Shown here: in pieces, positions 1 to 64,000 of the stretch
How the letters are laid out: each line of letters opens with the position of its first letter
Numbering within the stretch: position 1 is the stretch's first letter
Assembly (NCBI GenBank): GCA_964019135.1
Contig: CAXHSH010000614.1
Coordinates: 162,698 to 226,697 of the forward strand
DNA: 64,000 nt
Direction of reading: 5' to 3'
Source: Arenicola marina
Lineage: Eukaryota > Annelida > Polychaeta > Arenicolidae
Position numbers and translations under genes: made by a program
The notes under the pieces: model-generated
Databases searched by the model: none
The model's input: the letters and a program-made list of their open reading frames with translations, nothing else
What the model was told of the DNA's origin: nothing

Positions 1-3000
1 TGTGTTGAACTGAAAATGTCTAATCCAGAAGGAATTCCTACTACAAGTGCTGAGGGAAGTATTGAACAGCTGCAATATTTCAACAAATCTCTGGCTGGTC
101 ACTTAGGAGATGTGACAAGAAAGCATGCTGCTTTCGAGCAGGCGGTGGAAAGCAACTGCCCCTTGACAATTGTGAATCATATGTTCGAAGAACTTCGGTT
201 GTCTGTGGGTAAATTAAATGCTGCTCATGACAAATATGCTGAAATTGCCCGTGTATTGGACCCAGAAGTCTTGTCGAAGGCGAGGCGAATGGCTTACTGA
301 GGAGTGCCAAACAAGAATTTGAAGATTATGGTGCTAACATTGATGTCGACGTAATGCCACAAGATGGTGTGTCTCTGGCTGAATCTAAGGCCACATCCTC
401 TGCATCGAGTGCTAGGGCCAAAGCTACTGCGAAAAGGGCTGCTTTAGAGGCACGGCTCAAACATTCAAAACGTCAAAATGAGCTTGAGCTCCAGCAAGTT
501 GAGCTTAAGTTGAAGTGTGAGGAGGCAGCCCTTCAAGCTGACATCAGTGCAGCTGCTGCGAAGGAGCAGGCATTAGCAAGTTTCGAAAATGATAGGAAAT
601 TAGATTTCCAGCCACCGGACCCGCAGCATGTCAGGTCACGGCTTAATCCCTCTGCAACGCCATGGGAACCGAGATCCACAGAGCAACAGGGCCACGGTCT
701 TGTACCCAACGCTACAGCTTACGAAGCGATACAGCAACGAACTGTTGATATGTTTAGTCTGCCCAAGTGCACTATGATGTCTTTCAGCGGAGAGCCGCTA
801 GAGTTTTGGACGTTTATGTCTAGCTTCGAAAATTGTGTTGGTAACACATGCGCAGATGACACTGCAAAGCTGAATCGACTTTTCGAATACTGCAAGGGAA
901 ATGCAGCCCAAGTGATTCGGCCGTGTGCGTTGATGCCGCCAGCGTCCGATTATAAAAAGGCGAGGGAACTACTGAAGGCTCGTTTCGGGAATGAGTTCCA
1001 GATTTCCGAGGCATGGGTCCGTAAGGTTAGTCAAGGCCCTCTTATAAGGGCGTACAATAGAGAAGCCTTACAAGATATGGCTGATGATTTGCGAGGCTGC
1101 GTGGAGACGTTGAAGGCAATGGGAAGGCTGAACGAGCTTGATTCTCGTTTGGGTATGGTTAGAATGGTGAACAGGCTACCACCATTTCTACAAGGAAGAT
1201 GGAGAAAGCATGTTGTTGACGCTCTGGATCTCACAGGTTCTTACCCTAATATGGAAGAGCTGGCGCTAGTTCTGGATAAAATGGTGCGGGAGAACAACGA
1301 CCCAATTTTTGGGATTACCGCTCGCACTGACGGCTTTAAAGCTCCGGAGCGAGAAGCTAAACAAGTGGAAAGGGGGAAAAGAGGGACAAGCTTCGGTGTT
1401 CAATCATCAGGTAACCACAAGTTTGGCTCTTCTAGTTTTTCACATCCTCATACAGATTCTACTCGGTTGGGTTCATTGAAATGCTTTGGATGCGGCGGGA
1501 ATCACGTGATCAGAGACTGCAATGAATTTGAGAGACTCAGTCCAGATGAAAGGCTGAAAAGGCTGAAGGAGATGGCTGTCTGTTTCAACTGTCTTGGTGG
1601 TCGCAACCATAAGGCCAGATTCTGTAGAAAACCAAGTGACTGCAGTTGTGGTAGGAAACATTCCCGGTTGGTTCATGAAGCGTTTCAGGACGCGCCAATT
1701 GATCGGCTGGAAGTACGCGTGGAAAAGGACATTGACTCCGACAACCGGAGGGTGAAGAGCTGCGCTTCTAATGTCATGCCTTCTACCAGAATTGCTCTGC
1801 CAACTGTTCCAGTCATAGTAAAAGGGGCTAACGGGAGAGAAACACGTTCTTATGCCCTACTCGATCCTGGGAGCAATTGCTCGTTTTGTTCAATTTCGCT
1901 GGTGCATAAGTTGGGCATTGAAGGAAGTAAGTCCAGCTTGTCCTTAGAAACCCTAAATGCTGCTGGTTCCACGGAAGCGCTGGAGGTGTCCTTAGAGGTG
2001 TCGGAATTACGGAAAGGAGCGAAGCCGCTGTTTCTTCCGAAGGTGCAAGCGTTAGAGAACTTTCCTAACCTTACCAAGACACTTCCTCGCTCATCAGACT
2101 TGGCAAAATGGAGTCATCTGAGAAGCATCGATGTTCCGAGCATGGATGAAGAAGTAGAAATACTCATCGGTCAAGACAACCCGCAGGCATTAATGCCGCT
2201 AGAAGTCAAGAGTGCGGGAGCAGATGAACCGTATGCTGTCCGGACCAGGCTTGGATGGACTTTAAATGGCCCTTTGAAAGAAGATTGCTCAGAGGAATAT
2301 ATTGCTTGCCATTTCATCCAATCAACCATAAATCAAACCGCGCAACTGGAAAGGCAAGTGGAGAAATTTTGGAAAATAGATTTCGGTCATTTATCAGATG
2401 ATACCGCACAATTTTCAGTCATGGACAAGAGAGTCATAGAAACGTGGAATCAGTCGTTGTCACTCGTCGACGGACATTACCAGTTAGAGATCCCTTTTAA
2501 AGCGGATCCGCCGGACTTGCCTGACAATAAGTCGATGGCCGAAGCGCGGCTTAGCGGCCTGAAGAAGCGTCTAAATAAAGAACCTGCGTTGCGTGCAAAA
2601 TATGTCGCTGGCATGAAGGAGCTGGTAGAAAAAGGATACGCTGAGCGCGTCTCGCCGGACTGTGCTGATGGTCCGCCAGGTCGGACTTGGTACCTTCCGC
2701 ACCATAACGTCGTTAACAAGCATAAACCGGATAACTTCAGGATTGTTTTTGATTGCGCGGCTCAGTATGCCGGAACCTCTTTGAACAAGCAGGTCTTACA
2801 GGGGCCGGACCTAACTAACCGACTACTCGGAGTGCTATTGCGCTTCAGGGAGCATAAAATCGCTACAATGGGGGACATCGAAGCAATGTATTACCAAGTA
2901 AAGGTTACGCCTGCGCACAGGGATGCATTGCGTTTCCTGTGGTATGATGGAGACGACATGGAAGGTAGCCCGACGACATACCGCATGACTGTTCACCTCT

Positions 3001-3253
3001 TTGGAGGCGTATGGAGCGCTAGTTGTGCGGCGTTTGCGCTGAAACGCACTGCGGAGGATCATCGTGGACAATATGAATGTGACGTGTTGTCTGCGGTTGA
3101 TGACGGGTTTTACGTAGACGATTGCTTGGTCTCAGTTATCTACCATGCCGCAACATGTTGGCCTATCATGTTAGGACCGACGGGGAATGGTAGAAACATG
3201 ATCCGTCTGCCTTCGTCTTCCGGGGTGTACCTCATACCTTTCATCGTAAGATG
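1..3253 (+). mobile_element. BEL/Pao LTR retrotransposon, 5' half only
   Basis: Partial BEL/Pao element that enters from the left edge of the window. Visible parts in order are a Gag-like N-terminal region, a DUF1759-type Gag domain, two CCHC-like zinc knuckles, an A17-type aspartic protease region and the first part of reverse transcriptase up to the YVDD box. RNase H, integrase and 3' LTR are not present downstream, and the 5' LTR must lie outside the window if it exists. The element is therefore broken. The long open frame suggests a fairly young copy. Family assignment rests on domain order and on the BEL-type RT and knuckle motifs. Confidence 0.88.
16..300 (+). CDS. BEL-type leader / N-terminal Gag fragment
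   Basis: A 94-residue open frame just ahead of the main BEL polyprotein. It is rich in charged and helical residues (LQYFNKSLAGHLGDVTRKHA near the start) and resembles the N-terminal helical segment that precedes DUF1759 in BEL/Pao Gag. It sits in a different frame from the main polyprotein and ends 54 bases before it. I read it as part of the same element, not as a host gene. The true 5' end of the element is outside the window. Confidence 0.55.
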   Translation: MSNPEGIPTTSAEGSIEQLQYFNKSLAGHLGDVTRKHAAFEQAVESNCPLTIVNHMFEELRLSVGKLNAAHDKYAEIARVLDPEVLSKARRMAY

Positions 3254-3254
3254 A
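354..3254 (+). CDS. BEL/Pao Gag-Pol polyprotein (Gag, zinc knuckles, protease, partial RT)
   Basis: A 966-residue open frame. Residues ~30-90 are a coiled-coil-prone, Lys/Glu/Ala-rich stretch. Residues ~130-320 match the DUF1759 Gag-like domain (SFSGEPLEFWTFMSSFENCV). Two zinc knuckles follow (CFGCGGNHVIRDC and CFNCLGGRNHKARFC). The A17 protease region carries ALLDPGSNCSF, the expected place of the catalytic Asp. RT begins near DNFRIVFDCAAQY and reaches YVDDCLVS close to the end. The last ~25 residues do not look like RT, so the match to the family stops there. In complete family members this polyprotein would continue with RNase H and integrase. This is a fossil, partial copy. Confidence 0.88.
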   Translation: MPQDGVSLAESKATSSASSARAKATAKRAALEARLKHSKRQNELELQQVELKLKCEEAALQADISAAAAKEQALASFENDRKLDFQPPDPQHVRSRLNPSATPWEPRSTEQQGHGLVPNATAYEAIQQRTVDMFSLPKCTMMSFSGEPLEFWTFMSSFENCVGNTCADDTAKLNRLFEYCKGNAAQVIRPCALMPPASDYKKARELLKARFGNEFQISEAWVRKVSQGPLIRAYNREALQDMADDLRGCVETLKAMGRLNELDSRLGMVRMVNRLPPFLQGRWRKHVVDALDLTGSYPNMEELALVLDKMVRENNDPIFGITARTDGFKAPEREAKQVERGKRGTSFGVQSSGNHKFGSSSFSHPHTDSTRLGSLKCFGCGGNHVIRDCNEFERLSPDERLKRLKEMAVCFNCLGGRNHKARFCRKPSDCSCGRKHSRLVHEAFQDAPIDRLEVRVEKDIDSDNRRVKSCASNVMPSTRIALPTVPVIVKGANGRETRSYALLDPGSNCSFCSISLVHKLGIEGSKSSLSLETLNAAGSTEALEVSLEVSELRKGAKPLFLPKVQALENFPNLTKTLPRSSDLAKWSHLRSIDVPSMDEEVEILIGQDNPQALMPLEVKSAGADEPYAVRTRLGWTLNGPLKEDCSEEYIACHFIQSTINQTAQLERQVEKFWKIDFGHLSDDTAQFSVMDKRVIETWNQSLSLVDGHYQLEIPFKADPPDLPDNKSMAEARLSGLKKRLNKEPALRAKYVAGMKELVEKGYAERVSPDCADGPPGRTWYLPHHNVVNKHKPDNFRIVFDCAAQYAGTSLNKQVLQGPDLTNRLLGVLLRFREHKIATMGDIEAMYYQVKVTPAHRDALRFLWYDGDDMEGSPTTYRMTVHLFGGVWSASCAAFALKRTAEDHRGQYECDVLSAVDDGFYVDDCLVSVIYHAATCWPIMLGPTGNGRNMIRLPSSSGVYLIPFIVR

Positions 3255-3880
3255 ATGCCATTAGTAACCCGAAACAATATTTTTGCCTTATTTGACTATA
3301 GTAGATATAGCCCTGATAATTTAAATTAATTTTAAATCAGTTTTAAATTCGTATAATGATACACGTTTTCTGCAATAACAGCCCCCCTTCCGTTTAAATC
3401 ACTAGACCACTAGACCTAATTCATCCATGACAGAGGTCATTAAATTCAACGCATCGACTTTTTTTTAAATTTATTTTTATGAGTTTTAAAGCATCCACCG
3501 CCCTTTATTTTTTATTAGTTTTAAAGTATCCACCGCCCTTTTAGTTGACCTCTAATATCAATCAAACAATTCAAAGCACTGTATTCCATGAATCCGCGAA
3601 CAAATTATTATAAAACGCAGTGAAGCGACTCAGTCGTATTATTACGCGGTCGCAGACAATAAAGTGATTGATCGCTGGCTCATGTACAGCGACCCACCCA
3701 CGGGCCAGATGGCGAAGGAAGAGGGGAAGGGTGAAGATAAAGTGAGCATGTGAGGGGGGGGGGGGTGAGGGGGAGAGAGGACAGGTGGTTCATGATCGAC
3801 GGAGTGTAGGGTAGGGGGTAGGGGCGTGGGGTAGGGTGGGGAACGGTATGGAGATATAATCTAACCTCACTACTCCAGTG
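3255..3880. other. No gene seen; AT-rich then G-rich spacer
   Basis: AT-rich sequence with two near-repeats of a 'catccaccgcccttt' motif around 3490-3540, then a strongly G-rich stretch at 3720-3850 with a run of 12 G at 3754-3765 and many GGG/GGGG blocks on the plus strand. The latter could fold as a G-quadruplex. No exon-like open frame was found. Confidence 0.6.
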
Positions 3881-4370
3881 GTTTTGAGTTATGTCGTTAA
3901 ACTGAGTGTTCTGAGTAGTATATCGCTAGAAACAAGTATTTTTGGTAGTGTAATACTAGAATCGGGTGTGTTTACGTATTATGTCGGTAGAACAGAGTGT
4001 TTTTGTTTATATAATGATCAAATCATGTTTGTTTGTGGTGTATATCGCTAAAACCGAGTGTTTTGTACAATGTGACGCTATAACCGAGTGTTGTGTGTAG
4101 AATATCCCTTAAACCGGGTGTTTTGAGTAGTATATCGTTAGAAGCGAGTGTTTTGGTTAATCAAATCATTAAATCATGTTTGTTTGTGTTGTATATCGCT
4201 ACAGCCGAGTGTTGTGTATAGTGTGACGTTATAACCGAGTGTTGTGTGTAGTATATCCCTAAAACTGAGTGTTTTGAGTAGTAGATCGCTAGAACCGAGT
4301 ATTTTGTACAGTATGTTGCTATAACCGATGTGTTTGTGTAGTATATACCTAAAAGCGAGTTAGTATATTT
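3881..4370. repeat. Minisatellite, ~30-bp unit with ~151-bp higher-order period
   Basis: About 16 degenerate copies of a ~30-bp unit built around accgagtgttttgtgtagta followed by tatcgctaga. A distinctive variant containing aatcatgtttgtttgtg occurs at 4021 and again at 4172, 151 bp apart, so five basic units form a higher-order repeat. The array ends against the LINE fragment on its right. Confidence 0.85.
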
Positions 4371-4726
4371 TTAGTTTCCAGATACCATATCAATCGTTTG
4401 TTTATCATTCGCTCAAGTGTTTTGCATAGACAGCTGGTCAGTGCAATTGGTCGATAGGCAGATGGATCTGCAGGGTTTTTCCCCAATTTTAAAATAGGGA
4501 TAATAGTTGCTGTTCTCCATGATTGTGGAATCAGACCAGTGTTCCAGACATTATTAAAAATCCCAAGGTGAATTTCTAAGCACTCATTAGGAATATTTTT
4601 TATGAATTGATACGGTATTTCGTCGGGCCCAGGAGATGTATCGTGAGCGTCTTTTATCGCTTTGGAAGCGTTACTCTTAGATACACGAACATATGTTTTT
4701 TTGAATTCAGCTACCCCGAAAACCAA
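4349..4726 (-). mobile_element. LINE reverse transcriptase fragment (I/Jockey-like)
   Basis: Open minus-strand frame of 125 residues with classic non-LTR RT motifs: TSPGPDEIPYQFIK (RT motif 0/1 region), WRTATIIPILKLGKNPADP and SAYRPIALTSCLCKTLERMI. This is only the N-terminal third of an RT. Fingers and palm motifs with the catalytic YADD box are absent, so the copy is truncated. Its 3' side stops where the 30-bp minisatellite begins. The SYRPIALTSC plus LE-MI-RL-WYLE pattern is typical of the I/Jockey superfamily. It is not an active gene. Confidence 0.85.
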
Positions 4727-4940
4727 TACACAAACCTAAAAATAATAGTTCTATCATAGTTAATTCGCGAGATATGGGGAATTTTGCATGATTTTGTCCG
4801 CCATATTGAAAATGGCCGCCAAAGCCGCGATGGGTAATATCTGACTTGACACTATAGCTAAATTTGACTACAAGGGTATAAGAAACAAGTGTGCCAACTT
4901 TCATGCTTTTACCACAGAATGCACAATTTTTATCCGCCCA
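4710..4940. repeat. Dispersed repeat, copy A (second copy near 40.5 kb)
   Basis: A non-coding stretch that includes accccgaaaacc, gagatat, gctaaattt and aacaagtgtgccaactttca and continues as atgcttttacca. The same blocks in the same order and with similar spacing recur at about 40505-40735. No terminal repeats or coding capacity were seen, so the class is unknown. Confidence 0.65.
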
Positions 4941-5122
4941 TCAGCACTTAGTATTAACTCTAATACTAATCCGGTTATAAATATCCGCCATCTTTAAATA
5001 TAAATCTTTTGTTAGCTGTCAAAACCCATGAATAGACGTCCACATGATTGTTAGACGTGCGAACGGTTCGATGTATATGAGGATAAGTTTAAAATTGGTC
5101 GACAGTAATGCGGGTAAACAGT

Positions 5123-5440
5123 TGTCCCCCAATGGGTGAGCATATTCAAAAATATATACCGTCCATTGGGGGACGTCCCCCAATGGGCGGTATTTTACAT
5201 GACCACAAGAAGCATGACTATCGGGGGACATCCTTCGGGGGACATAAAAAGTATATTTGGAATTTAACCGTTATTTACACTAAATAACATATATATTCTA
5301 AACACGAATCTTTTGTGACCCGAATCACACGATATTAACGAAAAAACACATTTTCTAACCAACAGATAGGCGAATATGTCTGATGTCCCCCAATGGGTGG
5401 TTTTTAAGCATTGTCCCCCAATGGGCGCATTTGTAAGTAT
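5123..5440. repeat. Palindromic GTCCCCCAATGGG motif cluster
   Basis: The 13-mer gtcccccaatggg occurs at least four times (about 5125, 5175, 5388 and 5412), and its reverse complement lies at 5162-5174. At 5163-5186 the two orientations meet as a perfect 24-bp palindrome, ccattgggggac followed by gtcccccaatgg. Further tcgggggaca blocks lie at 5221-5243. No coding sequence is convincing here. Confidence 0.8.
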
Positions 5441-5930
5441 ATATATCTATATATATAATACAGACACTGGCCAGATACGGTGTGGCGATTTGAGACCTGA
5501 TTCCGGGGTACTGTATGAAACCTCACTGTGGGGTATTTATGTATATAACCGTAGCGCCACCTGTCGAATGCATCGGTACTAATTCCTGATTTATATATAC
5601 TCCATATCTGTTCAACGTGGGTATAAATAGTCCCTTCCATTTAAAGCGAGCCATTTACAGTGAGCGAGCGCGCGATTAGGGTGGTGGTGGTGGGGGGGGG
5701 CTAAGAGACTACTTTGGTATGTATGCAAGTATGACTATTACCCTTATGGGTTATTATTCCTCAGAAATTCAGTGACAGAAATTCAGCGGGAGTACAATTC
5801 CTATAAATTATTGTTTAGTGCTATCTTCTTCGCGTGGTAAACATTCGAACACTGAACAAACGTGCTTGATAAAAACATCGAAAACAAGGCCTATGATGTA
5901 GGACCAGATTTTATTCTCTTGTACTTTTCA
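5441..5930. other. Spacer with TA-rich microsatellite and G run; no gene seen
   Basis: Contains an ATATATATCTATATATATAA-like microsatellite around 5437-5458 and a GGT repeat running into nine G at 5680-5700. No open frame with recognisable protein similarity. Confidence 0.5.
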
Positions 5931-6512
5931 ATTTCAAACACATTCGTTAAACACTTCATTAAACAGAGACTATGATGTAGGACACCATTATATTCCCTAG
6001 TACTTTTCAATCGAAACCGCAACTTATTAAACACTTCCTTAAGTGCAATTAGTGCCACACCCACACAACAGCATGGCCGGCAAGCGTGCACTAAAATTGT
6101 TTGCCCCCCCCCCCCCTTATGCGTCGCAAACAAATTATGAAAATTCGTTCACACTAAACGAGACACAGATCCTACTTATTACAGCACCAACCAAACGCCT
6201 TCCAAATGGCAAATTCAGGGCATATATGAACTTCATATCCTGGACAACTGATTAACGGTAAATACAGAAGGTGAAATACACCACCCCCAAAAAATGAAAA
6301 TAGTCCAATGAACCTAGATCAATTGCAAATAGGCTTAAACATATCTCGTCTCACGAGACTTCCGTTTGCGCCGAGCCAACAATACACCAATTCCACGATT
6401 TCCTAATTTCAAAATCTACCAGTTCCCAAATACCTGAACAGACGACAGCATGAAAGAAAATTTAACTGTGACAGTAATCCGGTTGAAAAGTTATGAAGTC
6501 AATTATGCGAAA

Positions 6513-6574
6513 ATCCAGAAAGGACCAAATGAGAAACTACATAAACCTAGTTTCTCAGTTGGTCCTTTCCGGAT
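6513..6574. repeat. Hairpin in left 742-bp unit
   Basis: Inverted repeat with arms around aaaggaccaaatgagaaact and agtttctcagttggtccttt. It is the counterpart of the hairpin at 7269-7329 and has a few arm mismatches. Confidence 0.75.
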
Positions 6575-7268
6575 TTCACATTATGGATCTTAACGCGAAT
6601 CTGCGCGTCAGTCCTGCAGGGCAGACAAGGATAATCCAGTTTTGCGGCCCTAATGGCTTTCGCGTTAACAGGCCCCATTCCGTTAAGGAACACTTTCATT
6701 GAACACTTCATTAAACAGGGACTGTGATGTAGGACACCATTATATTCCCTACTACTTTTCAATTTAAACCACAATTTATTAAGCACTTCCTTAAATACAA
6801 TTAGTGCCACACAACAGCATGGCAAGCGTGCACTAAAGTTGTTTGCCCCCCTCCCTTCACCCCCCCCCCCCCTTATGCGTCGCAAACAAATTAGGACAAT
6901 TCGTTCACACTAAACGAGACACAAATCCTACTTATTACAGCACCAACCAAACGCCTTCCAAATGGCAAATTCAGGGCATATATGAACTTCATATCCTGGA
7001 CAACTGATTAACGGTAAATACAGAAGGTGAAATACACCACCCCCAAAAAATGAAAATAGTCCAATGAACCTAGATCAATTGCAAACAGGCTTAAACATAT
7101 CTCGTCTCACGAGACTTCCGTTTGCGCCGAGCCAACAATACACCAATTCTACCATTTCCTAATTTCAAAATCTACCAGTTCCCAAATACCTGAACAGACG
7201 ACAGCATGAAAGAAAATTTAACTGTGACAGTAATCCGTTTGAAAATTCATGAAGTCAATTATGCGAAA

Positions 7269-7329
7269 ATCCGGAAAGGACCAAATGACAAACTACAATA
7301 TCTAGTTTCTCAGTTGGTCCTTTCCGGAT
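7269..7329. repeat. Hairpin in right 742-bp unit
   Basis: Inverted repeat with ~26-bp arms: atccggaaaggaccaa on the left and ttggtcctttccggat on the right, with agtt/aact continuing inwards. The loop is short. It may mark the end of a non-autonomous element carried inside the duplicated unit. Confidence 0.8.
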
Positions 7330-7539
7330 TTCACATTATGGATCTTAACGCGAATCTGCTCGCAGACAAGGATAATCCAGTTTTGCGGCTCTAATGGCTT
7401 TTGGCGTTAACAGGCCCCTTTCCCTCGAGGAGGGCAGGGAAAGTGGCCTTCATTGCTAGATTTTCTTATCTGCTCCATTTTCTTCGTACTTCTACGGAAA
7501 GTGGAAATCGCCAGTATAATTATATCATGCGAGAGAATA

Positions 7540-7885
7540 ATAACGGGTGTGAGGTGTCCGACGCAACATGTAATGAAAAACATGTTATACTCATATGCCC
7601 ATTGTTCAATGGCCTCAGGGAAGAATTCATCGAGCTTATTTAACCCAGAAGATCCCCTTTGCAACAAGTTGTTCTCGTCATGCAATCAAAGAAGTCAAAT
7701 AATATACGTAGTTTAGCCATCTTTATACGTCTGGCAGTGAAACGTTATAATAATCACTATAACCCCAGAGTGATTCGCCATCGTCAGCGCAATCAGTAAC
7801 AACCCAATGTATATTTCTGTTGCTTTTGAATATTTGTACATACCATGGGCCGCTGGCCTTACAGTATTCCATAAAAACTAACTAA
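7540..7885 (+). mobile_element. LINE 3' end (CR1/L2-like ORF2 C-terminus and 3' UTR)
   Basis: The plus strand encodes NEKHVILICPLFNGLREEF, which matches the C-terminal zinc-ribbon-like tail (H-x-L-x-C-P-x-Y/F-x-x-L-R) of CR1/L2-type LINE ORF2. It is followed, in a shifted frame, by NNIRSLAIFIRLAVKRYNNH and a 3' UTR with ggccgctggccttac and attccataaa. Only the last few hundred bases of the element are present. It ends next to the last exon of recombinase-like locus 1 on the opposite strand. Confidence 0.7.
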
Positions 7886-9145
7886 CCACTCATATTATGT
7901 GAGACATCCATGATATGTCTGCGTTATCACGTATAGCCAACATTCCAGGGACATTCCCTGACCCCAAAAAACTTTCAACAGCCTGTCTTACATATTGTTT
8001 TTTATCCCATTTCTGTGGATGAAGAGTAAAGCTACTGATGATATTCTGGCCCAATTTCCCTAATGTGTAACATTTGAACCAACTCAATAGCCGTGCATTG
8101 ATAAATAAAAACAACAGCTTAGATACCCAAATAGCTTACCCGTCCTTTCAGGAACAGGCCGGTCTTGTGTCACATTCAGCTCTTCACTTTCATCGCTGCT
8201 GGGCTCTGTGAAGCGAGATAAAAGTGTCCCATGCAAACATGGTGTAAAATTAATTCTTGAAAAACATCCATATGGTCTGCGTTCAATGCTTTATTGGGAG
8301 ATTTCAGAACACCGCTCCGCTAAACATTTTTAACGGTAAGCGCTCAGAGCACCTCTAATGTCAGGACACTCTCCGAATTTAACAAAGGCGACTCAAAATG
8401 AATAATGATGAATGGTCAGCATTTGGTCCAGCCTATCTTCAGTCAAAAAGACGCATCATATTGAGGACTTACCGGCTGACGCTTGGTCAGCGTCATGTGG
8501 CTGCGACACGGCGTCTACTTGGGTGGCTGGGTTGGTTTCTTGAAATTACATAAACATTCATAAACAGTTCAACCGATATCGGAGAGTGACATCACCACAG
8601 AAATGAATTTAACTTTCGTAATAAGGTATAACTTCAGACTTAACGATGGCACCCAGCGACTGGCGAAAATGGCTTTAACCACTTGTTAACCTTCCTTAGA
8701 ATAAAAAAATCTAATGTTCGACATAAATGGACTTACCATCATCATCTAACGAGACGGGGCTGGGAAGATCTAAAAGAAATTGACATAACACCACAATGAT
8801 TTGCCAAAAAATGGGTAGACTAACCTAGCTTTTAGCTGACTAGCTTGATAGCAGATTGTTTTTCGAAAACCAGAGGCAATTTTGCTACAAAATATTTTGT
8901 TCAAAAAAAAACCCTAGTTAGTCCTACTGCAGCGGGGGAAAAACCTAAAAAATGTACCCAGTAGTCATGTGACCCTCTTTAAGGGCTCAACATAATTAGT
9001 CAGCGAAAAACCAATATATTCGAATTATTGACGGATAATTGGAAGACCGCACGAAAATATTTTTTACGAGAAAATCATGGCAGTTGGCATATCTGCCAAA
9101 CCAAGAACCATCGTGCTCATTGTCAGGACTATTTCGCCACAGTAC

Positions 9146-9341
9146 CTTCTACTGTGATGTCATCAAGTTGCTTGCCGGCCATTCTCTTCAGACCTCCATT
9201 TTCCACAGTCAGCAACACCCGCGCAACCTTGGTTCGTTCCAATACAGAACTTTGTAGTCTGTACACGTCCGTGTGTATGTTGACATTATGTCCCATATGG
9301 TCCGCGACCATTTTCAACTCTGCGCCTGTCATATCCAGCAT
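9146..9341 (-). CDS. Locus 1 exon with His...Tyr catalytic block
   Basis: A 196-bp exon after TATTTAG and before AAG|GTACTG. It encodes MLDMTGAELKMVADHMGHNV and then NIHTDVYRLQSSVLERTKV, with Gly-His, a second His and a Tyr in the position of the recombinase nucleophile. It joins the 8737-8769 exon in phase 1 to give a clean ITVEDLPSP junction. Confidence 0.75.
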
Positions 9342-9580
9342 CTAAATAATTGATTAAAATTCATGTTTACTTCAACCTTATAGTGGTGACTTTATTAAAA
9401 AATATCATCGACAAACATCGTGCAGCATATCTCTAAACCCGCTCTTCGAGGACTCCCGCAACAAATGTTTGAGCGTTGATTTCAATGAAGAGAATATGCT
9501 TCTAAATCACTGACCCTGAATATGGGGCCGCAGAAGAACCAGTCCTTTCATGATACATAAGTAAGTGTTAATACTGATAC

Positions 9581-9706
9581 CTGGAAACCGTTGCCAGGTA
9601 TTTTCGGATTGATCGCGTGCGAATTCCTCTGGGGTTTTTCAGGCCAGGGCAGCTGTTGCAGACGTTGCGCATGGCCGCGCATCCATCCAGGGGTGTCTTG
9701 GTGAAT
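9581..9706 (-). CDS. Locus 1 exon with Arg-II box
   Basis: A 126-bp exon between TTGTAG and CAG|GTATCAG. In one frame it reads LDGCAAMRNVCNSCPGLKNP and then IRTRSIRKYLATVS. The R-x-x-R-K-x-x-A-T arrangement corresponds to the H/T-x-L-R-K-x-x-A-T box II of tyrosine recombinases. It leaves in phase 2, which does not fit the next exon. Confidence 0.65.
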
Positions 9707-9789
9707 CTACAACCCAAAATACGCGTGCAGTGATATTATTCTTCAAAATGTTGGAATAAACTTTGCGGATTACTATGCTTTAGTATTTT

Positions 9790-10560
9790 CCATCCCCAAA
9801 AAATGGGTGAAGATGTGTCGTCAGGAAGGACGAAAATTAGACTCTGTTATGTGTTTACATTTAGAAGAATTATTATCGATCAAAAAAGTATGCAACTATG
9901 TATATAGAAAGTTGGTTATTAGTCTGCAATTTAGTTGTAATAACGAGCGTAAGTGGGGCGAAATACTAGGCCCGACTATACTCAGAGATAAATGGTGCGT
10001 GATATATAAATTACCATATCTGGTAACCATTAATGAAAAGCTTCGGAGTTTTCAGTTTGCCATTATACACAAAATAGTTGTGACTAATGTATTTCTAAAG
10101 CGTTGGAACATTATAGAGAACAATTTATGCAACTGTTGTGAAAAACATCCGGTAACTTTAGACCATTTATTCGTGGAGTGTGTCGAAGTGAGAATACTGT
10201 GGACGAATTTGTATAACTGGTTACGCAATCAAGCTAATATTAGAGACATAACTATGTTTTCCGCAAAAGACATAATGTTAGGGGTTTTTAACGTAACCAA
10301 TGAAGATCTTCTAAATATAATTATATTAATAATCAAGAGATACATATATGTGGCCAGATGTACTGGCAAAAGACTTATATTAACCAGTTGTATAAGGGTT
10401 ATCAAGAGTTACTTTCGTTTAGAATACCATAATTCCAAAGACAATGAAAAACAGAAAAGCATGATTAAAAAATGGGTTAAATCCTTAATAGAATATTTTT
10501 GTAAAGTTGAATAGGTATCTATATATATTCTGGTGTTTAAGTGTTTAAGCGTTCAATGGG
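9790..10560 (+). mobile_element. L1/Tx1-like LINE, 3' end
   Basis: A 235-residue open frame (9807-10514) with the C-terminal signature of L1/Tx1 LINE ORF2: KWGEILGPTILRDKWCVIY, LRSFQFAIIHKIVVTNVFL and a C-C-H-C zinc motif in LCNCCEKHPVTLDHLFVEC, then a hydrophobic helical tail (IILIIKRYIYVARC). RT and endonuclease are absent, so this is a 5'-truncated insertion, the usual fate of LINEs. The frame is fully open, suggesting a recent insertion. It lies immediately upstream of the first visible exon of recombinase-like locus 1 and may have separated that locus from its 5' half. Confidence 0.85.
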
Positions 10561-12480
10561 TGTAGTTGAAAATCGTTATATGTATGCATGTACCATAAAT
10601 CCTGTATCTTCACTTTTGAGATCAGCTGCAAAAGCACGTGTTAATATAGGGTTGCATGACTTTTTTAATTCAAATTGGATAAAAAATTACATATCTATAA
10701 TCCAGCTTGTCTGTGTCTAGTTACCAGGGGCATCTAAGATTGATATCGAAAAGTCAAATCGGCGAAAAAATATGGATTGGTGACATCATCAATAAAAATA
10801 GCAGGGGGTTGAGGTTACCCAAGGATCGAGATTAGCCCACTTTGCCTTATATTGCTTAACTCTTTGTAACCCTGTTTCTACTTGTAATATAACATATTAC
10901 ATAAGCTTAAAGCGGTGTCCAACCTAATTTAATTGCGATCTGCACCGAAAGCTTACATCATAAAATTAAATTGGCGAGTGCTAACGCTTCGTTTCGGCAC
11001 ACTGGCAAGGAGAAAGAAAATATGCCAACCCGCCCCCAGCAATGTCGGGAGCAGTGACGCGTATTGTGACTATTCATGTGGCACCGCCTTATGTTATCAC
11101 TCGCGGACAGAGAGATCAGGGCCGCAATTTACAGATGAACAGCGGCAGTTACAAGCCGCGCAGTAGACCGTGACCTTAGTCTTTCATGGAAAAGTACCAT
11201 CCCAACAAATTGATATACATCTTGCGACGATTGACTCCGCAACAATGCCATGATTGGAGTTAGATTCGCAGCTATTTTTATTAGCGATGATCGCGCGCTC
11301 TTGTTTTGCTCACACAATAGGCGTAATTTCCGGTTTGAATAAATTAGAGTATCGCCTCCTGATTGGTCAATCCCGGACACACCTCCAAAAAGGGCTTCCG
11401 CCTGGGTAGGCGGCATAATCGTGCCAGGCGGGCACTTCTAAATTTTATTGTGAGCTATAGACAGGGCGAAAAATTCTGTAATTTGGAGGATAGACAATTG
11501 GGTAATATATGAATCGGTAAAGCAACGTTGGAGGCCAGACTGGCGGTTCCCTTTAAACAAAATTAAAGACCAGTTAATTCATAAGCTTTGATGTAAAATA
11601 GGGGGATCTCAGTTATAGGCTGCATGGGTACCAAGGCAAGGGTTCCTCAGGGTTATAGCCTTGGGGATATAACAGAGGGTACCTATGAATAGGACGACCA
11701 GACAAGCATGGTCTTACCTATGAGAGTATGCATGTGCGCGCTGGTGGGAAAAAAACAAATTGGAATTACATGAATAGTTTTGTATGTCGCTTAATTAAAA
11801 TGTCGTTGAGAAAATATAAATCGCAAGACTGCCTTTTCATTTACTTCACCGAGAAAAACTAATGCGTGCGGGAGCATAACAAATGTGTACAGATCTTATT
11901 GAGGTAGCGAAAGGTGATGTTACTTAAGGAATAAGAGCTGCACCTCGTCTTGAATGCCACCCACACGCCTTTGGCTAGAATCAAACAAAACCTTCTCTCT
12001 GTGGAAGGTTTTGTTGACAAAGCTACAACAATGATAGCCCTAACCTCTGGCCGTCACAATATATTTGATGTTTTTTTCAACATTGACTATATTCCTGGTT
12101 TTACCAAGATCCACCATTTATGAACTTGTCCATGTAACAGTTGTGTACTTTGATGATTCCCGAGTGGCCGGAGTCATCAATGGCGCCTTATAATTCTCTG
12201 CCAATCACAGACGGTCACCAGGTGTCCTTCTACCCAATGGGAATTTGCCCTTTCAAAAGAAGCCCGAAAAAGAATAACACTACCTACAAACGTGTTCCCG
12301 CCACCTTAATGCATTCCTGCTACATTCAAATATATTGATACTTTCAGGGTTTACTACTTACTCTTAAATTATTCAGGCTGAACTTAACCGATATGACACA
12401 ATATAGCCGCCCGGGCTGACATTACCGTTAAGCCCCAATAAAATAAAATGAAATAAAATAAAATCATAATTCGTCGACAT
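10561..12480. other. No supported gene; low-copy spacer
   Basis: AT-rich spacer. An inverted repeat with 12-bp perfect arms (aacaaaaccttc / gaaggttttgtt) lies at 11984-12015. A small GC-richer patch at 11290-11420 has a CCAAT-like site but no convincing exon. A simple aaataaaataaa stretch occurs at about 12430-12465. Confidence 0.5.
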
Positions 12481-12498
12481 TGCCGCATAACATAAGGT

Positions 12499-12718
12499 CA
12501 GGTGGGTAGTTATCGACACTTTAACTTCTCAGTTATAATAATCGGTATCTGTGAACCTCTTTGGTGGATTTGCTTACACAGAACGATTTTATCATGTCTT
12601 AGCTTCAAAATAAACCACGCCGGAAATATCTAACACGAGATGGGGGAAGCATGCATTTTCACAAAGGCCACTGGGGGACCTGGGTAGTTATCGACACCCG
12701 CAGGGTATTATCGACACC
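12499..12718. repeat. Three copies of a (G)GGTA-TTATCGACACC motif
   Basis: gggtagttatcgacac occurs at 12504 and 12683 (preceded by cag-gt and ct), and cagggtattatcgacacc at 12701. The same motif occurs as an inverted pair at 25191-25205 and 25550-25564. The CAG/CTG-led ends resemble terminal sequences of a DNA transposon, here as direct copies with no visible partner in inverse orientation. Confidence 0.6.
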
Positions 12719-12923
12719 TAACGGGATTAAAAAAAAAATCTCTGATAGTTTTGCATAGACGAACAGTGCACCATAAGGAACTTTAATGACGTTTATTAAT
12801 TAAACTAACATCATACACAATTAAAACCAGGACGATGAGCCACTGAACAAAGGGCCACAAAGTGGAACATAGCGGCTCAATTGTAGCTCAACAATATTGG
12901 CTCAAATCTGCAGAAACATGGAA

Positions 12924-13041
12924 TAACATATCACAAGTCACACAGACCGTACATGAACGGGTAATCATTGATGGCGTCTGGGTCCGTTATAGTCTCCTCC
13001 ACAGCCCCCCGCTGCGTGGCCAGCTCACTCAGATTGGGTCT
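12924..13041 (-). CDS. Possible terminal exon, unidentified
   Basis: On the minus strand, after an acceptor-like CCGTTTACAG, an open frame reads PNLSELATQRGAVEETITDP and continues DAINDYPFMYGLCDL before a stop. Composition is protein-like (acidic, balanced), but I do not recognise a family and saw no preceding exon. It could equally be a chance frame or part of a repeat. Confidence 0.28.
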
Positions 13042-13055
13042 GTAAACGGCTAAAT

Positions 13056-13140
13056 TCACTGTACGGAATTCCGTACAGTGACGTCACAAAAATCCGATCA
13101 GCCTCCGCGGCATCTCACCAACCAAGATGGCGAGAGCAAG
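13056..13140 (+). promoter_or_regulatory. Palindrome with CRE and YY1-like sites; possible promoter
   Basis: A perfect 26-bp palindrome (13056-13081, centred on GAATTC with GTACGG/CCGTAC arms) runs into TGACGTCA, a full cAMP-response element, at 13079-13086. About 40 bp downstream is AAGATGGCGAGAG, which fits the YY1 initiator motif in which the ATG is often the start codon. Reading on gives MARASGRHNHSHAKLCGA and then GC|GTAAGAAC, a donor-like site, so a short first exon is conceivable. No downstream exon was identified. Confidence 0.4.
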
Positions 13141-13786
13141 TGGTCGACATAACCATTCCCATGCAAAGCTGTGTGGTGCATGGCGTAAGAACACAATAAT
13201 GCGTCATTACACTACACGATAAAGGTAAAACAAGACCGTTTTGATGTTTTGGTATCACTTTTTGAAACTATGCAGTCGGCTTCATCGGTGATTTACTGGC
13301 GCAGGTACCAACTCGGCAAAAATATGTCGGAAAGTCGCTGAGCCTAAGGGACGGGCCATTTGATCCCAAGGGCGAGAGGGGCGATGGTTTTGTTTCACTT
13401 TAAACTTTAAATCTAGAAGTCGATCTATTTTTGGATGCAAAGAGTTGTAATGTCCAAAATTTAGATGTTTAAAATCTAGTTACAGCTATATAGGCACTGT
13501 AAAGCGACGGAAAGAGGGGAAATGGGGTAGCTCCGTTGCATAACCCCCCCTGGCTATTCCGCTGTGGACCGCGCCGGAGCAGGCTCTCTCGTCTCCGTAT
13601 CGTGCGAGGCCTGCAAGTCAGAGAGACTCGTTTCAGGACAAGGGGTAAGGGAGGGGTGGGGATGCGACTATGCGGCCCAATACCGCCCGCCCCTCCCTCT
13701 GTCACTTTACGATGCCCGTGAATTTAGCATTCAAGGTGTGATCTCTCTATTTAACTGCAAAAGTATTAAAACGGCATTAAATCAGT

Positions 13787-14016
13787 CAGGGGTGGATCTA
13801 GGAATTTGGAAAGGGGAGTGGGGTTGCTCTCTAAAAACTTGCGACCGGGTTGTAAGGGGTGGAGGGGGGTTGCTCTCTAAAATCTTGCGATAGGGTTGTA
13901 AGTGGGGGGGGGAGGTACTCGAAGAACCCGACTTTTACAGTGTATGTTTAAGTTCCCAAGGGAGGGTGGGGGGATTGGTTGCAACCCCCCTGACCCCACC
14001 TCTAGATCCGCCCCTG
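13787..14016. mobile_element. hAT-like MITE
   Basis: Terminal inverted repeats CAGGGGTGGATCTAG (left, starting at 13787) and CAGGGGCGGATCTAG (right, reverse strand, ending at 14016), the CAGGGG start common in hAT elements. The 230-bp interior has no coding capacity and carries a ~50-bp tandem duplication (ggttgctctctaaaa...gggttgtaag) at ~13822 and ~13868. The flanking 8 bp do not match as a target duplication (aaatcagt versus atcttagc). Confidence 0.72.
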
Positions 14017-15748
14017 ATCTTAGCAGTATCTTCCTGTTGGAATTTGAAGGAAGAGAGTTGGAATTAATGTGGTGAAAATTTTCTCCCATGACTGTATTCA
14101 TGTATAATATATATATCATAATAGTATCTGTCCTGCTAAAAGCCCTACCTGGCTCTAAGTTCACATGGTGCTGTTACACCACAGCATACATCCTGCTTAG
14201 AGGGAGGCCTGATAAGCTCACAACCATGCCCCCCACCCTACCTCCTGGAATCAAATGGTATGCCCCTTTTAAAGCTATAATGGGTCACCAGACTTTTCTT
14301 TAAACATTGGTCATGTAAACTTTGATTGTTCAGCAACATTCAGGTCATAAAGATCAATATAAAATTACCTGCACCAACCTAATAAATTAAAGTAAGATTT
14401 CACTTTTATTGAGTATCATTATAAGTATTATCATATATTAAGCATCATCATAAACCTGTGATATAATATTTTATTGCACACTATTATGTTTAATTGTTTA
14501 AAAGTAATCAATGAACATTTTACTGTATCACTCCTCTCACATGCTGCGTCTTATAGTGAAAAAGCTTGTTTGTTAGGTGATTTTATCTTTTGGTGAAATA
14601 GAAATTTGTATTATGTTATTTGGTGAAAATTATAGGTTTTTATTAGAGAAAAAAGCTATTATAGTTCTATAGCAGATAAAATTACAGGTTCATTACCAGT
14701 TCTGTACATATTTATGCAGGCTTCTCATCACTTAGAAAAAGAATCTAGGGAGTTAACCTTTCATGGTCACACACATTCATAATAATTAAGTTCAGTCTAC
14801 CAGCCATTAACTTAGGCCTCAAATATGAAATAAATCATCAAATGAGATTTTAAGTACTAAATACTGGTATTTGCTTCAAAGAGTATAACATATAATAAAA
14901 TAAAACCTATTATAAATTTCTTTTTATAACAGTTGTAACTGTAACTACATATGTACATAAAAATGAGAAAAGTGACTGCCTGAGAACATTATTGGACAGT
15001 TTTGCAGCAAAAAAAGTGTGCTGCATGTATAACATGGAATATATCTGTTCCCCTGGGAATACTGGTAATTAGAAAGGTACTTTGTGCTGCAACAATTCCT
15101 CCTGAAGTTTCAGGAGTTTAGGGGATTTATATGTGTGCGTGTAGACAAAAATTATATTAACAAAACATCAGCCATATTTGATTGAAGAATGACAAACACA
15201 TTTATTGAAAGCATTAATAAGTATTATTTCATGAAACTGAATGACATACATTTCGTCCCATTATTCTTAGGTAGCATTGCTGTAAATCAAAATTGGCTAC
15301 CAAGTTTTCATAATGACCCAGCTCATAATTCTGAAAAATCCCTGGCTTATTTCATTTCAAAATGTTGCATTAGCATGCATTCGAACTGTGCTTCACTGTG
15401 ATAGTCATGAAACAGCATCCTGTGATGGCTCCAGATGTGGTGTCCTCGTCTTGACAAAGCATCATTCTTGCATGTTTGACCTCTCACGAAACAGTAACAC
15501 TAAAGGGTTAACATGAGTTGGTTCTCCTCCATGTGTTCAATAGTCCAGTGCCTCAACCAGCCTCTTGACAATATGCTGTGAATATAAAAATAACTTTTAT
15601 ATATTAGGGGTTTGACAGATTAATCATAAATTTGATACATGATTATATATAATAAGGTACTGGGCCAAGCTCCCATTATGGGAGTTTTGGAGATGCAGTG
15701 TATGATTAAACAAATGTATCTAAGTATAGCAGACAACTATGTACAGTT
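14017..15748. other. AT-rich sequence, no gene seen
   Basis: AT-rich, low-complexity sequence consistent with intron or intergenic DNA. Short open frames near 15189-15516 have no recognisable features. It directly flanks the left target-site duplication of the Gypsy element. Confidence 0.6.
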
Positions 15749-15753
15749 CTCTC

Positions 15754-15925
15754 TGTGGAATAACGAGGACGTTATGACTAAACCTGGCATTGAGCGTCAT
15801 GGCTACGCGTTGTAACGGATGTGGGGGGAGGAACTTTTGTCTTTTCCATCTTTGAAGGATGTTCTTGATTTGATATTAAATGATGTAAAAGTAGCGCCTT
15901 TCGTTGACTACTTTATCATTATACA
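15754..15925 (+). repeat. Gypsy 5' LTR
   Basis: 172 bp, starting tgtggaataacgagg and ending atcattataca. It matches the 3' LTR at all but three positions. Confidence 0.95.
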
Positions 15926-15938
15926 TGGCGCAGTCGGC
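15926..15938 (+). other. Gypsy primer-binding site
   Basis: TGGCGCAGTCGGC directly after the 5' LTR. The leading TGG fits pairing with a tRNA CCA end; the tRNA species was not determined. Confidence 0.7.
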
Positions 15939-16034
15939 ATAAGAAACGTCCACAGATTGTTCAGCACCCCCATCGGTCCTCTCGTCGCCATACACGTAAG
16001 CATCCGGGTCTGTTTTACGCACCCCACACACATC

Positions 16035-17756
16035 ATGGGCGATGAAGAGGAAGCCAACACTTCCTCGGGGACACCTGCTGCAACACCACCCCCCAACCCC
16101 ATTACCCTGACGGCCGATCAATTCACACAGCTACTCCAAACCCTGACGATTCAGCATACGCAACAGGAAAGAGCTACCACGCCCCCGGCACCCGGCTCCA
16201 CGTCTGTCAAACGCCCTGATCGTCCATCAGTAGACCTGGGCTGCTCTGAGTCATTCTGGGCTTTTTTCATCAACGAGTGGCAATTGTACAAGCGCAGGGC
16301 GAATCTACCGGCCTCAGCGGCGGAAGAGTTACGTGCGTGTTGCTCCCAGGACCTCAGGCTGGGGCTGTTCAACTACGTGGGCGCGGGCACCATAGACACG
16401 CTGTCCGAAGAAGCCCTCACACAAAACATTAAACGGCTCGCAGTTAAAGGCAAAAACCAATCGGTGCATCGCCAAGAATTCTATGCCCTACAGCAAGAGC
16501 CAGATTGCCCCGTCCAACAATTTGTCTCCAAACTTAAAGCCAATGCGGAGCACTGCAACTTCTCCTTCACATGCTGCAACCACGCTTGTGGCGTCGTCAA
16601 CAATTACTCACAGGAGATGGTTTCCGACCAGCTCACCGTAGGCCTGGTGGACAAAGACATCCAAGGAGAAATCCTGGCTAAATCGTCACAGTTGGGCTCT
16701 TTCCAAGAGAAGCTCGACCTCGTTCAAGCACTGGAAGACGGCAAGCGCGGGAAAGAACAACTCGGTGGGGATTCGACATTAGCTGCTCAACAATCCTCAT
16801 ACAAGAAGTCTAAAAAATCACGCGGCCTCCAGCAATACAAGAACAGGGAGGCACTGAAACCAGTCGGTTGTCCAGGATGTGGCAGCAAAGAACATGGCCG
16901 TGGCACTGATCACCCGCGCCACCTACACTGCCCGGCGCGGGACTCAATATGCGACCACTGCGGCATCAAGGCACACCTCGCGACTGTCTGCAGGAAGAAA
17001 GTGGATGCGTCACATCCGGATATCAAGAGCGATGTAAATGCTATCCCCTCCTCGTCCTCATGGATCTTATCCTTAAACACTCTCCAAGACCAGGCGTATA
17101 CCGCTGACAGCCTTCGCCAAAACTCTAAGGCCTGGCGTCGCGCTACCCACGTGTTGTCTCACTCCTCAAGACTCCACAAAACTATAGTCGTCCCACATAT
17201 GGAGTGGACATCAGAAGAAAACCGCTTCGTCCACAGGACGCCTCGATGCCTTCCCAAAGTAAAAGTGCAGCTACGTCCCATGGCCGATACTCACAAAGCT
17301 TACAATAAGCCCCTGTCATCGGCCGTACACGAAACAGAAGTCGAAGCCATTGCTGACACCGGCGCCCAAACGTGTGCATGCGGCCCTAATATTGCCCAGG
17401 CCATGGGCATCAAACCCTCTGAGCTGGTGCCCACCTCACACACCATCAATGGTGTGACTCAATCATCTGTGAGCATCAGAGGGGTATTCTACGCGGCCAT
17501 CACGTTGAGCGGACGAACCACACGTCAACAGATCTACGTCGCCGACAACGTCGCGGGAATGTTCATCTCAGAGAAGGCCCTCAGGGAACTGGGAGCCATA
17601 TCGGAAACCTTCCCTCACGCAGCACCCTCAACCATTGCGGCTTCCAACACCAGCGGTGATTGCCCGACGCGCGAGGCACCTCCTCCTAAACCGGACAAGC
17701 TGCCTTTCCCACCACATCCAGACAACATCACAAAAACTAGAGAACTGGCTTCTTAA
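16035..17756 (+). CDS. Gypsy Gag and aspartic protease block
   Basis: Open frame starting MGDEEEANTSSGTPAATPPP. The N-terminal half is a capsid-like helical region (SFWAFFINEWQLYKRRANLP; QEFYALQQEPDCPVQQFVSK), followed by Cys/His-rich knuckle-like sequence (CPGCGSKEHGRG; CDHCGIKAHLATVC) and a retropepsin-like site EAIADTGAQTCACG. The frame is open further 5' to 15819, inside the LTR, but the Met at 16035 after the primer-binding site is the natural start. The end overlaps the pol block, as is common where the family uses frameshift expression. Fossil element. Confidence 0.88.
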   Translation: MGDEEEANTSSGTPAATPPPNPITLTADQFTQLLQTLTIQHTQQERATTPPAPGSTSVKRPDRPSVDLGCSESFWAFFINEWQLYKRRANLPASAAEELRACCSQDLRLGLFNYVGAGTIDTLSEEALTQNIKRLAVKGKNQSVHRQEFYALQQEPDCPVQQFVSKLKANAEHCNFSFTCCNHACGVVNNYSQEMVSDQLTVGLVDKDIQGEILAKSSQLGSFQEKLDLVQALEDGKRGKEQLGGDSTLAAQQSSYKKSKKSRGLQQYKNREALKPVGCPGCGSKEHGRGTDHPRHLHCPARDSICDHCGIKAHLATVCRKKVDASHPDIKSDVNAIPSSSSWILSLNTLQDQAYTADSLRQNSKAWRRATHVLSHSSRLHKTIVVPHMEWTSEENRFVHRTPRCLPKVKVQLRPMADTHKAYNKPLSSAVHETEVEAIADTGAQTCACGPNIAQAMGIKPSELVPTSHTINGVTQSSVSIRGVFYAAITLSGRTTRQQIYVADNVAGMFISEKALRELGAISETFPHAAPSTIAASNTSGDCPTREAPPPKPDKLPFPPHPDNITKTRELAS

Positions 17757-19074
17757 ACGATACGCAAGCAGCGCGTTCAACGTATGCGAGCATCAGCCCT
17801 TGCCCCATATGACTGGAGCCCCACTAGAGATCCACTTCCGCCCAGACGCCAAACCTATGGCTCACCATACACCCATACCAGTGCCACACCACTGGAAAGA
17901 AAAAGTAAAGGCTGACCTTGACAGGGACGTCCGCCTTGGGATCATTGAAGCGGTGCCTCCTGGCACCCCTACCATCTGGTGCTCGCGCATGGTCGTCGTA
18001 CCTAAGAAGGATGGCTCACCTCGTCGCACAGTTGATCTACAGGCTCTCAACACAGCCACCTACAGGCTCACCTATCACACACCGGCTCCTTTCCACCAGG
18101 TCTCTCAGGTCCCACGCCACTACTGGATGACGACTCTGGACTGCTGGAACGGCTACCACTCGATGCGCCTCAACCCCTCTGCTAGCGCCGCCACCACTTT
18201 CATCACGGAATGGGGCCGCTATCGATACCTACGTGCTCCACAAGGATCTCATGTGGCAGGGGACGGCTACACCAAGTGTTATGACTACATCACAACCGAC
18301 GTAGAACGTAAAACTAAGTGTATCGATGACAGCCTCCTCTGGGACAGTTCCATTGAAAACGCCTTCTGGCACACCGTCGATTACATCGCCCTATGTGCAA
18401 AGAACGGTGTGGTATTCAACCCTTCAAAATTTAAGTTCTCCAGGCCAGAGATAGAATTCGCCGGATTCACCGTCACGCAACATGGCGTCCAACCATCGCC
18501 GGCAATCCTTGATGCAATTCGCAACTTCCCCACGCCTTCGAATATCACCGACGCTAGATCCTGGTTCGGCCTGGTAAACCAAGTTGCCTATAGCCTGTTT
18601 ACAACTGAGGCAATGCAGCCATTTCGCGAGCTCCTGACACCAGGAAAATGGTACTGGGATAGCGCTCTGGACGCATGTTTCGAGAAGAGCAGGCAGGAGA
18701 TCATCAAATTGGTCGAAAAAGGTGTACAAACCTTCGAGCGCAATCGCTACACTTGCCTGTCCACGGACTGGTCCAAGAAAGGCCTGGGGTTCACACTCAC
18801 TCAGAAGCACTGCCGCTGCCCCTTGACGGATGCTCCGCTCTGTTGCAACGACGGATGGCGGCTAATTTTCGCCGGTTCACGGTTCACCACGGACGCTGAG
18901 AGCCGCTACGCCCCTATTGAGGGTGAGGCACTTGCCGTTGCCTACGGCCTGCAGAAGTGTCGTATGTTTGTTCTGGGTTGCAAGGACCTGCTCATCGCCA
19001 CTGATCATAAACCTCTCGTCAAAATTCTTGGTGATTCGAGCCTAGATTCCATCAAAAACCCCAGGCTATTCTGA
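17635..19074 (+). CDS. Gypsy reverse transcriptase / RNase H block
   Basis: RT motifs in order: MVVVPKKDGSPRRTVDLQAL, TLDCWNGYHSMRL, GRYRYLRAPQG and the CIDDSLLW box. RNase H follows with STDWSKKGLGFTLTQ, RYAPIEGEALAVAYGL and TDHKPLVKIL. The order and the PIEGEALA signature place it in the metazoan Gypsy group. Fossil element. Confidence 0.9.
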   Translation: MRLPTPAVIARRARHLLLNRTSCLSHHIQTTSQKLENWLLKRYASSAFNVCEHQPLPHMTGAPLEIHFRPDAKPMAHHTPIPVPHHWKEKVKADLDRDVRLGIIEAVPPGTPTIWCSRMVVVPKKDGSPRRTVDLQALNTATYRLTYHTPAPFHQVSQVPRHYWMTTLDCWNGYHSMRLNPSASAATTFITEWGRYRYLRAPQGSHVAGDGYTKCYDYITTDVERKTKCIDDSLLWDSSIENAFWHTVDYIALCAKNGVVFNPSKFKFSRPEIEFAGFTVTQHGVQPSPAILDAIRNFPTPSNITDARSWFGLVNQVAYSLFTTEAMQPFRELLTPGKWYWDSALDACFEKSRQEIIKLVEKGVQTFERNRYTCLSTDWSKKGLGFTLTQKHCRCPLTDAPLCCNDGWRLIFAGSRFTTDAESRYAPIEGEALAVAYGLQKCRMFVLGCKDLLIATDHKPLVKILGDSSLDSIKNPRLF

Positions 19075-19310
19075 CTAAAGGAGAAAACCCTACCGTTCGC
19101 CTTCGACATCAAACACATTCCTGGCGCCTCACAGAAGAGCGCAGATGCCTGCTCCCGCCTCCCAACAGGGAACTCGCGTGCCGATGCCCTCCGCGATGCA
19201 GCCTCACCTACTGATTGCCTTGAGTCCTCGCCAGTCAGTGTGACTCATCCATCCTAGCTTCACTAAACGCCATTCATGATACAGATGACGTCGTCGCCTC
19301 TGCTATCACT

Positions 19311-20852
19311 TTGGGTCGCGTCAGAGAGGCCTCCATCTCCGATGCCACGATGACCTGCCTCTCGACCACCATCACCAACGGTTTCCCCAACTCAGAGAAT
19401 GAGCTACCAGAGGAGATCCGCCCATACTGGCGCTACCGGGACCACCTCAGCTCTTACGAAGGCATATGCACCTACAATGATCGTGTCCTCATCCCGCCGT
19501 CCCTCAGAAAGGAGGCCCTCGACGGCCTGCACGCCGCCCACCAGGGTGTCGCCGGCATGAAAGCCAGGGCCGCCCGCAGCGTGTTCTGGCCCGGGATGAA
19601 CTCTGCCATTTCCTCCCGCAGGGCACAATGCCACTCCTGCAACAAGATCGCCCCATCACAGGCCCCAGAAGCTATGAGGCCATCGCCTGCCCCAGCTTAT
19701 CCGTTCGAATTCGCTGTCGCTGATTACTTTGACTTACAAGGCCATCGCTACCTAGCCTACGCCGATCGGTACACAGGATGGTTGTCAATCGCCAAATGCG
19801 ACTCTCTACATACCGATTCAAAATCCCTGTGCCGAGAACTCCGCACGCTGTTTGGGATATACGGCGCACCTGCAGAATTAGCCACAGATGGAGGACAGCC
19901 ATTTCCCTCCCATCACGTCCAGCGATTCCTCCAGCAGTGGGGCGTGACATGGCGCCTCTCTTCTGCTTACTATGCCCAGAGCAACGGTAGAGCCGAGGCC
20001 GCGGTCAAGACGGCGAAGCGCCTCTTGATGTCCAACATGTCAGCAAACGGCGGGCTCGACACCGACCGCTTCGCCAGAGCCCTCCTACAATACCGGAACA
20101 CACCCCTGCCGGGTCTAGAGCTGTCACCAGCTCAGCTGCTCTACGGGCGCACACTACGCGACCATATACCCAATCTTCCCAGCCTGCTTCGGATCCGCAA
20201 GGAATGGCTAACCCTGGCCGAGGACCGAGAACGAGCCCTCGCCCACCGTCACATCAAGGCCATCGAACGCTACAACGAACACACCAACCTCCTGCCACCG
20301 CTTACGGTTGGAGACTTTGTATCCGTCCAGAACCAGACCGGCAATCATCCTCGGCGCTGGGACAAAACCGGCCGCATTGTTGAGTCACGTGACCACCATC
20401 AGTATGTCGTTCGCTTGGACGGATCGGGCAGGTGCACCTTACGCAACCGCCGCTTTCTACGAAAGCACACACCCTTCGATGCGCGACCTACAATCCTACC
20501 CCTTACCCCGGCTCCGTCATCACCCATGGTCACCGACCCGCAGGTCGCTCCTCTCGGGCAGAGGAATCCCGAGGACTCGAGGGTAGTCTGCCCTGAGACA
20601 GTCCTCGAGGGGCCGCCTCCGGCCGTGCCGGTTGTCAATGACCTCGTGCCCACCAAGACTGTGCCGGCGTCGCCCAAGGCCGACACACCTGCTACCACCT
20701 CCCCACCCCAGCCGCCCCGCCGCAGCACTCGAGAGCGCCGTCCACGCCGCGCCCTCTCTCCATCTCTCCGTGGGTCCTTCCACGACTACAGCTGCCGCAT
20801 CGGCCCTAGCACTTCGGGCCTCCCCGTTGGGGGAAGGGGGGATGTGGAATAA
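19311..20852 (+). CDS. Gypsy integrase block
   Basis: An HHCC zinc domain (LHAAHQGVAGMKARAARS...CHSCNK) is followed by the catalytic core: VADYFDLQGHRYLAYADRY (first Asp), LATDGGQPF (second Asp) and SAYYAQSNGRAEAAVKTAKR (Glu). A C-terminal SH3-like region lies near LPPLTVGDFVSVQNQTGNHP. The Pro/Ser-rich tail ends at the polypurine tract. No chromodomain is seen. Fossil element. Confidence 0.9.
   Translation: MGRVREASISDATMTCLSTTITNGFPNSENELPEEIRPYWRYRDHLSSYEGICTYNDRVLIPPSLRKEALDGLHAAHQGVAGMKARAARSVFWPGMNSAISSRRAQCHSCNKIAPSQAPEAMRPSPAPAYPFEFAVADYFDLQGHRYLAYADRYTGWLSIAKCDSLHTDSKSLCRELRTLFGIYGAPAELATDGGQPFPSHHVQRFLQQWGVTWRLSSAYYAQSNGRAEAAVKTAKRLLMSNMSANGGLDTDRFARALLQYRNTPLPGLELSPAQLLYGRTLRDHIPNLPSLLRIRKEWLTLAEDRERALAHRHIKAIERYNEHTNLLPPLTVGDFVSVQNQTGNHPRRWDKTGRIVESRDHHQYVVRLDGSGRCTLRNRRFLRKHTPFDARPTILPLTPAPSSPMVTDPQVAPLGQRNPEDSRVVCPETVLEGPPPAVPVVNDLVPTKTVPASPKADTPATTSPPQPPRRSTRERRPRRALSPSLRGSFHDYSCRIGPSTSGLPVGGRGDVE
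20828..20842 (+). other. Gypsy polypurine tract
   Basis: gggggaaggggggа-type purine run immediately before the 3' LTR, the usual plus-strand priming site of LTR retroelements. Confidence 0.8.
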
Positions 20853-21014
20853 CGAGGACGTTATGACTAAACCTGGCATTGAGCGTCATGGCTACGCGTT
20901 GTAACGGATGTGGGGGGAGGAACTTTTGTCTTTTCCATCTTTGAAGGATGTTCTTGATTTGATATTAAATTATGTAAAATTAGCGCCTTTCGTTGACTAC
21001 TTTATCAGTATACA
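20843..21014 (+). repeat. Gypsy 3' LTR
   Basis: 172 bp, starting tgtggaataacgagg and ending atcagtataca; followed by the right CTCTC target duplication. Confidence 0.95.
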
Positions 21015-21372
21015 CTCTCAGACAAAGTAAATTACCCAGGTGAAAAAAGTAATACTTGCTGCCTAATACTTGATCATCTGAGTTTACTATACAGAGCCAT
21101 AATCTGCTCATGTGGCTCATATGTCATATTGCTCGGTCAGTTGCTTAAAAATCATGCTTAATTTTACTTAATAAATGACAATAATAACATTCTATACACT
21201 TCACTTGTGTGCATATGTACATGTCATGTACATATGAAGTCCTTACACAGAGACTATACCAGAAATAGATTATAACACTACCGAATTTAGATAAGAATTA
21301 AGGAATTAACATGATTAATTAAGGCTAAAACCCTTCAAGTAATAAATAACAGGAATATATAAATATCCACAC

Positions 21373-21820
21373 CTATTCTAAATGCCTCAATAGCATTTGG
21401 CAAATGAATATTGTCTGGAGGTCTGCAAATATCTGCAGCATAGCTCTTCATGCATCTAAAAGACAAAAACACAGATAAGCTTATTAAATTGTTCCAATAA
21501 TTTTCTTGGTGGGGAGAGGTAAAGTCATATGCTGGCCCTTTCATATTGACACACCATTGATATTACAGCTGCATAAAAAACATGATTGATTAAAAATGCA
21601 AAATTTGGCACAAATTAATCAAAGGCATGTAATTGCATCTGTATAGCTACCTAATGAAGCTTACTCATAATCATATGTAATGAAACCATAAAGAATTTAA
21701 ATATAACTGAAATTTACCTGCAATTTTCAGCATAGATGTTGCTTCTGCCAGCTTATTTCTTCGCTGGTGTATAACCGCATTGAGAGTGACACCTCTGTCA
21801 TTTCTCCTGGGGGGTCACTG
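21373..21820 (-). CDS. Two possible exons of an unidentified gene
   Basis: Minus-strand segment 21718-~21820 reads RNDRGVTLNAVIHQRRNKLA and then EATSMLKIA before a GTAAAT donor. Segment 21373-21455, after TTGTCTTTTAG, reads CMKSYAADICRPPDNIHLPN and then AIEAFRIG before GTGTGG. Both look protein-like and have plausible splice sites, but their phases do not fit each other and no family is recognised. They may belong to different transcripts or be chance. Confidence 0.27.
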
Positions 21821-22115
21821 AAGGCATCAGCTGGTCAGCAACCCCCCCCCCCCCCCCCCCCCGCTGAACTGGAAAGTAAACATTCTCGATTTTCGCGAAA
21901 CGTCCGCCCGTTCGGAGATTTCTTCCACGTATTTCCGCCTACAGTCACATAACTTTTTTTCCTAAATAGCCATGCGTCTGCTTTTTTTTCTGGTTTCGTT
22001 TATATGCGTTAAAACTATTTCAGGAGCAAGTTTAAATCTTATTTCAGCCAAAACTCTTTCACTTTCTCCAAAACTTTGTCAACGGGCGGCCATTATGCAC
22101 CACACTGAGCTAAAG

Positions 22116-24358
22116 TTAGCACAGCCAATGAGAATATTCAAAACAGGCGGAGCGCGTTGACCAATCCCTGCCAACCTTAGATTGGCCGTTTACAGCCTCA
22201 CATGGAGTGAGCGGAGGTGGGGCTGTGGAAGAGCCTAGGTCCGTTAGAGCCTGCAGCTCTGGCTCTCCCGTGCATTCAAAATGCCACCATCGCGGGCACA
22301 CCGTACACCCAACCCAGGTCTCCGGTGAACCTTCGGTTGTGAGGCACTTGGGACATGTTGGGCCTGTCACGTCATCGTCATCGTCGCTGGTGTCCATGTA
22401 CGGGACCAAGTCGCAATCGCTCTCCGTCTCGCTGCCAAGGTCCCTTTCCATGTTTCTCTCTCGTCTCTTGGTCTTTTTCCTGTCACTTTCTTCCTTCTTC
22501 TGTTTCTTCTTCTCTTCTCTCTCCAGTGTCTTCCTCTTTCTCTCGAGCTTCGTCTGTTACTGTCGCTCTTCTCGCTCCTCCCTCTTCCTCAACCGTTCGT
22601 GCTTCCTCTGCTCCTTTGCAGCTTCTTCATCCCAGCAGCCACGGGACCAGCCCGCGCCGCACCCTCTCTCATCCTAGCAGCCACGGGACCAGCCCGCGCC
22701 GCACCCTCCCTCATCCCAGCAGCCACGGGACCAGCCTGCGCCGCACCCTCCCTCATCCCAGCAGCCACGGGACCAGCCCGCGCCGCACCCTCCATGACCA
22801 AGGGACCAGCCGTAAAGCTCTCTGGCACCGGCAGAGCGGCAACAGGTCCAACCTGCGCCTCGACGCCAGCCACTGGAGACTGGCGAGCAGAGGTGGGAAG
22901 GACCCAGCTTGGATGTGTCCACCGCAGCGACAGAAAGCGGGAAGAGTCCTGCGCGCCTAAATGCATGGGACGCATTTTCCTGGGTAGCCTCACCAGGGTG
23001 GGCACCACGCCAGGCCTTCACCACCGTCCGCCAGGAATTTTTAATTGGCCCAAAGAAGCCGATGTCACATGGCTGTAACAGGTGAGTGGCATTCGGCAAA
23101 AGACAATACAATACGACCTCATGAGCAAGACAATACTCAGATGCACTCAAACTAACATGGGTTGAGTGTCCATCAACAAACAAAATGATAGGAAATTTAA
23201 TTCAATTGCTCTTGGCGAAAGAAACTAAGGAGCCAAGCCACTGAAGGAAAACGTCGGAATCCATCCACCCGTTGGTGCTGGTAGCATAAAGGGCGCCAGG
23301 ATATGCCTCTAATCCTATGTCGCGGAGTCGCTGGCCGGGGAAGACGATCAGGGGCGGTAGGTAGTCCCCGAGAGCATTAAATCCCGCCATGACGGTCAGC
23401 TGCGTCTTGCTCCCGCCGACCACCTAATACACAGTCCGGCGTCCCTTTGGCGCCAGCACCTGGCCGGTCGTTACGCACAGGGGAAAGTCGGACTCGTCTG
23501 CATTGAAGACGCGGCGAGGGTCGCTGGTCATCGAGACCCAATCCGGCACTTCCCGCCGCCCGAACTCCTCTAGGTCGCGGAACCAGGCCTCCAGCATGGG
23601 AAGGGACACGGCGGCCCGCTGTTGTGTGAGGGCCTGCGGTGTCCGTCCAGCAATGGATGGATTCCGCATGGTAAAGGCCCTGTACCAATCGTTTCCTAAA
23701 ATTAAGTCGATAAAGGCGCGCATATATACTTCTAGCCATGTGCATAATAGATATATCCGTCATCTTATCAGCAAAACTACTTTTAATTAACTATAGCTGT
23801 TGATCCATTGCCCCCCCCCCCCCCCTCCCCTTGCGCCTGTTTTCCTATATAGTGACTTGATAGAAACAAAGTAATCTTATGAATTTGGTGAAGACTCTTT
23901 GATGGTGTCGGTGCGAGCTTTACCAGAAATGATAGCAATCGTATCAGTCATATCTAACCTCAAACAGCCAAAGCATCGTCTACATTAGAGCTTATGAATA
24001 AATTTAAGTTACCTGGCAAGTTGTTGGTAAACGGGGAAAGTCTCCCATCCGCGTCCAGGACGCGCCTAACGTCATTTTTCACGTCGGCTCGGGTGACCCG
24101 GAAGCCGAGGTCGCACATCCGAGTGGTGTGCGAGACGAGGAGTCGTTCCTCGGCGGCCGTAATTACCGGCTGGGGTCCAGGACGAGTAGACTCCTCCGGG
24201 ACTCTGCCGGACAGCTTGTCCAACAGAGTTGTCCTGGGCACCCCGTAGAGCCGCGCGGCAGTCTTCTTTGCCATACCGGCCTCCCGAACCATCTTAATGG
24301 CCAAGGCCATGTTTCCCGGCTCGTACGTCACTCGCTTGGCCTTTAGCTGATTCGCCAT
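22116..24358 (-). pseudogene. pogo/Tigger-like DDE transposase with PHD-like C-terminus (one intron)
   Basis: Exon 1 (24013-24358) encodes MANQLKAKRVTYEPGNMALA and a pipsqueak/CENP-B type helix-turn-helix (KKTAARLYGVPRTTLLDKL). Exon 2 (22116-23695) joins in phase (NNLPG|NDWYRAF) across a 317-bp intron. DDE_1 catalytic motifs are FNADES, LFVDGHSTHV and LLQPCDIGFFGPIKNSW. A 14-residue repeat and a Lys/Glu-rich linker follow, then a Cys/His finger CPKCLTTEGSPETWVGCTVC with WWHFEC, the PHD-like tail found in some Tigger/jerky-type transposases. In-frame stops occur at ~23424, ~23202, ~22674 and ~22560, while the frame is otherwise kept over 1.5 kb. This indicates a recently inactivated copy. Terminal inverted repeats were not located. 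Confidence 0.88.
22627..22794. repeat. 42-bp in-frame tandem repeat inside transposase
   Basis: Four copies of a 42-bp unit (tcatcccagcagccacggga ccagcccgcg...), with only a few substitutions among them. 42 is a multiple of three, so on the minus strand it gives a repeated 14-residue unit with Gly-Cys-Gly-Ala-Gly-Trp and Arg-Gly-Cys-Trp-Asp-Glu. It sits between the DDE domain and the charged linker. Confidence 0.9.
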
Positions 24359-24599
24359 TTTTCTATGCAACATGCAAGTGTTCAGTTCGTAAATTTGTTT
24401 CTTTTAAAACGACCTGATATTATTCGCAACTGCGCATAATTCCGATTTGTGAGATTAGATCAGCTAAAGGAAGTCATCAACGTTTTTTGCAGAGAAATCT
24501 TTAGAATATAACTTAGGCGTATTTACTATGGTGTGTTCAAAGCGACTTCAGTTGATGCAAATTAGCATAGTTTAAATCCAAATGTCTCTAAAAATTAAG

Positions 24600-25020
24600 A
24601 TTTTTAGATATGTGGGAGTTTAATATGTTAAATCAGTTTTGGGAGCGCCACTACTCCCCCCCCCCCCGCCGGTCACCGGTCTATATAATGCCCCCACCCC
24701 ATCCTGACCCGTCTATAAATGTTCCCACCCGACCTCACCCCGCAGTGCACCGCTATCCATACTCCATTCCGGGTACCATTGTTTGGAGACCCGCTAGCCC
24801 TGCACGCACCCGGCTTCAGCCAACAGAACGCCGCCACTGGGATACTGCCCCCCCCCCCCCCCCACGTCACCCCACTAAGCGCGGCAACAGTTTTGAACAT
24901 AGCACCGCCAGACACTCCTCTCACCCGGTCTAAAGTTGCAGTACCAGGCAGTCTGGTAGTCAGCAGTGGAGTGTCAATACCCCCCCCCCCCCTCTACTCC
25001 CCGTCGGTCGTAATAACGTA
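24600..25020. other. C-rich spacer with three poly-C runs
   Basis: Runs of 12, 16 and 13 C at 24656-24667, 24848-24863 and 24980-24992, separated by C-rich sequence with tatataatg and tataaatg elements. No coding evidence. Confidence 0.55.
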
Positions 25021-25190
25021 AAATGGAACAATAATAAATAACACTGTGTATAACAACACGTTTTATTCAAACTCCAAAACCAAATAAACTTTATTGAAGT
25101 GCGTATAATTGATAAAGAAGAATATCGGTAAGTCAATTTCCAAAATTTAACCGGGTGACGATAACATCCCACTTGCGTATTTTCCAATTT

Positions 25191-25564
25191 GTAGTTATCG
25201 ACACCACCGTTCTATGTCTGCCAAGGCCGAGAGTTATCCTAACGAAAAGCTGCAGTGCATGAGGCACACAGCAGCAAACATTTACAATCATTGCCATCTT
25301 ATTTACGTTGAATTACTCTCAGAAATAACGATACCGACTTGCTATGTGCACTAACGAAACATTTAAGGGCCGCCATTTTGAAAGGAAACGACCAGGAACA
25401 TGTCAAAACATCAAAATATATCAGTCACCTTCCGTGCGACGACTTTGTTGATGTTTGTGCACAGACGACACGTTAGCGCGCGAAATTTGAAACAAAGTTG
25501 GGCAGGCATGCGTATGCGCAGTAATAAATTAAACGTAGTTTACGTCGAGGGTGTCGATAACTAC
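25191..25564. mobile_element. Short inverted-repeat element (MITE-like), 374 bp
   Basis: Perfect 15-bp inverted repeats gtagttatcgacacc (25191-25205) and ggtgtcgataactac (25550-25564). The same sequence appears three times at 12.5-12.7 kb. The interior contains gccgccattttg (YY1-like) and gcatgcgtatgcgca (NRF1-like), so a promoter is also possible. The right end is followed by ccag-ta, which would fit a CTGG-led terminus next to TA; the left end lacks it. Confidence 0.5.
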
Positions 25565-25714
25565 CCAGTATCGATAATACCCTTTTTACTTGGTTGTGAT
25601 ATGACTAGATGGGTAAATATTATCGAAACAAAATTCAGTAGCTACACAAAACTTGATGCTGCGGTCGGTGAACATCGTCGGCATTGACATACATCATGAT
25701 GTATCCCGCTTACC

Positions 25715-25825
25715 ATGCGTGACGTCTCAATGACTAGTCCAGAATTCGGGGCGCTCGGGTTAATCGATGATGGAGAAGCGCACCGGCTGTGGTGGCTGGC
25801 GTGGGCCGCGCGCCATCCACCTCAG
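25715..25825 (+). CDS. Possible first exon, unidentified
   Basis: Plus-strand frame MRDVSMTSPEFGALGLIDDG and then EAHRLWWLAWAARHPPQ (37 codons), ending exactly at CAG|GTATAG, a plausible donor. It lies ~150 bp downstream of the inverted-repeat/promoter-like block. No matching downstream exon was found and the family is unknown. The minus strand of the next 300 bp also has exon-like frames, so the strand is uncertain. Confidence 0.3.
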
Positions 25826-26396
25826 GTATAGTTTATTAGTACGACGGCCTGGGGCCGTATGTATGAAGCGGGGATACAGTTATCCTCGGAGAGCGCCTAA
25901 TGCGCTGGTGCGTCGAAGACGTCATTCACATCCGTCTTCATGATCTGTCAGGATCTCCACCCTCTTGCCTCGTACAGACGTCCTTAATGGGGTGGTTGGT
26001 GTGTTCTCCGGCTGCTGGCCTCGTCATCGTCAACCGCAAAGTGCAAGATGTCCTTAAACATGGGAGACGCTCATGCGTTATTGTCTCTATCAGCTTTTGA
26101 CATCACAGAATGATATCCCAGCCAGTAAATCTGTATAAATATTCTTGATTCTTTCCTTGAACACCCGTCGCTTACGTCTACGAAATGTCTGTATTGGGTG
26201 ACCGCGATGCGTGCCTGCGCGGCATTAAAGGTTCACAACTGTTTAACTGCGGCGTGTCGGCTCAGAGACTTTCTGGCGAAAGTTTCCTCCGATTAACTTT
26301 GTCTTAGTTGTGCATATTTTATTCACGTTTTCACCTAAGGTTCAAAATAAGGTGTCATTATTTCAGAAAGTGTACTTGAAACACATGTTAGTGAAT

Positions 26397-26702
26397 CTAC
26401 GTGCCATAGCAACTGCGACACAAACGTTCCCATTTGTATAATAATTTTCTTCCTGGACTGCCCTGTAATCCCTGGAACACGCACTGCTCCCCACACCGAC
26501 CGTCCCACAAAACCACGGGCTCCCACTTCCATCGGCAGGCACCAGCCTTCCAGCTTTGTTCCGGACACTCATCTACTAGCGGCTGGTATTTGCTTTTCGT
26601 CCGCTCATAGGCATCCTCTATTATCTCCTCCGCACGGTCCACGGAATCACCACTACACAAGATGTCTCTATAAATGTTCCGGTTTTCCTGAGATGTAATC
26701 AA
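26397..26702 (-). CDS. Probable terminal exon of a Cys-rich protein
   Basis: After a good acceptor (TATTTCATTTCAG) the minus strand is open for 101 residues: LITSQENRNIYRDILCSGDS, then an acidic helix (DRAEEIIEDAYERTKSKYQP) and a Cys/Trp-rich tail (WKAGACRWKWEPVVLWDGRC). Composition suggests a secreted or extracellular protein, but I do not recognise the family and did not find the preceding exon. Confidence 0.4.
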   Translation of the reverse strand: MITSQENRNIYRDILCSGDSVDRAEEIIEDAYERTKSKYQPLVDECPEQSWKAGACRWKWEPVVLWDGRCGEQCVFQGLQGSPGRKLLYKWERLCRSCYGT

Positions 26703-27289
26703 CTGAAATGAAATATAAACCAGAAAATGAAATGCCACAAACATAAAAGTAGGATGCTGCCTTACGTCCCACCAAAAAAAGGGAAAGAAACACATATTAA
26801 AAATCTGCCATGAAAATAGGTTGTTGTTGAATTGAGATTGAAAAACTAACCAACGAAAACGAAATCAAAACGAGAAAATGTAATGTCAAACATTAAAAGC
26901 TGGTTTAATTAACGTATGGAAAAAAAGAATAGTAACATCTTATCATTGTGTCATATTCTAGTTCCTATTTAAAGCGTAATTAGGAATTAATTCATCTGAT
27001 GAATGTTTGAGCTGGTTATATGTGGAGAGACATCTACTGTTACCAAGGAATAAGTAGCAACTTCTTTCCAATTCGATTGCCAACAGTACAATAACTCTTT
27101 TTTTTCCAAAGACGAATTATCTATCATCCTCTATGATCACACCTAGTGCTGATCCTGTGGCAACTTTTCTTCAATTCGATTGACAATACAATAACCCCTA
27201 CGACAGTCACAGCATCAATGTTAAATTGGGTCTCCCTTATGGTGAAAGTTTGTTTCCTCACACTAAACACCTGTAACTAATATCCTATA

Positions 27290-27870
27290 CATGAACAAAC
27301 CTAGCCCTGATACATGACTCTCATACGCGCTGGTACCCGACGCGCGAGAGAGTCATGAAGTACAACCCGCATGAGACCAGGAATTGGTGGGGGTGCATGT
27401 GCATCATGTAGCTATTTGCCCTTATCACTAGATACCCTACCACCAAAAGTGATGGAAAGTAATTCCACAAGTGTTAAACTTTTCTTTCGTGGCTTCACAT
27501 TCAATGTCAGCCTTTTATACATGCACTAAATAGCAAGTTTACGCAAACTCGCTCCGTCACTTTGAGAATCTCGCAACGGAAGATAAGCCAAAATGGCGGA
27601 GCGAGTGTCGAGAAAAATGTGTTGTTTATGGCAGTAATGACACTTTTTTTTCAATCCCCCCAGCGAATATAAGACAACGAAAGAAAAGTTCAACAATTGT
27701 GGAATTACCTTTTATCGCTTTGGAAGGTAGAAGATTTATTGATAAGGGCAAAAGCCTACAAGATGCACAAACACCCCCACGAATTCCTGGCCTCATGTGG
27801 GGTGCACTTCATGGCTCTCTCGCGCGTCGGGTACCAGCGCGTATGAGCAGCCATGTATCAGGGCTAGAAC
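27290..27870. repeat. Long imperfect inverted repeat, ~210-bp arms around a YY1-like centre
   Basis: Left arm ~27290-27500 and right arm ~27670-27870 are reverse complements with moderate divergence. For example catacgcgctggtacccgac at ~27329 pairs with gtcgggtaccagcgcgtatg at ~27827, and ggaattggtgggggtg with cacccccacgaattcc. The ~170-bp centre holds aaaatggcggagcgag, a YY1-like site. The arms look like a once-coding sequence copied head to head; the right arm has partly open plus-strand frames. Confidence 0.82.
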
Positions 27871-28303
27871 AAACCAGGATCGCATCCAGCTGGTCCTGTG
27901 GTCAAAGACGGTTGCCAACGAAGAAGACGCAAGTAGCAACTTTCTTTCAATTCGAGGGAGTCGTATAATAAATAAGGACTGTATAATGCAGGGAACACTG
28001 TATTATCATACGATTTAGGTATCACATTTGTTGGTTAAAAGTTAAAGGTATTTTTTTTTACTGTTTTGAACCGAGATTTTAATCAACAACCAAATGTAGC
28101 GTATGCACCATTTTGACAATAATCTTTAAATAAAAATAAATTGGCGAATGATACCATTGCGTTCCATTAAACCAGATCACTAACCTATAATGAAACCCAA
28201 AGTGGGCTTTGAAGACTCAGACCCTTGTTGGACTAGGGTGAAGACGATCTCTTGCAAAAAGGTCACGTTTTATTGGGCCACCTTTCTTCTCCATTTAATT
28301 TAT

Positions 28304-28670
28304 CCTCGAATGCATGTAGTGACAGTCGTAACAGCTAGTACACACCCTCCCGGTTTTTGTCGAGGAGCTTGAATTTACTGGCAAATACGTATTTGGGCGG
28401 AACAGGATCCCAGAGACAACAAGCATATCTGAAGGGTTCATCTCCTTGAGGACGGACTCGAAGGAAGCGACAATATTTGCATTTAAATGCACATCATTGG
28501 TGCCGCAATGAATAATAATAATGTCAAAGCCACTGACCTTTATCTTACTAATTCTAATATGTTACAGCAGCTTATCCAATGTCAAGCATGGAAAGGCTTG
28601 AACAAAAGTCTCCCTGGTTTGTTTTGCAAATTTGCAAATACTGTCAGAAATACGAGTAAATCTCGCTCAA
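28304..28670 (-). pseudogene. SGNH-hydrolase-like fragment
   Basis: The minus strand encodes ISDSICKFAKQTRETFVQAF (block I, Asp-Ser region), CLTLDKLL, then VSGFDIIIIHCGTNDVHLNA (block III/IV with the conserved G-x-N-D) and MLVVSGILFRP. This pattern is that of SGNH/GDSL hydrolases, which in invertebrate genomes occur both as host genes and as esterase domains in CR1-type LINE ORF1. One in-frame stop interrupts it and both ends fade into non-coding sequence, so this is a decayed fragment. A LINE-derived origin is likely but not shown. Confidence 0.6.
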
Positions 28671-29269
28671 TAGACCAGGTCAGTTGAAAGGACACTGTAT
28701 AGCCACTCCTAGTCAACTTGAGATATATGGACGCGATCGTATATAGTACGGATGGTTCACAATATGGCTGACGTAGGTCTATGCTTCTTTTGGGGCAATA
28801 GCAATATCTCGACATCTTTCTTGCTAATTAGGTGTTGTCATCATCAAGTATCAAGTATATATTAATTATCTGATACCTTGAGATAGTAGCCGGAGTATTA
28901 TTAATTTGTTAGAGATATCACAAGCGGGCCCAAAAGGAGTACAAAGAGTCAAATTGGAAGAAATTTCAATTCGGTCAGACTACTTGTCCTACTGCTGGAG
29001 TGAACAAGGAACTGATGGTGTGGGCACCTTCTGCACTCCGTCATAGTAGCAATGCCACTCCCACGCAATATGGTGCCAATAGTGGTGGACTCAGGGTCGG
29101 AGTGAGTGTTGGCGCGCGCTGGAGTCTGCCAGTTACGAATTACCAGTTATGGTCTGCCATTTATGGAGAGAGGCGCGGCGTATGCCAGTTAATGTCTGTT
29201 TGCCACTTATGCCGGGGAGCAAGGTGGGGGGGGGCTATATTATGCATGAGTAATAATATTCCACGGCAC

Positions 29270-31120
29270 CGGCCGTCTCCCAATCTACCACTTACGCTAA
29301 TTAGACTCTTTGGGGCCCAGGGCCACGGCCAAATTAGGCAATGTATATGATGGGAAACCATACATGCCTACCAGAGATACATTTTCGTTCAATATAGGGC
29401 CTTCCTCTCCCATTCCAAAAGCAACCATATTCCCAGAACTGGCCGACTCCCAATCTGCCACTTACGCAAATTGGACTCTTTGGGGCAAAGGGCATAATTG
29501 GGCAATGTATATGGTGGCAAAGCGCGTTCCTACCCGTGCACCAGAGGTGCATTTCCTCTCAATATGGGGCCTTTCTATCCAATTTTATAAGCAATCCTAT
29601 TCCCTAGCACTGGCCGACTCCCAATCTGCCACTTACGCAAATTGGACTCTTTGGGGCACAGGGCAAAACTGGGCATTGTATATGGTGGGAAACCGCCTCC
29701 TTACTCACCAGAGATGCATTTCCTCTCAATATGGGGCCTTTCTGGTGGGCAAGGAGGCGGTTTGCCACCATATACAATGCCCAATTTAGCCCTGTGCTCC
29801 AAAGAGTCCAATTTGCGTAAGTGGCAGATTGGGAGTCGGCCAGTGCCTAGGAATAGGGTTGCTTATAAAATTGGATAGAAAGGCCCCATATTGAGAGGAA
29901 ATGCATTTCTGGTGGGTAAGGAGGCGGTTTGCCACCATATGCATTGCCCAATTTTGCCCTTTGCCCCAAAGAGTCCAATTTGCATAAGTGGCAGATTAGG
30001 AGTCGGCCAGTGCTGGGGAATAGGGCTGCTTATATAATTGGACAGAAAGGCGCAATATTGAGAGGAAATGCACCTCTGGTGGGTAGGGAGACGGTTTCCC
30101 ATCATATACATTGCCCAATTTGGCCCTGTGCCCCAAAGAGTCCAATTTGCGTAAGTGGCAGATTGGGAGTCGGCCAGTGCTAGGGAATCGGGTTGCTTAT
30201 AAAATTGGATAGAAAAGCCCCATATTGAGAGGAAATGCACCTCTGGTGGGTAGGGTGGCGGTTTCCCACCATATACATTGCCCAATTTTGCCCTGTGCCC
30301 CAAAGAGTCCAATTTTCATAAGTGGCAGATTAGGAGTCGGCCAGTGCTGGGGAATAGGGCTGCTTATATAATTGGACAGAAGGCGCCATATTGAGAGGAA
30401 ATGCATTTCTGGTGGGTAGGGAGGCGGTTTGGCACCATATACATTGCCCAATTTAGCCCTGTGCCCCAAAGAGTCCAATTTGCGTAAGTGGCAGATTGGG
30501 AGTCGGCCAGTGCCTAGGAATCGGGTTGCTTATAAAATTGGATAGAAAGGCCCCATATTGAGAGGAAATGCATCTCTGCAGGGTAGGGAGGCAGTTTGCC
30601 ACCATATACATTGCCCAATTTGGTCCTGTGGCCCAAAGAGACCAATTTGCGTAAGTGGCAGATTGAGAGTCGGCCAGTGCTGGGGAATAGGGATGCTTAT
30701 ATAGTTGGATAGAAAGGCGCCATATTGAGAGGAAATGCATTTCTGGTGAATAGGGAGGCGGTTTCCCATCATATATACATTGCCCAATTTGGCCCTGTGC
30801 CCCAAAGAGTCCAATTTGCATAAGTGGCAGATTGGGAGTCGGCCAGTGCTAGGGAATCGGGTTGCTTATAAAATTGGATAGAAAGACCCCATATTGAGAG
30901 GAAATGCATTTCTGGTGGGTAAGGAGGCGGTTTGCCACCATATACAATGCCCAATTTAGCCCTGTGCTCCAAAGAGGCCAATTTGCGTAAGTGGCATATT
31001 GGGAGTCCGCCAGTGCTAGGGAATAGGGTTGCTTATAAAATTGGATAGAAAGGCCCCATATTGAGCGGAAATGCATCTCTGGTGGGTTGGGAGGCGGTTT
31101 CCCATGATATACATTGCCAT
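29270..31120. repeat. Satellite array, ~167-bp unit, with internal orientation switch
   Basis: About three units run in one orientation (29270-29742) and about eight in the other (29743-31120). In the second block the start ggtgggtaaggaggcggttt recurs at 29743, 29911, 30078, 30245, 30411, 30578, 30745, 30914 and 31081, i.e. every 166-169 bp. Conserved blocks are tgccacttacgcaaattgga and gcccaattttgccctg. Frames stay open across units on both strands because the unit is close to 168 bp; I do not consider these genes. Confidence 0.93.
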
Positions 31121-31383
31121 ATTGTTGCCCTGTTTAATACCATACAGCCGCTCTGACCCTGTCCATAGGACAGTAATCGAGTTGTTTAAATTTTTACAAC
31201 ATGGCATGCACATCCCTATTATCGCCCGCCAAAAAATAAACTAAACCCTGGAGCGAAATAGGGTTGCGGTACCCGTGTGTCTCTATGACCTGTCGAAACA
31301 TGACCAGTGCCTTGTTCTTTTAACAGATGAATAATGCAAATTTGCCACATGTTAAACGAATACTCACTTAACTTGTCCCACCA

Positions 31384-31800
31384 TCAGACCATGTCCACCA
31401 AGTAACTCTGCACGGACCGCGAGTAGGAGGACTCACTTCCGGAAGCACTTACAGAAACCGTTTCAACGGCTTCAGTAAGTGGCAGATATTGTAAATGGAA
31501 CATCACAACTGGCAGACTCCGGCGCGAGAGATACACACTTGCAGGGTCGCCACAAAGGGGACATGTATAATCGGTTTCATGCTTGTCTTTTGGGTGATCA
31601 AGACATGGAACGTGATCATAATCCATTTCAAAAGTATGGAAGCCTGGGTCAACAAAGTGGTGATGCGAACACGATCGCACCAAACGAGTACCAATAGCCA
31701 AGTACCAATAGCCAGCGGTGGTAAGGGGCTGCCTGACCCTGCATAAAATGGCTTGCGGATGTCGGGCAAGGACACACCACCAGTGGCATCATAATTGTCA
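31384..31800 (-). pseudogene. Unidentified Cys/His-rich coding segment
   Basis: The minus strand encodes SLPDIRKPFYAGSGSPLPPL, then FVDPGFHTFEMDYDHVPCLD and DYTCPLCGDPASVYL, and ends VQSYLVDMV. The Cys/His spacing suggests a zinc-binding fold, but no family is recognised. A 14-bp direct duplication (tggctattggtact twice, ~31694-31721) splits the frame. It may belong with the open frames further upstream on the same strand. Confidence 0.4.
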
Positions 31801-31995
31801 TTGGTCAGGAAAAACGATCAACAGGGTCCAAATTGTCTCAAAACCACAAAACACATGTTTGTCCATGTCGTCAGACTTGGCAGCCAGGTTTACCTTGGTT
31901 AGCTGCATTCGTATTGCAGCTGTACTTGACATCTGCCTTTACGTACAGGAACGGTTAACATGTTTATAATAAATACAGTGTTGGTGTATTGAAGC

Positions 31996-32637
31996 TTAAA
32001 ATGTTGTAAAAAAATTAATTGATGCGATAATCCTAAAACTGGAGTTTTCCCCATCATCATCAATCCTATCATCAGTAACAATGTCTGTGGTGTTATCGAT
32101 AACTGAACGACTGTAACATATATGTGCCTCTGGTATTACGCAACTGAACAAGTTGTCTACTATACACATGTAACACACATGGATTGTCATGGCTCGTGTT
32201 TTAACGGATACCGTAACAAAAGAGGAGACGCGCAAATAAAAGTCCATAACTAGAACATCATAGTCACTCGGCGATTCGCCATATGTTTCAAGAAGTGAAA
32301 TATATTTGACAGCATTGATGCATGTGCTATGAGAAAAGTAACAACTGTCGCTTAAAGTTTGCCAGAAAGATGATATCATCATGCTATACCTTTGACCATT
32401 GTAGTCATATCTATTCTTTAAAACAGTACAGATATATGCCCTCCTATTTATATGAAGTGTTACACGATAGAGCCATTTAAAAGAGAACAGTTTTTGTGAA
32501 TATGAAAACGTGAAAATCTCAATATGTGTTGGTTTTATAATTTTAACATTAAAAAAAAGTAAAAAAGAATGCAGTTTTCTGAAAGAAATAAGTATAAATA
32601 AATGAATAAGTAGCATACACAATTTGAGAGAGATCAA
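31996..32637 (-). CDS. Hypothetical 213-codon ORF
   Basis: Longest open frame of this AT-rich stretch. The first ~60 residues are Phe/Leu/Lys-rich and look like translated AT-rich DNA. The later part (SPSDYDVLVMDFYLRVSSFV; DIVTDDRIDDDGENSSFRI) is more protein-like. No domain recognised. It could be a chance frame or an exon of the decayed locus around it. Confidence 0.28.
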   Translation of the reverse strand: MISLKLCMLLIHLFILISFRKLHSFLLFFNVKIIKPTHIEIFTFSYSQKLFSFKWLYRVTLHINRRAYICTVLKNRYDYNGQRYSMMISSFWQTLSDSCYFSHSTCINAVKYISLLETYGESPSDYDVLVMDFYLRVSSFVTVSVKTRAMTIHVCYMCIVDNLFSCVIPEAHICYSRSVIDNTTDIVTDDRIDDDGENSSFRIIASINFFTTF

Positions 32638-32639
32638 GC

Positions 32640-33637
32640 GTCGATTAGTTCAAGGTTCCCAACTTTTAGATCATCAAAGAGTTCGGTTAGGGACAACAGA
32701 TAGGTATTGTCATTATCCTCCTCATCACTGTCACTTTCGATTTGATCATAATTGTGAAAGACATTAAACTCGATCCCGCCAATCATGTCTACTATCTGTC
32801 CAGTGTATCACTGATCATTGTCTTTCTCTAGCGTCCAGCGTACTAACTTATCAATTAAGGACCGGGACCTTAGTAGTATCTGTTGTTGTCTATCATGGCT
32901 TTCCAGAATACGTTCCCTGGATCGAACTAATTGCAGGAGATTGCAATGCAATTATTCAACAGACAGGGAATGAAAGAAATGCCACAGGCCGCCAATCAAC
33001 TGAACCTGAGAACATAAACCTTCCCTCCGGCGAGCTCCCTTTCCTACTTGACTATTTTGACCTGCTCTCTTTTGCTCAAAAGCTCAAACAATTGCAGCCT
33101 AAACTGTGCTTCGTGCTCTTTTACGTTTAATCCTAGTCCTGACAGCTGCTGCACGTGCTGCCTACAACTTATCTTCCACGTCGTGCTGCCTCTTAATCCA
33201 CTCAAACGTTCTGTTGTTTTTAACATGATTTTAGATTGGTTGGACACTCGAGTCTTGTTGTTTGCCTGCTGCATGCTCCGATCTTGTTGAGCCATTAAAC
33301 GTGCTAAACCAATATTATTAGCTGAGTAGCTCTGCAAAGTTTCTCTCATGTCATCTGTTTACTTCACTTTAAGCACGTCCTGGTAACTGATCAACTAATA
33401 GAGTTGACGCTTCGCCGTTTGATTGCTAACAACCAACACTTTCTTAACCAGTGTCGACACAAGGCCATCTTTAGTACCATGGACCAATAACTTCTGCAGT
33501 ACAGGGTCTGCGAAAACGGTTGGTGTGTGAGGCCGACTTCTGAACAATTCTACTGACCCGTTTAGAACATCCTGGGATATCATGAGACCATGCTTCGAGC
33601 TTGCCGAGGACCTCCGTATAACAGATGCCCATTTCAT
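32640..33637 (-). pseudogene. Unidentified decayed coding region
   Basis: Protein-like frames on the minus strand: GLMISQDVLNGSVELFRSRP, ADPVLQKLLVHGTKDGLVST, MRETLQSYSANNIGLARLMA, FRLQLFELLSKREQVKIVK, HDRQQQILLRSRSLIDKLVR and IESDSDEEDNDNTYLLSLTE, ending near DDLKVGNLELIDA. Several interruptions separate them. Charged helical composition suggests a coiled-coil or regulatory protein. No family recognised; both a host gene and a mobile-element gene are possible. Confidence 0.42.
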
Positions 33638-34290
33638 GGGCTATCAGACTTAGGTCTTCAACATAAAACTCCGCGGTTTATTTATATCGTGTGCGGACGT
33701 GATAGCGAGCCGTGGCCGACATCACACACAAAATAGCGATCTGCGAACAGGCGCGTGGCCGCAGGGATATAAAGTCGGCCGCCAACTTCTGCCCTGTTGA
33801 CCAACACTCTTCTCTCCGGATAGCCCCGCAGGCTTTCATGATTTAAATTCAAGACAGAATGTACTTATTGGACACGGAGGAGGTTGGCAATACGGAAATA
33901 CGGAATATATTGCTCTAATGGCGTTTTCAGCTACTTGTTCAAGCATGCCACATTTCTTTAAAATAAATCTATAAAAGCTGCCCTCCTACAGGATTAGACA
34001 ACAGAAGATCCGCGTGAAGAGGGAGATATCGACGCAGCAGACTGTGCCGACAACGAAACCAATGACCATAGGACCTTGCCCCGCAGCCGAAAGGTTGCCA
34101 GAGGTGGAATTAGCCAACGACAACGCGCTGATTGCCTTCCAGGCCGCGCCAGCACCAGCAAACAGGCAAAGCAAATTCAAGATATCCTAAAGTTCCTCAA
34201 GTGCCAATGAGAAGCGTCGGGAAAGGGGAAAAAGGACACTCAACTGTGTTTTTCTGCAGGAACCTGATTATGTTCAGAATATTTTGAATA
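33638..34290. other. Spacer with TATA-like element; no gene seen
   Basis: Contains gggatataaagtcggccgcc at ~33765, a TATA-box-like sequence in plus orientation, and short open frames without recognisable content. Confidence 0.4.
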
Positions 34291-34347
34291 TTCTAGAAAA
34301 AAACTAAGGAAGAATATGGGAATATTAGTTACAGTACGACATGGCAA

Positions 34348-36335
34348 ATGTTCAAAGTACGTGTGCGTGAATATGCAACTGGATACGGTATAAAGCGTAT
34401 CAGGATAAGACGGGAAGAACTAAGCAATATGGAAAGGGAATTGAGTATTGTGGAAGATCAGCTATGCAAGACTCAGACAAAGGAATTGAGAGATAAGAAA
34501 GTAATTTTGAAGCAGAAATTTGAAAACTGTTTGTACGAAAAGGCCAGGGGTGCACAGATCCCACACCACATATTTTTTGTAATCTGGAGAAATCGCGTCA
34601 AACCTCCAACTGTATAACCAACCTAAGGGATAACACTGGTGCTGTTGTATATAACAAAGAAATTCTAGGTGGAAGTCAGCATTATTATTCGCAATTGTAT
34701 ACGACTGCGAGTGTAAATGACACAAAGGTAGATGAATATCTTGAAAAGTTAATAATTCCCGAGGTCCTGACGAAAAGCGAAAGAGATGATTGTGAATTAC
34801 CACTCACTGAAAGTGAATGCACTGATGATGTGCACCGCCTGAAAGTAAACAAGTCCCCAGGTCTAGATGGACTGAGTTCTGAGTTGTATCAAGCCTTTTG
34901 GCCTCACATAAAAACGTTGCTTGTAAATACATTCAATGACGCGTTGACCGGTGGAGTATTACCGTATACCCACAGACAGTACGTCCTCACGCATATAAAT
35001 AAGAAAGGGGAAAGGGACGAGCTTTCAATCTATCGGCCCATTTCTTTGTCAAATACTGATTACAAAATTCGAGCTTTTGCCTTTGCGCATCGAATACATG
35101 TAGTGTTAGGTAAATTGATTAGCCATGACCAGACAGGCTATTTTAAAGACACGCTTTATAGGATATAACATAAGAATGGTGCAAGACGTCATCGACTATT
35201 TAGAAGAAAAACGTGAAAGGGGCTATATCCTCTCCTTAGATTTCAAAAAGGCTTTTGACTCTTTGGAATGGACCTTTAAATCGTTGGAAAAGTTTCATTT
35301 TGGTCCAAATTTTCTCAAGGCGATCAGTGCAATATGTGAAAAACCTCTTATGCAAGTAAAGAATAACGGGTACCTATCAGAATCGTTCGATATGTCGCGC
35401 GGTATACGCCAAGGTTGTCCACTGTCAGCCATAATGTTCATATTATCACTTGAAATGATGTCCTTGTCACTAAAACAGGAAGTGAGGGGTGTAACCATAA
35501 CATATATAGACGAAAGCCGAAATGTTATAGTCAGACAGTATGTGGATGATTGCATTGTCTTCATACAAGATGTGCAAGAGATTCCCCGCCTCATGTCGAG
35601 TATAGAGAGGTTCGGGGACGTTGCTGGTTTACGTCTAAACATCGACAGGACGATCGGGATTTGTGTAGGACAGGTAACCAGTCAAACCGTAATCAGCGGT
35701 ATACGGTTCACAAACGAACCGCTAAAATGTCTGGCTATGTTTGTAGGCCAAGATCATGAAAAATGTACAATGCTAAATTGGGAAAGCAAATTGAAAGCAA
35801 TCGATAAAGAAATAATGAAATGGAGAGCACGGAATTTAACTTTATTTGGCAAAGTCACTGTCATTAAAACAATGTGTGTTTCGAAATTGAACCTATTGTC
35901 AAATGTTTGCGATGTGTTTGTGTGTTAATTTCATATGGGGACGAAGCGACAGGATTAGACGAAATGTTTTAGTAGCGCCAATTGATAAGAGGTGGCTTGG
36001 GTATGGTCGATATGGAATGATTCTTTATGTCGCTGAAAGCGGTGTGGGTATTCAGAATATTAAGTGCACATAGCAATGCCAACTGGGCCTTTTTAGCCAG
36101 ACAACGTCTGCATCCTTTTGTAACAGATAACACGCGCTAGTACACCTTCATGTTCAAGTTTTAAGTCAGTTCCCTGTATGAGACCAATGTTCGGCTTTTT
36201 ACAGTGGTGTTATCCACGCCTTTTCAACGTATCGGTCAGTGCAACCCCCAGAATCAAAGAAGGACATACTTGACCACTGCTTGTGGGGAAATAGATTTTT
36301 TAAATACGGAAATCGTAAAGGTCTAGGGCATTTAT
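34348..36335 (+). mobile_element. L1/Tx1-like LINE (plus), 5' section up to nested insertion
   Basis: ORF2 remnants: a linker helix region (EYATGYGIKRIRIRREELSN), then RT: VNKSPGLDGLSSELYQAFWP, ELSIYRPISLSNTDYKI, SHDQTGYFKDTLYR, ILSLDFKKAFDSLEW, SRGIRQGCPLSAIMFILSLE and the catalytic RQYVDDCIVF. The thumb region LNWESKLKAIDKEIMKWRAR follows. Frame changes separate 34348-34617, 34695-35168 and 35125-35928, and the copy decays further to 36335. The endonuclease is not recognisable upstream. At 36335 it is interrupted by another LINE and resumes at 38606. Confidence 0.88.
36324..36335. repeat. Target-site duplication, left
   Basis: tagggcatttat, repeated at 38594-38605 on the other side of the nested minus-strand LINE. 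Confidence 0.85.
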
Positions 36336-38593
36336 TGTGTTTTTTTTTTGTTTTTTTTGTAAAATCGTTTATTTCGAATCCAAACAGTTGTGGGTACATA
36401 ACAGCCATACATCTGACATATAAAACATTAGTTCGCAGCAAGTATATATTTAGGTATAATCTGACAATGTTGTCAAGATACTAATTTACTAAATTGTCGC
36501 TAAGTGCTCTTGCATTCTATATAATGTCTCTCTCGATTCTGTACTAAGTATATTCTTATATATTAATGATCGATAGTGCAGTTCTCTTCTGAGAAAAGGG
36601 ACAGTTTCGCTCCAAGTTCTTGATTTCTGTTGGGCGTTGCATACCAGCCATTCCTTATAAATAAAATAGGTCATAAGTGAGATAATAAAATTGGTTGTTG
36701 TATTCTTGTCCCCTAATACAACATTATGTAAACAAATATCAATTTTTAATACATCGGCAGCACAAGACCATATTTTCTTTGCATGCTTACACTGGTATAG
36801 AAGGTGCCAGATATCTTCCTCGGTTCCGCATATTTGACAACAATCGCTGCTGGCTTTCCCCCATTTATACAAATTTTTATTACATGGGAGTATTAGGTTT
36901 AGTATTTTGTATCTGAATTCTGCAAGTTTAAGATCTTGAATCTTTACTATACTTCGTTCATGTACATCAGAAAACGTGATTTCTTGATCAGAAAACAATG
37001 TACTTAATTTCCCTTGCGCTATAGGTTTTTCTGCCTTTCTACGTAATAGTATATTATAAAACCCTTTACATTTGAGCTTTGTCAACTCCGTTATCATATC
37101 TGGGTTGGGGAAAAATGTCTTACTGTTCGTAGGTACATGATCTCCTATTAATGCAATATATGGTCTTAGCCCTTTCAACAAAAGCGTTATATCATGATAC
37201 ATGTTTGCTTTTCCTAGCGACAATCCGTGAATATACGCCTGATCCAGTGATCCAGCGACAAACTTCAGGTGTCTTATATGAGTTATTCCATATTCAATAA
37301 AGTGCTTAATATATAAACAACGTTCCTTATTCTTTACATCGGTGTAGGAAAAGTTGTGATTTCCCCAGATAGCTTGGTTTAGAACTTCATCCTTATGTTT
37401 TGGTTTCATTGGTTCTTTCAGCTTACTATAAGCTATAATAATTTCTTGATAAAATAATGGCAAAGACATAATAATAGGCAAACTGCCAGCATTAATATGA
37501 ATGAAATCCAAACAGAGGAAGCCTGGTCCTAAACTATTCAGGTACATCCGAGATAGAAAGTTCCAGTTATCAGGTTCACTGGTAATACGCTTAACCCATG
37601 AGGATTTTATGGCATTAATATGAGATTCGACGTCTATCATGTTGACACTACCTTGAGTGACAGGCTGTATCAATACGTTGCGCTTGATGCGATCCCGTGG
37701 TCCCCATATAAAACCATAGAATATTTTGTTTAGCTTCTTTATAATCCCATCTGGAATCGTGCAATGTGTAGCTAGAAATGTGATTTTAGGTAGCGCGAGT
37801 GTTTTGATTATCAGAACCTTGCCAAATATAGTTAGGTTCCGTTTTTTCCATACATTTATCTGTCTTTGAATATCATTTAGTTTTTTTGTCCAATTAAGTT
37901 GTTCACATTTTACTTTGTCATGGCCGACATATATGCCTAGGCATCGTATTGGCTGGCTCACTGGAGAACTGAATCCCGTGAATAATTTTATTGCTATCTT
38001 TTTTACTGTCTAAATGTACACCTATACATTTGTCTTTGTTGAGCCGTGGTCCTAGGACTTTACTAAACTCATCAATTTCATAAAGGGCTATTGGTATTTG
38101 TTGCTCATTTTTCATGAAGAGGATACCATCATCGGCATATTGAGTTATTTTCAGAATGCATCTGAGATCATTAAAGTTAATCTTAAGACCCTGAAAATCT
38201 TGGTTTTGTTTCAGTCTTGTAGCTAAAATTTCTACAACTATATTAAACAGTAAGGCAGATAGTCGACAACCTTGTTTTACACCTCTGTTTATATTAACGA
38301 CCGTGATAAATGTCCGTTGTTTTTTATGCGAGCAGATGGGCGGGAATAGATGGTTTGTACCCATCGTATGAAGTCAGGCCCGAAGTTAAACTTTTGAAGT
38401 ATTTGGAACATAGGAGCCCACTCCACCAAGTCAAAGGCTTTTTCAAAATCCAGAAATAAAAGTATACCGTCTCTTTTACGCCTTGCTGAGTGTTCTATGA
38501 CATCGTCAACTAATCGAATATTGTTACCTATAAATCTATTTTTAATAAATCCCGTCTGGTCTGGGCTTATGATCTGTCCTAGCACACTGTGTT
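36336..38593 (-). mobile_element. Nested L1/Tx1-like LINE (minus), 5'-truncated
   Basis: Starts abruptly within RT at VLGQIISPDQTGFIKNRFIG, continues through LFLDFEKAFDLVEWAPMF, NRGVKQGCRLSALLFNIVVE and the QYADDGILF catalytic box, then the long C-terminal region ending in the zinc motif CCQICGTEEDIWHLLYQC and FLRRELHYRSLIYKN. Frame changes occur near 38300 and 37940; the last frame is open for 490 codons (36489-37961). The 3' end is an A-rich tail (AAAAAAAACAAAAAAAAAAC on the minus strand). Flanked by a perfect 12-bp target duplication, it inserted into the plus-strand relative. Confidence 0.92.
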
Positions 38594-38605
38594 TAGGGCA
38601 TTTAT
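38594..38605. repeat. Target-site duplication, right
   Basis: tagggcatttat, identical to 36324-36335. Sequence beyond it continues the interrupted plus-strand LINE. Confidence 0.85.
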
Positions 38606-39400
38606 ACTTTTCAACATATGTCAAGAACAATATACTCTTTGTTGGGCAACTGCGCTTTGTCAATGGAAAATTAGACTCGGACTACATTTACAATATCCTA
38701 GATGATAAGCGGAACTTTAGAGTAAGCGAATGATACCATGAAATCGAAGAAAAAAACATTTATTTTTATCTCTAAATGTAGATTTTGACTTTTCGAGAAC
38801 GTACAGGACGAAAATATCAAAATGTCAAATCCTGAAATGGGCTGAGTTTAATTACAAGGTACTGCATAATGTACTTCCAAGTAACGCCAATTTTAAGCAA
38901 TGGGGTAAACGCGAGTCAGCCAACTGCGACTTGTGCCCTGGTGTCCAAGACATACCACACCTCATATGTCAATGTTCTCAATCGAGGAAGATGTGCTCGT
39001 TTGATTAAGCCAGTCCAGCTCCAGGATATATATGTGGGCCGCGAGAATAAAACTGAAGATCTGGTAGTAACATTGGTAGCAAATTTATTATATAAAGAAT
39101 AGTTGGTGTCTGTCAATGATGACAAACCACGTCTTTGGGATAATTCTATAAGGTTTTTTTACTCACAAACTAGCATTAAGGGCATCACTGTATGCAAACA
39201 CGATTAAACAGCAAGATACCATAACGCCACTAAAGCAACTATCCGTAGAATATAGAAAGTAATCTAGCATACACACAATAGTAGTTGTAACCTATGTACC
39301 ATCAACGTGCTATACCACCTGCGTGTATTATATTTCTCTTGGTGAATAAACTTTTATTAACAAAAAAATGAAACAATAAAAATAAATGAAATAAATTGTC
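38606..39400 (+). mobile_element. L1/Tx1-like LINE (plus), 3' section after nested insertion
   Basis: Continues the reading interrupted at 36335: LYTFQHMSRTIYSLLGNCAL is the counterpart of IKHFIEYGITHIRHLKFVAG in the nested copy. Further on are ANCDLCPGVQDIPHLICQC, the C-terminal zinc motif, and LVVTLVANLLYKE, matching LMTYFIYKEW. The 3' end is near aataaacttttattaac and an A-rich stretch at ~39340-39400. Several frame interruptions. Confidence 0.82.
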
Positions 39401-39465
39401 AAGAGGAAAATGAATTGTCAAGATGAAAATGAAATGTCAAGATGGATAATGATGCTTCAAGGTGA
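39394..39465. repeat. Short tandem repeat, ~20-bp unit
   Basis: Three or four copies of aaatgtcaagatgaaaatga-like units directly after the LINE 3' end. Confidence 0.65.
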
Positions 39466-39720
39466 ATAAATATGCGCGAACGTGATCTTTTGTTCGAATT
39501 CGCAGGCAAAAATTCCTTCCCCGCTGACCTGGACTCGTGGCCCATCGCGCGCAGCCACATCGTGCGCTTTACGCATGCGCTGCGCGAGGCGGGCGTGCTG
39601 TACATGGGTCTGTGTTCGCTGGGAACCAGCCAACCTGTCCGAAACAGACTGCTGGTAACGGGTATCCTCCATTTTAGAAAGGGCCGGAATTCCGACCTTT
39701 TTCCTTAGTCGCCAAATTTA
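39466..39720. other. GC-rich island with open frames, unidentified
   Basis: A sharply GC-rich 200-bp patch open on the plus strand (KNSFPADLDSWPIARSHIVR, then FTHALREAGVLYMGLCSLG) and also on both other strands' frames. A donor/acceptor pair is not evident. It could be an exon of an unknown gene; the frame choice is undecided. Confidence 0.3.
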
Positions 39721-40504
39721 AAAAAACATAACTGATATTCCCATACTGCACCTCATAAGGGTTTCTATATACCTTCACGAAACCTCGCATTGTAATTTAT
39801 CTAAGAAAATATCTAATTACGACATATGCTGACTTATAAGACGGGGGTCTGACCTCGAAACTATGGAAAGCCAAAGTGGAATTTAATCGACTGATGAATG
39901 CAACTGATCGTGAGACCTTGCGGAGAGGAGACAGTATGAACATGATCAAGTTCGAGATTGCGGGTAGGTGTCAGACGCCTTACCACGTGTTTTAAATTAT
40001 GAAAAAGAAAGAAAACAGTTACATACGTTAGTACGTGCGTGCGCGTCCGTGGTCCCTCCTTTGCAATATTACATTTCAATAATGAACGTGTGTTTTAGAT
40101 CTTTTCTAGCTGACCATTAAACACATGGAGTTTTACCGAATTGTACTACAGGATGTCCTGTCATTTTGTGGTAAAAGGATGAAATTTGGCTCACATGTTA
40201 GGAATTCATGTCTAATCGAATTTAGTTAAGTGTCGAGTCAGATTTAAAAGGTGGACAATGTCACCAATTATAAGCGATATCTTGGACTCACAATAAGAAG
40301 GATAAAACTGTTATTTTGATGTCTGTCCATAGGTTTTTGTGTAAGCAAAGGTAAAATAAGTCCTCGCTGGATATTCAAGAACAACGCATGAGCCATTTCC
40401 CTATATAAGGACACTGCACCTCTTAGTTTTTAAGATATTGAGCATGTTTGCTGGCCTTTGTCCGCCATCGTGGAACTGGAGGATGCGTTGCACCTAGATA
40501 CACA

Positions 40505-40735
40505 CAAATATCTTCTGTTTAATTTAGCGACCCCGAAAACCTATGCATAAACATAAAATATTAGTGCGATCGTCGATTTGCGAGATATTGAGCTTTTTTG
40601 GGGTAGTTTTGCCCGTCTAAAGCCGCCAGGGGTAAAGTCGACTTGTCATTAGCTAAATTTAAATACAAGGATATTAAGGACAAGTGTGCTAACTTTCATG
40701 CTTTTACTACCAAATGCACAACTCGACATAATTTG
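40505..40735. repeat. Dispersed repeat, copy B
   Basis: Shares with 4710-4940 the blocks accccgaaaacc, gcgagatat, gctaaattta, acaaggatat and aacaagtgtgc-like sequence, then aactttcatgctttta, in the same order. No coding frame and no terminal repeats were seen. Confidence 0.65.
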
Positions 40736-41189
40736 TCGTTTAGCCGCTGAACTATCACGGAATATAGGCAATGTTTCCGTTTCGTCAACACAATTATAAC
40801 CAGTAATGACGACGAGGACAACATCAGCTTCGGAAAATATTTGCCAAAATATCCTCCTTCCGGGCAAACAAATTCAATGTCTCTTTATTCCTAATCCCTG
40901 TTTCATATGCTATGTGAAATCCAAATTATTATCCAATTTACTTCACATTGTAATATGTCTTTAAATAATACGACATATGTCCAACTCATGTAAAGATGTG
41001 TATACAACAATTTTACGGTTAATTTCTTAAAGATATGAAAATTCATTTTGGCTTGCCATAGCATCTGCACGACAACTGGCGCTCGACCAATCACGGAGGC
41101 TTAAAAATTACTAGTTACCGGCCTAGTATGATGCGAGCAGCTCTAGGCCGGTTCCCAGCCTAGGGTCTGTGCCGCGGTAACCGCGCCAC

Positions 41190-41340
41190 CTACATCCGGT
41201 CGATGGCGGAGGCCCTGGGCCGTTCGCCCCCCGCCAGTAAATACTCCCCGGACATGTCGCTCCACTTCTCAAAAAGTTTGCCGGTAACGTCTTCAACAAT
41301 CCCAATGGCAAATGAAGAAAATAATGGTACACGTGTCATT
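41190..41340 (-). CDS. Possible exon, unidentified
   Basis: The minus strand reads FSSFAIGIVEDVTGKLFEKW and then SDMSGEYLLAGGERPRASAI before a stop. Protein-like in composition, GC-richer than its surroundings, but without a clear acceptor or family match. Confidence 0.27.
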
Positions 41341-41899
41341 AAAATTGGTAAGACAAAAGTTATAACGCACAGTCTATTGATGGCATGAATTGTACTATTG
41401 TGACTAGTCACTTTGGCCTACATGTAGGTTTACCTGGGCAACGTATTAATATTAGGGATCTTAAGATGTACATCATGTACTGCGCGCTGAATTTGTATAA
41501 GTCTTCTTTCGGAGACAAACACTCCTAAATTGATAGACATGGCAAAAAGAATCATATGTTGAGTTTGAATTAGCCTTAACGATTGATACCCAACGGTGGT
41601 TCTGTAAAAGGTTTACTGGCCATAATAAATGTGAATGCAATAAAAAATTTTAAAAAAAATAAATAATAAAGGGGCTTGTCTCCTCTGACACCTCGACATT
41701 GCTCATTTTGAGACTTCTCCACAACGTGGCGGCCCGTCATAGTGCACGAGACATTCTGGACTAGCGAATCTGCCATGTCATGACCTCCTTGGTCTGCACT
41801 ATCCTGAACGTGGTTAATCATGTTCATATTGACACACTTTAAATATTTACGCGATAAAAATAATCCTTATAAACACCCCAAAAATTGCTCGTTGCTTAC

Positions 41900-41968
41900 C
41901 GGTAATTGAAATGAGCTTGATGACCTGAAGGTCGGTCCCGGCGCAGCCGAGGTCGCGGACGCCTCAGG
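41900..41968 (-). CDS. Locus 2 second linker exon
   Basis: 23 codons, phase 0-0, between ACACAG and CCG|GTAAGC: PEASATSAAPGPTFRSSSSF. Low complexity. Confidence 0.7.
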
Positions 41969-42090
41969 CTGTGTAAGAAAAAGAGAATATTTATCAAAGT
42001 AATAAATGCATAGTGACCTAAATAGCGTGACAAATATATATGTAAAATAAAATAAAGTGAAATATTTCTCTCAAAGAATATTACACTCAC

Positions 42091-42258
42091 CATGGCACAA
42101 GTCGTGGGGAGGGCCTCCTCGCGGTCAACCGAGGTGGGGTCGACCGGATCTGGTACGGTCTTGTCTCTGGAGGTGTCGACCACGTCCTCCAAAGGTTTGG
42201 AGGAACGTGTCGAGTTGTCAATGTCTTCTTCTCTCCACGGGGGTTGAGGTGACGGTGG
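42091..42258 (-). CDS. Locus 2 acidic linker exon
   Basis: 56 codons, phase 0-0, between ACACAG and ATG|GTGAGT. Pro/Asp/Ser-rich (DNSTRSSKPLEDVVDTSRDK), probably disordered. Confidence 0.75.
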
Positions 42259-42379
42259 CTGTGTAAAAAAGGAAATATTAAGCAAGGCTATTTTTTATGC
42301 ATCGTCATTAAGTGTTTATGTCGAGTATAAGTTAATAAAAGAATAAAAAATCCTTACTAAGCACCTCGTAAGTTCTTAC

Positions 42380-42526
42380 CTGGCCAGGGTTCAACCGTCG
42401 GTGGACCCGCACTGCCACCGCATCCTTCAGAAGCGGGTTGTAATGGCGTTGCTGAGTTGACACGGAGTGTGTCGTGGCTGTTGCGAGGTCTGCCATCTCC
42501 TCAGGCGTGCAGCCTTCTTTGTGGCT
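42380..42526 (-). CDS. Locus 2 His/Tyr catalytic exon
   Basis: Exactly 49 codons between TTACAG and CAG|GTAAGA: SHKEGCTPEEMADLATATTH, then SVSTQQRHYNPLLKDAVAVR. The T-x-x-R-H-Y stretch places a Tyr where the recombinase nucleophile is expected, with a His nine residues earlier. Phase 0 at both ends. Confidence 0.82.
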
Positions 42527-42645
42527 CTGTAATGAATAATAGCAGACATAATGTATAAGTCCAAGCAATATTGGTCAATGAATACATTAAATAGTAATAA
42601 CATAACAATTTTGGAACTCTGCGCAATATATTATAATGTATGTAC

Positions 42646-43569
42646 CTGAATGACTCTTGTCTTTCGGACGAGGCTCGTTGTGGGGAGGATGGCCTTGCCT
42701 GTTGAGTCGCTGGGGAGTTCTATCCCCTGGTCTCGGAATGCTACCCGGAGGACCTTGGCAGGCCAGTTGCTCGGCATTTGCACCCCGAGGACGGTGCAAA
42801 AGACCCACGTCTGTTTGTCCGGCTGGCGCTCGGGGACTACACGTTTGCGGATGCCTATGTAGTCCTCGAGGAATGCATAATAGACTGGACCCAGGACCAA
42901 ACGGGCAGGCCCGTGCTCCTGGGCGGTCTTGTGGTCTTCTATTTTTAATATGCATTCCTCGCCCATGAAGACTCGGGCGTTTCAATCCCGCATATTGAAA
43001 TTGGTCACGGGTCCGGCGCGCTGTGCGTTGGAAATCAGAATGTTGAGGGCGACGTAGTCCCTCACCGTACAAAAGTCCGCAGTCGTGGGGCAATCCTGCG
43101 ACTTTGCCATCCCCACCAGAGGGGGTAACGTCTTGTGGATCTGGAAGTCCTTGTAATTCGTTATATGTGCCTGCATGACATCGGCGGCCTTTACGGTGGC
43201 CTCCTCGCGGCTCAGCCTGGCGGTGGAACGGCGGCCCCTGGTGGCGTGGACCCACCGGGAAATTCTGGAGGTGGCCTCCTCACAGAAGGTGGCACTCAGT
43301 ATTCTGCCGCCCTCCAGTTTCAGCATTGCAAATAAATGCTGAAGAGCGGTCAGATAAACTACAAGGTTGGACGCCGAGTGCTCGTCTTGAATTTTCTTGA
43401 TAAGGCCGCTGACCTTGACCACATCCGGGTAATTAATTAAATGTTTGGCCTTGCCGCCCAGTGAATTAATTAGACGCTCTACGGCGTGTCTGTACTGTTG
43501 TCCACTCCGCACACTCAACGAGCCGCCGTCGCACGACAGCAGCCAGGCCCACTGCGTCTGTGCGCACAC
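42646..43569 (-). CDS. Locus 2 core-binding and catalytic-domain exon
   Basis: N-terminal part CAQTQWAWLLSCDGGSLSVR and SGQQYRHAVERLINSLGGKA matches the SAM-like core-binding domain, with aligned counterparts in locus 3. The C-terminal part holds ILKIEDHKTAQEHGPARLVL and PTTSLVRKTRVIQ just before the CAG|GTACAT donor. An in-frame TGA lies between the two halves. The exon would end in phase 0, matching the 42380-42526 exon. Confidence 0.75.
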
Positions 43570-43744
43570 GCACGACCGCTGCCGAAGCGACTCCCGGCGT
43601 CAGGTTTCGTGGAGCGGCCGCGCGCACAACTTTCCCTGCCGTCCGCACGCGTGGGGCCTGTGGCTGGCCGGCATCTTCTTGCCTCTCTTCCTCGTCCTCG
43701 TCCTCGTCCTGAGGCAAGTGCAATCTGGCGTCCGCGGTGCGTAG

Positions 43745-44576
43745 CGCCATCTTGTCTTCTTTGGACTTTTTCATGTGGGCGGCGCCTGGCGTCTCGTCGC
43801 GCTCGGTCAACTGACATGTGATGGTAGTAGATCAAGTGGCGTCGGTACTTGACGACTCTGGCAGCGCAGTGGCGGCATTCGATGAGACGCCGTTGCCTAC
43901 GGGCGTACGTGACCTTCACCGCCTCCTGTTTACAAAGCGTCTGGGCGTTCTGCTTGTCCAATTTGTGGTAGACTCGCAGGTGTCTGGTGACGTCCTGCAT
44001 AAGCTGGTTACACCCGGGCATCGGGCACGGCTTTTGGGGCCGGCACGCCTTTGGGGCGTTCTTTGTCCAAAGCTCCTTCTTTTCTGTCGTCTCCGGCGAT
44101 GGCGTCCGCGACGAGTCCCGTCTCTCGCCTTGGCCCACTGGACGTCCAGCCTCGGGACGTCCAGCACCAGGGGCCGCGCAGCATGACGAACTCGTCGCGG
44201 TTCCTTCTCGAGCCGGTGACGACCTGTCACTTGCGGCCTTGGGGTGGCCCTTGAACGGCCGGTCACGTGGGGCCTCGGCAGACGTCGCTCCCACGCTCCT
44301 GTCACGTGGCTCACGGTCGGGGTGGCCACTGGACGGCCGGTCACGTGGGGCCTCGGCAGAGGTCGCTCCCACGCTCCTGTCACGTGGCTCACGGTCGGGG
44401 TGGCCACTGGACGGCCGGTCACGTGGGGCCTCGGCAGAGGTCGCTCCCACGCTCCTGTCACGTGGCTCACGGTCGGGGTGGCCACTGGACGGCCGGTCAC
44501 GTGGGGCCTCGGCAGAGGTCACTCCCACGCTCCTGTCACGTCGTCTACCCGTTGGGGGCTTCTTCGTCCTGGCCAC
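43745..44576 (-). CDS. Locus 2 segment with C2H2 zinc fingers
   Basis: Encodes four Arg/Asp/Pro-rich 26-residue repeats, a Ser/Pro/Thr linker, then two C2H2-type fingers: CPMPGCNQLMQDVTRHLRVYH and CRHCAARVVKYRRHLIYYH. The fingers are 26 residues apart and are followed by a basic stretch. Fingers of this kind would bind DNA, RNA or protein and could target the recombinase domain downstream. The frame into the following acidic stretch (DEDEDEEERQED) is shifted. Confidence 0.68.
44223..44548. repeat. 78-bp tandem repeat with CACGTG E-boxes
   Basis: About four copies of a 78-bp unit; gtcacgtggctcacggtcgg starts at 44301, 44379 and 44457, with a partial at 44535. Each unit carries two CACGTG motifs (gtcacgtggc and gtcacgtggg). 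78 is a multiple of three, so the frame encodes a 26-residue repeat in locus 2. Confidence 0.92.
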
Positions 44577-44829
44577 AGCCCATGGGGTTCCTGAAGGATG
44601 GGAGGGCGCTGGTCTCTCCGGTGTCTTCGGCGTCCCACCTTAAGTCCTGAAAGCATCCGGCATCCAACTTAGCCCTCAGTGTCATGGGTTTGGTAGGGTC
44701 GTACACCGGTTCTGTCTGTTCTTGTGGACCCACGTAGTCTGGAGGGGCATCGTCCGACGACATGTCCGAGGAGTGGACGGCCCGCTTGGGCGGAAGCCAC
44801 TCCTCGTCCTCGGTGGAGTGTTCAATTGA

Positions 44830-45540
44830 CGGTCAGTCTGGAAAGAACCATTAAATTGTAAGCATTAAAAATTGTACATATTATATTTTAGAACATATAA
44901 TCTTAAGTAATTATATAAAGGCGAGAAAGACGTGCTTAAATGCCAAAGTACGTAACCCAAAATAAAAATAAACGCGCCAAGGCACGAGTCAAGTCCTGGG
45001 CTATCCCCAGGTCGATCTCGTGCTAGGGCCGCGTCTCATCATTACCTAACACAACACTTAACTACCCGCCTCAAGTCACGGGTTAGGGTTTGGGATGGTG
45101 GGGTGAGGGTGTGGGGTGATATAGGTGCGGGGTAGTGGGGGAGGGGTGTTAACTTTTGAATCCACCGCACAAAGACATGACGTCCCAGATCGGCCCCGGC
45201 GTGCCGGGTTCGGCTCTTGTCTGACCATGTTGAGTTATTCACGTGCATGGTAACATACACAGTGACTCAGGGCATGGAGACAGGAGAAGTGAAATGAACA
45301 CGCCGATGGAGGCTCCCTTATGTGCTTTGCGGCGACCATTACTTATGGTGTTGGCTAGTAACTTTGCCACCGTTATATGTCCCCAAAATGTGTTTGCGCG
45401 ATATTTATGCAACGGGTTCAGGCAATAGCAACATGACCAGGCAATTGTATGTTTAGCAACGGTTGTGGCAAGTTTATTGAGGACTGTAAAGCAAGAATAA
45501 TTCAATTAAAAATTCAAGACATTATATTTATCATGTGGAG
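44830..45540. other. No gene seen
   Basis: Spacer upstream of locus 2. It contains a G-rich patch at 45070-45150 (ggtgaggtggg-like) and no convincing exon. Confidence 0.5.
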
Positions 45541-46480
45541 CCCTCATACCACGCCTGCGCCAACCAGCTCCATTGCTGCAAACCACGGCCTATCCCGGCC
45601 CCTCGGGTGCTTCACCGCTGGACACCACGACCCACCCCGGCCCGTTACACCGCTTGACCCCACGACCAACGATGGTCGCCACAACATCCCCAGACATGCC
45701 CTACCGCAGCATAATACGACTTATCTCGGCCTAACCCGCCGCTGAACAGTCCACCTACCGCGGCCTCCGTTAAGTCATAACGCCCCCGTTGTTCGTGTCC
45801 CTTATTTCGCTAGTCTCAAACTAATGAAGGAATTATCCCGCCCCCGTGCCACCCCATCGTTGGACACCACACCATCCCCCGATACCGCCGAACCGCTTAA
45901 CACCTCGACCTCCCTTGTCCCGTCCCACCGATGGACACCACGACCTGCCTCGGCGTGCCCCACCGATGGAAACCACGGCCTGTCTCGGCGTGCCCCACCG
46001 ATGGACACCACGCCCTGAGCCGACCTTTGTTATGTCCGTTATTTCATGTCGCTGTTTTCGCAATGTCAAACAAATGCAGGAGTTATCCAGCCCCGACCCC
46101 CCCCCCCCCCCCCCCCACGCCCCTCGCTCGACACCACAACCGACGCCGCTTCACCCCGGCACTGGACACCACGATTATCCCCGCTCCACCTCGCCACTGG
46201 ACACCACGACCATCCCCGACCCGGCCCACCGCCGGACTCCACGTGCTACCCCGACCGGCCTCACAGATTGACATCACGACCTGCCCCGACCTAGGTCTTG
46301 CCACACCACTGGACACCGCGACCAGCCCCGATTAGCCCAACCACTGTACACCATGCCCTACCCCGGTCTCTCAATCGCCCACCGCTGCACACCACGACCT
46401 ACCCCGGCCCCTGGGCCGCCACACCGCTAGACACCACGACCTACCCCGATCCGCCCCAACACTGGACACTACGATCAGGC
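45540..46480. repeat. C-rich minisatellite, ~33-36-bp unit with a second-level period
   Basis: Many degenerate copies of ctggacaccacgacct followed by acccc-gacccggcccacc. Two non-repeat inserts at ~45795-45850 and ~46030-46095 are related to each other (tgtcc-ttatttc... aatgaaggaattatcc versus aatgcaggagttatcc), giving a ~235-bp higher order. A run of 20 C lies at 46097-46116. Open frames on both strands are by-products of composition. The right end fuses with the Gypsy RT fragment. Confidence 0.87.
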
Positions 46481-48197
46481 ATGTCCTCCATTGCATTCCC
46501 TTTAAGGCTAACTCCATCAATCGTTGACAAGTGGCTGTTCCATTTGACAAACCGAATGGCATTGTCTTATACTGAAAGAGTCCATATTTGGTGATAAACG
46601 CCGTCTTTTCTACGTCTGCTGTCTTCAACGGAATTTGATGATAACCCGAAGTCATATCTAGGGTTGAAAAGATGGTGGCTCCAGACATTGTATCGATGCA
46701 CGTTTGTATATTTGGTAAAGGGTACGCATCTTTCCGAGTCACTGAGTTCAGTTTTCTGTAATCAACACATAAGCGCATCTGGCCGCATTTCTTGGCTACT
46801 AATACTATAGGCGACGCCCAAGGCGAACTAGATTCTTGTATAACTCCTTTTGACTTTAATTGCTCAATTGCTTTTTTCTCCTCATCCATGTACTTTATGG
46901 GGACGCGATGGGGTGGCGATCGTATCGGTTTTGCTCCTGCTGTGTCTATCTCGTGTTGTACGAGTTTAGTACATCCAAGATCGTTATCATCTGTAGAAAA
47001 AATGTCTTGGTAATCTTTTAGAAGCTTTTCTATTGATCGTCTTTCCCTGTCACTCCTCCCTTCAGCCGTTTTAATGAACATCTCTTTTAGATGTGGAGGC
47101 ACTCCTACCAAAGAGTTGGTTTCACTCACTAGTTTTTCACACTCTCTTTGAGTCACCATAGGAACAACTTTCCCAGGTTTCAGTTCGCTGTTAACAGTAT
47201 TCTCCACTGTCACATGCCTCTGACTCCCAGTGCGTCTCACACTAGTTTTAGTAGTGGCCAACTCTCCTCCTAATTCATATGTTCCGTTAAACTGCGTGTC
47301 TTTCTCGATAAACTTCAGTCTTCTTACTGAATCGAAATTATCCACTTCATCTTCATTCTCAGCACTGTATAGCACTTCTCGTGTTCCATCATCGGGCTCA
47401 ATCACTCCAATGATTGCCCCTTGTCTAATTGTCACCGAATGTGCATTTGGGTTCAATACCCTCATGCCAACAACATTACTCTGACTCACATCTACGAGAC
47501 TACATGCTGGAAGTACAGAATATCTCTCCACAAAATTCGAGACCGGCTCTATGATAGCCCTACTCCTGTCTCTTGGCTGTATACTTCTTAAATCTTCTAC
47601 TTGACTCTTTATAATCATCTCCGCATACCCTGGGATTTTGTATGTCTCGGCCACAGACACTGTCCTAGGTTGCACTGACTTCACTTGGACAAATGGTGTT
47701 GATTTATTGTCTATCTCTATTATCCCTTTGCTCATCAAGACATCGATTGTCCCTATGTCTAAGCCCAGCAGTATATCGTCTTTTATGTCCCCTATTGTGA
47801 CTTCCAACTCTTTGCGAAATTCGCCAATTTCAATCTGCATAGTCGTACTCCCATATTCAATCAAGGGTATGCCCCCGGCTTGTTCTAATACTGTCCTTGA
47901 TTTCTTCTTGTTTAATTTTGGTCTGCTTTCTTCTGTCATATTTCCATAAAAACGCTTTGACAATATAGTTTTCGTTGCTCCTGTATCTACCGTGAACCAT
48001 ATATCATTGTCTTCAACTTTTCCTTTTACGTACAAGCCTGCTATTTTGGGAATCTTCTTTTGCGTCATCGCTTTATTCTCGTACTCTAAAAGGAAACATT
48101 GTTGCGGGTGCTGCTCGCTCTCGGTTCTGCGGGTCGCCTCATTTATTTGTTTCTCTTGTTTACCGACCGACTCTTGGCCATCAGAGACGGTCCCCAC
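46480..48197 (-). CDS. Gypsy protease and partial RT
   Basis: Retropepsin-like site IWFTVDTGATKTILSKRF near residue 70 and DDILLGLDIGTIDVL downstream. RT starts near PIRSPPHRVPIKYMDEEKKA and includes SPWASPIVLVAKKCGQMRLC, VDYRKLNSVTRKDAYPLPNI, FSTLDMTSGYHQIPL and KTMPFGLSNGTATCQRLME. Similarity stops close to the position of the catalytic box. Fossil element. Confidence 0.88.
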
Positions 48198-49774
48198 TAG
48201 TTTAAATTAACTTGGGAATCTACGGAGTTTGGATGCCAACCGTTCTGTGCATTCGCTCTGTGCTTCATGGACCTTTCACTCTGAACTGACCTGTGAGGTT
48301 GTACAGCAACCTGTGCTTCACCTCTCACTATTGGGTAAGGACACTCCTTTATGAAATGATCGTCTTTCCCACATCTAAAGCAACTTCGTTTACTTGATTT
48401 AAATTGCCCATTTGGCTGGTATGCATACTGTCTTTTGTTTGGCACTGCCTCTTGGGTTTGCTTGTATCTGCGGTCTTGTTGACATTCTTTACGTAGATCG
48501 TCTACACTGCTACATAACTTGCTCATGAGTGAAGTTAATTCCTTCAGCTCTCCATTTTTCTTTTGATCACCCTCGATCTCTTTTACGTCACTTCTTTCTC
48601 CACTTGCAGTCTCTGTTTTATCCAAAGATGTAAGATTATTTGTGATGACTTTGTGTTTATTTGCTTTAGCGGGAGTCCTTGCTATTCTCTCTGTACTTTC
48701 TTTTTCGTATATCTTTTCTTCTTCGTTACCTTGGGCTGAGGGTTTTAGAGCACGAACTGGTTTTTTATATCTTTGTTCGTATGCCTGCTCGCGACCTGCT
48801 CTCTTTTTAATTTCTTCAAAGTGCACGACTTCATATACCGCCTGCTCCATATCCTCTGGCTCTTTTACATATTCCACATGGAATCTAGTTTTTTCATCGT
48901 CCAACCCATCAAGGAATTTTCTTAACAAGTCTTCGTTGCGGGTTTGCATATCTCTGTGGGGAAAGGCCTTGTTGTACAATCGTTTAAGTTCAGCGGCGTA
49001 TTCTTCAACACTCTCTCCTACATACTGGTAACGATTGTTAAATTTAGTTCTGAATGTTTTCCTGGTTTCCACGACCCTAAATCGGCTGTTTAACTCGTCG
49101 ATGAGCAAGTCGAAACTTTGCCGTGTACCAGGCGTCAGTTGTCCATAGACAAATTCTCCGGCATCTCCTTGCAATCGGGGAAGCAGTTCACAGAGTCTTT
49201 CCTCGTCGGTCCATCTGTTTAATATGGCTACATCTTTGAAGCGGTTGTACCATACATCCCAAGTCTCCTTCCCTGTGAATGGTGGTAGCTTAGCTCCTGT
49301 TTGCTGTCGCCTCCGATGGGCAAAGTCTTCTCTTATTCCGTGGGTCTCACTGTCTTCGCCCCAATCTCCTTCGTTTGGTCCTTCCAAATTCGGTTGTGGT
49401 GCTTGACTTCCAAAGTTGGTTGGTTGCGATTGTTCCCTATGGATCCTATTAGGACGTCTCTCGTATCTACTTGCAGCGGGTGGATTGTTCATCTCCCTCA
49501 TTGCAGTCATCACGGTAGACAATACCTCATCCTTCACGGCGTTACTGATTTCTTTGATTAGACTACGTGTGTCCATAACCGCGGAAGAGTCTCCTGTTGC
49601 TCCTTCCAAGATGGTGGGAATTTTTCTACAACTTTGTTGATTAGTTCCCACAGTCGAGGTTCTAGTTTCCCCATTTGGTTCGTTAGTGACTATCTCACTA
49701 CTCTTTTCAACACGCTGATTTGTTTTCGAGCGAGTTCCCGGTCCGTCCATTTCCAAGACTCCGGTCCGTACCAC
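48197..49774 (-). CDS. Gypsy Gag
   Basis: 525 residues. Gln/Arg/Pro-rich N-terminus, capsid-like region (LPPFTGKETWDVWYNRFKDV; RLCELLPRLQGDAGEFVYGQ; TKFNNRYQYVGESVEEYAAE) and one CCHC zinc knuckle CFRCGKDDHFIKEC near the C-terminus. The order matches Gypsy Gag of the widespread 'retrotransposon gag' type. Fossil element. Confidence 0.88.
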   Translation of the reverse strand: MVRTGVLEMDGPGTRSKTNQRVEKSSEIVTNEPNGETRTSTVGTNQQSCRKIPTILEGATGDSSAVMDTRSLIKEISNAVKDEVLSTVMTAMREMNNPPAASRYERRPNRIHREQSQPTNFGSQAPQPNLEGPNEGDWGEDSETHGIREDFAHRRRQQTGAKLPPFTGKETWDVWYNRFKDVAILNRWTDEERLCELLPRLQGDAGEFVYGQLTPGTRQSFDLLIDELNSRFRVVETRKTFRTKFNNRYQYVGESVEEYAAELKRLYNKAFPHRDMQTRNEDLLRKFLDGLDDEKTRFHVEYVKEPEDMEQAVYEVVHFEEIKKRAGREQAYEQRYKKPVRALKPSAQGNEEEKIYEKESTERIARTPAKANKHKVITNNLTSLDKTETASGERSDVKEIEGDQKKNGELKELTSLMSKLCSSVDDLRKECQQDRRYKQTQEAVPNKRQYAYQPNGQFKSSKRSCFRCGKDDHFIKECPYPIVRGEAQVAVQPHRSVQSERSMKHRANAQNGWHPNSVDSQVNLN

Positions 49775-49833
49775 AGGATGTATGCGGAAAGACTTGCTAT
49801 ATGGCTAACTCACTAAGCTAATCTATCAATACA

Positions 49834-49850
49834 TCCCACTTCTGACACCA
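49834..49850 (-). other. Gypsy primer-binding site
   Basis: On the minus strand TGGTGTCAGAAGTGGGA, a common Gypsy primer-binding sequence, five bases inside the LTR end. Confidence 0.8.
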
Positions 49851-49855
49851 AATTA

Positions 49856-50635
49856 TGTTACGGTATTCAGGTTGTGAATGCCTCGAGTGTTGAATCTTGT
49901 CAGGATGGCTACTCGAATTATTCAATGGGAGACCGTGAACTTTACTCGTAACTTTTATGCTTAGTAAAATCGCTCCTATCGTCAATTTTATTTGTGTTGC
50001 TTTTCCAAAGCTTTTAGTAAAAAGTCGTGAGTTCCTTTCGACAGTTTTATTAAGTACGTTCCAATTCGATCATCAGTTATTACCGATTTCCGACAACTAA
50101 GCTTATTTAAGGTAAACACACTTACTTGCCACGTCACCACCTGTCAAAACATTGGCACGTGGGGGTATTTACTTATGCTAATTTACCCAAGTGCACCTTT
50201 TACTCTCTAGATCTACCTAAGATATGCGCGCTCCAACATTCGACCAATCTAGGTTTCCTTAATTATAGCCTGCTAAAGATAAATATTAGCGTGTGTTATT
50301 ATTCCGTAAAGGAACTCATATGCCAAAATATATCGTACCACACGGACAGCAGCCAAGAGCAGACTGTGTCGTACAACGCTCATGCCCGCCTTTTATAGGC
50401 TCTGACTGGTCACGTGACCAACTCACGTTTTGGTGAGTTCATCTATTTGTCAACTTTTTGGTGAGTTGGGCCCGCGACGGTGAACAAAGATTTCACTCTT
50501 ATTCTTACTTAAACTTGACTATTATGTTGTCCAAAATACCTCAGAATGGATAAACCATGGATAATCTATAGAATTCCGGTGAGTACAAGCTGTGATAAGG
50601 CGTATGACCTGTTAAACCAACTCGAAGTTGTCACA
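49856..50635 (-). repeat. Candidate Gypsy 5' LTR (~780 bp)
   Basis: Minus-strand sequence starts TGTGACAACTTCGAG and ends ATACCGTAACA next to the primer-binding site, giving TG...CA ends. The outer boundary is inferred, because no second LTR is available for comparison. Confidence 0.6.
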
Positions 50636-51064
50636 TTCCTCTATTATCGCCCGCTCGTGTGTCCGCACTGTGATCAGATTACGCTGTCCATTTCATTCAC
50701 TTGATGACCAAATCTTTTCTTATTCTATATATTTCCATGAAATAAATACTCAACCCAATACACAATACATTTCAACATTGTATTACATATGACGTACATT
50801 TTCCTTAACATTTAGTGCACATTACATTCCAACATTTTGTCACAATATATATATATGTATATATATATACAACAATTATATAAATCAACTATACCCTGAA
50901 ATATAATTGCATCATGCAAAGCGGTTGTCCTGTGAATTGAAATGTGTATAACATGTATAAATCAACTATTTGAATATCACATAATGGCATCATTTGATAT
51001 TTACACCTTTAAATATAGCAGTTTCTTGTTCCAGACAAATTGATAGAGACCTGTGTGTAATATG
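50636..51064. other. AT-rich spacer with TA microsatellite
   Basis: TA-rich microsatellite at ~50846-50870. Otherwise AT-rich with no gene seen; lies downstream (3') of the NAIF1-like gene. Confidence 0.55.
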
Positions 51065-52672
51065 TCACACCTTAGCCACGATCGCCAGTGCACTGGTGGT
51101 CGCCGCCTTCTCGTCCTCCTCCTGCTGCTCCTCCTCTTCCTGGCTCTCCTGCAAGCACTTTTGCAGCACGCTCCATGCTTGAGGTTGTGAGCCGAGTGAG
51201 GATGGGGCTGGAGCGACTGGGCACCTCTGGGCGCCACTGACCCCCAGGGTTAACATGCCTCTGTTGTCTGTATATATAAAGACATAATTTTATTATAAAT
51301 AGTCGGGGTTTTCGGTGAAGAAGATATTTAACATTAATTTAGTGAACTTTAGTAGTAGTAGTTGTTTATCACTTGAAAAAGCGTCAAATAATTGTCGCCT
51401 TACATAAGCCAAAACATAGTTACTAACCGATTTGGATTGGCAAGTCAAGGACTTGCACTGCCCCTGTTGGGGCCACTTCCTCCGCGGTGTCGACGCCCTC
51501 GGCCAATCCATCGAGCACCGGTCTCCCTTCTAGGCCGGCAAGCACCAGCTCCTCTGCCGCAGTGAGGGGTGGCTCCTTCCTGCCACCGCCGGTTTTGGGG
51601 TGCTTCGCCGCATCGGCTCTTTTTTCCGCTGCAGTGTATACCATGATAATGTCATTACTATCACATGCATAATTATTGGGGGGAAAAGGGCGGTTAAGGC
51701 ACTGACAAAGTTTCGTTGTTAAGCAAACTCGTAAACAGCTCTTGAATAAAACATTGAAACATTTAATGTGTGTACACTTATGAATAAGCATCAATCATTA
51801 GACATGCACTGCAAACATACCTGATTGTAAAATGTTTTTGTATTTTTTCTTCACTTCCTCGCCGCTTCTCTTTACCTGAGTGTAGTTACTACAAGGCAAA
51901 AACAATACAATCTTAAACACAAGTCTATCTAACACGTCAGTTTTAAATAAAGTACTTAGATCTATATATGCCATGCCTACTCTCCTTCACCACATTCCTA
52001 AACAAAATATACATGTATTTATATATTTGTATGCTGATTTATGCAGATGAATGACTGTCGGAGTGCCCACCGCCCCCCTCCGCTTCCTTCCCTAATAACT
52101 CCTTACACACCTTTGGTCTGTCAGCTGGTGGCCGTACGCAAACGACAAGGGCGGTTCACAGTTTAAAAAGAGGGAAGGGTACACGGGTGGGAGAACTCTC
52201 ACAGACTGACGGGTGGGGAGACTCCCCACGAAAGGGAGTGGAGGAGGGAGGGGGGGGGGGTGCAAGGGGTTATGGTATATTTGTGCCACTAGCATTTGGG
52301 GTCATGCATTTTGGGTGAAACATTTTCAAGGGTCCAGAACCGAAATTCACGCCCAAAATGCAGAAATGTAGTGACCCCCTGTCATCATATGGGAAAAGGC
52401 GCGATATTACGTCAGTGATTGTTGTCTGTTGAGTGCATGCATAGAAGATTACAACCTTGAACTTGAACTTGAAATGTCAACTTTGTTGCTTTGCCATTGC
52501 ATACTACTTACGCGTTCAAGGCGTCTGCAACCTCTTTCCAGGCTGCCTGCTTGTGTTTTTTCGTCAGGCCTGGCGAAAATTTTCCCTCCAACACCTCTTT
52601 CCTCTTCTGCACTTCTGTTACTAATAACAGCTCTTCGTTTACGGTAAAATTCGGTTTCCGTGCCACAGCCAT
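51065..52672 (-). CDS. NAIF1-like Myb/SANT-domain protein, four exons, intact
   Basis: Exons 52512-52672, 51821-51888, 51428-51628 and 51065-51267 sum to 633 bp, exactly 210 codons plus stop, with GT/AG borders and matching phases (2, 1, 1). Residues ~5-75 form a Myb/SANT-like (trihelix-type) DNA-binding domain: RKPNFTVNEELLLVTEVQKR, KKHKQAAWKEVADALNANYT and RSGEEVKKKYKNILQS. It is followed by the family's KTGGG motif (HPKTGGGRKEPPLTAAEELV) and LEGRPVLDGLAEGVDT. The C-terminus is Pro-rich, then a Glu-rich coiled coil (LQESQEEEEQQEEDEKAATT). NAIF1-like proteins are nuclear, and the fold is shared with Harbinger accessory proteins, so transposon ancestry is possible. The start is the first Met and fits the domain boundary. 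No recognisable transposase lies next to it. Confidence 0.87.
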
Positions 52673-52699
52673 CGTTGAAAGAGAAGTTGCTTATATTGC

Positions 52700-52900
52700 A
52701 GACGACAGTCGCACAAACACGGAATCCCCTCAGGGGATTCCCCGCGCAACCCATAGCAACGGCTTAGAACGAGGTTAGCCGACTACGCTTAGTCGTCTAC
52801 GGTAAGCCGGCTAGCCAAATCATTCGTGAAACGGGTTTGTCGGCAAGAATCTTAGACGGCTTACCGTAGACGGCTAAGGAGAGCTAGACGGCTAAGAGCT
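52700..52900 (-). promoter_or_regulatory. Candidate promoter of NAIF1-like gene with κB palindrome and inverted repeat
   Basis: About 50 bp upstream of the start codon is ggaatcccctcaggggattcc (52721-52741), a palindrome containing GGGGATTCCCC, an NF-κB-type consensus. CCATAGCAAC next to it (52749-52758) matches an RFX half-site. Further upstream, cttagtcgtctacggtaagc (from ~52786) is the near-perfect inverse of cggcttaccgtagacggctaag (~52857-52878), a ~22-bp-arm inverted repeat with one mismatch. Function is inferred from motif and position only. Confidence 0.45.
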
Positions 52901-53512
52901 GACAGATGTACGTGAAATAGGCCACTGGTTGTCTTTGGGGACTCTAGCAGTCCAGCCAGCCGGCTTACACCACGTGGCATCAATCCGAACACGACAATTG
53001 TCAAAAACATCCTATACATATCCCAACCTGTTTCGGGCAGTTTATGCAGTATCTGGCCTCGGGTACTTGCGAGGCCAGGGTTATCTTGGTCTTCAGAACA
53101 ATCTGTGACGTAGCTTTCTTATTGAATAGGCATATTCAAAACTACCCACTTTAGCATACCAGCTTGGACGCCATTACATTAGTACGCTGCGTAAAAGGAA
53201 AAGGAGGCTGGTGTCTAATCGAAAACGCACTTTGTGAAAAAGCCCACCGGATCCAAATGCATTTACTGAACTTTTGATTACGGAACTTGTATCTTAAGTT
53301 GCGGTTATATTGGTCAGGGCGATAAGCACTATCAACGAATTGATGATAGTGTCAGTAAAAGTTATGTCTGTCTCTTTTCCACAAGTTACTACATCTATAT
53401 TGTTTTTTGCAACCTAACTTACAGTAACCAGTCATTAGCATACTTCAATGTTTGGCACACAAACTAATTAATAACAAGACCATTGAAATAGTAAAAGAAA
53501 ATCTATGCGGGA

Positions 53513-54616
53513 TTATTTTCTAATCTTAATTTTTTTCCACGGCATGGCATCGGATTTAATTCCGTAATCGTACAAAATTTCTTTTCCTGGTTCAATGTTA
53601 CTGCAAATTCATATAACAGTGATTTGAATTACTATGAAACGTCTTCGCAAATAAATTGATCAATAATAAAGAACCGAATTAGAAATATATCAATGTAACT
53701 ACCGCAAAGATTCAACTAGGAAAAAAAGTTATTGCCTTTGCTCAGTGTTGTGCTGTTCAACCAAGAAAACACACTTAAACAGTTCATCAAAAATATCTAA
53801 CAGGGACTATATATCCTGGAGAAACATCGCTTCTTACCAGTTTGCAAAGAAACACAGGTGGGGTTTTGAGTCCACACCCAAAATCTTGACGACCGCATTA
53901 ACGTCCGTTCGATCCCCGTGATTGATCAAGCGTCCAAGTCTTGGCGTGTTTGTCTTTTCAGTTGTCGAATCCAAACTAAGCAAGAACATGTTAAGTTTTA
54001 AAATTCATCTCTTTACATAAAACTTTACTTTATCACTGTGCACCTGTTTGCATAAACGACGCACAGTAATAATGGATAAATGGTTTCGAATATGCATAAA
54101 AGAATAAAATTTAAATAATACATATTGAAGAAAGCTAAAAACACTTACCAGAGATACTTTCCTTGGTGACTAAAAAAAAATCTAAATCCGGAACATTCGG
54201 AAGTTTCCCTCCGATCACCTTCTTCCGACTTGATTAATTCCCCATTGTATTCTGCAATGAAAGTTCCTTTTTCTATCTCTTCTCTTGCCACAACTCCACG
54301 TCCTAGTTATTGTATCAGGAAAATAAGTTGCAGTTAAATAAAGAGAACAATAAAGAAGCGATAAGTAGATCTGCTTTATATAAAGAACATTCAGTCACCA
54401 TTTGAAAATAGGCCAAAACTATATTCGCACATCAGGTACATAATCGTTAATCAAGACATTTCATATGTCACTTGAGTGACATGAAGCACGATGCGTGTAA
54501 ATGTACTTAATAATCACAATACCTTTTGTGATATTTATAAAGGATTCCTGAATCCAGGGCGGATCCTGTTCAGCAAGAATATAATCATGAGCAATCTCTG
54601 CCGGTTGACGTCTTTT
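53513..54616 (-). CDS. SET-domain lysine methyltransferase (KMT5A/SETD8-like), C-terminal exons
   Basis: Exons 54523-~54600, 54149-54302, 53838-53975 and 53513-53600, joined in phases 1, 2, 2 without conflict. Encoded: AEIAHDYILAEQDPPWIQES, FINITKGRGVVAREEIEKGT (SET N-terminal strand), FIAEYNGELIKSEEGDRRET, CSGFRFFFSHQGKYLCLDST, LGRLINHGDRTDVNAVVKIL (the N-H substrate/cofactor motif region) and PGKEILYDYGIKSDAMPWKK with the catalytic Tyr motif Y-D-Y-G. The short C-terminal tail ends 16 residues after it, as in KMT5A, which methylates histone H4 Lys20. The start is undefined: a TGA in the same frame lies at 54617-54619, so either an acceptor just downstream is used or earlier exons are lost. 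Confidence 0.84.
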
Positions 54617-54619
54617 TCA

Positions 54620-55940
54620 TCGCATCTGTAAATTGATTTGATTGTTTGTGATTGTTTTGTGGATGTCTTCCAGCAAAGAAGAATTAGGCCCATGTGCATT
54701 TCTGTCTTGACAATGGACAAGCGTGCCACCATGATAACAATTGGAAGTTATGCAACAATGTAGACTATACAGTTCAAGTTCGTTCTTGGTGCACTTGGTT
54801 CGGAGTGAACACTGAACAGCAATAATATATAGAAGGTAAAGATAAATATATTCGCTCCATCACAATGTGGATGTTAAACTTATTACTACATAACTCGCAT
54901 AAATATAATTTCAAATGTCTGAACAATGAATTATATATTTGTGATATGAAAGCATCCTAAAATAGAAAACGAAATTCCCAACTAGATTCTCACCCCCTCG
55001 TTAACTTGTAATAAAAAAAATGGGCTAACCCTTTCGAGGAAAAAAGAAATCGACGATTTCTTACGGCCTAGTAAAAGCTTGTCCCCTGAAATAATATCGA
55101 GCCTCCTGTGACATAACCTGAACATAACCCTTAATACCTAAAGAAATGGGAAATAACTGTGCTAAAATTTCCCTTCCCATTCGATTTCCTTCACTTCAGA
55201 TAAATGCATTGTTACTAGATGACCTGGCTTTTCTTATCGTTACAAAGATCTCCAACAAATATGCAATATTTTATGTAATAAAAATACCAACATTTAAAGG
55301 TTTTGCCAAACTATTACTCGGTTGAACACTTTCATTTGAAAACGCTACCCTACTGTACAAATACAACTTTTTGTTTGTTTTTCACAGTAGGTTAAAAGTA
55401 GGGTTAGTGACCCCCCCCCCCCCCATCCCATTGTTCGCCGACAAAGGTCACAGCGTCTCAAAGTTGGAGTGGTGTGTCTCCAAAACGGGATCCAACAGCA
55501 ACTTCCTCACCAAGGCTCGGATGCGTGTCTACTTGTCTTTGGGCAGAAGTTGATAGTTTAAAACAATTCTTGTTCTTTTTAAATAGGCGAGTTCAAGTTT
55601 TTGCCAAGCCATCTGATCTGTTCCGGCAAATTTTGCTTATACATTTCAGCACTTAATAACTCAATCCCGCAAAAGAGTTTACTCTGATCAAGGTGTTAGG
55701 ATATTACCGATGTTATAAAAGTACTTATTGGTTACCAGAAAGGATGCAATCTTGCTATCAAAAAGTGTGTTCTTACCTTATCACCTTATCTGATCGACAT
55801 CGATGTCGTCTGCTAAGTCTGCGTCATCACTATGGGCAATCTCGCGCGATCGTATATGTTTAAAAAGTAACCTTCTAAAGTCTTTTATTTAATACAAACT
55901 TTAAGATATTCTACCAAATCGTCTGTCCAGTGAAAAAAAG
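54620..55940. other. No supported gene
   Basis: AT-rich, with a poly-C run at 55411-55424. A plus-strand frame ending HSVSKLEWCVSKTGSNSNFL at ~55450-55553 is weakly protein-like but unsupported. Confidence 0.45.
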
Positions 55941-55944
55941 CCAA

Positions 55945-56035
55945 CATATATATGTCCATCTAAGTATGATAAATTTGTAAATTAAGGTGACCACCTTATT
56001 TTACAAATTTATCATACTTAGATGGACATATATGG
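55945..56035. repeat. Near-perfect 91-bp palindrome
   Basis: tatgtccatctaagtatgat on the left and atcatacttagatggacata on the right, with aaatttgtaaa/tttacaaattt continuing to the centre aaggtgaccacctt. Only one or two mismatches; the loop is essentially absent. Confidence 0.9.
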
Positions 56036-56637
56036 ACTGAAACGGTAAAAATTCGGTTAGTACAACATATACACAATTCGTGTTTGATAGATTTTTGTCA
56101 AGGTTTATTGTCGCAGTGGGATGGCATTGAACAGGGTGATTCAAAAATTGTTCAAGTCCGAACGCATGTTAGATCCGTCAGTAGTTCTCTCTTCCTGTCT
56201 ATGTGAAACGTCGCTGTCATTAGGGCGACCGCTTTACCCGGTGGTCGCCTTAAAGGGGTTTAAGTATATATATATATATATAGAATCAGCAGTGGTTTCT
56301 TTTAGTGGCGGTCTAAAAGCTTTAGCTCAAAAACTATTTTCTAACAAAATTAACAGAGTGACCACAAAACTGTCCCTGACCGCACTGTCCCCAAAAAAAT
56401 ATATATCATACATATCATAAGTGCGACATTTGCTTCCAAGGAATATGGAAATGAGTCGCAGTCCGATGACGACGTATGATGACGTAAAAGTGACTTATTC
56501 TTTCGCAAAAAAAGCACTTTGTTTATGAAGCAATGGTTATTACACGTTAGTTTCTGAAGTATCAAGGAAATTGAATGAGTCATTTCCCAGAAAATGAAGG
56601 AAATGTACAAATTATACCTAACTTTAGACCCACAGGG

Positions 56638-56755
56638 TTAGATCACATATTTCTTAGATCAAATATTTCTTAGATCAAATATTTGTTAGATCAAATAATT
56701 TTTAGATCAAATATTTGTTAGATCAAATATTTGTTAGATCAAATAAAACTAGACC
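56638..56755. repeat. 16-bp tandem repeat
   Basis: About seven copies of ttagatcaaatatttg with small changes. Confidence 0.9.
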
Positions 56756-56759
56756 CTTG

Positions 56760-57115
56760 CAATGTGGCTTAGAGAATTTTTTTATTGTTGTTTAACGTAT
56801 TACAATTGTAGCATTGTAGCATATCTGGTTGAGAAATGACGGCCGACAAAAGGCAAAAAAGACATTTCGATCATGGTTTCTAACCCTGGCAGCAAATGTC
56901 GCACTTTGCAAAATTATTACAGAAAGGTGTGCTAAGTCTGCACCACTCCGTACGAGTACGTCAGAGTGTAGTTATATTTGTCGTTGAATTGTTTATGGGT
57001 GCCAAGACCGACACCATGCACGTTATTTTTTAAACTTCCAAGTCCATTTGTCCTGCAATTGTTGTATTGACGCAAGTTAAGTGGGACAAATATGTCACTA
57101 AGTCACGTTACACGT
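56760..57115. other. No gene seen
   Basis: Spacer without exon-like signals. A TA microsatellite lies further left at ~56265-56281. Confidence 0.45.
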
Positions 57116-57484
57116 TTAAAGCCGCTGCCCCTCATGCGACCATGGGCAAACGTTATTTTCCCCAAGATAGGTGCATATACTTTGATATGAAATACTTTGT
57201 TCAGTATATAATAGCGCATTGTTATTTTTGTCCATGTAAATATATTTTATGCTCATAAATTTCGTAATTAAATAAGTTGTGGATACCAATGTGTAATTTG
57301 TTCGTGACTGACGTATTTGTATGGGGCGGAGATCTTGCGCCGCCTGAAAACCCAGTGCATCTGTCCGTCTTAGTTTTCCCTTGTTACGTATACCTAGGAG
57401 ATGCACTGTGTACTCAAGGTGAACATTTGCCTTCCAAGGCCCACATAAAAACATAAATAATAAAACACCTTTAAAAAACCCCAT
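57116..57484 (-). CDS. Hypothetical 122-codon ORF
   Basis: Begins with a hydrophobic, signal-peptide-like segment (MGFFKGVLLFMFLCGPWKAN) and includes GKLRRTDALGFQAAQDLRPI. Downstream half is AT-biased. No family match and no splice context; chance is quite possible. Confidence 0.25.
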   Translation of the reverse strand: MGFFKGVLLFMFLCGPWKANVHLEYTVHLLGIRNKGKLRRTDALGFQAAQDLRPIQIRQSRTNYTLVSTTYLITKFMSIKYIYMDKNNNALLYTEQSISYQSICTYLGENNVCPWSHEGQRL

Positions 57485-57861
57485 ATAATCATTGAATAAA
57501 ATGGACCGATAGCCGTGAAAAAAGTAAATACTTATTATTAAAAACCGTTAGAAATGCACATGAAATCATCGTGTAATCTAAGCAAACGTAAAATAATACA
57601 CATGGTGTTATAAAATGCTATTGTATATTACCATTGTTATGTCCATTATTAGAATGATGTCCCTTCTTACGAGGGCGGAGCTTACAAGACAAACGTACGG
57701 AATACAAGTTTCACTTCAACGCTACCACGTACTACCGAAATAAACAGCATGGGTTACATGGAATATACAAAAAGAAAACGACAAACTCATGCCGTCTGAA
57801 CCGTGTAAGGAGGCACACAGACAGTCCATGACACCCCGGGACCGCCTCGTGCCTGCAGCGA

Positions 57862-58149
57862 CTAGTATCTCCCAAGCTTCTGACGAATGATGCTCCGCAG
57901 CTTGTCCGCTATCTGTTGCATCGTGAATCTTCTCAGCATTCCTTCTAGAGTTGGGTGCTGCGACAGTTTCTCGCGAATGACACTGGGGGAGACGGATCCA
58001 TGTCGAATGTCCTCCTTGAAGATTCGTCGCAGGAGATCTTCTCCAGTCTTGGTGTACCCGGCCCGCCGGGCGTGGCTTCTCTCCGTCATCCTGGAGACGC
58101 CTGACACAGTGATGGTGGTCGGCCCCACAGACGACTATTCGGAAACATC
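57862..58149 (-). CDS. Locus 3 last exon, helical tail
   Basis: After TTGTTTCCAG. Encodes MTERSHARRAGYTKTGEDLL, RRIFKEDIRHGSVSPSVIRE, KLSQHPTLEGMLRRFTMQQI and ADKLRSIIRQKLGRY, stop. A TAG lies near its start, so the reading may begin at a Met within the exon or the exon is inactive. The helical, basic content suggests a DNA- or protein-binding tail analogous to the last exon of locus 1. Confidence 0.65.
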
Positions 58150-58319
58150 CTGGAAACAAGAAGGAAGACACAAAGCATATAAGATGTGCGTAAGCTGCAT
58201 GACTGTGGGGTCACAGATAATAGTTTTAATAAATTGTTTAGCATCTTTCGCGAAAATGTACTAAAGACAATTGACTTAATTGATGGTTTTTTTTTTACAA
58301 TTAAACACTGTCAACTTAC

Positions 58320-58394
58320 ATCTCTGGGGGGTGATGGGGGGAACTGGCGTCCTGTTTTGATCCAATTGGCGCAGCGTTCTCGGGGTGACTCCGG
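58320..58394 (-). CDS. Locus 3 linker exon
   Basis: 75 bp, between TTTCAG and GAT|GTAAGT; in phase 0 reads PESPRERCANWIKTGRQFPP, in phase 1 SGVTPRTLRQLDQNRTPVPP, which also looks protein-like. Confidence 0.5.
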
Positions 58395-58536
58395 CTGAAA
58401 AAAAGAGCGAACCTCAGCTTGCTGATGCAAAGTACTGTAGAATATTTCACAACAGACTGTCCATGAGGTAATTACTTCATACACTTCTGGCAATTGAAAT
58501 CAAAGTGACCAAATGACAAACATATACATCACTTAC

Positions 58537-58620
58537 ATCTTGCATGGCATCTTCTTCTGCGTCTGTACAGGCGTTCCGGGGCGGCTGGGTCGCTGGGCCC
58601 GTCTTCTTCTGACCAGGCGA
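58537..58620 (-). CDS. Locus 3 linker exon
   Basis: 84 bp, between CTACAG and GAT|GTAAGT; in phase 0 reads SPGQKKTGPATQPPRNACTD and AEEDAMQD. Another phase is also open, so the frame is not fixed. Confidence 0.55.
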
Positions 58621-58756
58621 CTGTAGACATAAATACTGACATTTGATATATTTAAAAAATATTTGAAAGAATAATTTAATCCCCTGATGTTTGGAAGTAT
58701 CGAACAGGCAAATCAGTAAACATGTGTCCATGTATCCGTTAATAAGGTATGCTCAC

Positions 58757-58862
58757 CGTGGTTAACGGGATTCCGCGTGCTGACAAGGGCAGGCTCTCTC
58801 GACGAGGGCCCGGCGTCCTGGGACGTCTCCGAGGTATTCATTCGGGGTTGGTCATTGGAGGA
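58757..58862 (-). CDS. Locus 3 linker exon, duplicate copy 2
   Basis: 106 bp between TTTTTCAG and ACG|GTGAGC: SSNDQPRMNTSETSQDAGPS and then SREPALVSTRNPVNH. The shared block ETSQDAGPS-REPAL and the flanking splice sites show tandem exon duplication, 287 bp apart. Copy 2 leaves in phase 1 whereas copy 1 leaves in phase 0. Confidence 0.72.
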
Positions 58863-58884
58863 CTGAAAAAAAAAGAACAGACAC

Positions 58885-59001
58885 ATGACGGACACGAGCC
58901 ATGGCAGAAGGGCAGGGTGCACCTGCGAAGACGAAGAGTTGATGCGGCGAGTCTTCAAGAGGGACATTCGACAAGACACCGTCGCGCCATTCGCCAAATA
59001 A
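58885..59001 (+). pseudogene. Inverted partial copy of the locus 3 last exon, inside an intron
   Basis: Plus-strand frame MTDTSHGRRAGCTCEDEELM, RRVFKRDIRQDTVAPFAK, stop. It aligns with MTERSHARRAGYTKTGEDLL, RRIFKEDIRHGSVSPSVI of the minus-strand last exon (57862-58149). It therefore lies antisense between the two duplicated linker exons. It stops after ~38 residues and lacks the tail. Confidence 0.72.
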
Positions 59002-59043
59002 AGAGAAGACGTGTCATGGTGTCCTTCAGTAAGGTATACTCAC

Positions 59044-59157
59044 CTTGGTTAACGGGCTTCCGGGCGCTGACGTCTCGGCCAGGGCAGGCTCTCTTGGCGA
59101 GGGCCCGGCGTCCTGGGACGTCTCCGGGGTAGTTATTCGGTATTGTTTATCAGACGA
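59044..59157 (-). CDS. Locus 3 linker exon, duplicate copy 1
   Basis: 114 bp between TTTTTTCAG and AAG|GTGAGT: SSDKQYRITTPETSQDAGPS and then PREPALAETSAPGSPLTK. Clearly related to 58757-58862. Confidence 0.72.
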
Positions 59158-59491
59158 CTGAAAAAATTAATACTGAGACTGTATAGTATGGAATACCTTA
59201 ATAAAATAATTTTGTTTCCTGATGGTTGTAATTGTCCAACAAGCAAAGTGGTAAACATGTGTCATTTTCTCACAACATGGTACACTCACAGTAAAGGGCG
59301 TACAGGTGTGCGCACCGTGCCTTCTCTCGCTCCACCGTGCATAGGCCGGCCCGGCCTGAGTCCACGTCTGAAAAAATGAACAAGTTGAAAATATCGTCGC
59401 TACGTGTGCGTTATTGTGTAATTGTTTAATGTATTCAAATATACTTTGTGGTAAAACGTCACCATAGGAATATAAACTGACCGAAGGCTCA

Positions 59492-59591
59492 TTAATCATG
59501 CGGCCGGGGCATGTAGTGTCTCTCCTGGGTCTTTTTTCCGTGTGTCATGAAGTCGTCGAGGTCGGCCATTTCGCCATCCGTGGGTTCTGAG
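59492..59591 (-). CDS. Locus 3 His/Tyr exon
   Basis: After GATTGCAG: SEPTDGEMADLDDFMTHGKK and TQERHYMPRPHD, then a stop. It matches locus 2's EEMADLATATTHSVSTQQRH with the Tyr conserved. Entry phase does not fit the core exon as delimited. Confidence 0.65.
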
Positions 59592-59737
59592 CTGCAATCA
59601 TATGGGGAAAAGACATTTCTATAACATCTGCATATCAACATTGTACGAAAATTCATATAATAGATTACGCATTAGCAAGAAAAGGCACTATGTAGTAATA
59701 AATGCAATACATTTTGTGGATAACATAATTTGCATAC

Positions 59738-60640
59738 CTGTATAGCCCTCGCCTTGCGGATCAGCGTTGGTGTAATGCTAATCTTCCGTCCGTCTCCATC
59801 CAGTGGCAGGTCAAAGCCTTCCTCCTCGAACGCCTTCTGTAGAATCATAGAGGGCCAATTGGTGGCCACGTGACACCCATCAGGGCTGCAAAGGAGTTCT
59901 TCTCTCTGCAACCCTGGCGGCAGGACCTTGGCGCGTACTGCTGCGTACGCCTTCAGCCGCGTGGCGTAGATGCCGGCGACGCGCAGTCGGGCTGGGCCGT
60001 AGCTGGCGGCCGTCTTATGTTTCGGTACCTTCAGCATGAGGGCATCGCCATGCTTTACCGCTGCCTCTAGTTCCTTGACGGTGAGATTGCTGTCCGTTTG
60101 TCATATAAAGGCATAGACCCGCATAGTTTCTTATTTTGCCGAAGTCCTTCTTGTCAGGCATTGGCGCCGCCAAGGCCTTCTAAAAGACCTCGTCAATGCT
60201 GTCGTGGATCTCCCAACGATCGAAAGCGGCGAACACGTCAATGACGTACATCGCAGCCTGAGCCAAGCTGTCCTCCTGGCCGCAGGTGTACGTGGAGGCC
60301 GTTTTGCGTTGTGAATAAATCCAACGCCCAACACGCTCGATGGACACGGTGCAATAGGATTTGGTCAGGATGGTCGGCGCATAGCTGCGATAAAAGCGCA
60401 GGAGGTGTTGTAAAGGTGTGAGGTGAACTTTCAGGTTGGAATGGGAGTTCCCTTGCCGTTTCATGGAATTGATCAAGCCACCCCGGGCGCTGAGGGATGT
60501 AAAGTTATCCAGGCTATGCGCCTTGCCGCCCAGGGTGACCAATATCCTTGTGGCTGCCAATCCGTACTGATCTGCCGACTTATGCGACAGAGATCCCCCA
60601 TCCAGCGGAACTGTTTTATTATATCCCTAATGGGCGTCGT
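59738..60640 (-). CDS. Locus 3 core-binding and catalytic region
   Basis: Aligns along its length with locus 2: GGSLSHKSADQYGLAATRIL against GGSLSVRSGQQYRHAVERLI, DFGKIRNYAGLCLYMTNGQQ against DFCTVRDYVALNILISNAQR, and HKTAASYGPARL against HKTAQEHGPARL. It ends at ATACAG|GTATGC, the same phase-0 position as in locus 2. Divergence between the loci is large, so this is an old duplication or two independent family members. Confidence 0.72.
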
Positions 60641-60774
60641 AGATGTGACCGCAAATGTCTGCGCGACGCCTGGACCGCCAGCGGTGATCCGTACGTCTGC
60701 ACGGCGGGGCTTCGTATGGCAGCATCAGCCCGTCAAAAAGCGTGAATTGCGTCTGTTCAAAATTTTATTACTAC

Positions 60775-61680
60775 ATACCTCAAATAATTGAGTCGTGTTC
60801 TAATTATATTTCATACACGACGCAATTCCTTGAGTCGCGACGCAAAGCGAATTACTACATGACGTTAAATATTGGTCATGTCATAATTCGAATTGCAGCT
60901 TCACCCCGTCAATTTATGACATGTAGTAAGTCTATAAGCGTCGCGACCCATTCAATTGCGTCATGTATGAAATAAAATTAGAACACGACCCCCGGAATTA
61001 ACTACACCTAGCAACTCATTTGAGACATAGCGAAACTCGAATTGCGACATGACCCCTGAATAGAAGCATATGTCTTAAATATTTAGATACACGACGCAAT
61101 TCGAATTATGACATAACGCCTGAATTGAGGCATTACTGTAAATAGTTGAGACGTAACGCAATTCGAATTAAGACATAACGCCCGAATTGAAGCATATGTC
61201 TCAAATATTTAGAGACAAGACGCAATTCGAATTATGACATAACGCCTGAATTGAGGCATTGCTGTAAATAGTTCAGACGTAACGCAATTCGAATTAAGAC
61301 AAAACACCCGAATTGAAACATATGTCTTAAATATTTAGAGACACGACGCAATTCGAATTATGACATAGCGCCTGAATTGAGGCATTGCTGTAAATAGTTG
61401 AGACGTAACGCGATTCGAATTAAGACATAACGCCCGAATTGAAGCATATGTCTCAAATATTTAGAGACACGACGCAATTCGAATTAAGACATAACGCCTG
61501 AATTGAGGCATTGCTGTAAATATTTGAGACGTAACGCAATTCGAATTGAGACATAACGCCCGAATTGAAGCATATGTCTTAAATATTTAGAGACATGTGG
61601 CAATTCGAATTGCGACATAACGCCCGAATTGAAGCCTTTTGTGTGTCTTAAATATTTGAGACGTAGCGCATCAACCAATC
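60775..61680. repeat. Tandem repeat, ~63-bp unit in 126-bp dimers
   Basis: cgcaattcg(aatta) recurs at 61095, 61158, 61221, 61283, 61347, 61409 (one change), 61473, 61535 and 61599. Spacings of the later copies alternate 62 and 64 bp. Two sub-types alternate: one continues ...cctgaattgaggcatt, the other ...cccgaattgaagcata. The start near 60775 is degenerate. Confidence 0.92.
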
Positions 61681-62200
61681 ATATTGCATGACTCACGATC
61701 ATTGTGTGTCGGTCTAATCACCGAAGGGGCTGGAAAGGGCTCTAAATTTGTATTAGTAAAGGAGCTGTGGCATGAAATATGAACACCTGGCATGAAACAA
61801 ATTGTCTTAGATCTCCTTTACTAGGTGGTACGTGTCAAGGATGGAGAAGCCTGACCGAAGGGTCCGAAGGGTCCGAGGGGAGCGGGTGGTGGGGGGGGGG
61901 GGGGGGCAGGGGGAGGTGGTACGACATGTAGTTAGGCATATGCATTTGTGCCGCCAAGATTTTTTTTTCTCTCAATCCCCGGAGCAGAAACCTGCAATAT
62001 TACAGTCGATTTGCCCATATAAGACTGAATGTTTTCGAGATACCAGCGATTGACTATATATGTAAACATATAGTACATTGACACTAGCAGAAGCCGAAGC
62101 TTATATGCTAACATAAAGTACAACTAGATCTATACAGATAGGAAAAAAAAAAATAAAATAACGCGAAAGGGCCACAGTAGTAGGCTGTTTACCTCAAGGA
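61681..62200. other. No gene seen; G16 run
   Basis: Spacer with a run of 16 G at 61891-61906 and AT-rich flanks. Confidence 0.5.
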
Positions 62201-62219
62201 ATTAGTGTGAAAACAGGTA

Positions 62220-63882
62220 TCGCATATTGGATATAAATATAAAGTTTCGACTAGTTTAGTACTAAGGACGACATAATTGTTCTCTTGAATGAGTGAAGGG
62301 AGGAGTTAAATTCTATTTTACTATACCATTTATTAAATAAAGTAATAGCCGAATATCTTATAGATTTGCGAAAATGATCAGTTCTAGCCTTTGGAATATG
62401 TAGTAGCTTGGCTCCTCTAGTATTATGACTGTGGATGCTAGACCTCGTAACAAATAAAGATTGGATAGATTCAGGTAATATGCCCTGGTATTGCTTAAAC
62501 ATTAATTAAACAACACTATATTCATACAATTTCGTCAAAGGTAAAATATTAATTTCTTTAAACAGATTTTCCGTGTGAGAATAGTTGTTAACACCTGTAA
62601 TTATACGAACAGCCCTTTTCTGCAAAATAAACAATGGATGTAAATAGGACTGGTAGGCCCCACCCCAAACTTCTTGAGCGTACGAAAGATATGGATACAC
62701 AAATGAAAAATAAAGGCTACGCAATATATCTTTGGTAAACACCTTCCTAGCCCATGTAATTACCCCTAAACCCCTTCCAATCTTGCCTTTAATGTATTGT
62801 AGGTGTTCTTTCCAGAGCAGGCTACTATCGAGTTGAACCCCTAAAAATGTTATGCATGAGACCTGCTCAATAGCATGACCCGAAATTTGTACTTTGGATA
62901 AAATGGATATTTGTTTACGTGGGGATTTAAAGATCATAAATTTGGTTTTGCTAAGGTTAAGCGTTAATTTATTAACCTGGAGCCAATGCTTAATTTTGTC
63001 CAACTCTAAGTTTACCGTTTGGATCATTTTTTCAATATCATTCCCCGTAATAAAAAAATTTGAATCGTCTGCCAATAGTATGCTAAACAGTTTGCTACTC
63101 AGAGATGCTAAGTCATTTATGTAAACGAGGAATAAAAGTGGTCCAAGAACAGACCCTTGCGGAATTCCGCAGTTTATGTTTAATTTCTCGGAGTTAGCCC
63201 CATCGTATTCAACATACTGTTCCCTGTCAAAAAGGTAACTTTGAAACCAGTCTAATGCAATGCCTCTGACTCCATATCTTTCTAATTTTAAAAGTAATAT
63301 ATTGTGATTAACAGTATCAAATGCTTTAGAAAAATCTAAGAAAATCCCGATTGCCGATTCCCCCCTATCTAAGGCAGATGATATTTTATCAACTAGTAGT
63401 ATCAAAGCCAAAGTCGTTGAATGTTTGGGTCTGAAGCCGAACTGGTGGTCATGTAACAAATGGTGTTTATTTATAAAATTCAGTAGTTTATTATACATTA
63501 CCTTTTCAAATATCTTTGAAATAGTAGGTAGAACTGATACGGGTCTATAATTGGTAAACATCTTCGTATCCCCTGCCTTGAATACTGGAATTATTTTTGC
63601 AATCTTTAATTCGTTGGGGAAGTAGCCTTGGGAGAATGATAGATTGATAACATGATGCAACGGTTTCGTTAAATGAGGAATGATATTTTTGATAATTTTC
63701 GGACCAATGGAATCCCAGCCAGACGAACCGTTCTTTAGTGATCCCATAATGCTATAAATTTCGTCATCGGTAACTGGATCAAGAAATTTTAAGCCAAACC
63801 GGGACCGCTTTAATTTTAACATGGAGCTCACGACTACATGGCTTGCTGGACTGCCTGGGGATTTTGAAGTTTTTATATGCAA
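62220..63882 (-). mobile_element. CR1/L2-like LINE, RT and C-terminus
   Basis: Frame 62506-63882 (458 residues) is open: TDDEIYSIMGSLKNGSSGWD, MFTNYRPVSVLPTISKIFEK, HDHQFGFRPKHSTTLALILL, IGIFLDFSKAFDTVNHNILL, CGIPQGSVLGPLLFLVYIND, the catalytic box ILLADDSNFF, then NLSKTKFMIF and FLGVQLDSSLLWKEHL. The C-terminus continues in 62251-62502 (HSHNTRGAKLLHIPKART), the S-H-N-T-R block typical of CR1/L2-type elements, after one frame interruption at ~62505. Endonuclease and ORF1 are absent or beyond the right edge. 3' boundary near 62220. Likely young because RT is intact. Confidence 0.9.
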
Positions 63883-64000
63883 TGGTGCATATGGCTTTCT
63901 CTCGTGCCTAATCCCCGGCTATATGGATCCAATATATACCCTCAAATAGTTCAAATGTGTGAATGAATAACGCATTTGCAGGGACGTTTACAGCTGGTTT
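63883..64000. other. Right edge, unresolved
   Basis: Upstream of the LINE RT frame. Open stretches exist (ERKPYAPLHIKTSKSPG) but no further LINE domain is recognisable before the window ends. Confidence 0.35.

What the first reader, a model, noticed from the sequence alone, without database searches (positions are those of the whole stretch)
7890..60640. Three related intron-bearing tyrosine-recombinase-like loci in one 64-kb window
Loci at 7.9-9.7, 41.6-44.8 and 57.9-60.6 kb, all minus strand, encode parts of the same fold: a core-binding domain (LGGKA...), a Lys motif (HKTA...GPARL), an Arg-II box (V/L-I-R-K) and a His...Tyr block (QQRHY, QERHY, MGHN...VYR). Loci 2 and 3 align over the whole core; locus 1 is more distant. 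Locus 2 adds two C2H2 fingers. They have spliced linkers and no RT, so they are not DIRS/Ngaro retroelements, and they do not look like the DUF3504 Crypton-derived genes I know. I think they belong to a poorly named animal gene family that may derive from a recombinase-bearing transposon.
Basis: partly seen in the sequence, partly recalled or inferred. Interest (0 to 1): 0.78.

Follow-up and report, generated by a model that had tools for sequence, protein, structure and literature searches.

The report
Dead copies of split animal recombinases
The three loci are broken copies of two little-described animal gene families that encode DNA cut-and-rejoin enzymes (tyrosine recombinases) with zinc-finger-like motifs; some other copies in the same genome keep the whole active site, which an intron cuts in two.

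Summary
Confirmed with corrections. Loci 2 and 3 belong to one family (A; at least 25 loci in this 867-Mb animal genome); locus 1 is the last two exons of another (B; 21 matches). Both are tyrosine recombinases by profile comparison with 77 XerD/Cre/lambda-Int-like proteins: A, E 1e-7, score 57.5 against at most 23.1 in 100 column shuffles; B, E 8e-7. Aligned family-A members keep Arg-Lys-Arg-His-Tyr where those parts could be read. Family A reads: acidic repeats, two C2H2-like fingers, core-binding domain, catalytic domain, C-terminal module. A short phase-0 intron separates the second Arg from His/Tyr; family B has one two codons further on. dN/dS is 0.14-0.26 in 25 of 30 comparable pairs. 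None of 58 DUF3504 matches lies on these loci. All three window copies are broken. The recent duplications around loci 2 and 3 run past the genes (segmental or allelic), so no transposition is shown. A transposon origin with gene-like, clustered expansion fits best; a low-copy Crypton-like transposon is a close rival. Structure prediction on window-only rows was too poor to use. Nine literature searches found no description of such a family. New variant of a known kind.

The parts
43809..44042 (-). locus 2: pair of C2H2-like fingers (CPMPGC..H..H and CRHC..H..H)
   Evidence: tblastn with a finger-pair query drawn from other members, 58% identity; Pfam zf-C2H2_2 only at E 0.049, below cut-off
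44241..44541 (-). locus 2: 78-bp minisatellite (3.9 copies, 97%) in the N-terminal coding region
   Evidence: Tandem Repeats Finder
44545..44832 (-). locus 2: N-terminal acidic segment (..DYVGPQEQ..), part of the first large exon in intact relatives
   Evidence: ORF; same order in the 733-aa open frame of the C3:17.458 Mb copy
42646..43545 (-). locus 2: core-binding domain and catalytic domain up to Arg-II; Arg-I 43018-43020, Lys 42928-42930, Arg-II 42664-42666; in-frame TGA at 42982-42984
   Evidence: profile match of the family to recombinases
42527..42645 (-). locus 2: 119-nt phase-0 intron (GTACAT..TTACAG) between Arg-II and His/Tyr
   Evidence: GT..CAG at the corresponding place and phase in 14 of the 19 copies for which one search set a His/Tyr exon (12 of them 119 or 125 nt)
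42380..42526 (-). locus 2: His/Tyr exon (TTHSVSTQQRHY); His 42467-42469, Tyr 42440-42442; donor GTAAGA follows
59738..60605 (-). locus 3: core-binding and catalytic exon, broken by a stop and by a frameshift at the Arg-I box; Lys 60014-60016, Arg-II 59756-59758
   Evidence: 95% identical region on C8
59495..59590 (-). locus 3: His/Tyr block (FMTHGKKTQERHY); His 59540-59542, Tyr 59513-59515; followed by stops; splice acceptor not clear
57865..58131 (-). locus 3: C-terminal module exon (RRAGYT..LLRRIF..IADKLR)
   Evidence: 15 matches in the genome: the query itself, 11 beside other family-A loci on the same strand, one elsewhere (C182), two short inverted fragments inside locus 3 and its C8 copy; six aligned
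9580..9717 (-). locus 1 (family B): Arg-II exon (RSIRKYLATV), Arg 9604-9606; homology to its C399 copy ends at 9756
9144..9341 (-). locus 1 (family B): His/Tyr exon (ADHMGHNVNIHTDVYR), His 9288-9290, Tyr 9261-9263

Best explanation
The loci are decayed members of two multi-exon families of tyrosine-recombinase genes that descend from recombinase-bearing mobile DNA and now spread mainly by tandem and segmental duplication. Mechanism: the paired fingers and the core-binding domain grip a DNA site; the Arg-Lys-Arg-His active site activates the scissile phosphate; the Tyr attacks it to give a covalent 3'-phosphotyrosine, and strands are exchanged. Shown here: the domain order, the conserved catalytic residues, the recombinase relationship by profile, the splice signals, the purifying selection and the copy structure. 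Inferred: splicing itself, DNA binding and catalysis in intact copies, and the mobile origin. Also inferred: because the intron lies between the second Arg and His/Tyr, and translation from the donor stops inside the intron in 20 of 21 copies (in the other just past it, in another frame), unspliced message would make a DNA-binding protein without the nucleophile, a built-in inhibitor like the intron-retention repressor of the P element (that comparison is recalled). The three window copies themselves are dead.
For: Family A against 77 known recombinases: hhalign probability 94%, E 9.8e-8, score 57.5; 100 column shuffles at most 23.1, reversed 20.8; Arg-I in register. Family B: probability 92%, E 7.8e-7, score 54.0 against at most 18.1 in 40 shuffles, with Arg-I, Lys and Arg-II in register. 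In 15 aligned family-A rows (of 25 loci, chosen because the core could be read): Lys 15 of 15, Arg-II 13 of 13, His 12 of 12 and Tyr 12 of 12 rows that have the letter; Arg-I 14 of 14, leaving out one row (C2) whose first piece I had taken in a wrong frame. dN/dS 0.14-0.26 in 25 of the 30 pairs with pS below 0.6, out of 105 pairs of 15 copies. C-terminal exon kept beside 11 further loci. Clusters on C3, C20, C49 and C613. The duplications around loci 2 and 3 extend past the genes. Stops after the donor (intron lengths).
Against: No expression data. AlphaFold2 on window-only rows gave pLDDT 42 and Foldseek found no recombinase. In the main family-A alignment the Lys falls opposite a gap and Arg-II, His and Tyr lie outside the aligned range; aligned alone, that last part is not significant. 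A profile of eight members finds no recombinase among solved structures at E 10 or better; single members reach Pfam Phage_integrase only at E 0.057; none of the 55 genome matches to PF00589 at E 0.001 lies on these loci. The His of the HxxR box is missing in both families (Thr or Ser). Most copies are broken: 6 of the 23 set out have an uninterrupted core exon up to the donor, one of them with a changed start (C3:54 Mb is open too if its 5' end is left out). Decay of this kind also fits a dying transposon.
Confidence: 0.5

Rival explanations
1. Low-copy Crypton-like DNA transposons: each copy is, or was, a mobile element whose recombinase excises and integrates it; the introns are part of the transposon gene, and clusters arise from local insertion.
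For: Complete active site kept under purifying selection, unlike DUF3504 genes, which lack most of the tetrad (PMC3212892 abstract). Many dead copies, singletons on several chromosomes, and two intronless family-B members, L072 and L073. One recent interchromosomal pair, C3:17.465 and C20:13.787 Mb, with dS 0.03.
Against: No shared element ends among the copies compared. The recent duplications around loci 2 and 3 continue into flanking DNA. Several exons per gene by splice signals. Copies are concentrated in clusters and unplaced contigs, unlike the DUF3504-type matches of the same genome.
Confidence: 0.38
2. Members of the Crypton/DUF3504 host genes (KCTD1, ZMYM, QRICH1 type).
For: Same enzyme superfamily; DUF3504-type matches abound in this genome. 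Family B against DUF3504-like proteins of this genome scores 25.9, shuffled maximum 22.2.
Against: 0 of 58 DUF3504 matches fall on the loci; family A against DUF3504-like proteins scores 19.0, shuffled maximum 19.9; the catalytic residues are kept.
Confidence: 0.03
3. Recombinase part of DIRS/Ngaro retroelements.
For: Such elements carry tyrosine recombinases; one DIRS/Ngaro-like fragment (L006; label from recall) was seen in the genome.
Against: No reverse transcriptase frame was seen among the family-A frames printed (part's output was cut, one strand only); in the family-B frames printed the only one is a LINE-like frame beside L068. The recombinase exons carry splice signals.
Confidence: 0.03
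4. Chance resemblance or an unrelated fold.
For: Poor predicted structure and no Foldseek hit; no solved recombinase at E 10 or better; no PF00589 match on these loci.
Against: Profile comparison with shuffle controls, found separately for family A (Arg-I in register) and family B (Arg-I, Lys and Arg-II in register).
Confidence: 0.03

Closest known systems
Crypton transposons (CryptonA, animals; Kojima and Jurka 2011, PMC3212892: abstract, sections 5 and 8 and passages read)
   Same: [quoted passage not shown] reported there in a mollusc (Lottia).
   Different: Animal Cryptons are described there without a C-terminal domain, and the text does not contain 'C2H2'. Family A has two finger-like motifs, a C-terminal module and an intron-split active site; no mobility is shown here.
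DUF3504 genes (KCTD1, KIAA1958, ZMYM2-4, QRICH1, WOC)
   Same: Recombinase-derived animal genes, some with extra DNA-binding domains and introns.
   Different: They lack most of the catalytic tetrad (PMC3212892 abstract); families A and B keep it, and no PF12012 match lies on their loci.
CryptonV (Kapitonov and Jurka 2012, Repbase Reports; known here only from passages that cite it in PMC8869645)
   Same: Animal (cnidarian) recombinase transposon lineage.
   Different: Cannot be compared: its sequences are not held. Some families are reported to insert in microsatellites. Family B or its intronless members could prove related.
XerD, Cre and lambda Int
   Same: Core-binding domain plus catalytic domain; profile alignment in register at Arg-I for family A and at Arg-I, Lys and Arg-II for family B.
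   Different: Eukaryotic, with splice signals and finger-like motifs; Thr or Ser instead of His in the HxxR box.
Uncharacterised metazoan proteins resembling L073 (two C2H2 motifs, ..LRKHIA.., ..LGHDIRVHR.YYR..)
   Same: From memory, many unnamed fish and cnidarian database proteins look like family B.
   Different: Recalled only; no animal protein database was available to test it.

Membership tests
tyrosine recombinase superfamily | Arg-I, Lys, Arg-II, His/Trp and Tyr in order | tested here: met
   family A: every one of 15 aligned rows that has the letter, one row's Arg-I set aside; family B: Arg-I, Lys and Arg-II by alignment with XerD-like proteins, His/Tyr by motif and spacing. The window copy of locus 3 has lost Arg-I.
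tyrosine recombinase superfamily | significant profile similarity with shuffle controls | tested here: met
tyrosine recombinase superfamily | curated Pfam domain above cut-off (PF00589 or PF02899) | tested here: not met
   best E 0.057 and 0.066; no PF00589 genome match on these loci. The Pfam cut-off is an annotation threshold; the deeper profile test above is met.
tyrosine recombinase superfamily | predicted or solved fold | tested here: inconclusive
   pLDDT 41.8, Foldseek uninformative
tyrosine recombinase superfamily | catalytic activity | not testable with these tools
   needs protein
Crypton transposons | recombinase gene without reverse transcriptase | tested here: met
   none seen among frames printed for family-A loci, about 1.5 kb on each side of the core (part cut)
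Crypton transposons | discrete element moved to new sites, with definable ends | tested here: inconclusive
Crypton transposons | groups with known Cryptons in a tree | not testable with these tools
   Repbase sequences not held; family A against DUF3504-like proteins of this genome gives no signal
DUF3504 genes | match to PF12012 | tested here: not met
   0 of 58 genome matches on these loci
DUF3504 genes | loss of most catalytic residues | tested here: not met
DIRS/Ngaro retroelements | linked reverse transcriptase/RNase H | tested here: not met
   within the frames printed for the fetched stretches only

The most novel reading that the evidence does not exclude
A host-owned multigene family of catalytically complete tyrosine recombinases in an animal, whose activity is switched by splicing (splicing joins Arg-II to His/Tyr; retention makes an inhibitor) and which carries out programmed site-specific DNA rearrangement or elimination. 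Its concentration in unplaced contigs could reflect germline-limited or rearranging DNA.
Probability: 0.08. Interest if true: 0.92.

Novelty: new variant of a known kind. Interest (0 to 1): 0.52.

Why it matters
The best described recombinase-derived animal genes (DUF3504) have lost most of their active site. A clustered, apparently spliced animal family that keeps the whole active site under purifying selection raises a testable question: do animals own working tyrosine recombinases outside transposons, and is catalysis gated by splicing? It also shows how to build profiles for a family that Pfam misses.

Tried and rejected
Pfam, NCBIfam and PHROGs scans gave nothing above cut-off or of clear meaning. 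An eight-row profile against solved structures gave only a chance hit, and an early comparison of two thin alignments was insignificant; deeper profiles were needed. AlphaFold2 with three window rows and Foldseek were uninformative. Scans of viral contigs for families A and B and of prokaryote genomes for family B found no relative. Tandem repeats around L072, L073, L020 and window 40-63 kb showed no microsatellite that would suggest targeting; L073 does have a 63-bp tandem repeat just upstream of its frame and short GGA-rich runs, and a satellite abuts or interrupts the C4 and C20:13.795 Mb copies, so the test is weak. Element ends were sought by comparing copies and none was shared. I considered C336 as an alternative haplotype of C8: window 52.9-62.4 kb is collinear with C8:6.643-6.656 Mb apart from about 2.5 kb extra in C8, but locus 2 matches C260 instead, so C336 is not a simple haplotig of C8.
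Full report
What was checked. The window is C336:162698-226697 of an 867-Mb assembly in 762 contigs. Its mitochondrial COI reads best with AGA as Ser and TGA as Trp, so it is an invertebrate animal; by eye it looks spiralian, which is recall and not tested.

Locus 2 and its family. A search with the locus-2 core found 27 matches, which I count as 25 loci because two loci gave two rows each; the Arg-II exon gave a parallel list of 27 rows. Such counts are lower bounds and may include alternative haplotypes. Copies form clusters: C20:13.785-13.802 Mb, C3:17.458-17.488 Mb, four loci on C613 and four on C49. Locus 3 is one of the 25. The best preserved copies read, in one open frame of 733 (C3:17.458 Mb) or about 790 residues (C49:71 kb): an acidic N-terminus, two C2H2-like fingers, the core-binding domain and the catalytic domain up to Arg-II. 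A donor GT follows the residues RK(T/S)RVIQ. One search set out 23 copies and a His/Tyr exon for 19 of them; in 14 of the 19 I read GT..CAG at the corresponding place and phase, 12 of them 119 or 125 nt long. In the other five, locus 3 among them, the acceptor is unclear or the region is deleted; in a further copy (C613:365 kb) a deletion has fused the His/Tyr block to the core. A last exon with a helical-looking module follows. With the locus-3 exon as query there are 15 matches: itself, 11 beside other family-A loci on the same strand, one elsewhere (C182), and two short inverted fragments within locus 3 and its C8 copy.

Locus 1 is another family. Its His/Tyr exon has 21 matches, among them two intronless open frames, L072 (774 aa) and L073 (693 aa), each with finger-like motifs. 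A search with the recombinase part of L073 gave 40 matches, the next best at 37% identity, and shows the spliced members exon by exon. The gene of which locus 1 is the end is more complete on C399; homology with the window stops at 9756. Family B also has an intron between Arg-II and His/Tyr in phase 0, eight residues after the Arg, against six in family A. The distance from Arg-II to His is 26 residues in both, and from His to Tyr 9 in both (read).

Is it a tyrosine recombinase? Single sequences reach Pfam only marginally: PF02899 at E 0.066, PF00589 at E 0.057, and none of the 55 genome matches to PF00589 at E 0.001 lies on these loci. I therefore built a reference profile of 77 recombinases: XerD, lambda Int, Cre and relatives from viral contigs, kept from 85 candidates by frame length, with the six catalytic columns conserved. 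Fifteen family-A members (of 25 loci) against it give probability 94.3, E 9.8e-8, score 57.5; 100 column-shuffled versions give at most 23.1 (median 13.9) and the reversed version 20.8. One of the fifteen rows (C2) had its first piece in a wrong frame, which can only weaken the match. Arg-I is in register. The Lys falls opposite a gap, and the aligned range stops before Arg-II. The catalytic half alone gives probability 91.3, the core-binding half alone only 13.5, and the last 77 columns alone (Arg-II to Tyr) are not significant (score 10.6), although Arg-II and His fall in register there. Family B (8 members) gives probability 91.7, E 7.8e-7, score 54.0 against at most 18.1 in 40 shuffles, with Arg-I, Lys and Arg-II in register. 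A positive control, Crypton/DUF3504-like proteins of this genome (up to five loci), gives 92.9. Families A and B against each other score 33.1 (shuffled maximum 24.0), A against the DUF3504-like set 19.0 (19.9), B against it 25.9 (22.2). Against the reading: no recombinase among solved structures at E 10 or better with an eight-row profile; AlphaFold2 with only three window rows reached pLDDT 41.8, and Foldseek found nothing of use. The order of helices and strands in that poor model looks as expected, but I give it no weight.

Constraint and decay. Among 15 family-A core exons, 30 of 105 pairs have pS below 0.6 (only these were printed): 25 have dN/dS 0.14-0.26, four have 0.35-0.48, and one, a recent pair with a broken copy, 1.23. 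All three window copies are broken, as given in the observation check. The nearest copies of loci 2 and 3, on C260 and C8, are broken too. Thus purifying selection acted on the family, but not lately on these copies.

Mobile element or gene? Several exons, clusters and the lack of a reverse transcriptase frame among those printed look gene-like. Locus 3 and DNA 90-98% identical on C8 continue from 52.9 to 62.4 kb of the window apart from about 2.5 kb extra in C8. Locus 2 and C260 share 5.2 kb at 94% that runs past the coding part on the 5' side. Locus 1 and C399 share 2.1 kb at 96%, to the end of what was fetched on one side. These are segmental or allelic copies as far as seen, not transpositions. 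On the other side, DUF3504 genes have lost most of the tetrad (PMC3212892, abstract) while these keep it; many copies are dead; and one recent pair lies on two chromosomes. I give about equal weight to a transposon-derived gene family and a low-copy transposon, with a slight lean to the former.

Location. 13 of 25 family-A loci and 13 of 21 family-B matches lie on contigs numbered above 20 (counted). From contig lengths and furthest hits, 18 large contigs hold at least 807 of 867 Mb, so all others hold at most about 7%. Of 58 DUF3504 matches 2 lie on such contigs, and of 55 PF00589 matches 5. Treated as independent this is very unlikely to be chance (P about 2e-9 and 1e-10 against 7%, and 7e-7 for family A against DUF3504). 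Copies are clustered and some may be alternative haplotypes, so the P values overstate it.

Intron and a possible switch. In 21 copies where the donor could be read, the frame meets a stop 4 to 53 codons after it: in 20 inside the intron (4 to 26 codons), in the C6 copy only past the 119-nt intron and in another frame. Retention would give fingers and core without His/Tyr. That this serves as an inhibitor, as in the P element (recalled), is a proposal, not a result; shared ancestry and AT-rich introns explain the stops equally well.

Literature. Nine searches of the open PMC library listed no paper whose title or abstract start describes an animal recombinase family with C2H2 fingers and an intron-split active site. 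Subscription journals and Repbase Reports are mostly not held. Read: PMC3212892 (abstract, sections 5 and 8, passages), PMC3537659 (passages), PMC8869645 (passages). The others were seen only in search listings. CryptonV remains an untested candidate relative.

Limits. Exon joins are inferred from splice signals, not from transcripts. Some copies were joined from pieces as amino acids for one profile, and the queries were mosaics. No expression, no fold and no activity is shown.

Noticed in passing
243-3254 (+): 1003-aa open frame of BEL/Pao-like gag-protease-RT type (by eye).
   Followed up: no
15816-20852 (+): Ty3/Gypsy-like gag and pol frames, nearly continuous (by eye).
   Followed up: no
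22674-24403 (-): Broken pogo/Tigger-like DDE transposase with a CENP-B-like N-terminus (by eye), beside a short repeat that reads GPVAAGM.
   Followed up: no
39800-41163: End of a high-copy repeat; 38 other places at 92-98% over all or part of it in one search, which scores only 40 candidates.
   Followed up: partly
50844-52928: About 2.1-kb repeat with several 97-98% copies elsewhere and sharp ends.
   Followed up: partly
60715-62062: Dispersed repeat with an internal inverted stretch; copies often occur in pairs about 5.5 kb apart on C1, C3 and C17, as if terminal repeats of a larger element. It holds a 126-bp tandem repeat at 61020-61632.
   Followed up: partly
29300-31130: Related repeats in both orientations that read as LGHRAKLGNVYGGKPP-type translations.
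   Followed up: no
58885-59031 (+): Partial copy of the C-terminal module in the opposite orientation between the exons of locus 3 (49% identity); the C8 copy has one too.
   Followed up: partly
L072 and L073: Two intronless family-B open frames (774 and 693 aa) beside spliced relatives: possible ancestral, retrocopied or still mobile forms. L073 has no close second copy; L072 was not searched itself.
   Followed up: partly
unplaced contigs C49, C225, C244, C399, C613 and others: Families A and B are concentrated on unplaced contigs, some holding both, unlike DUF3504-type matches.
   Followed up: partly
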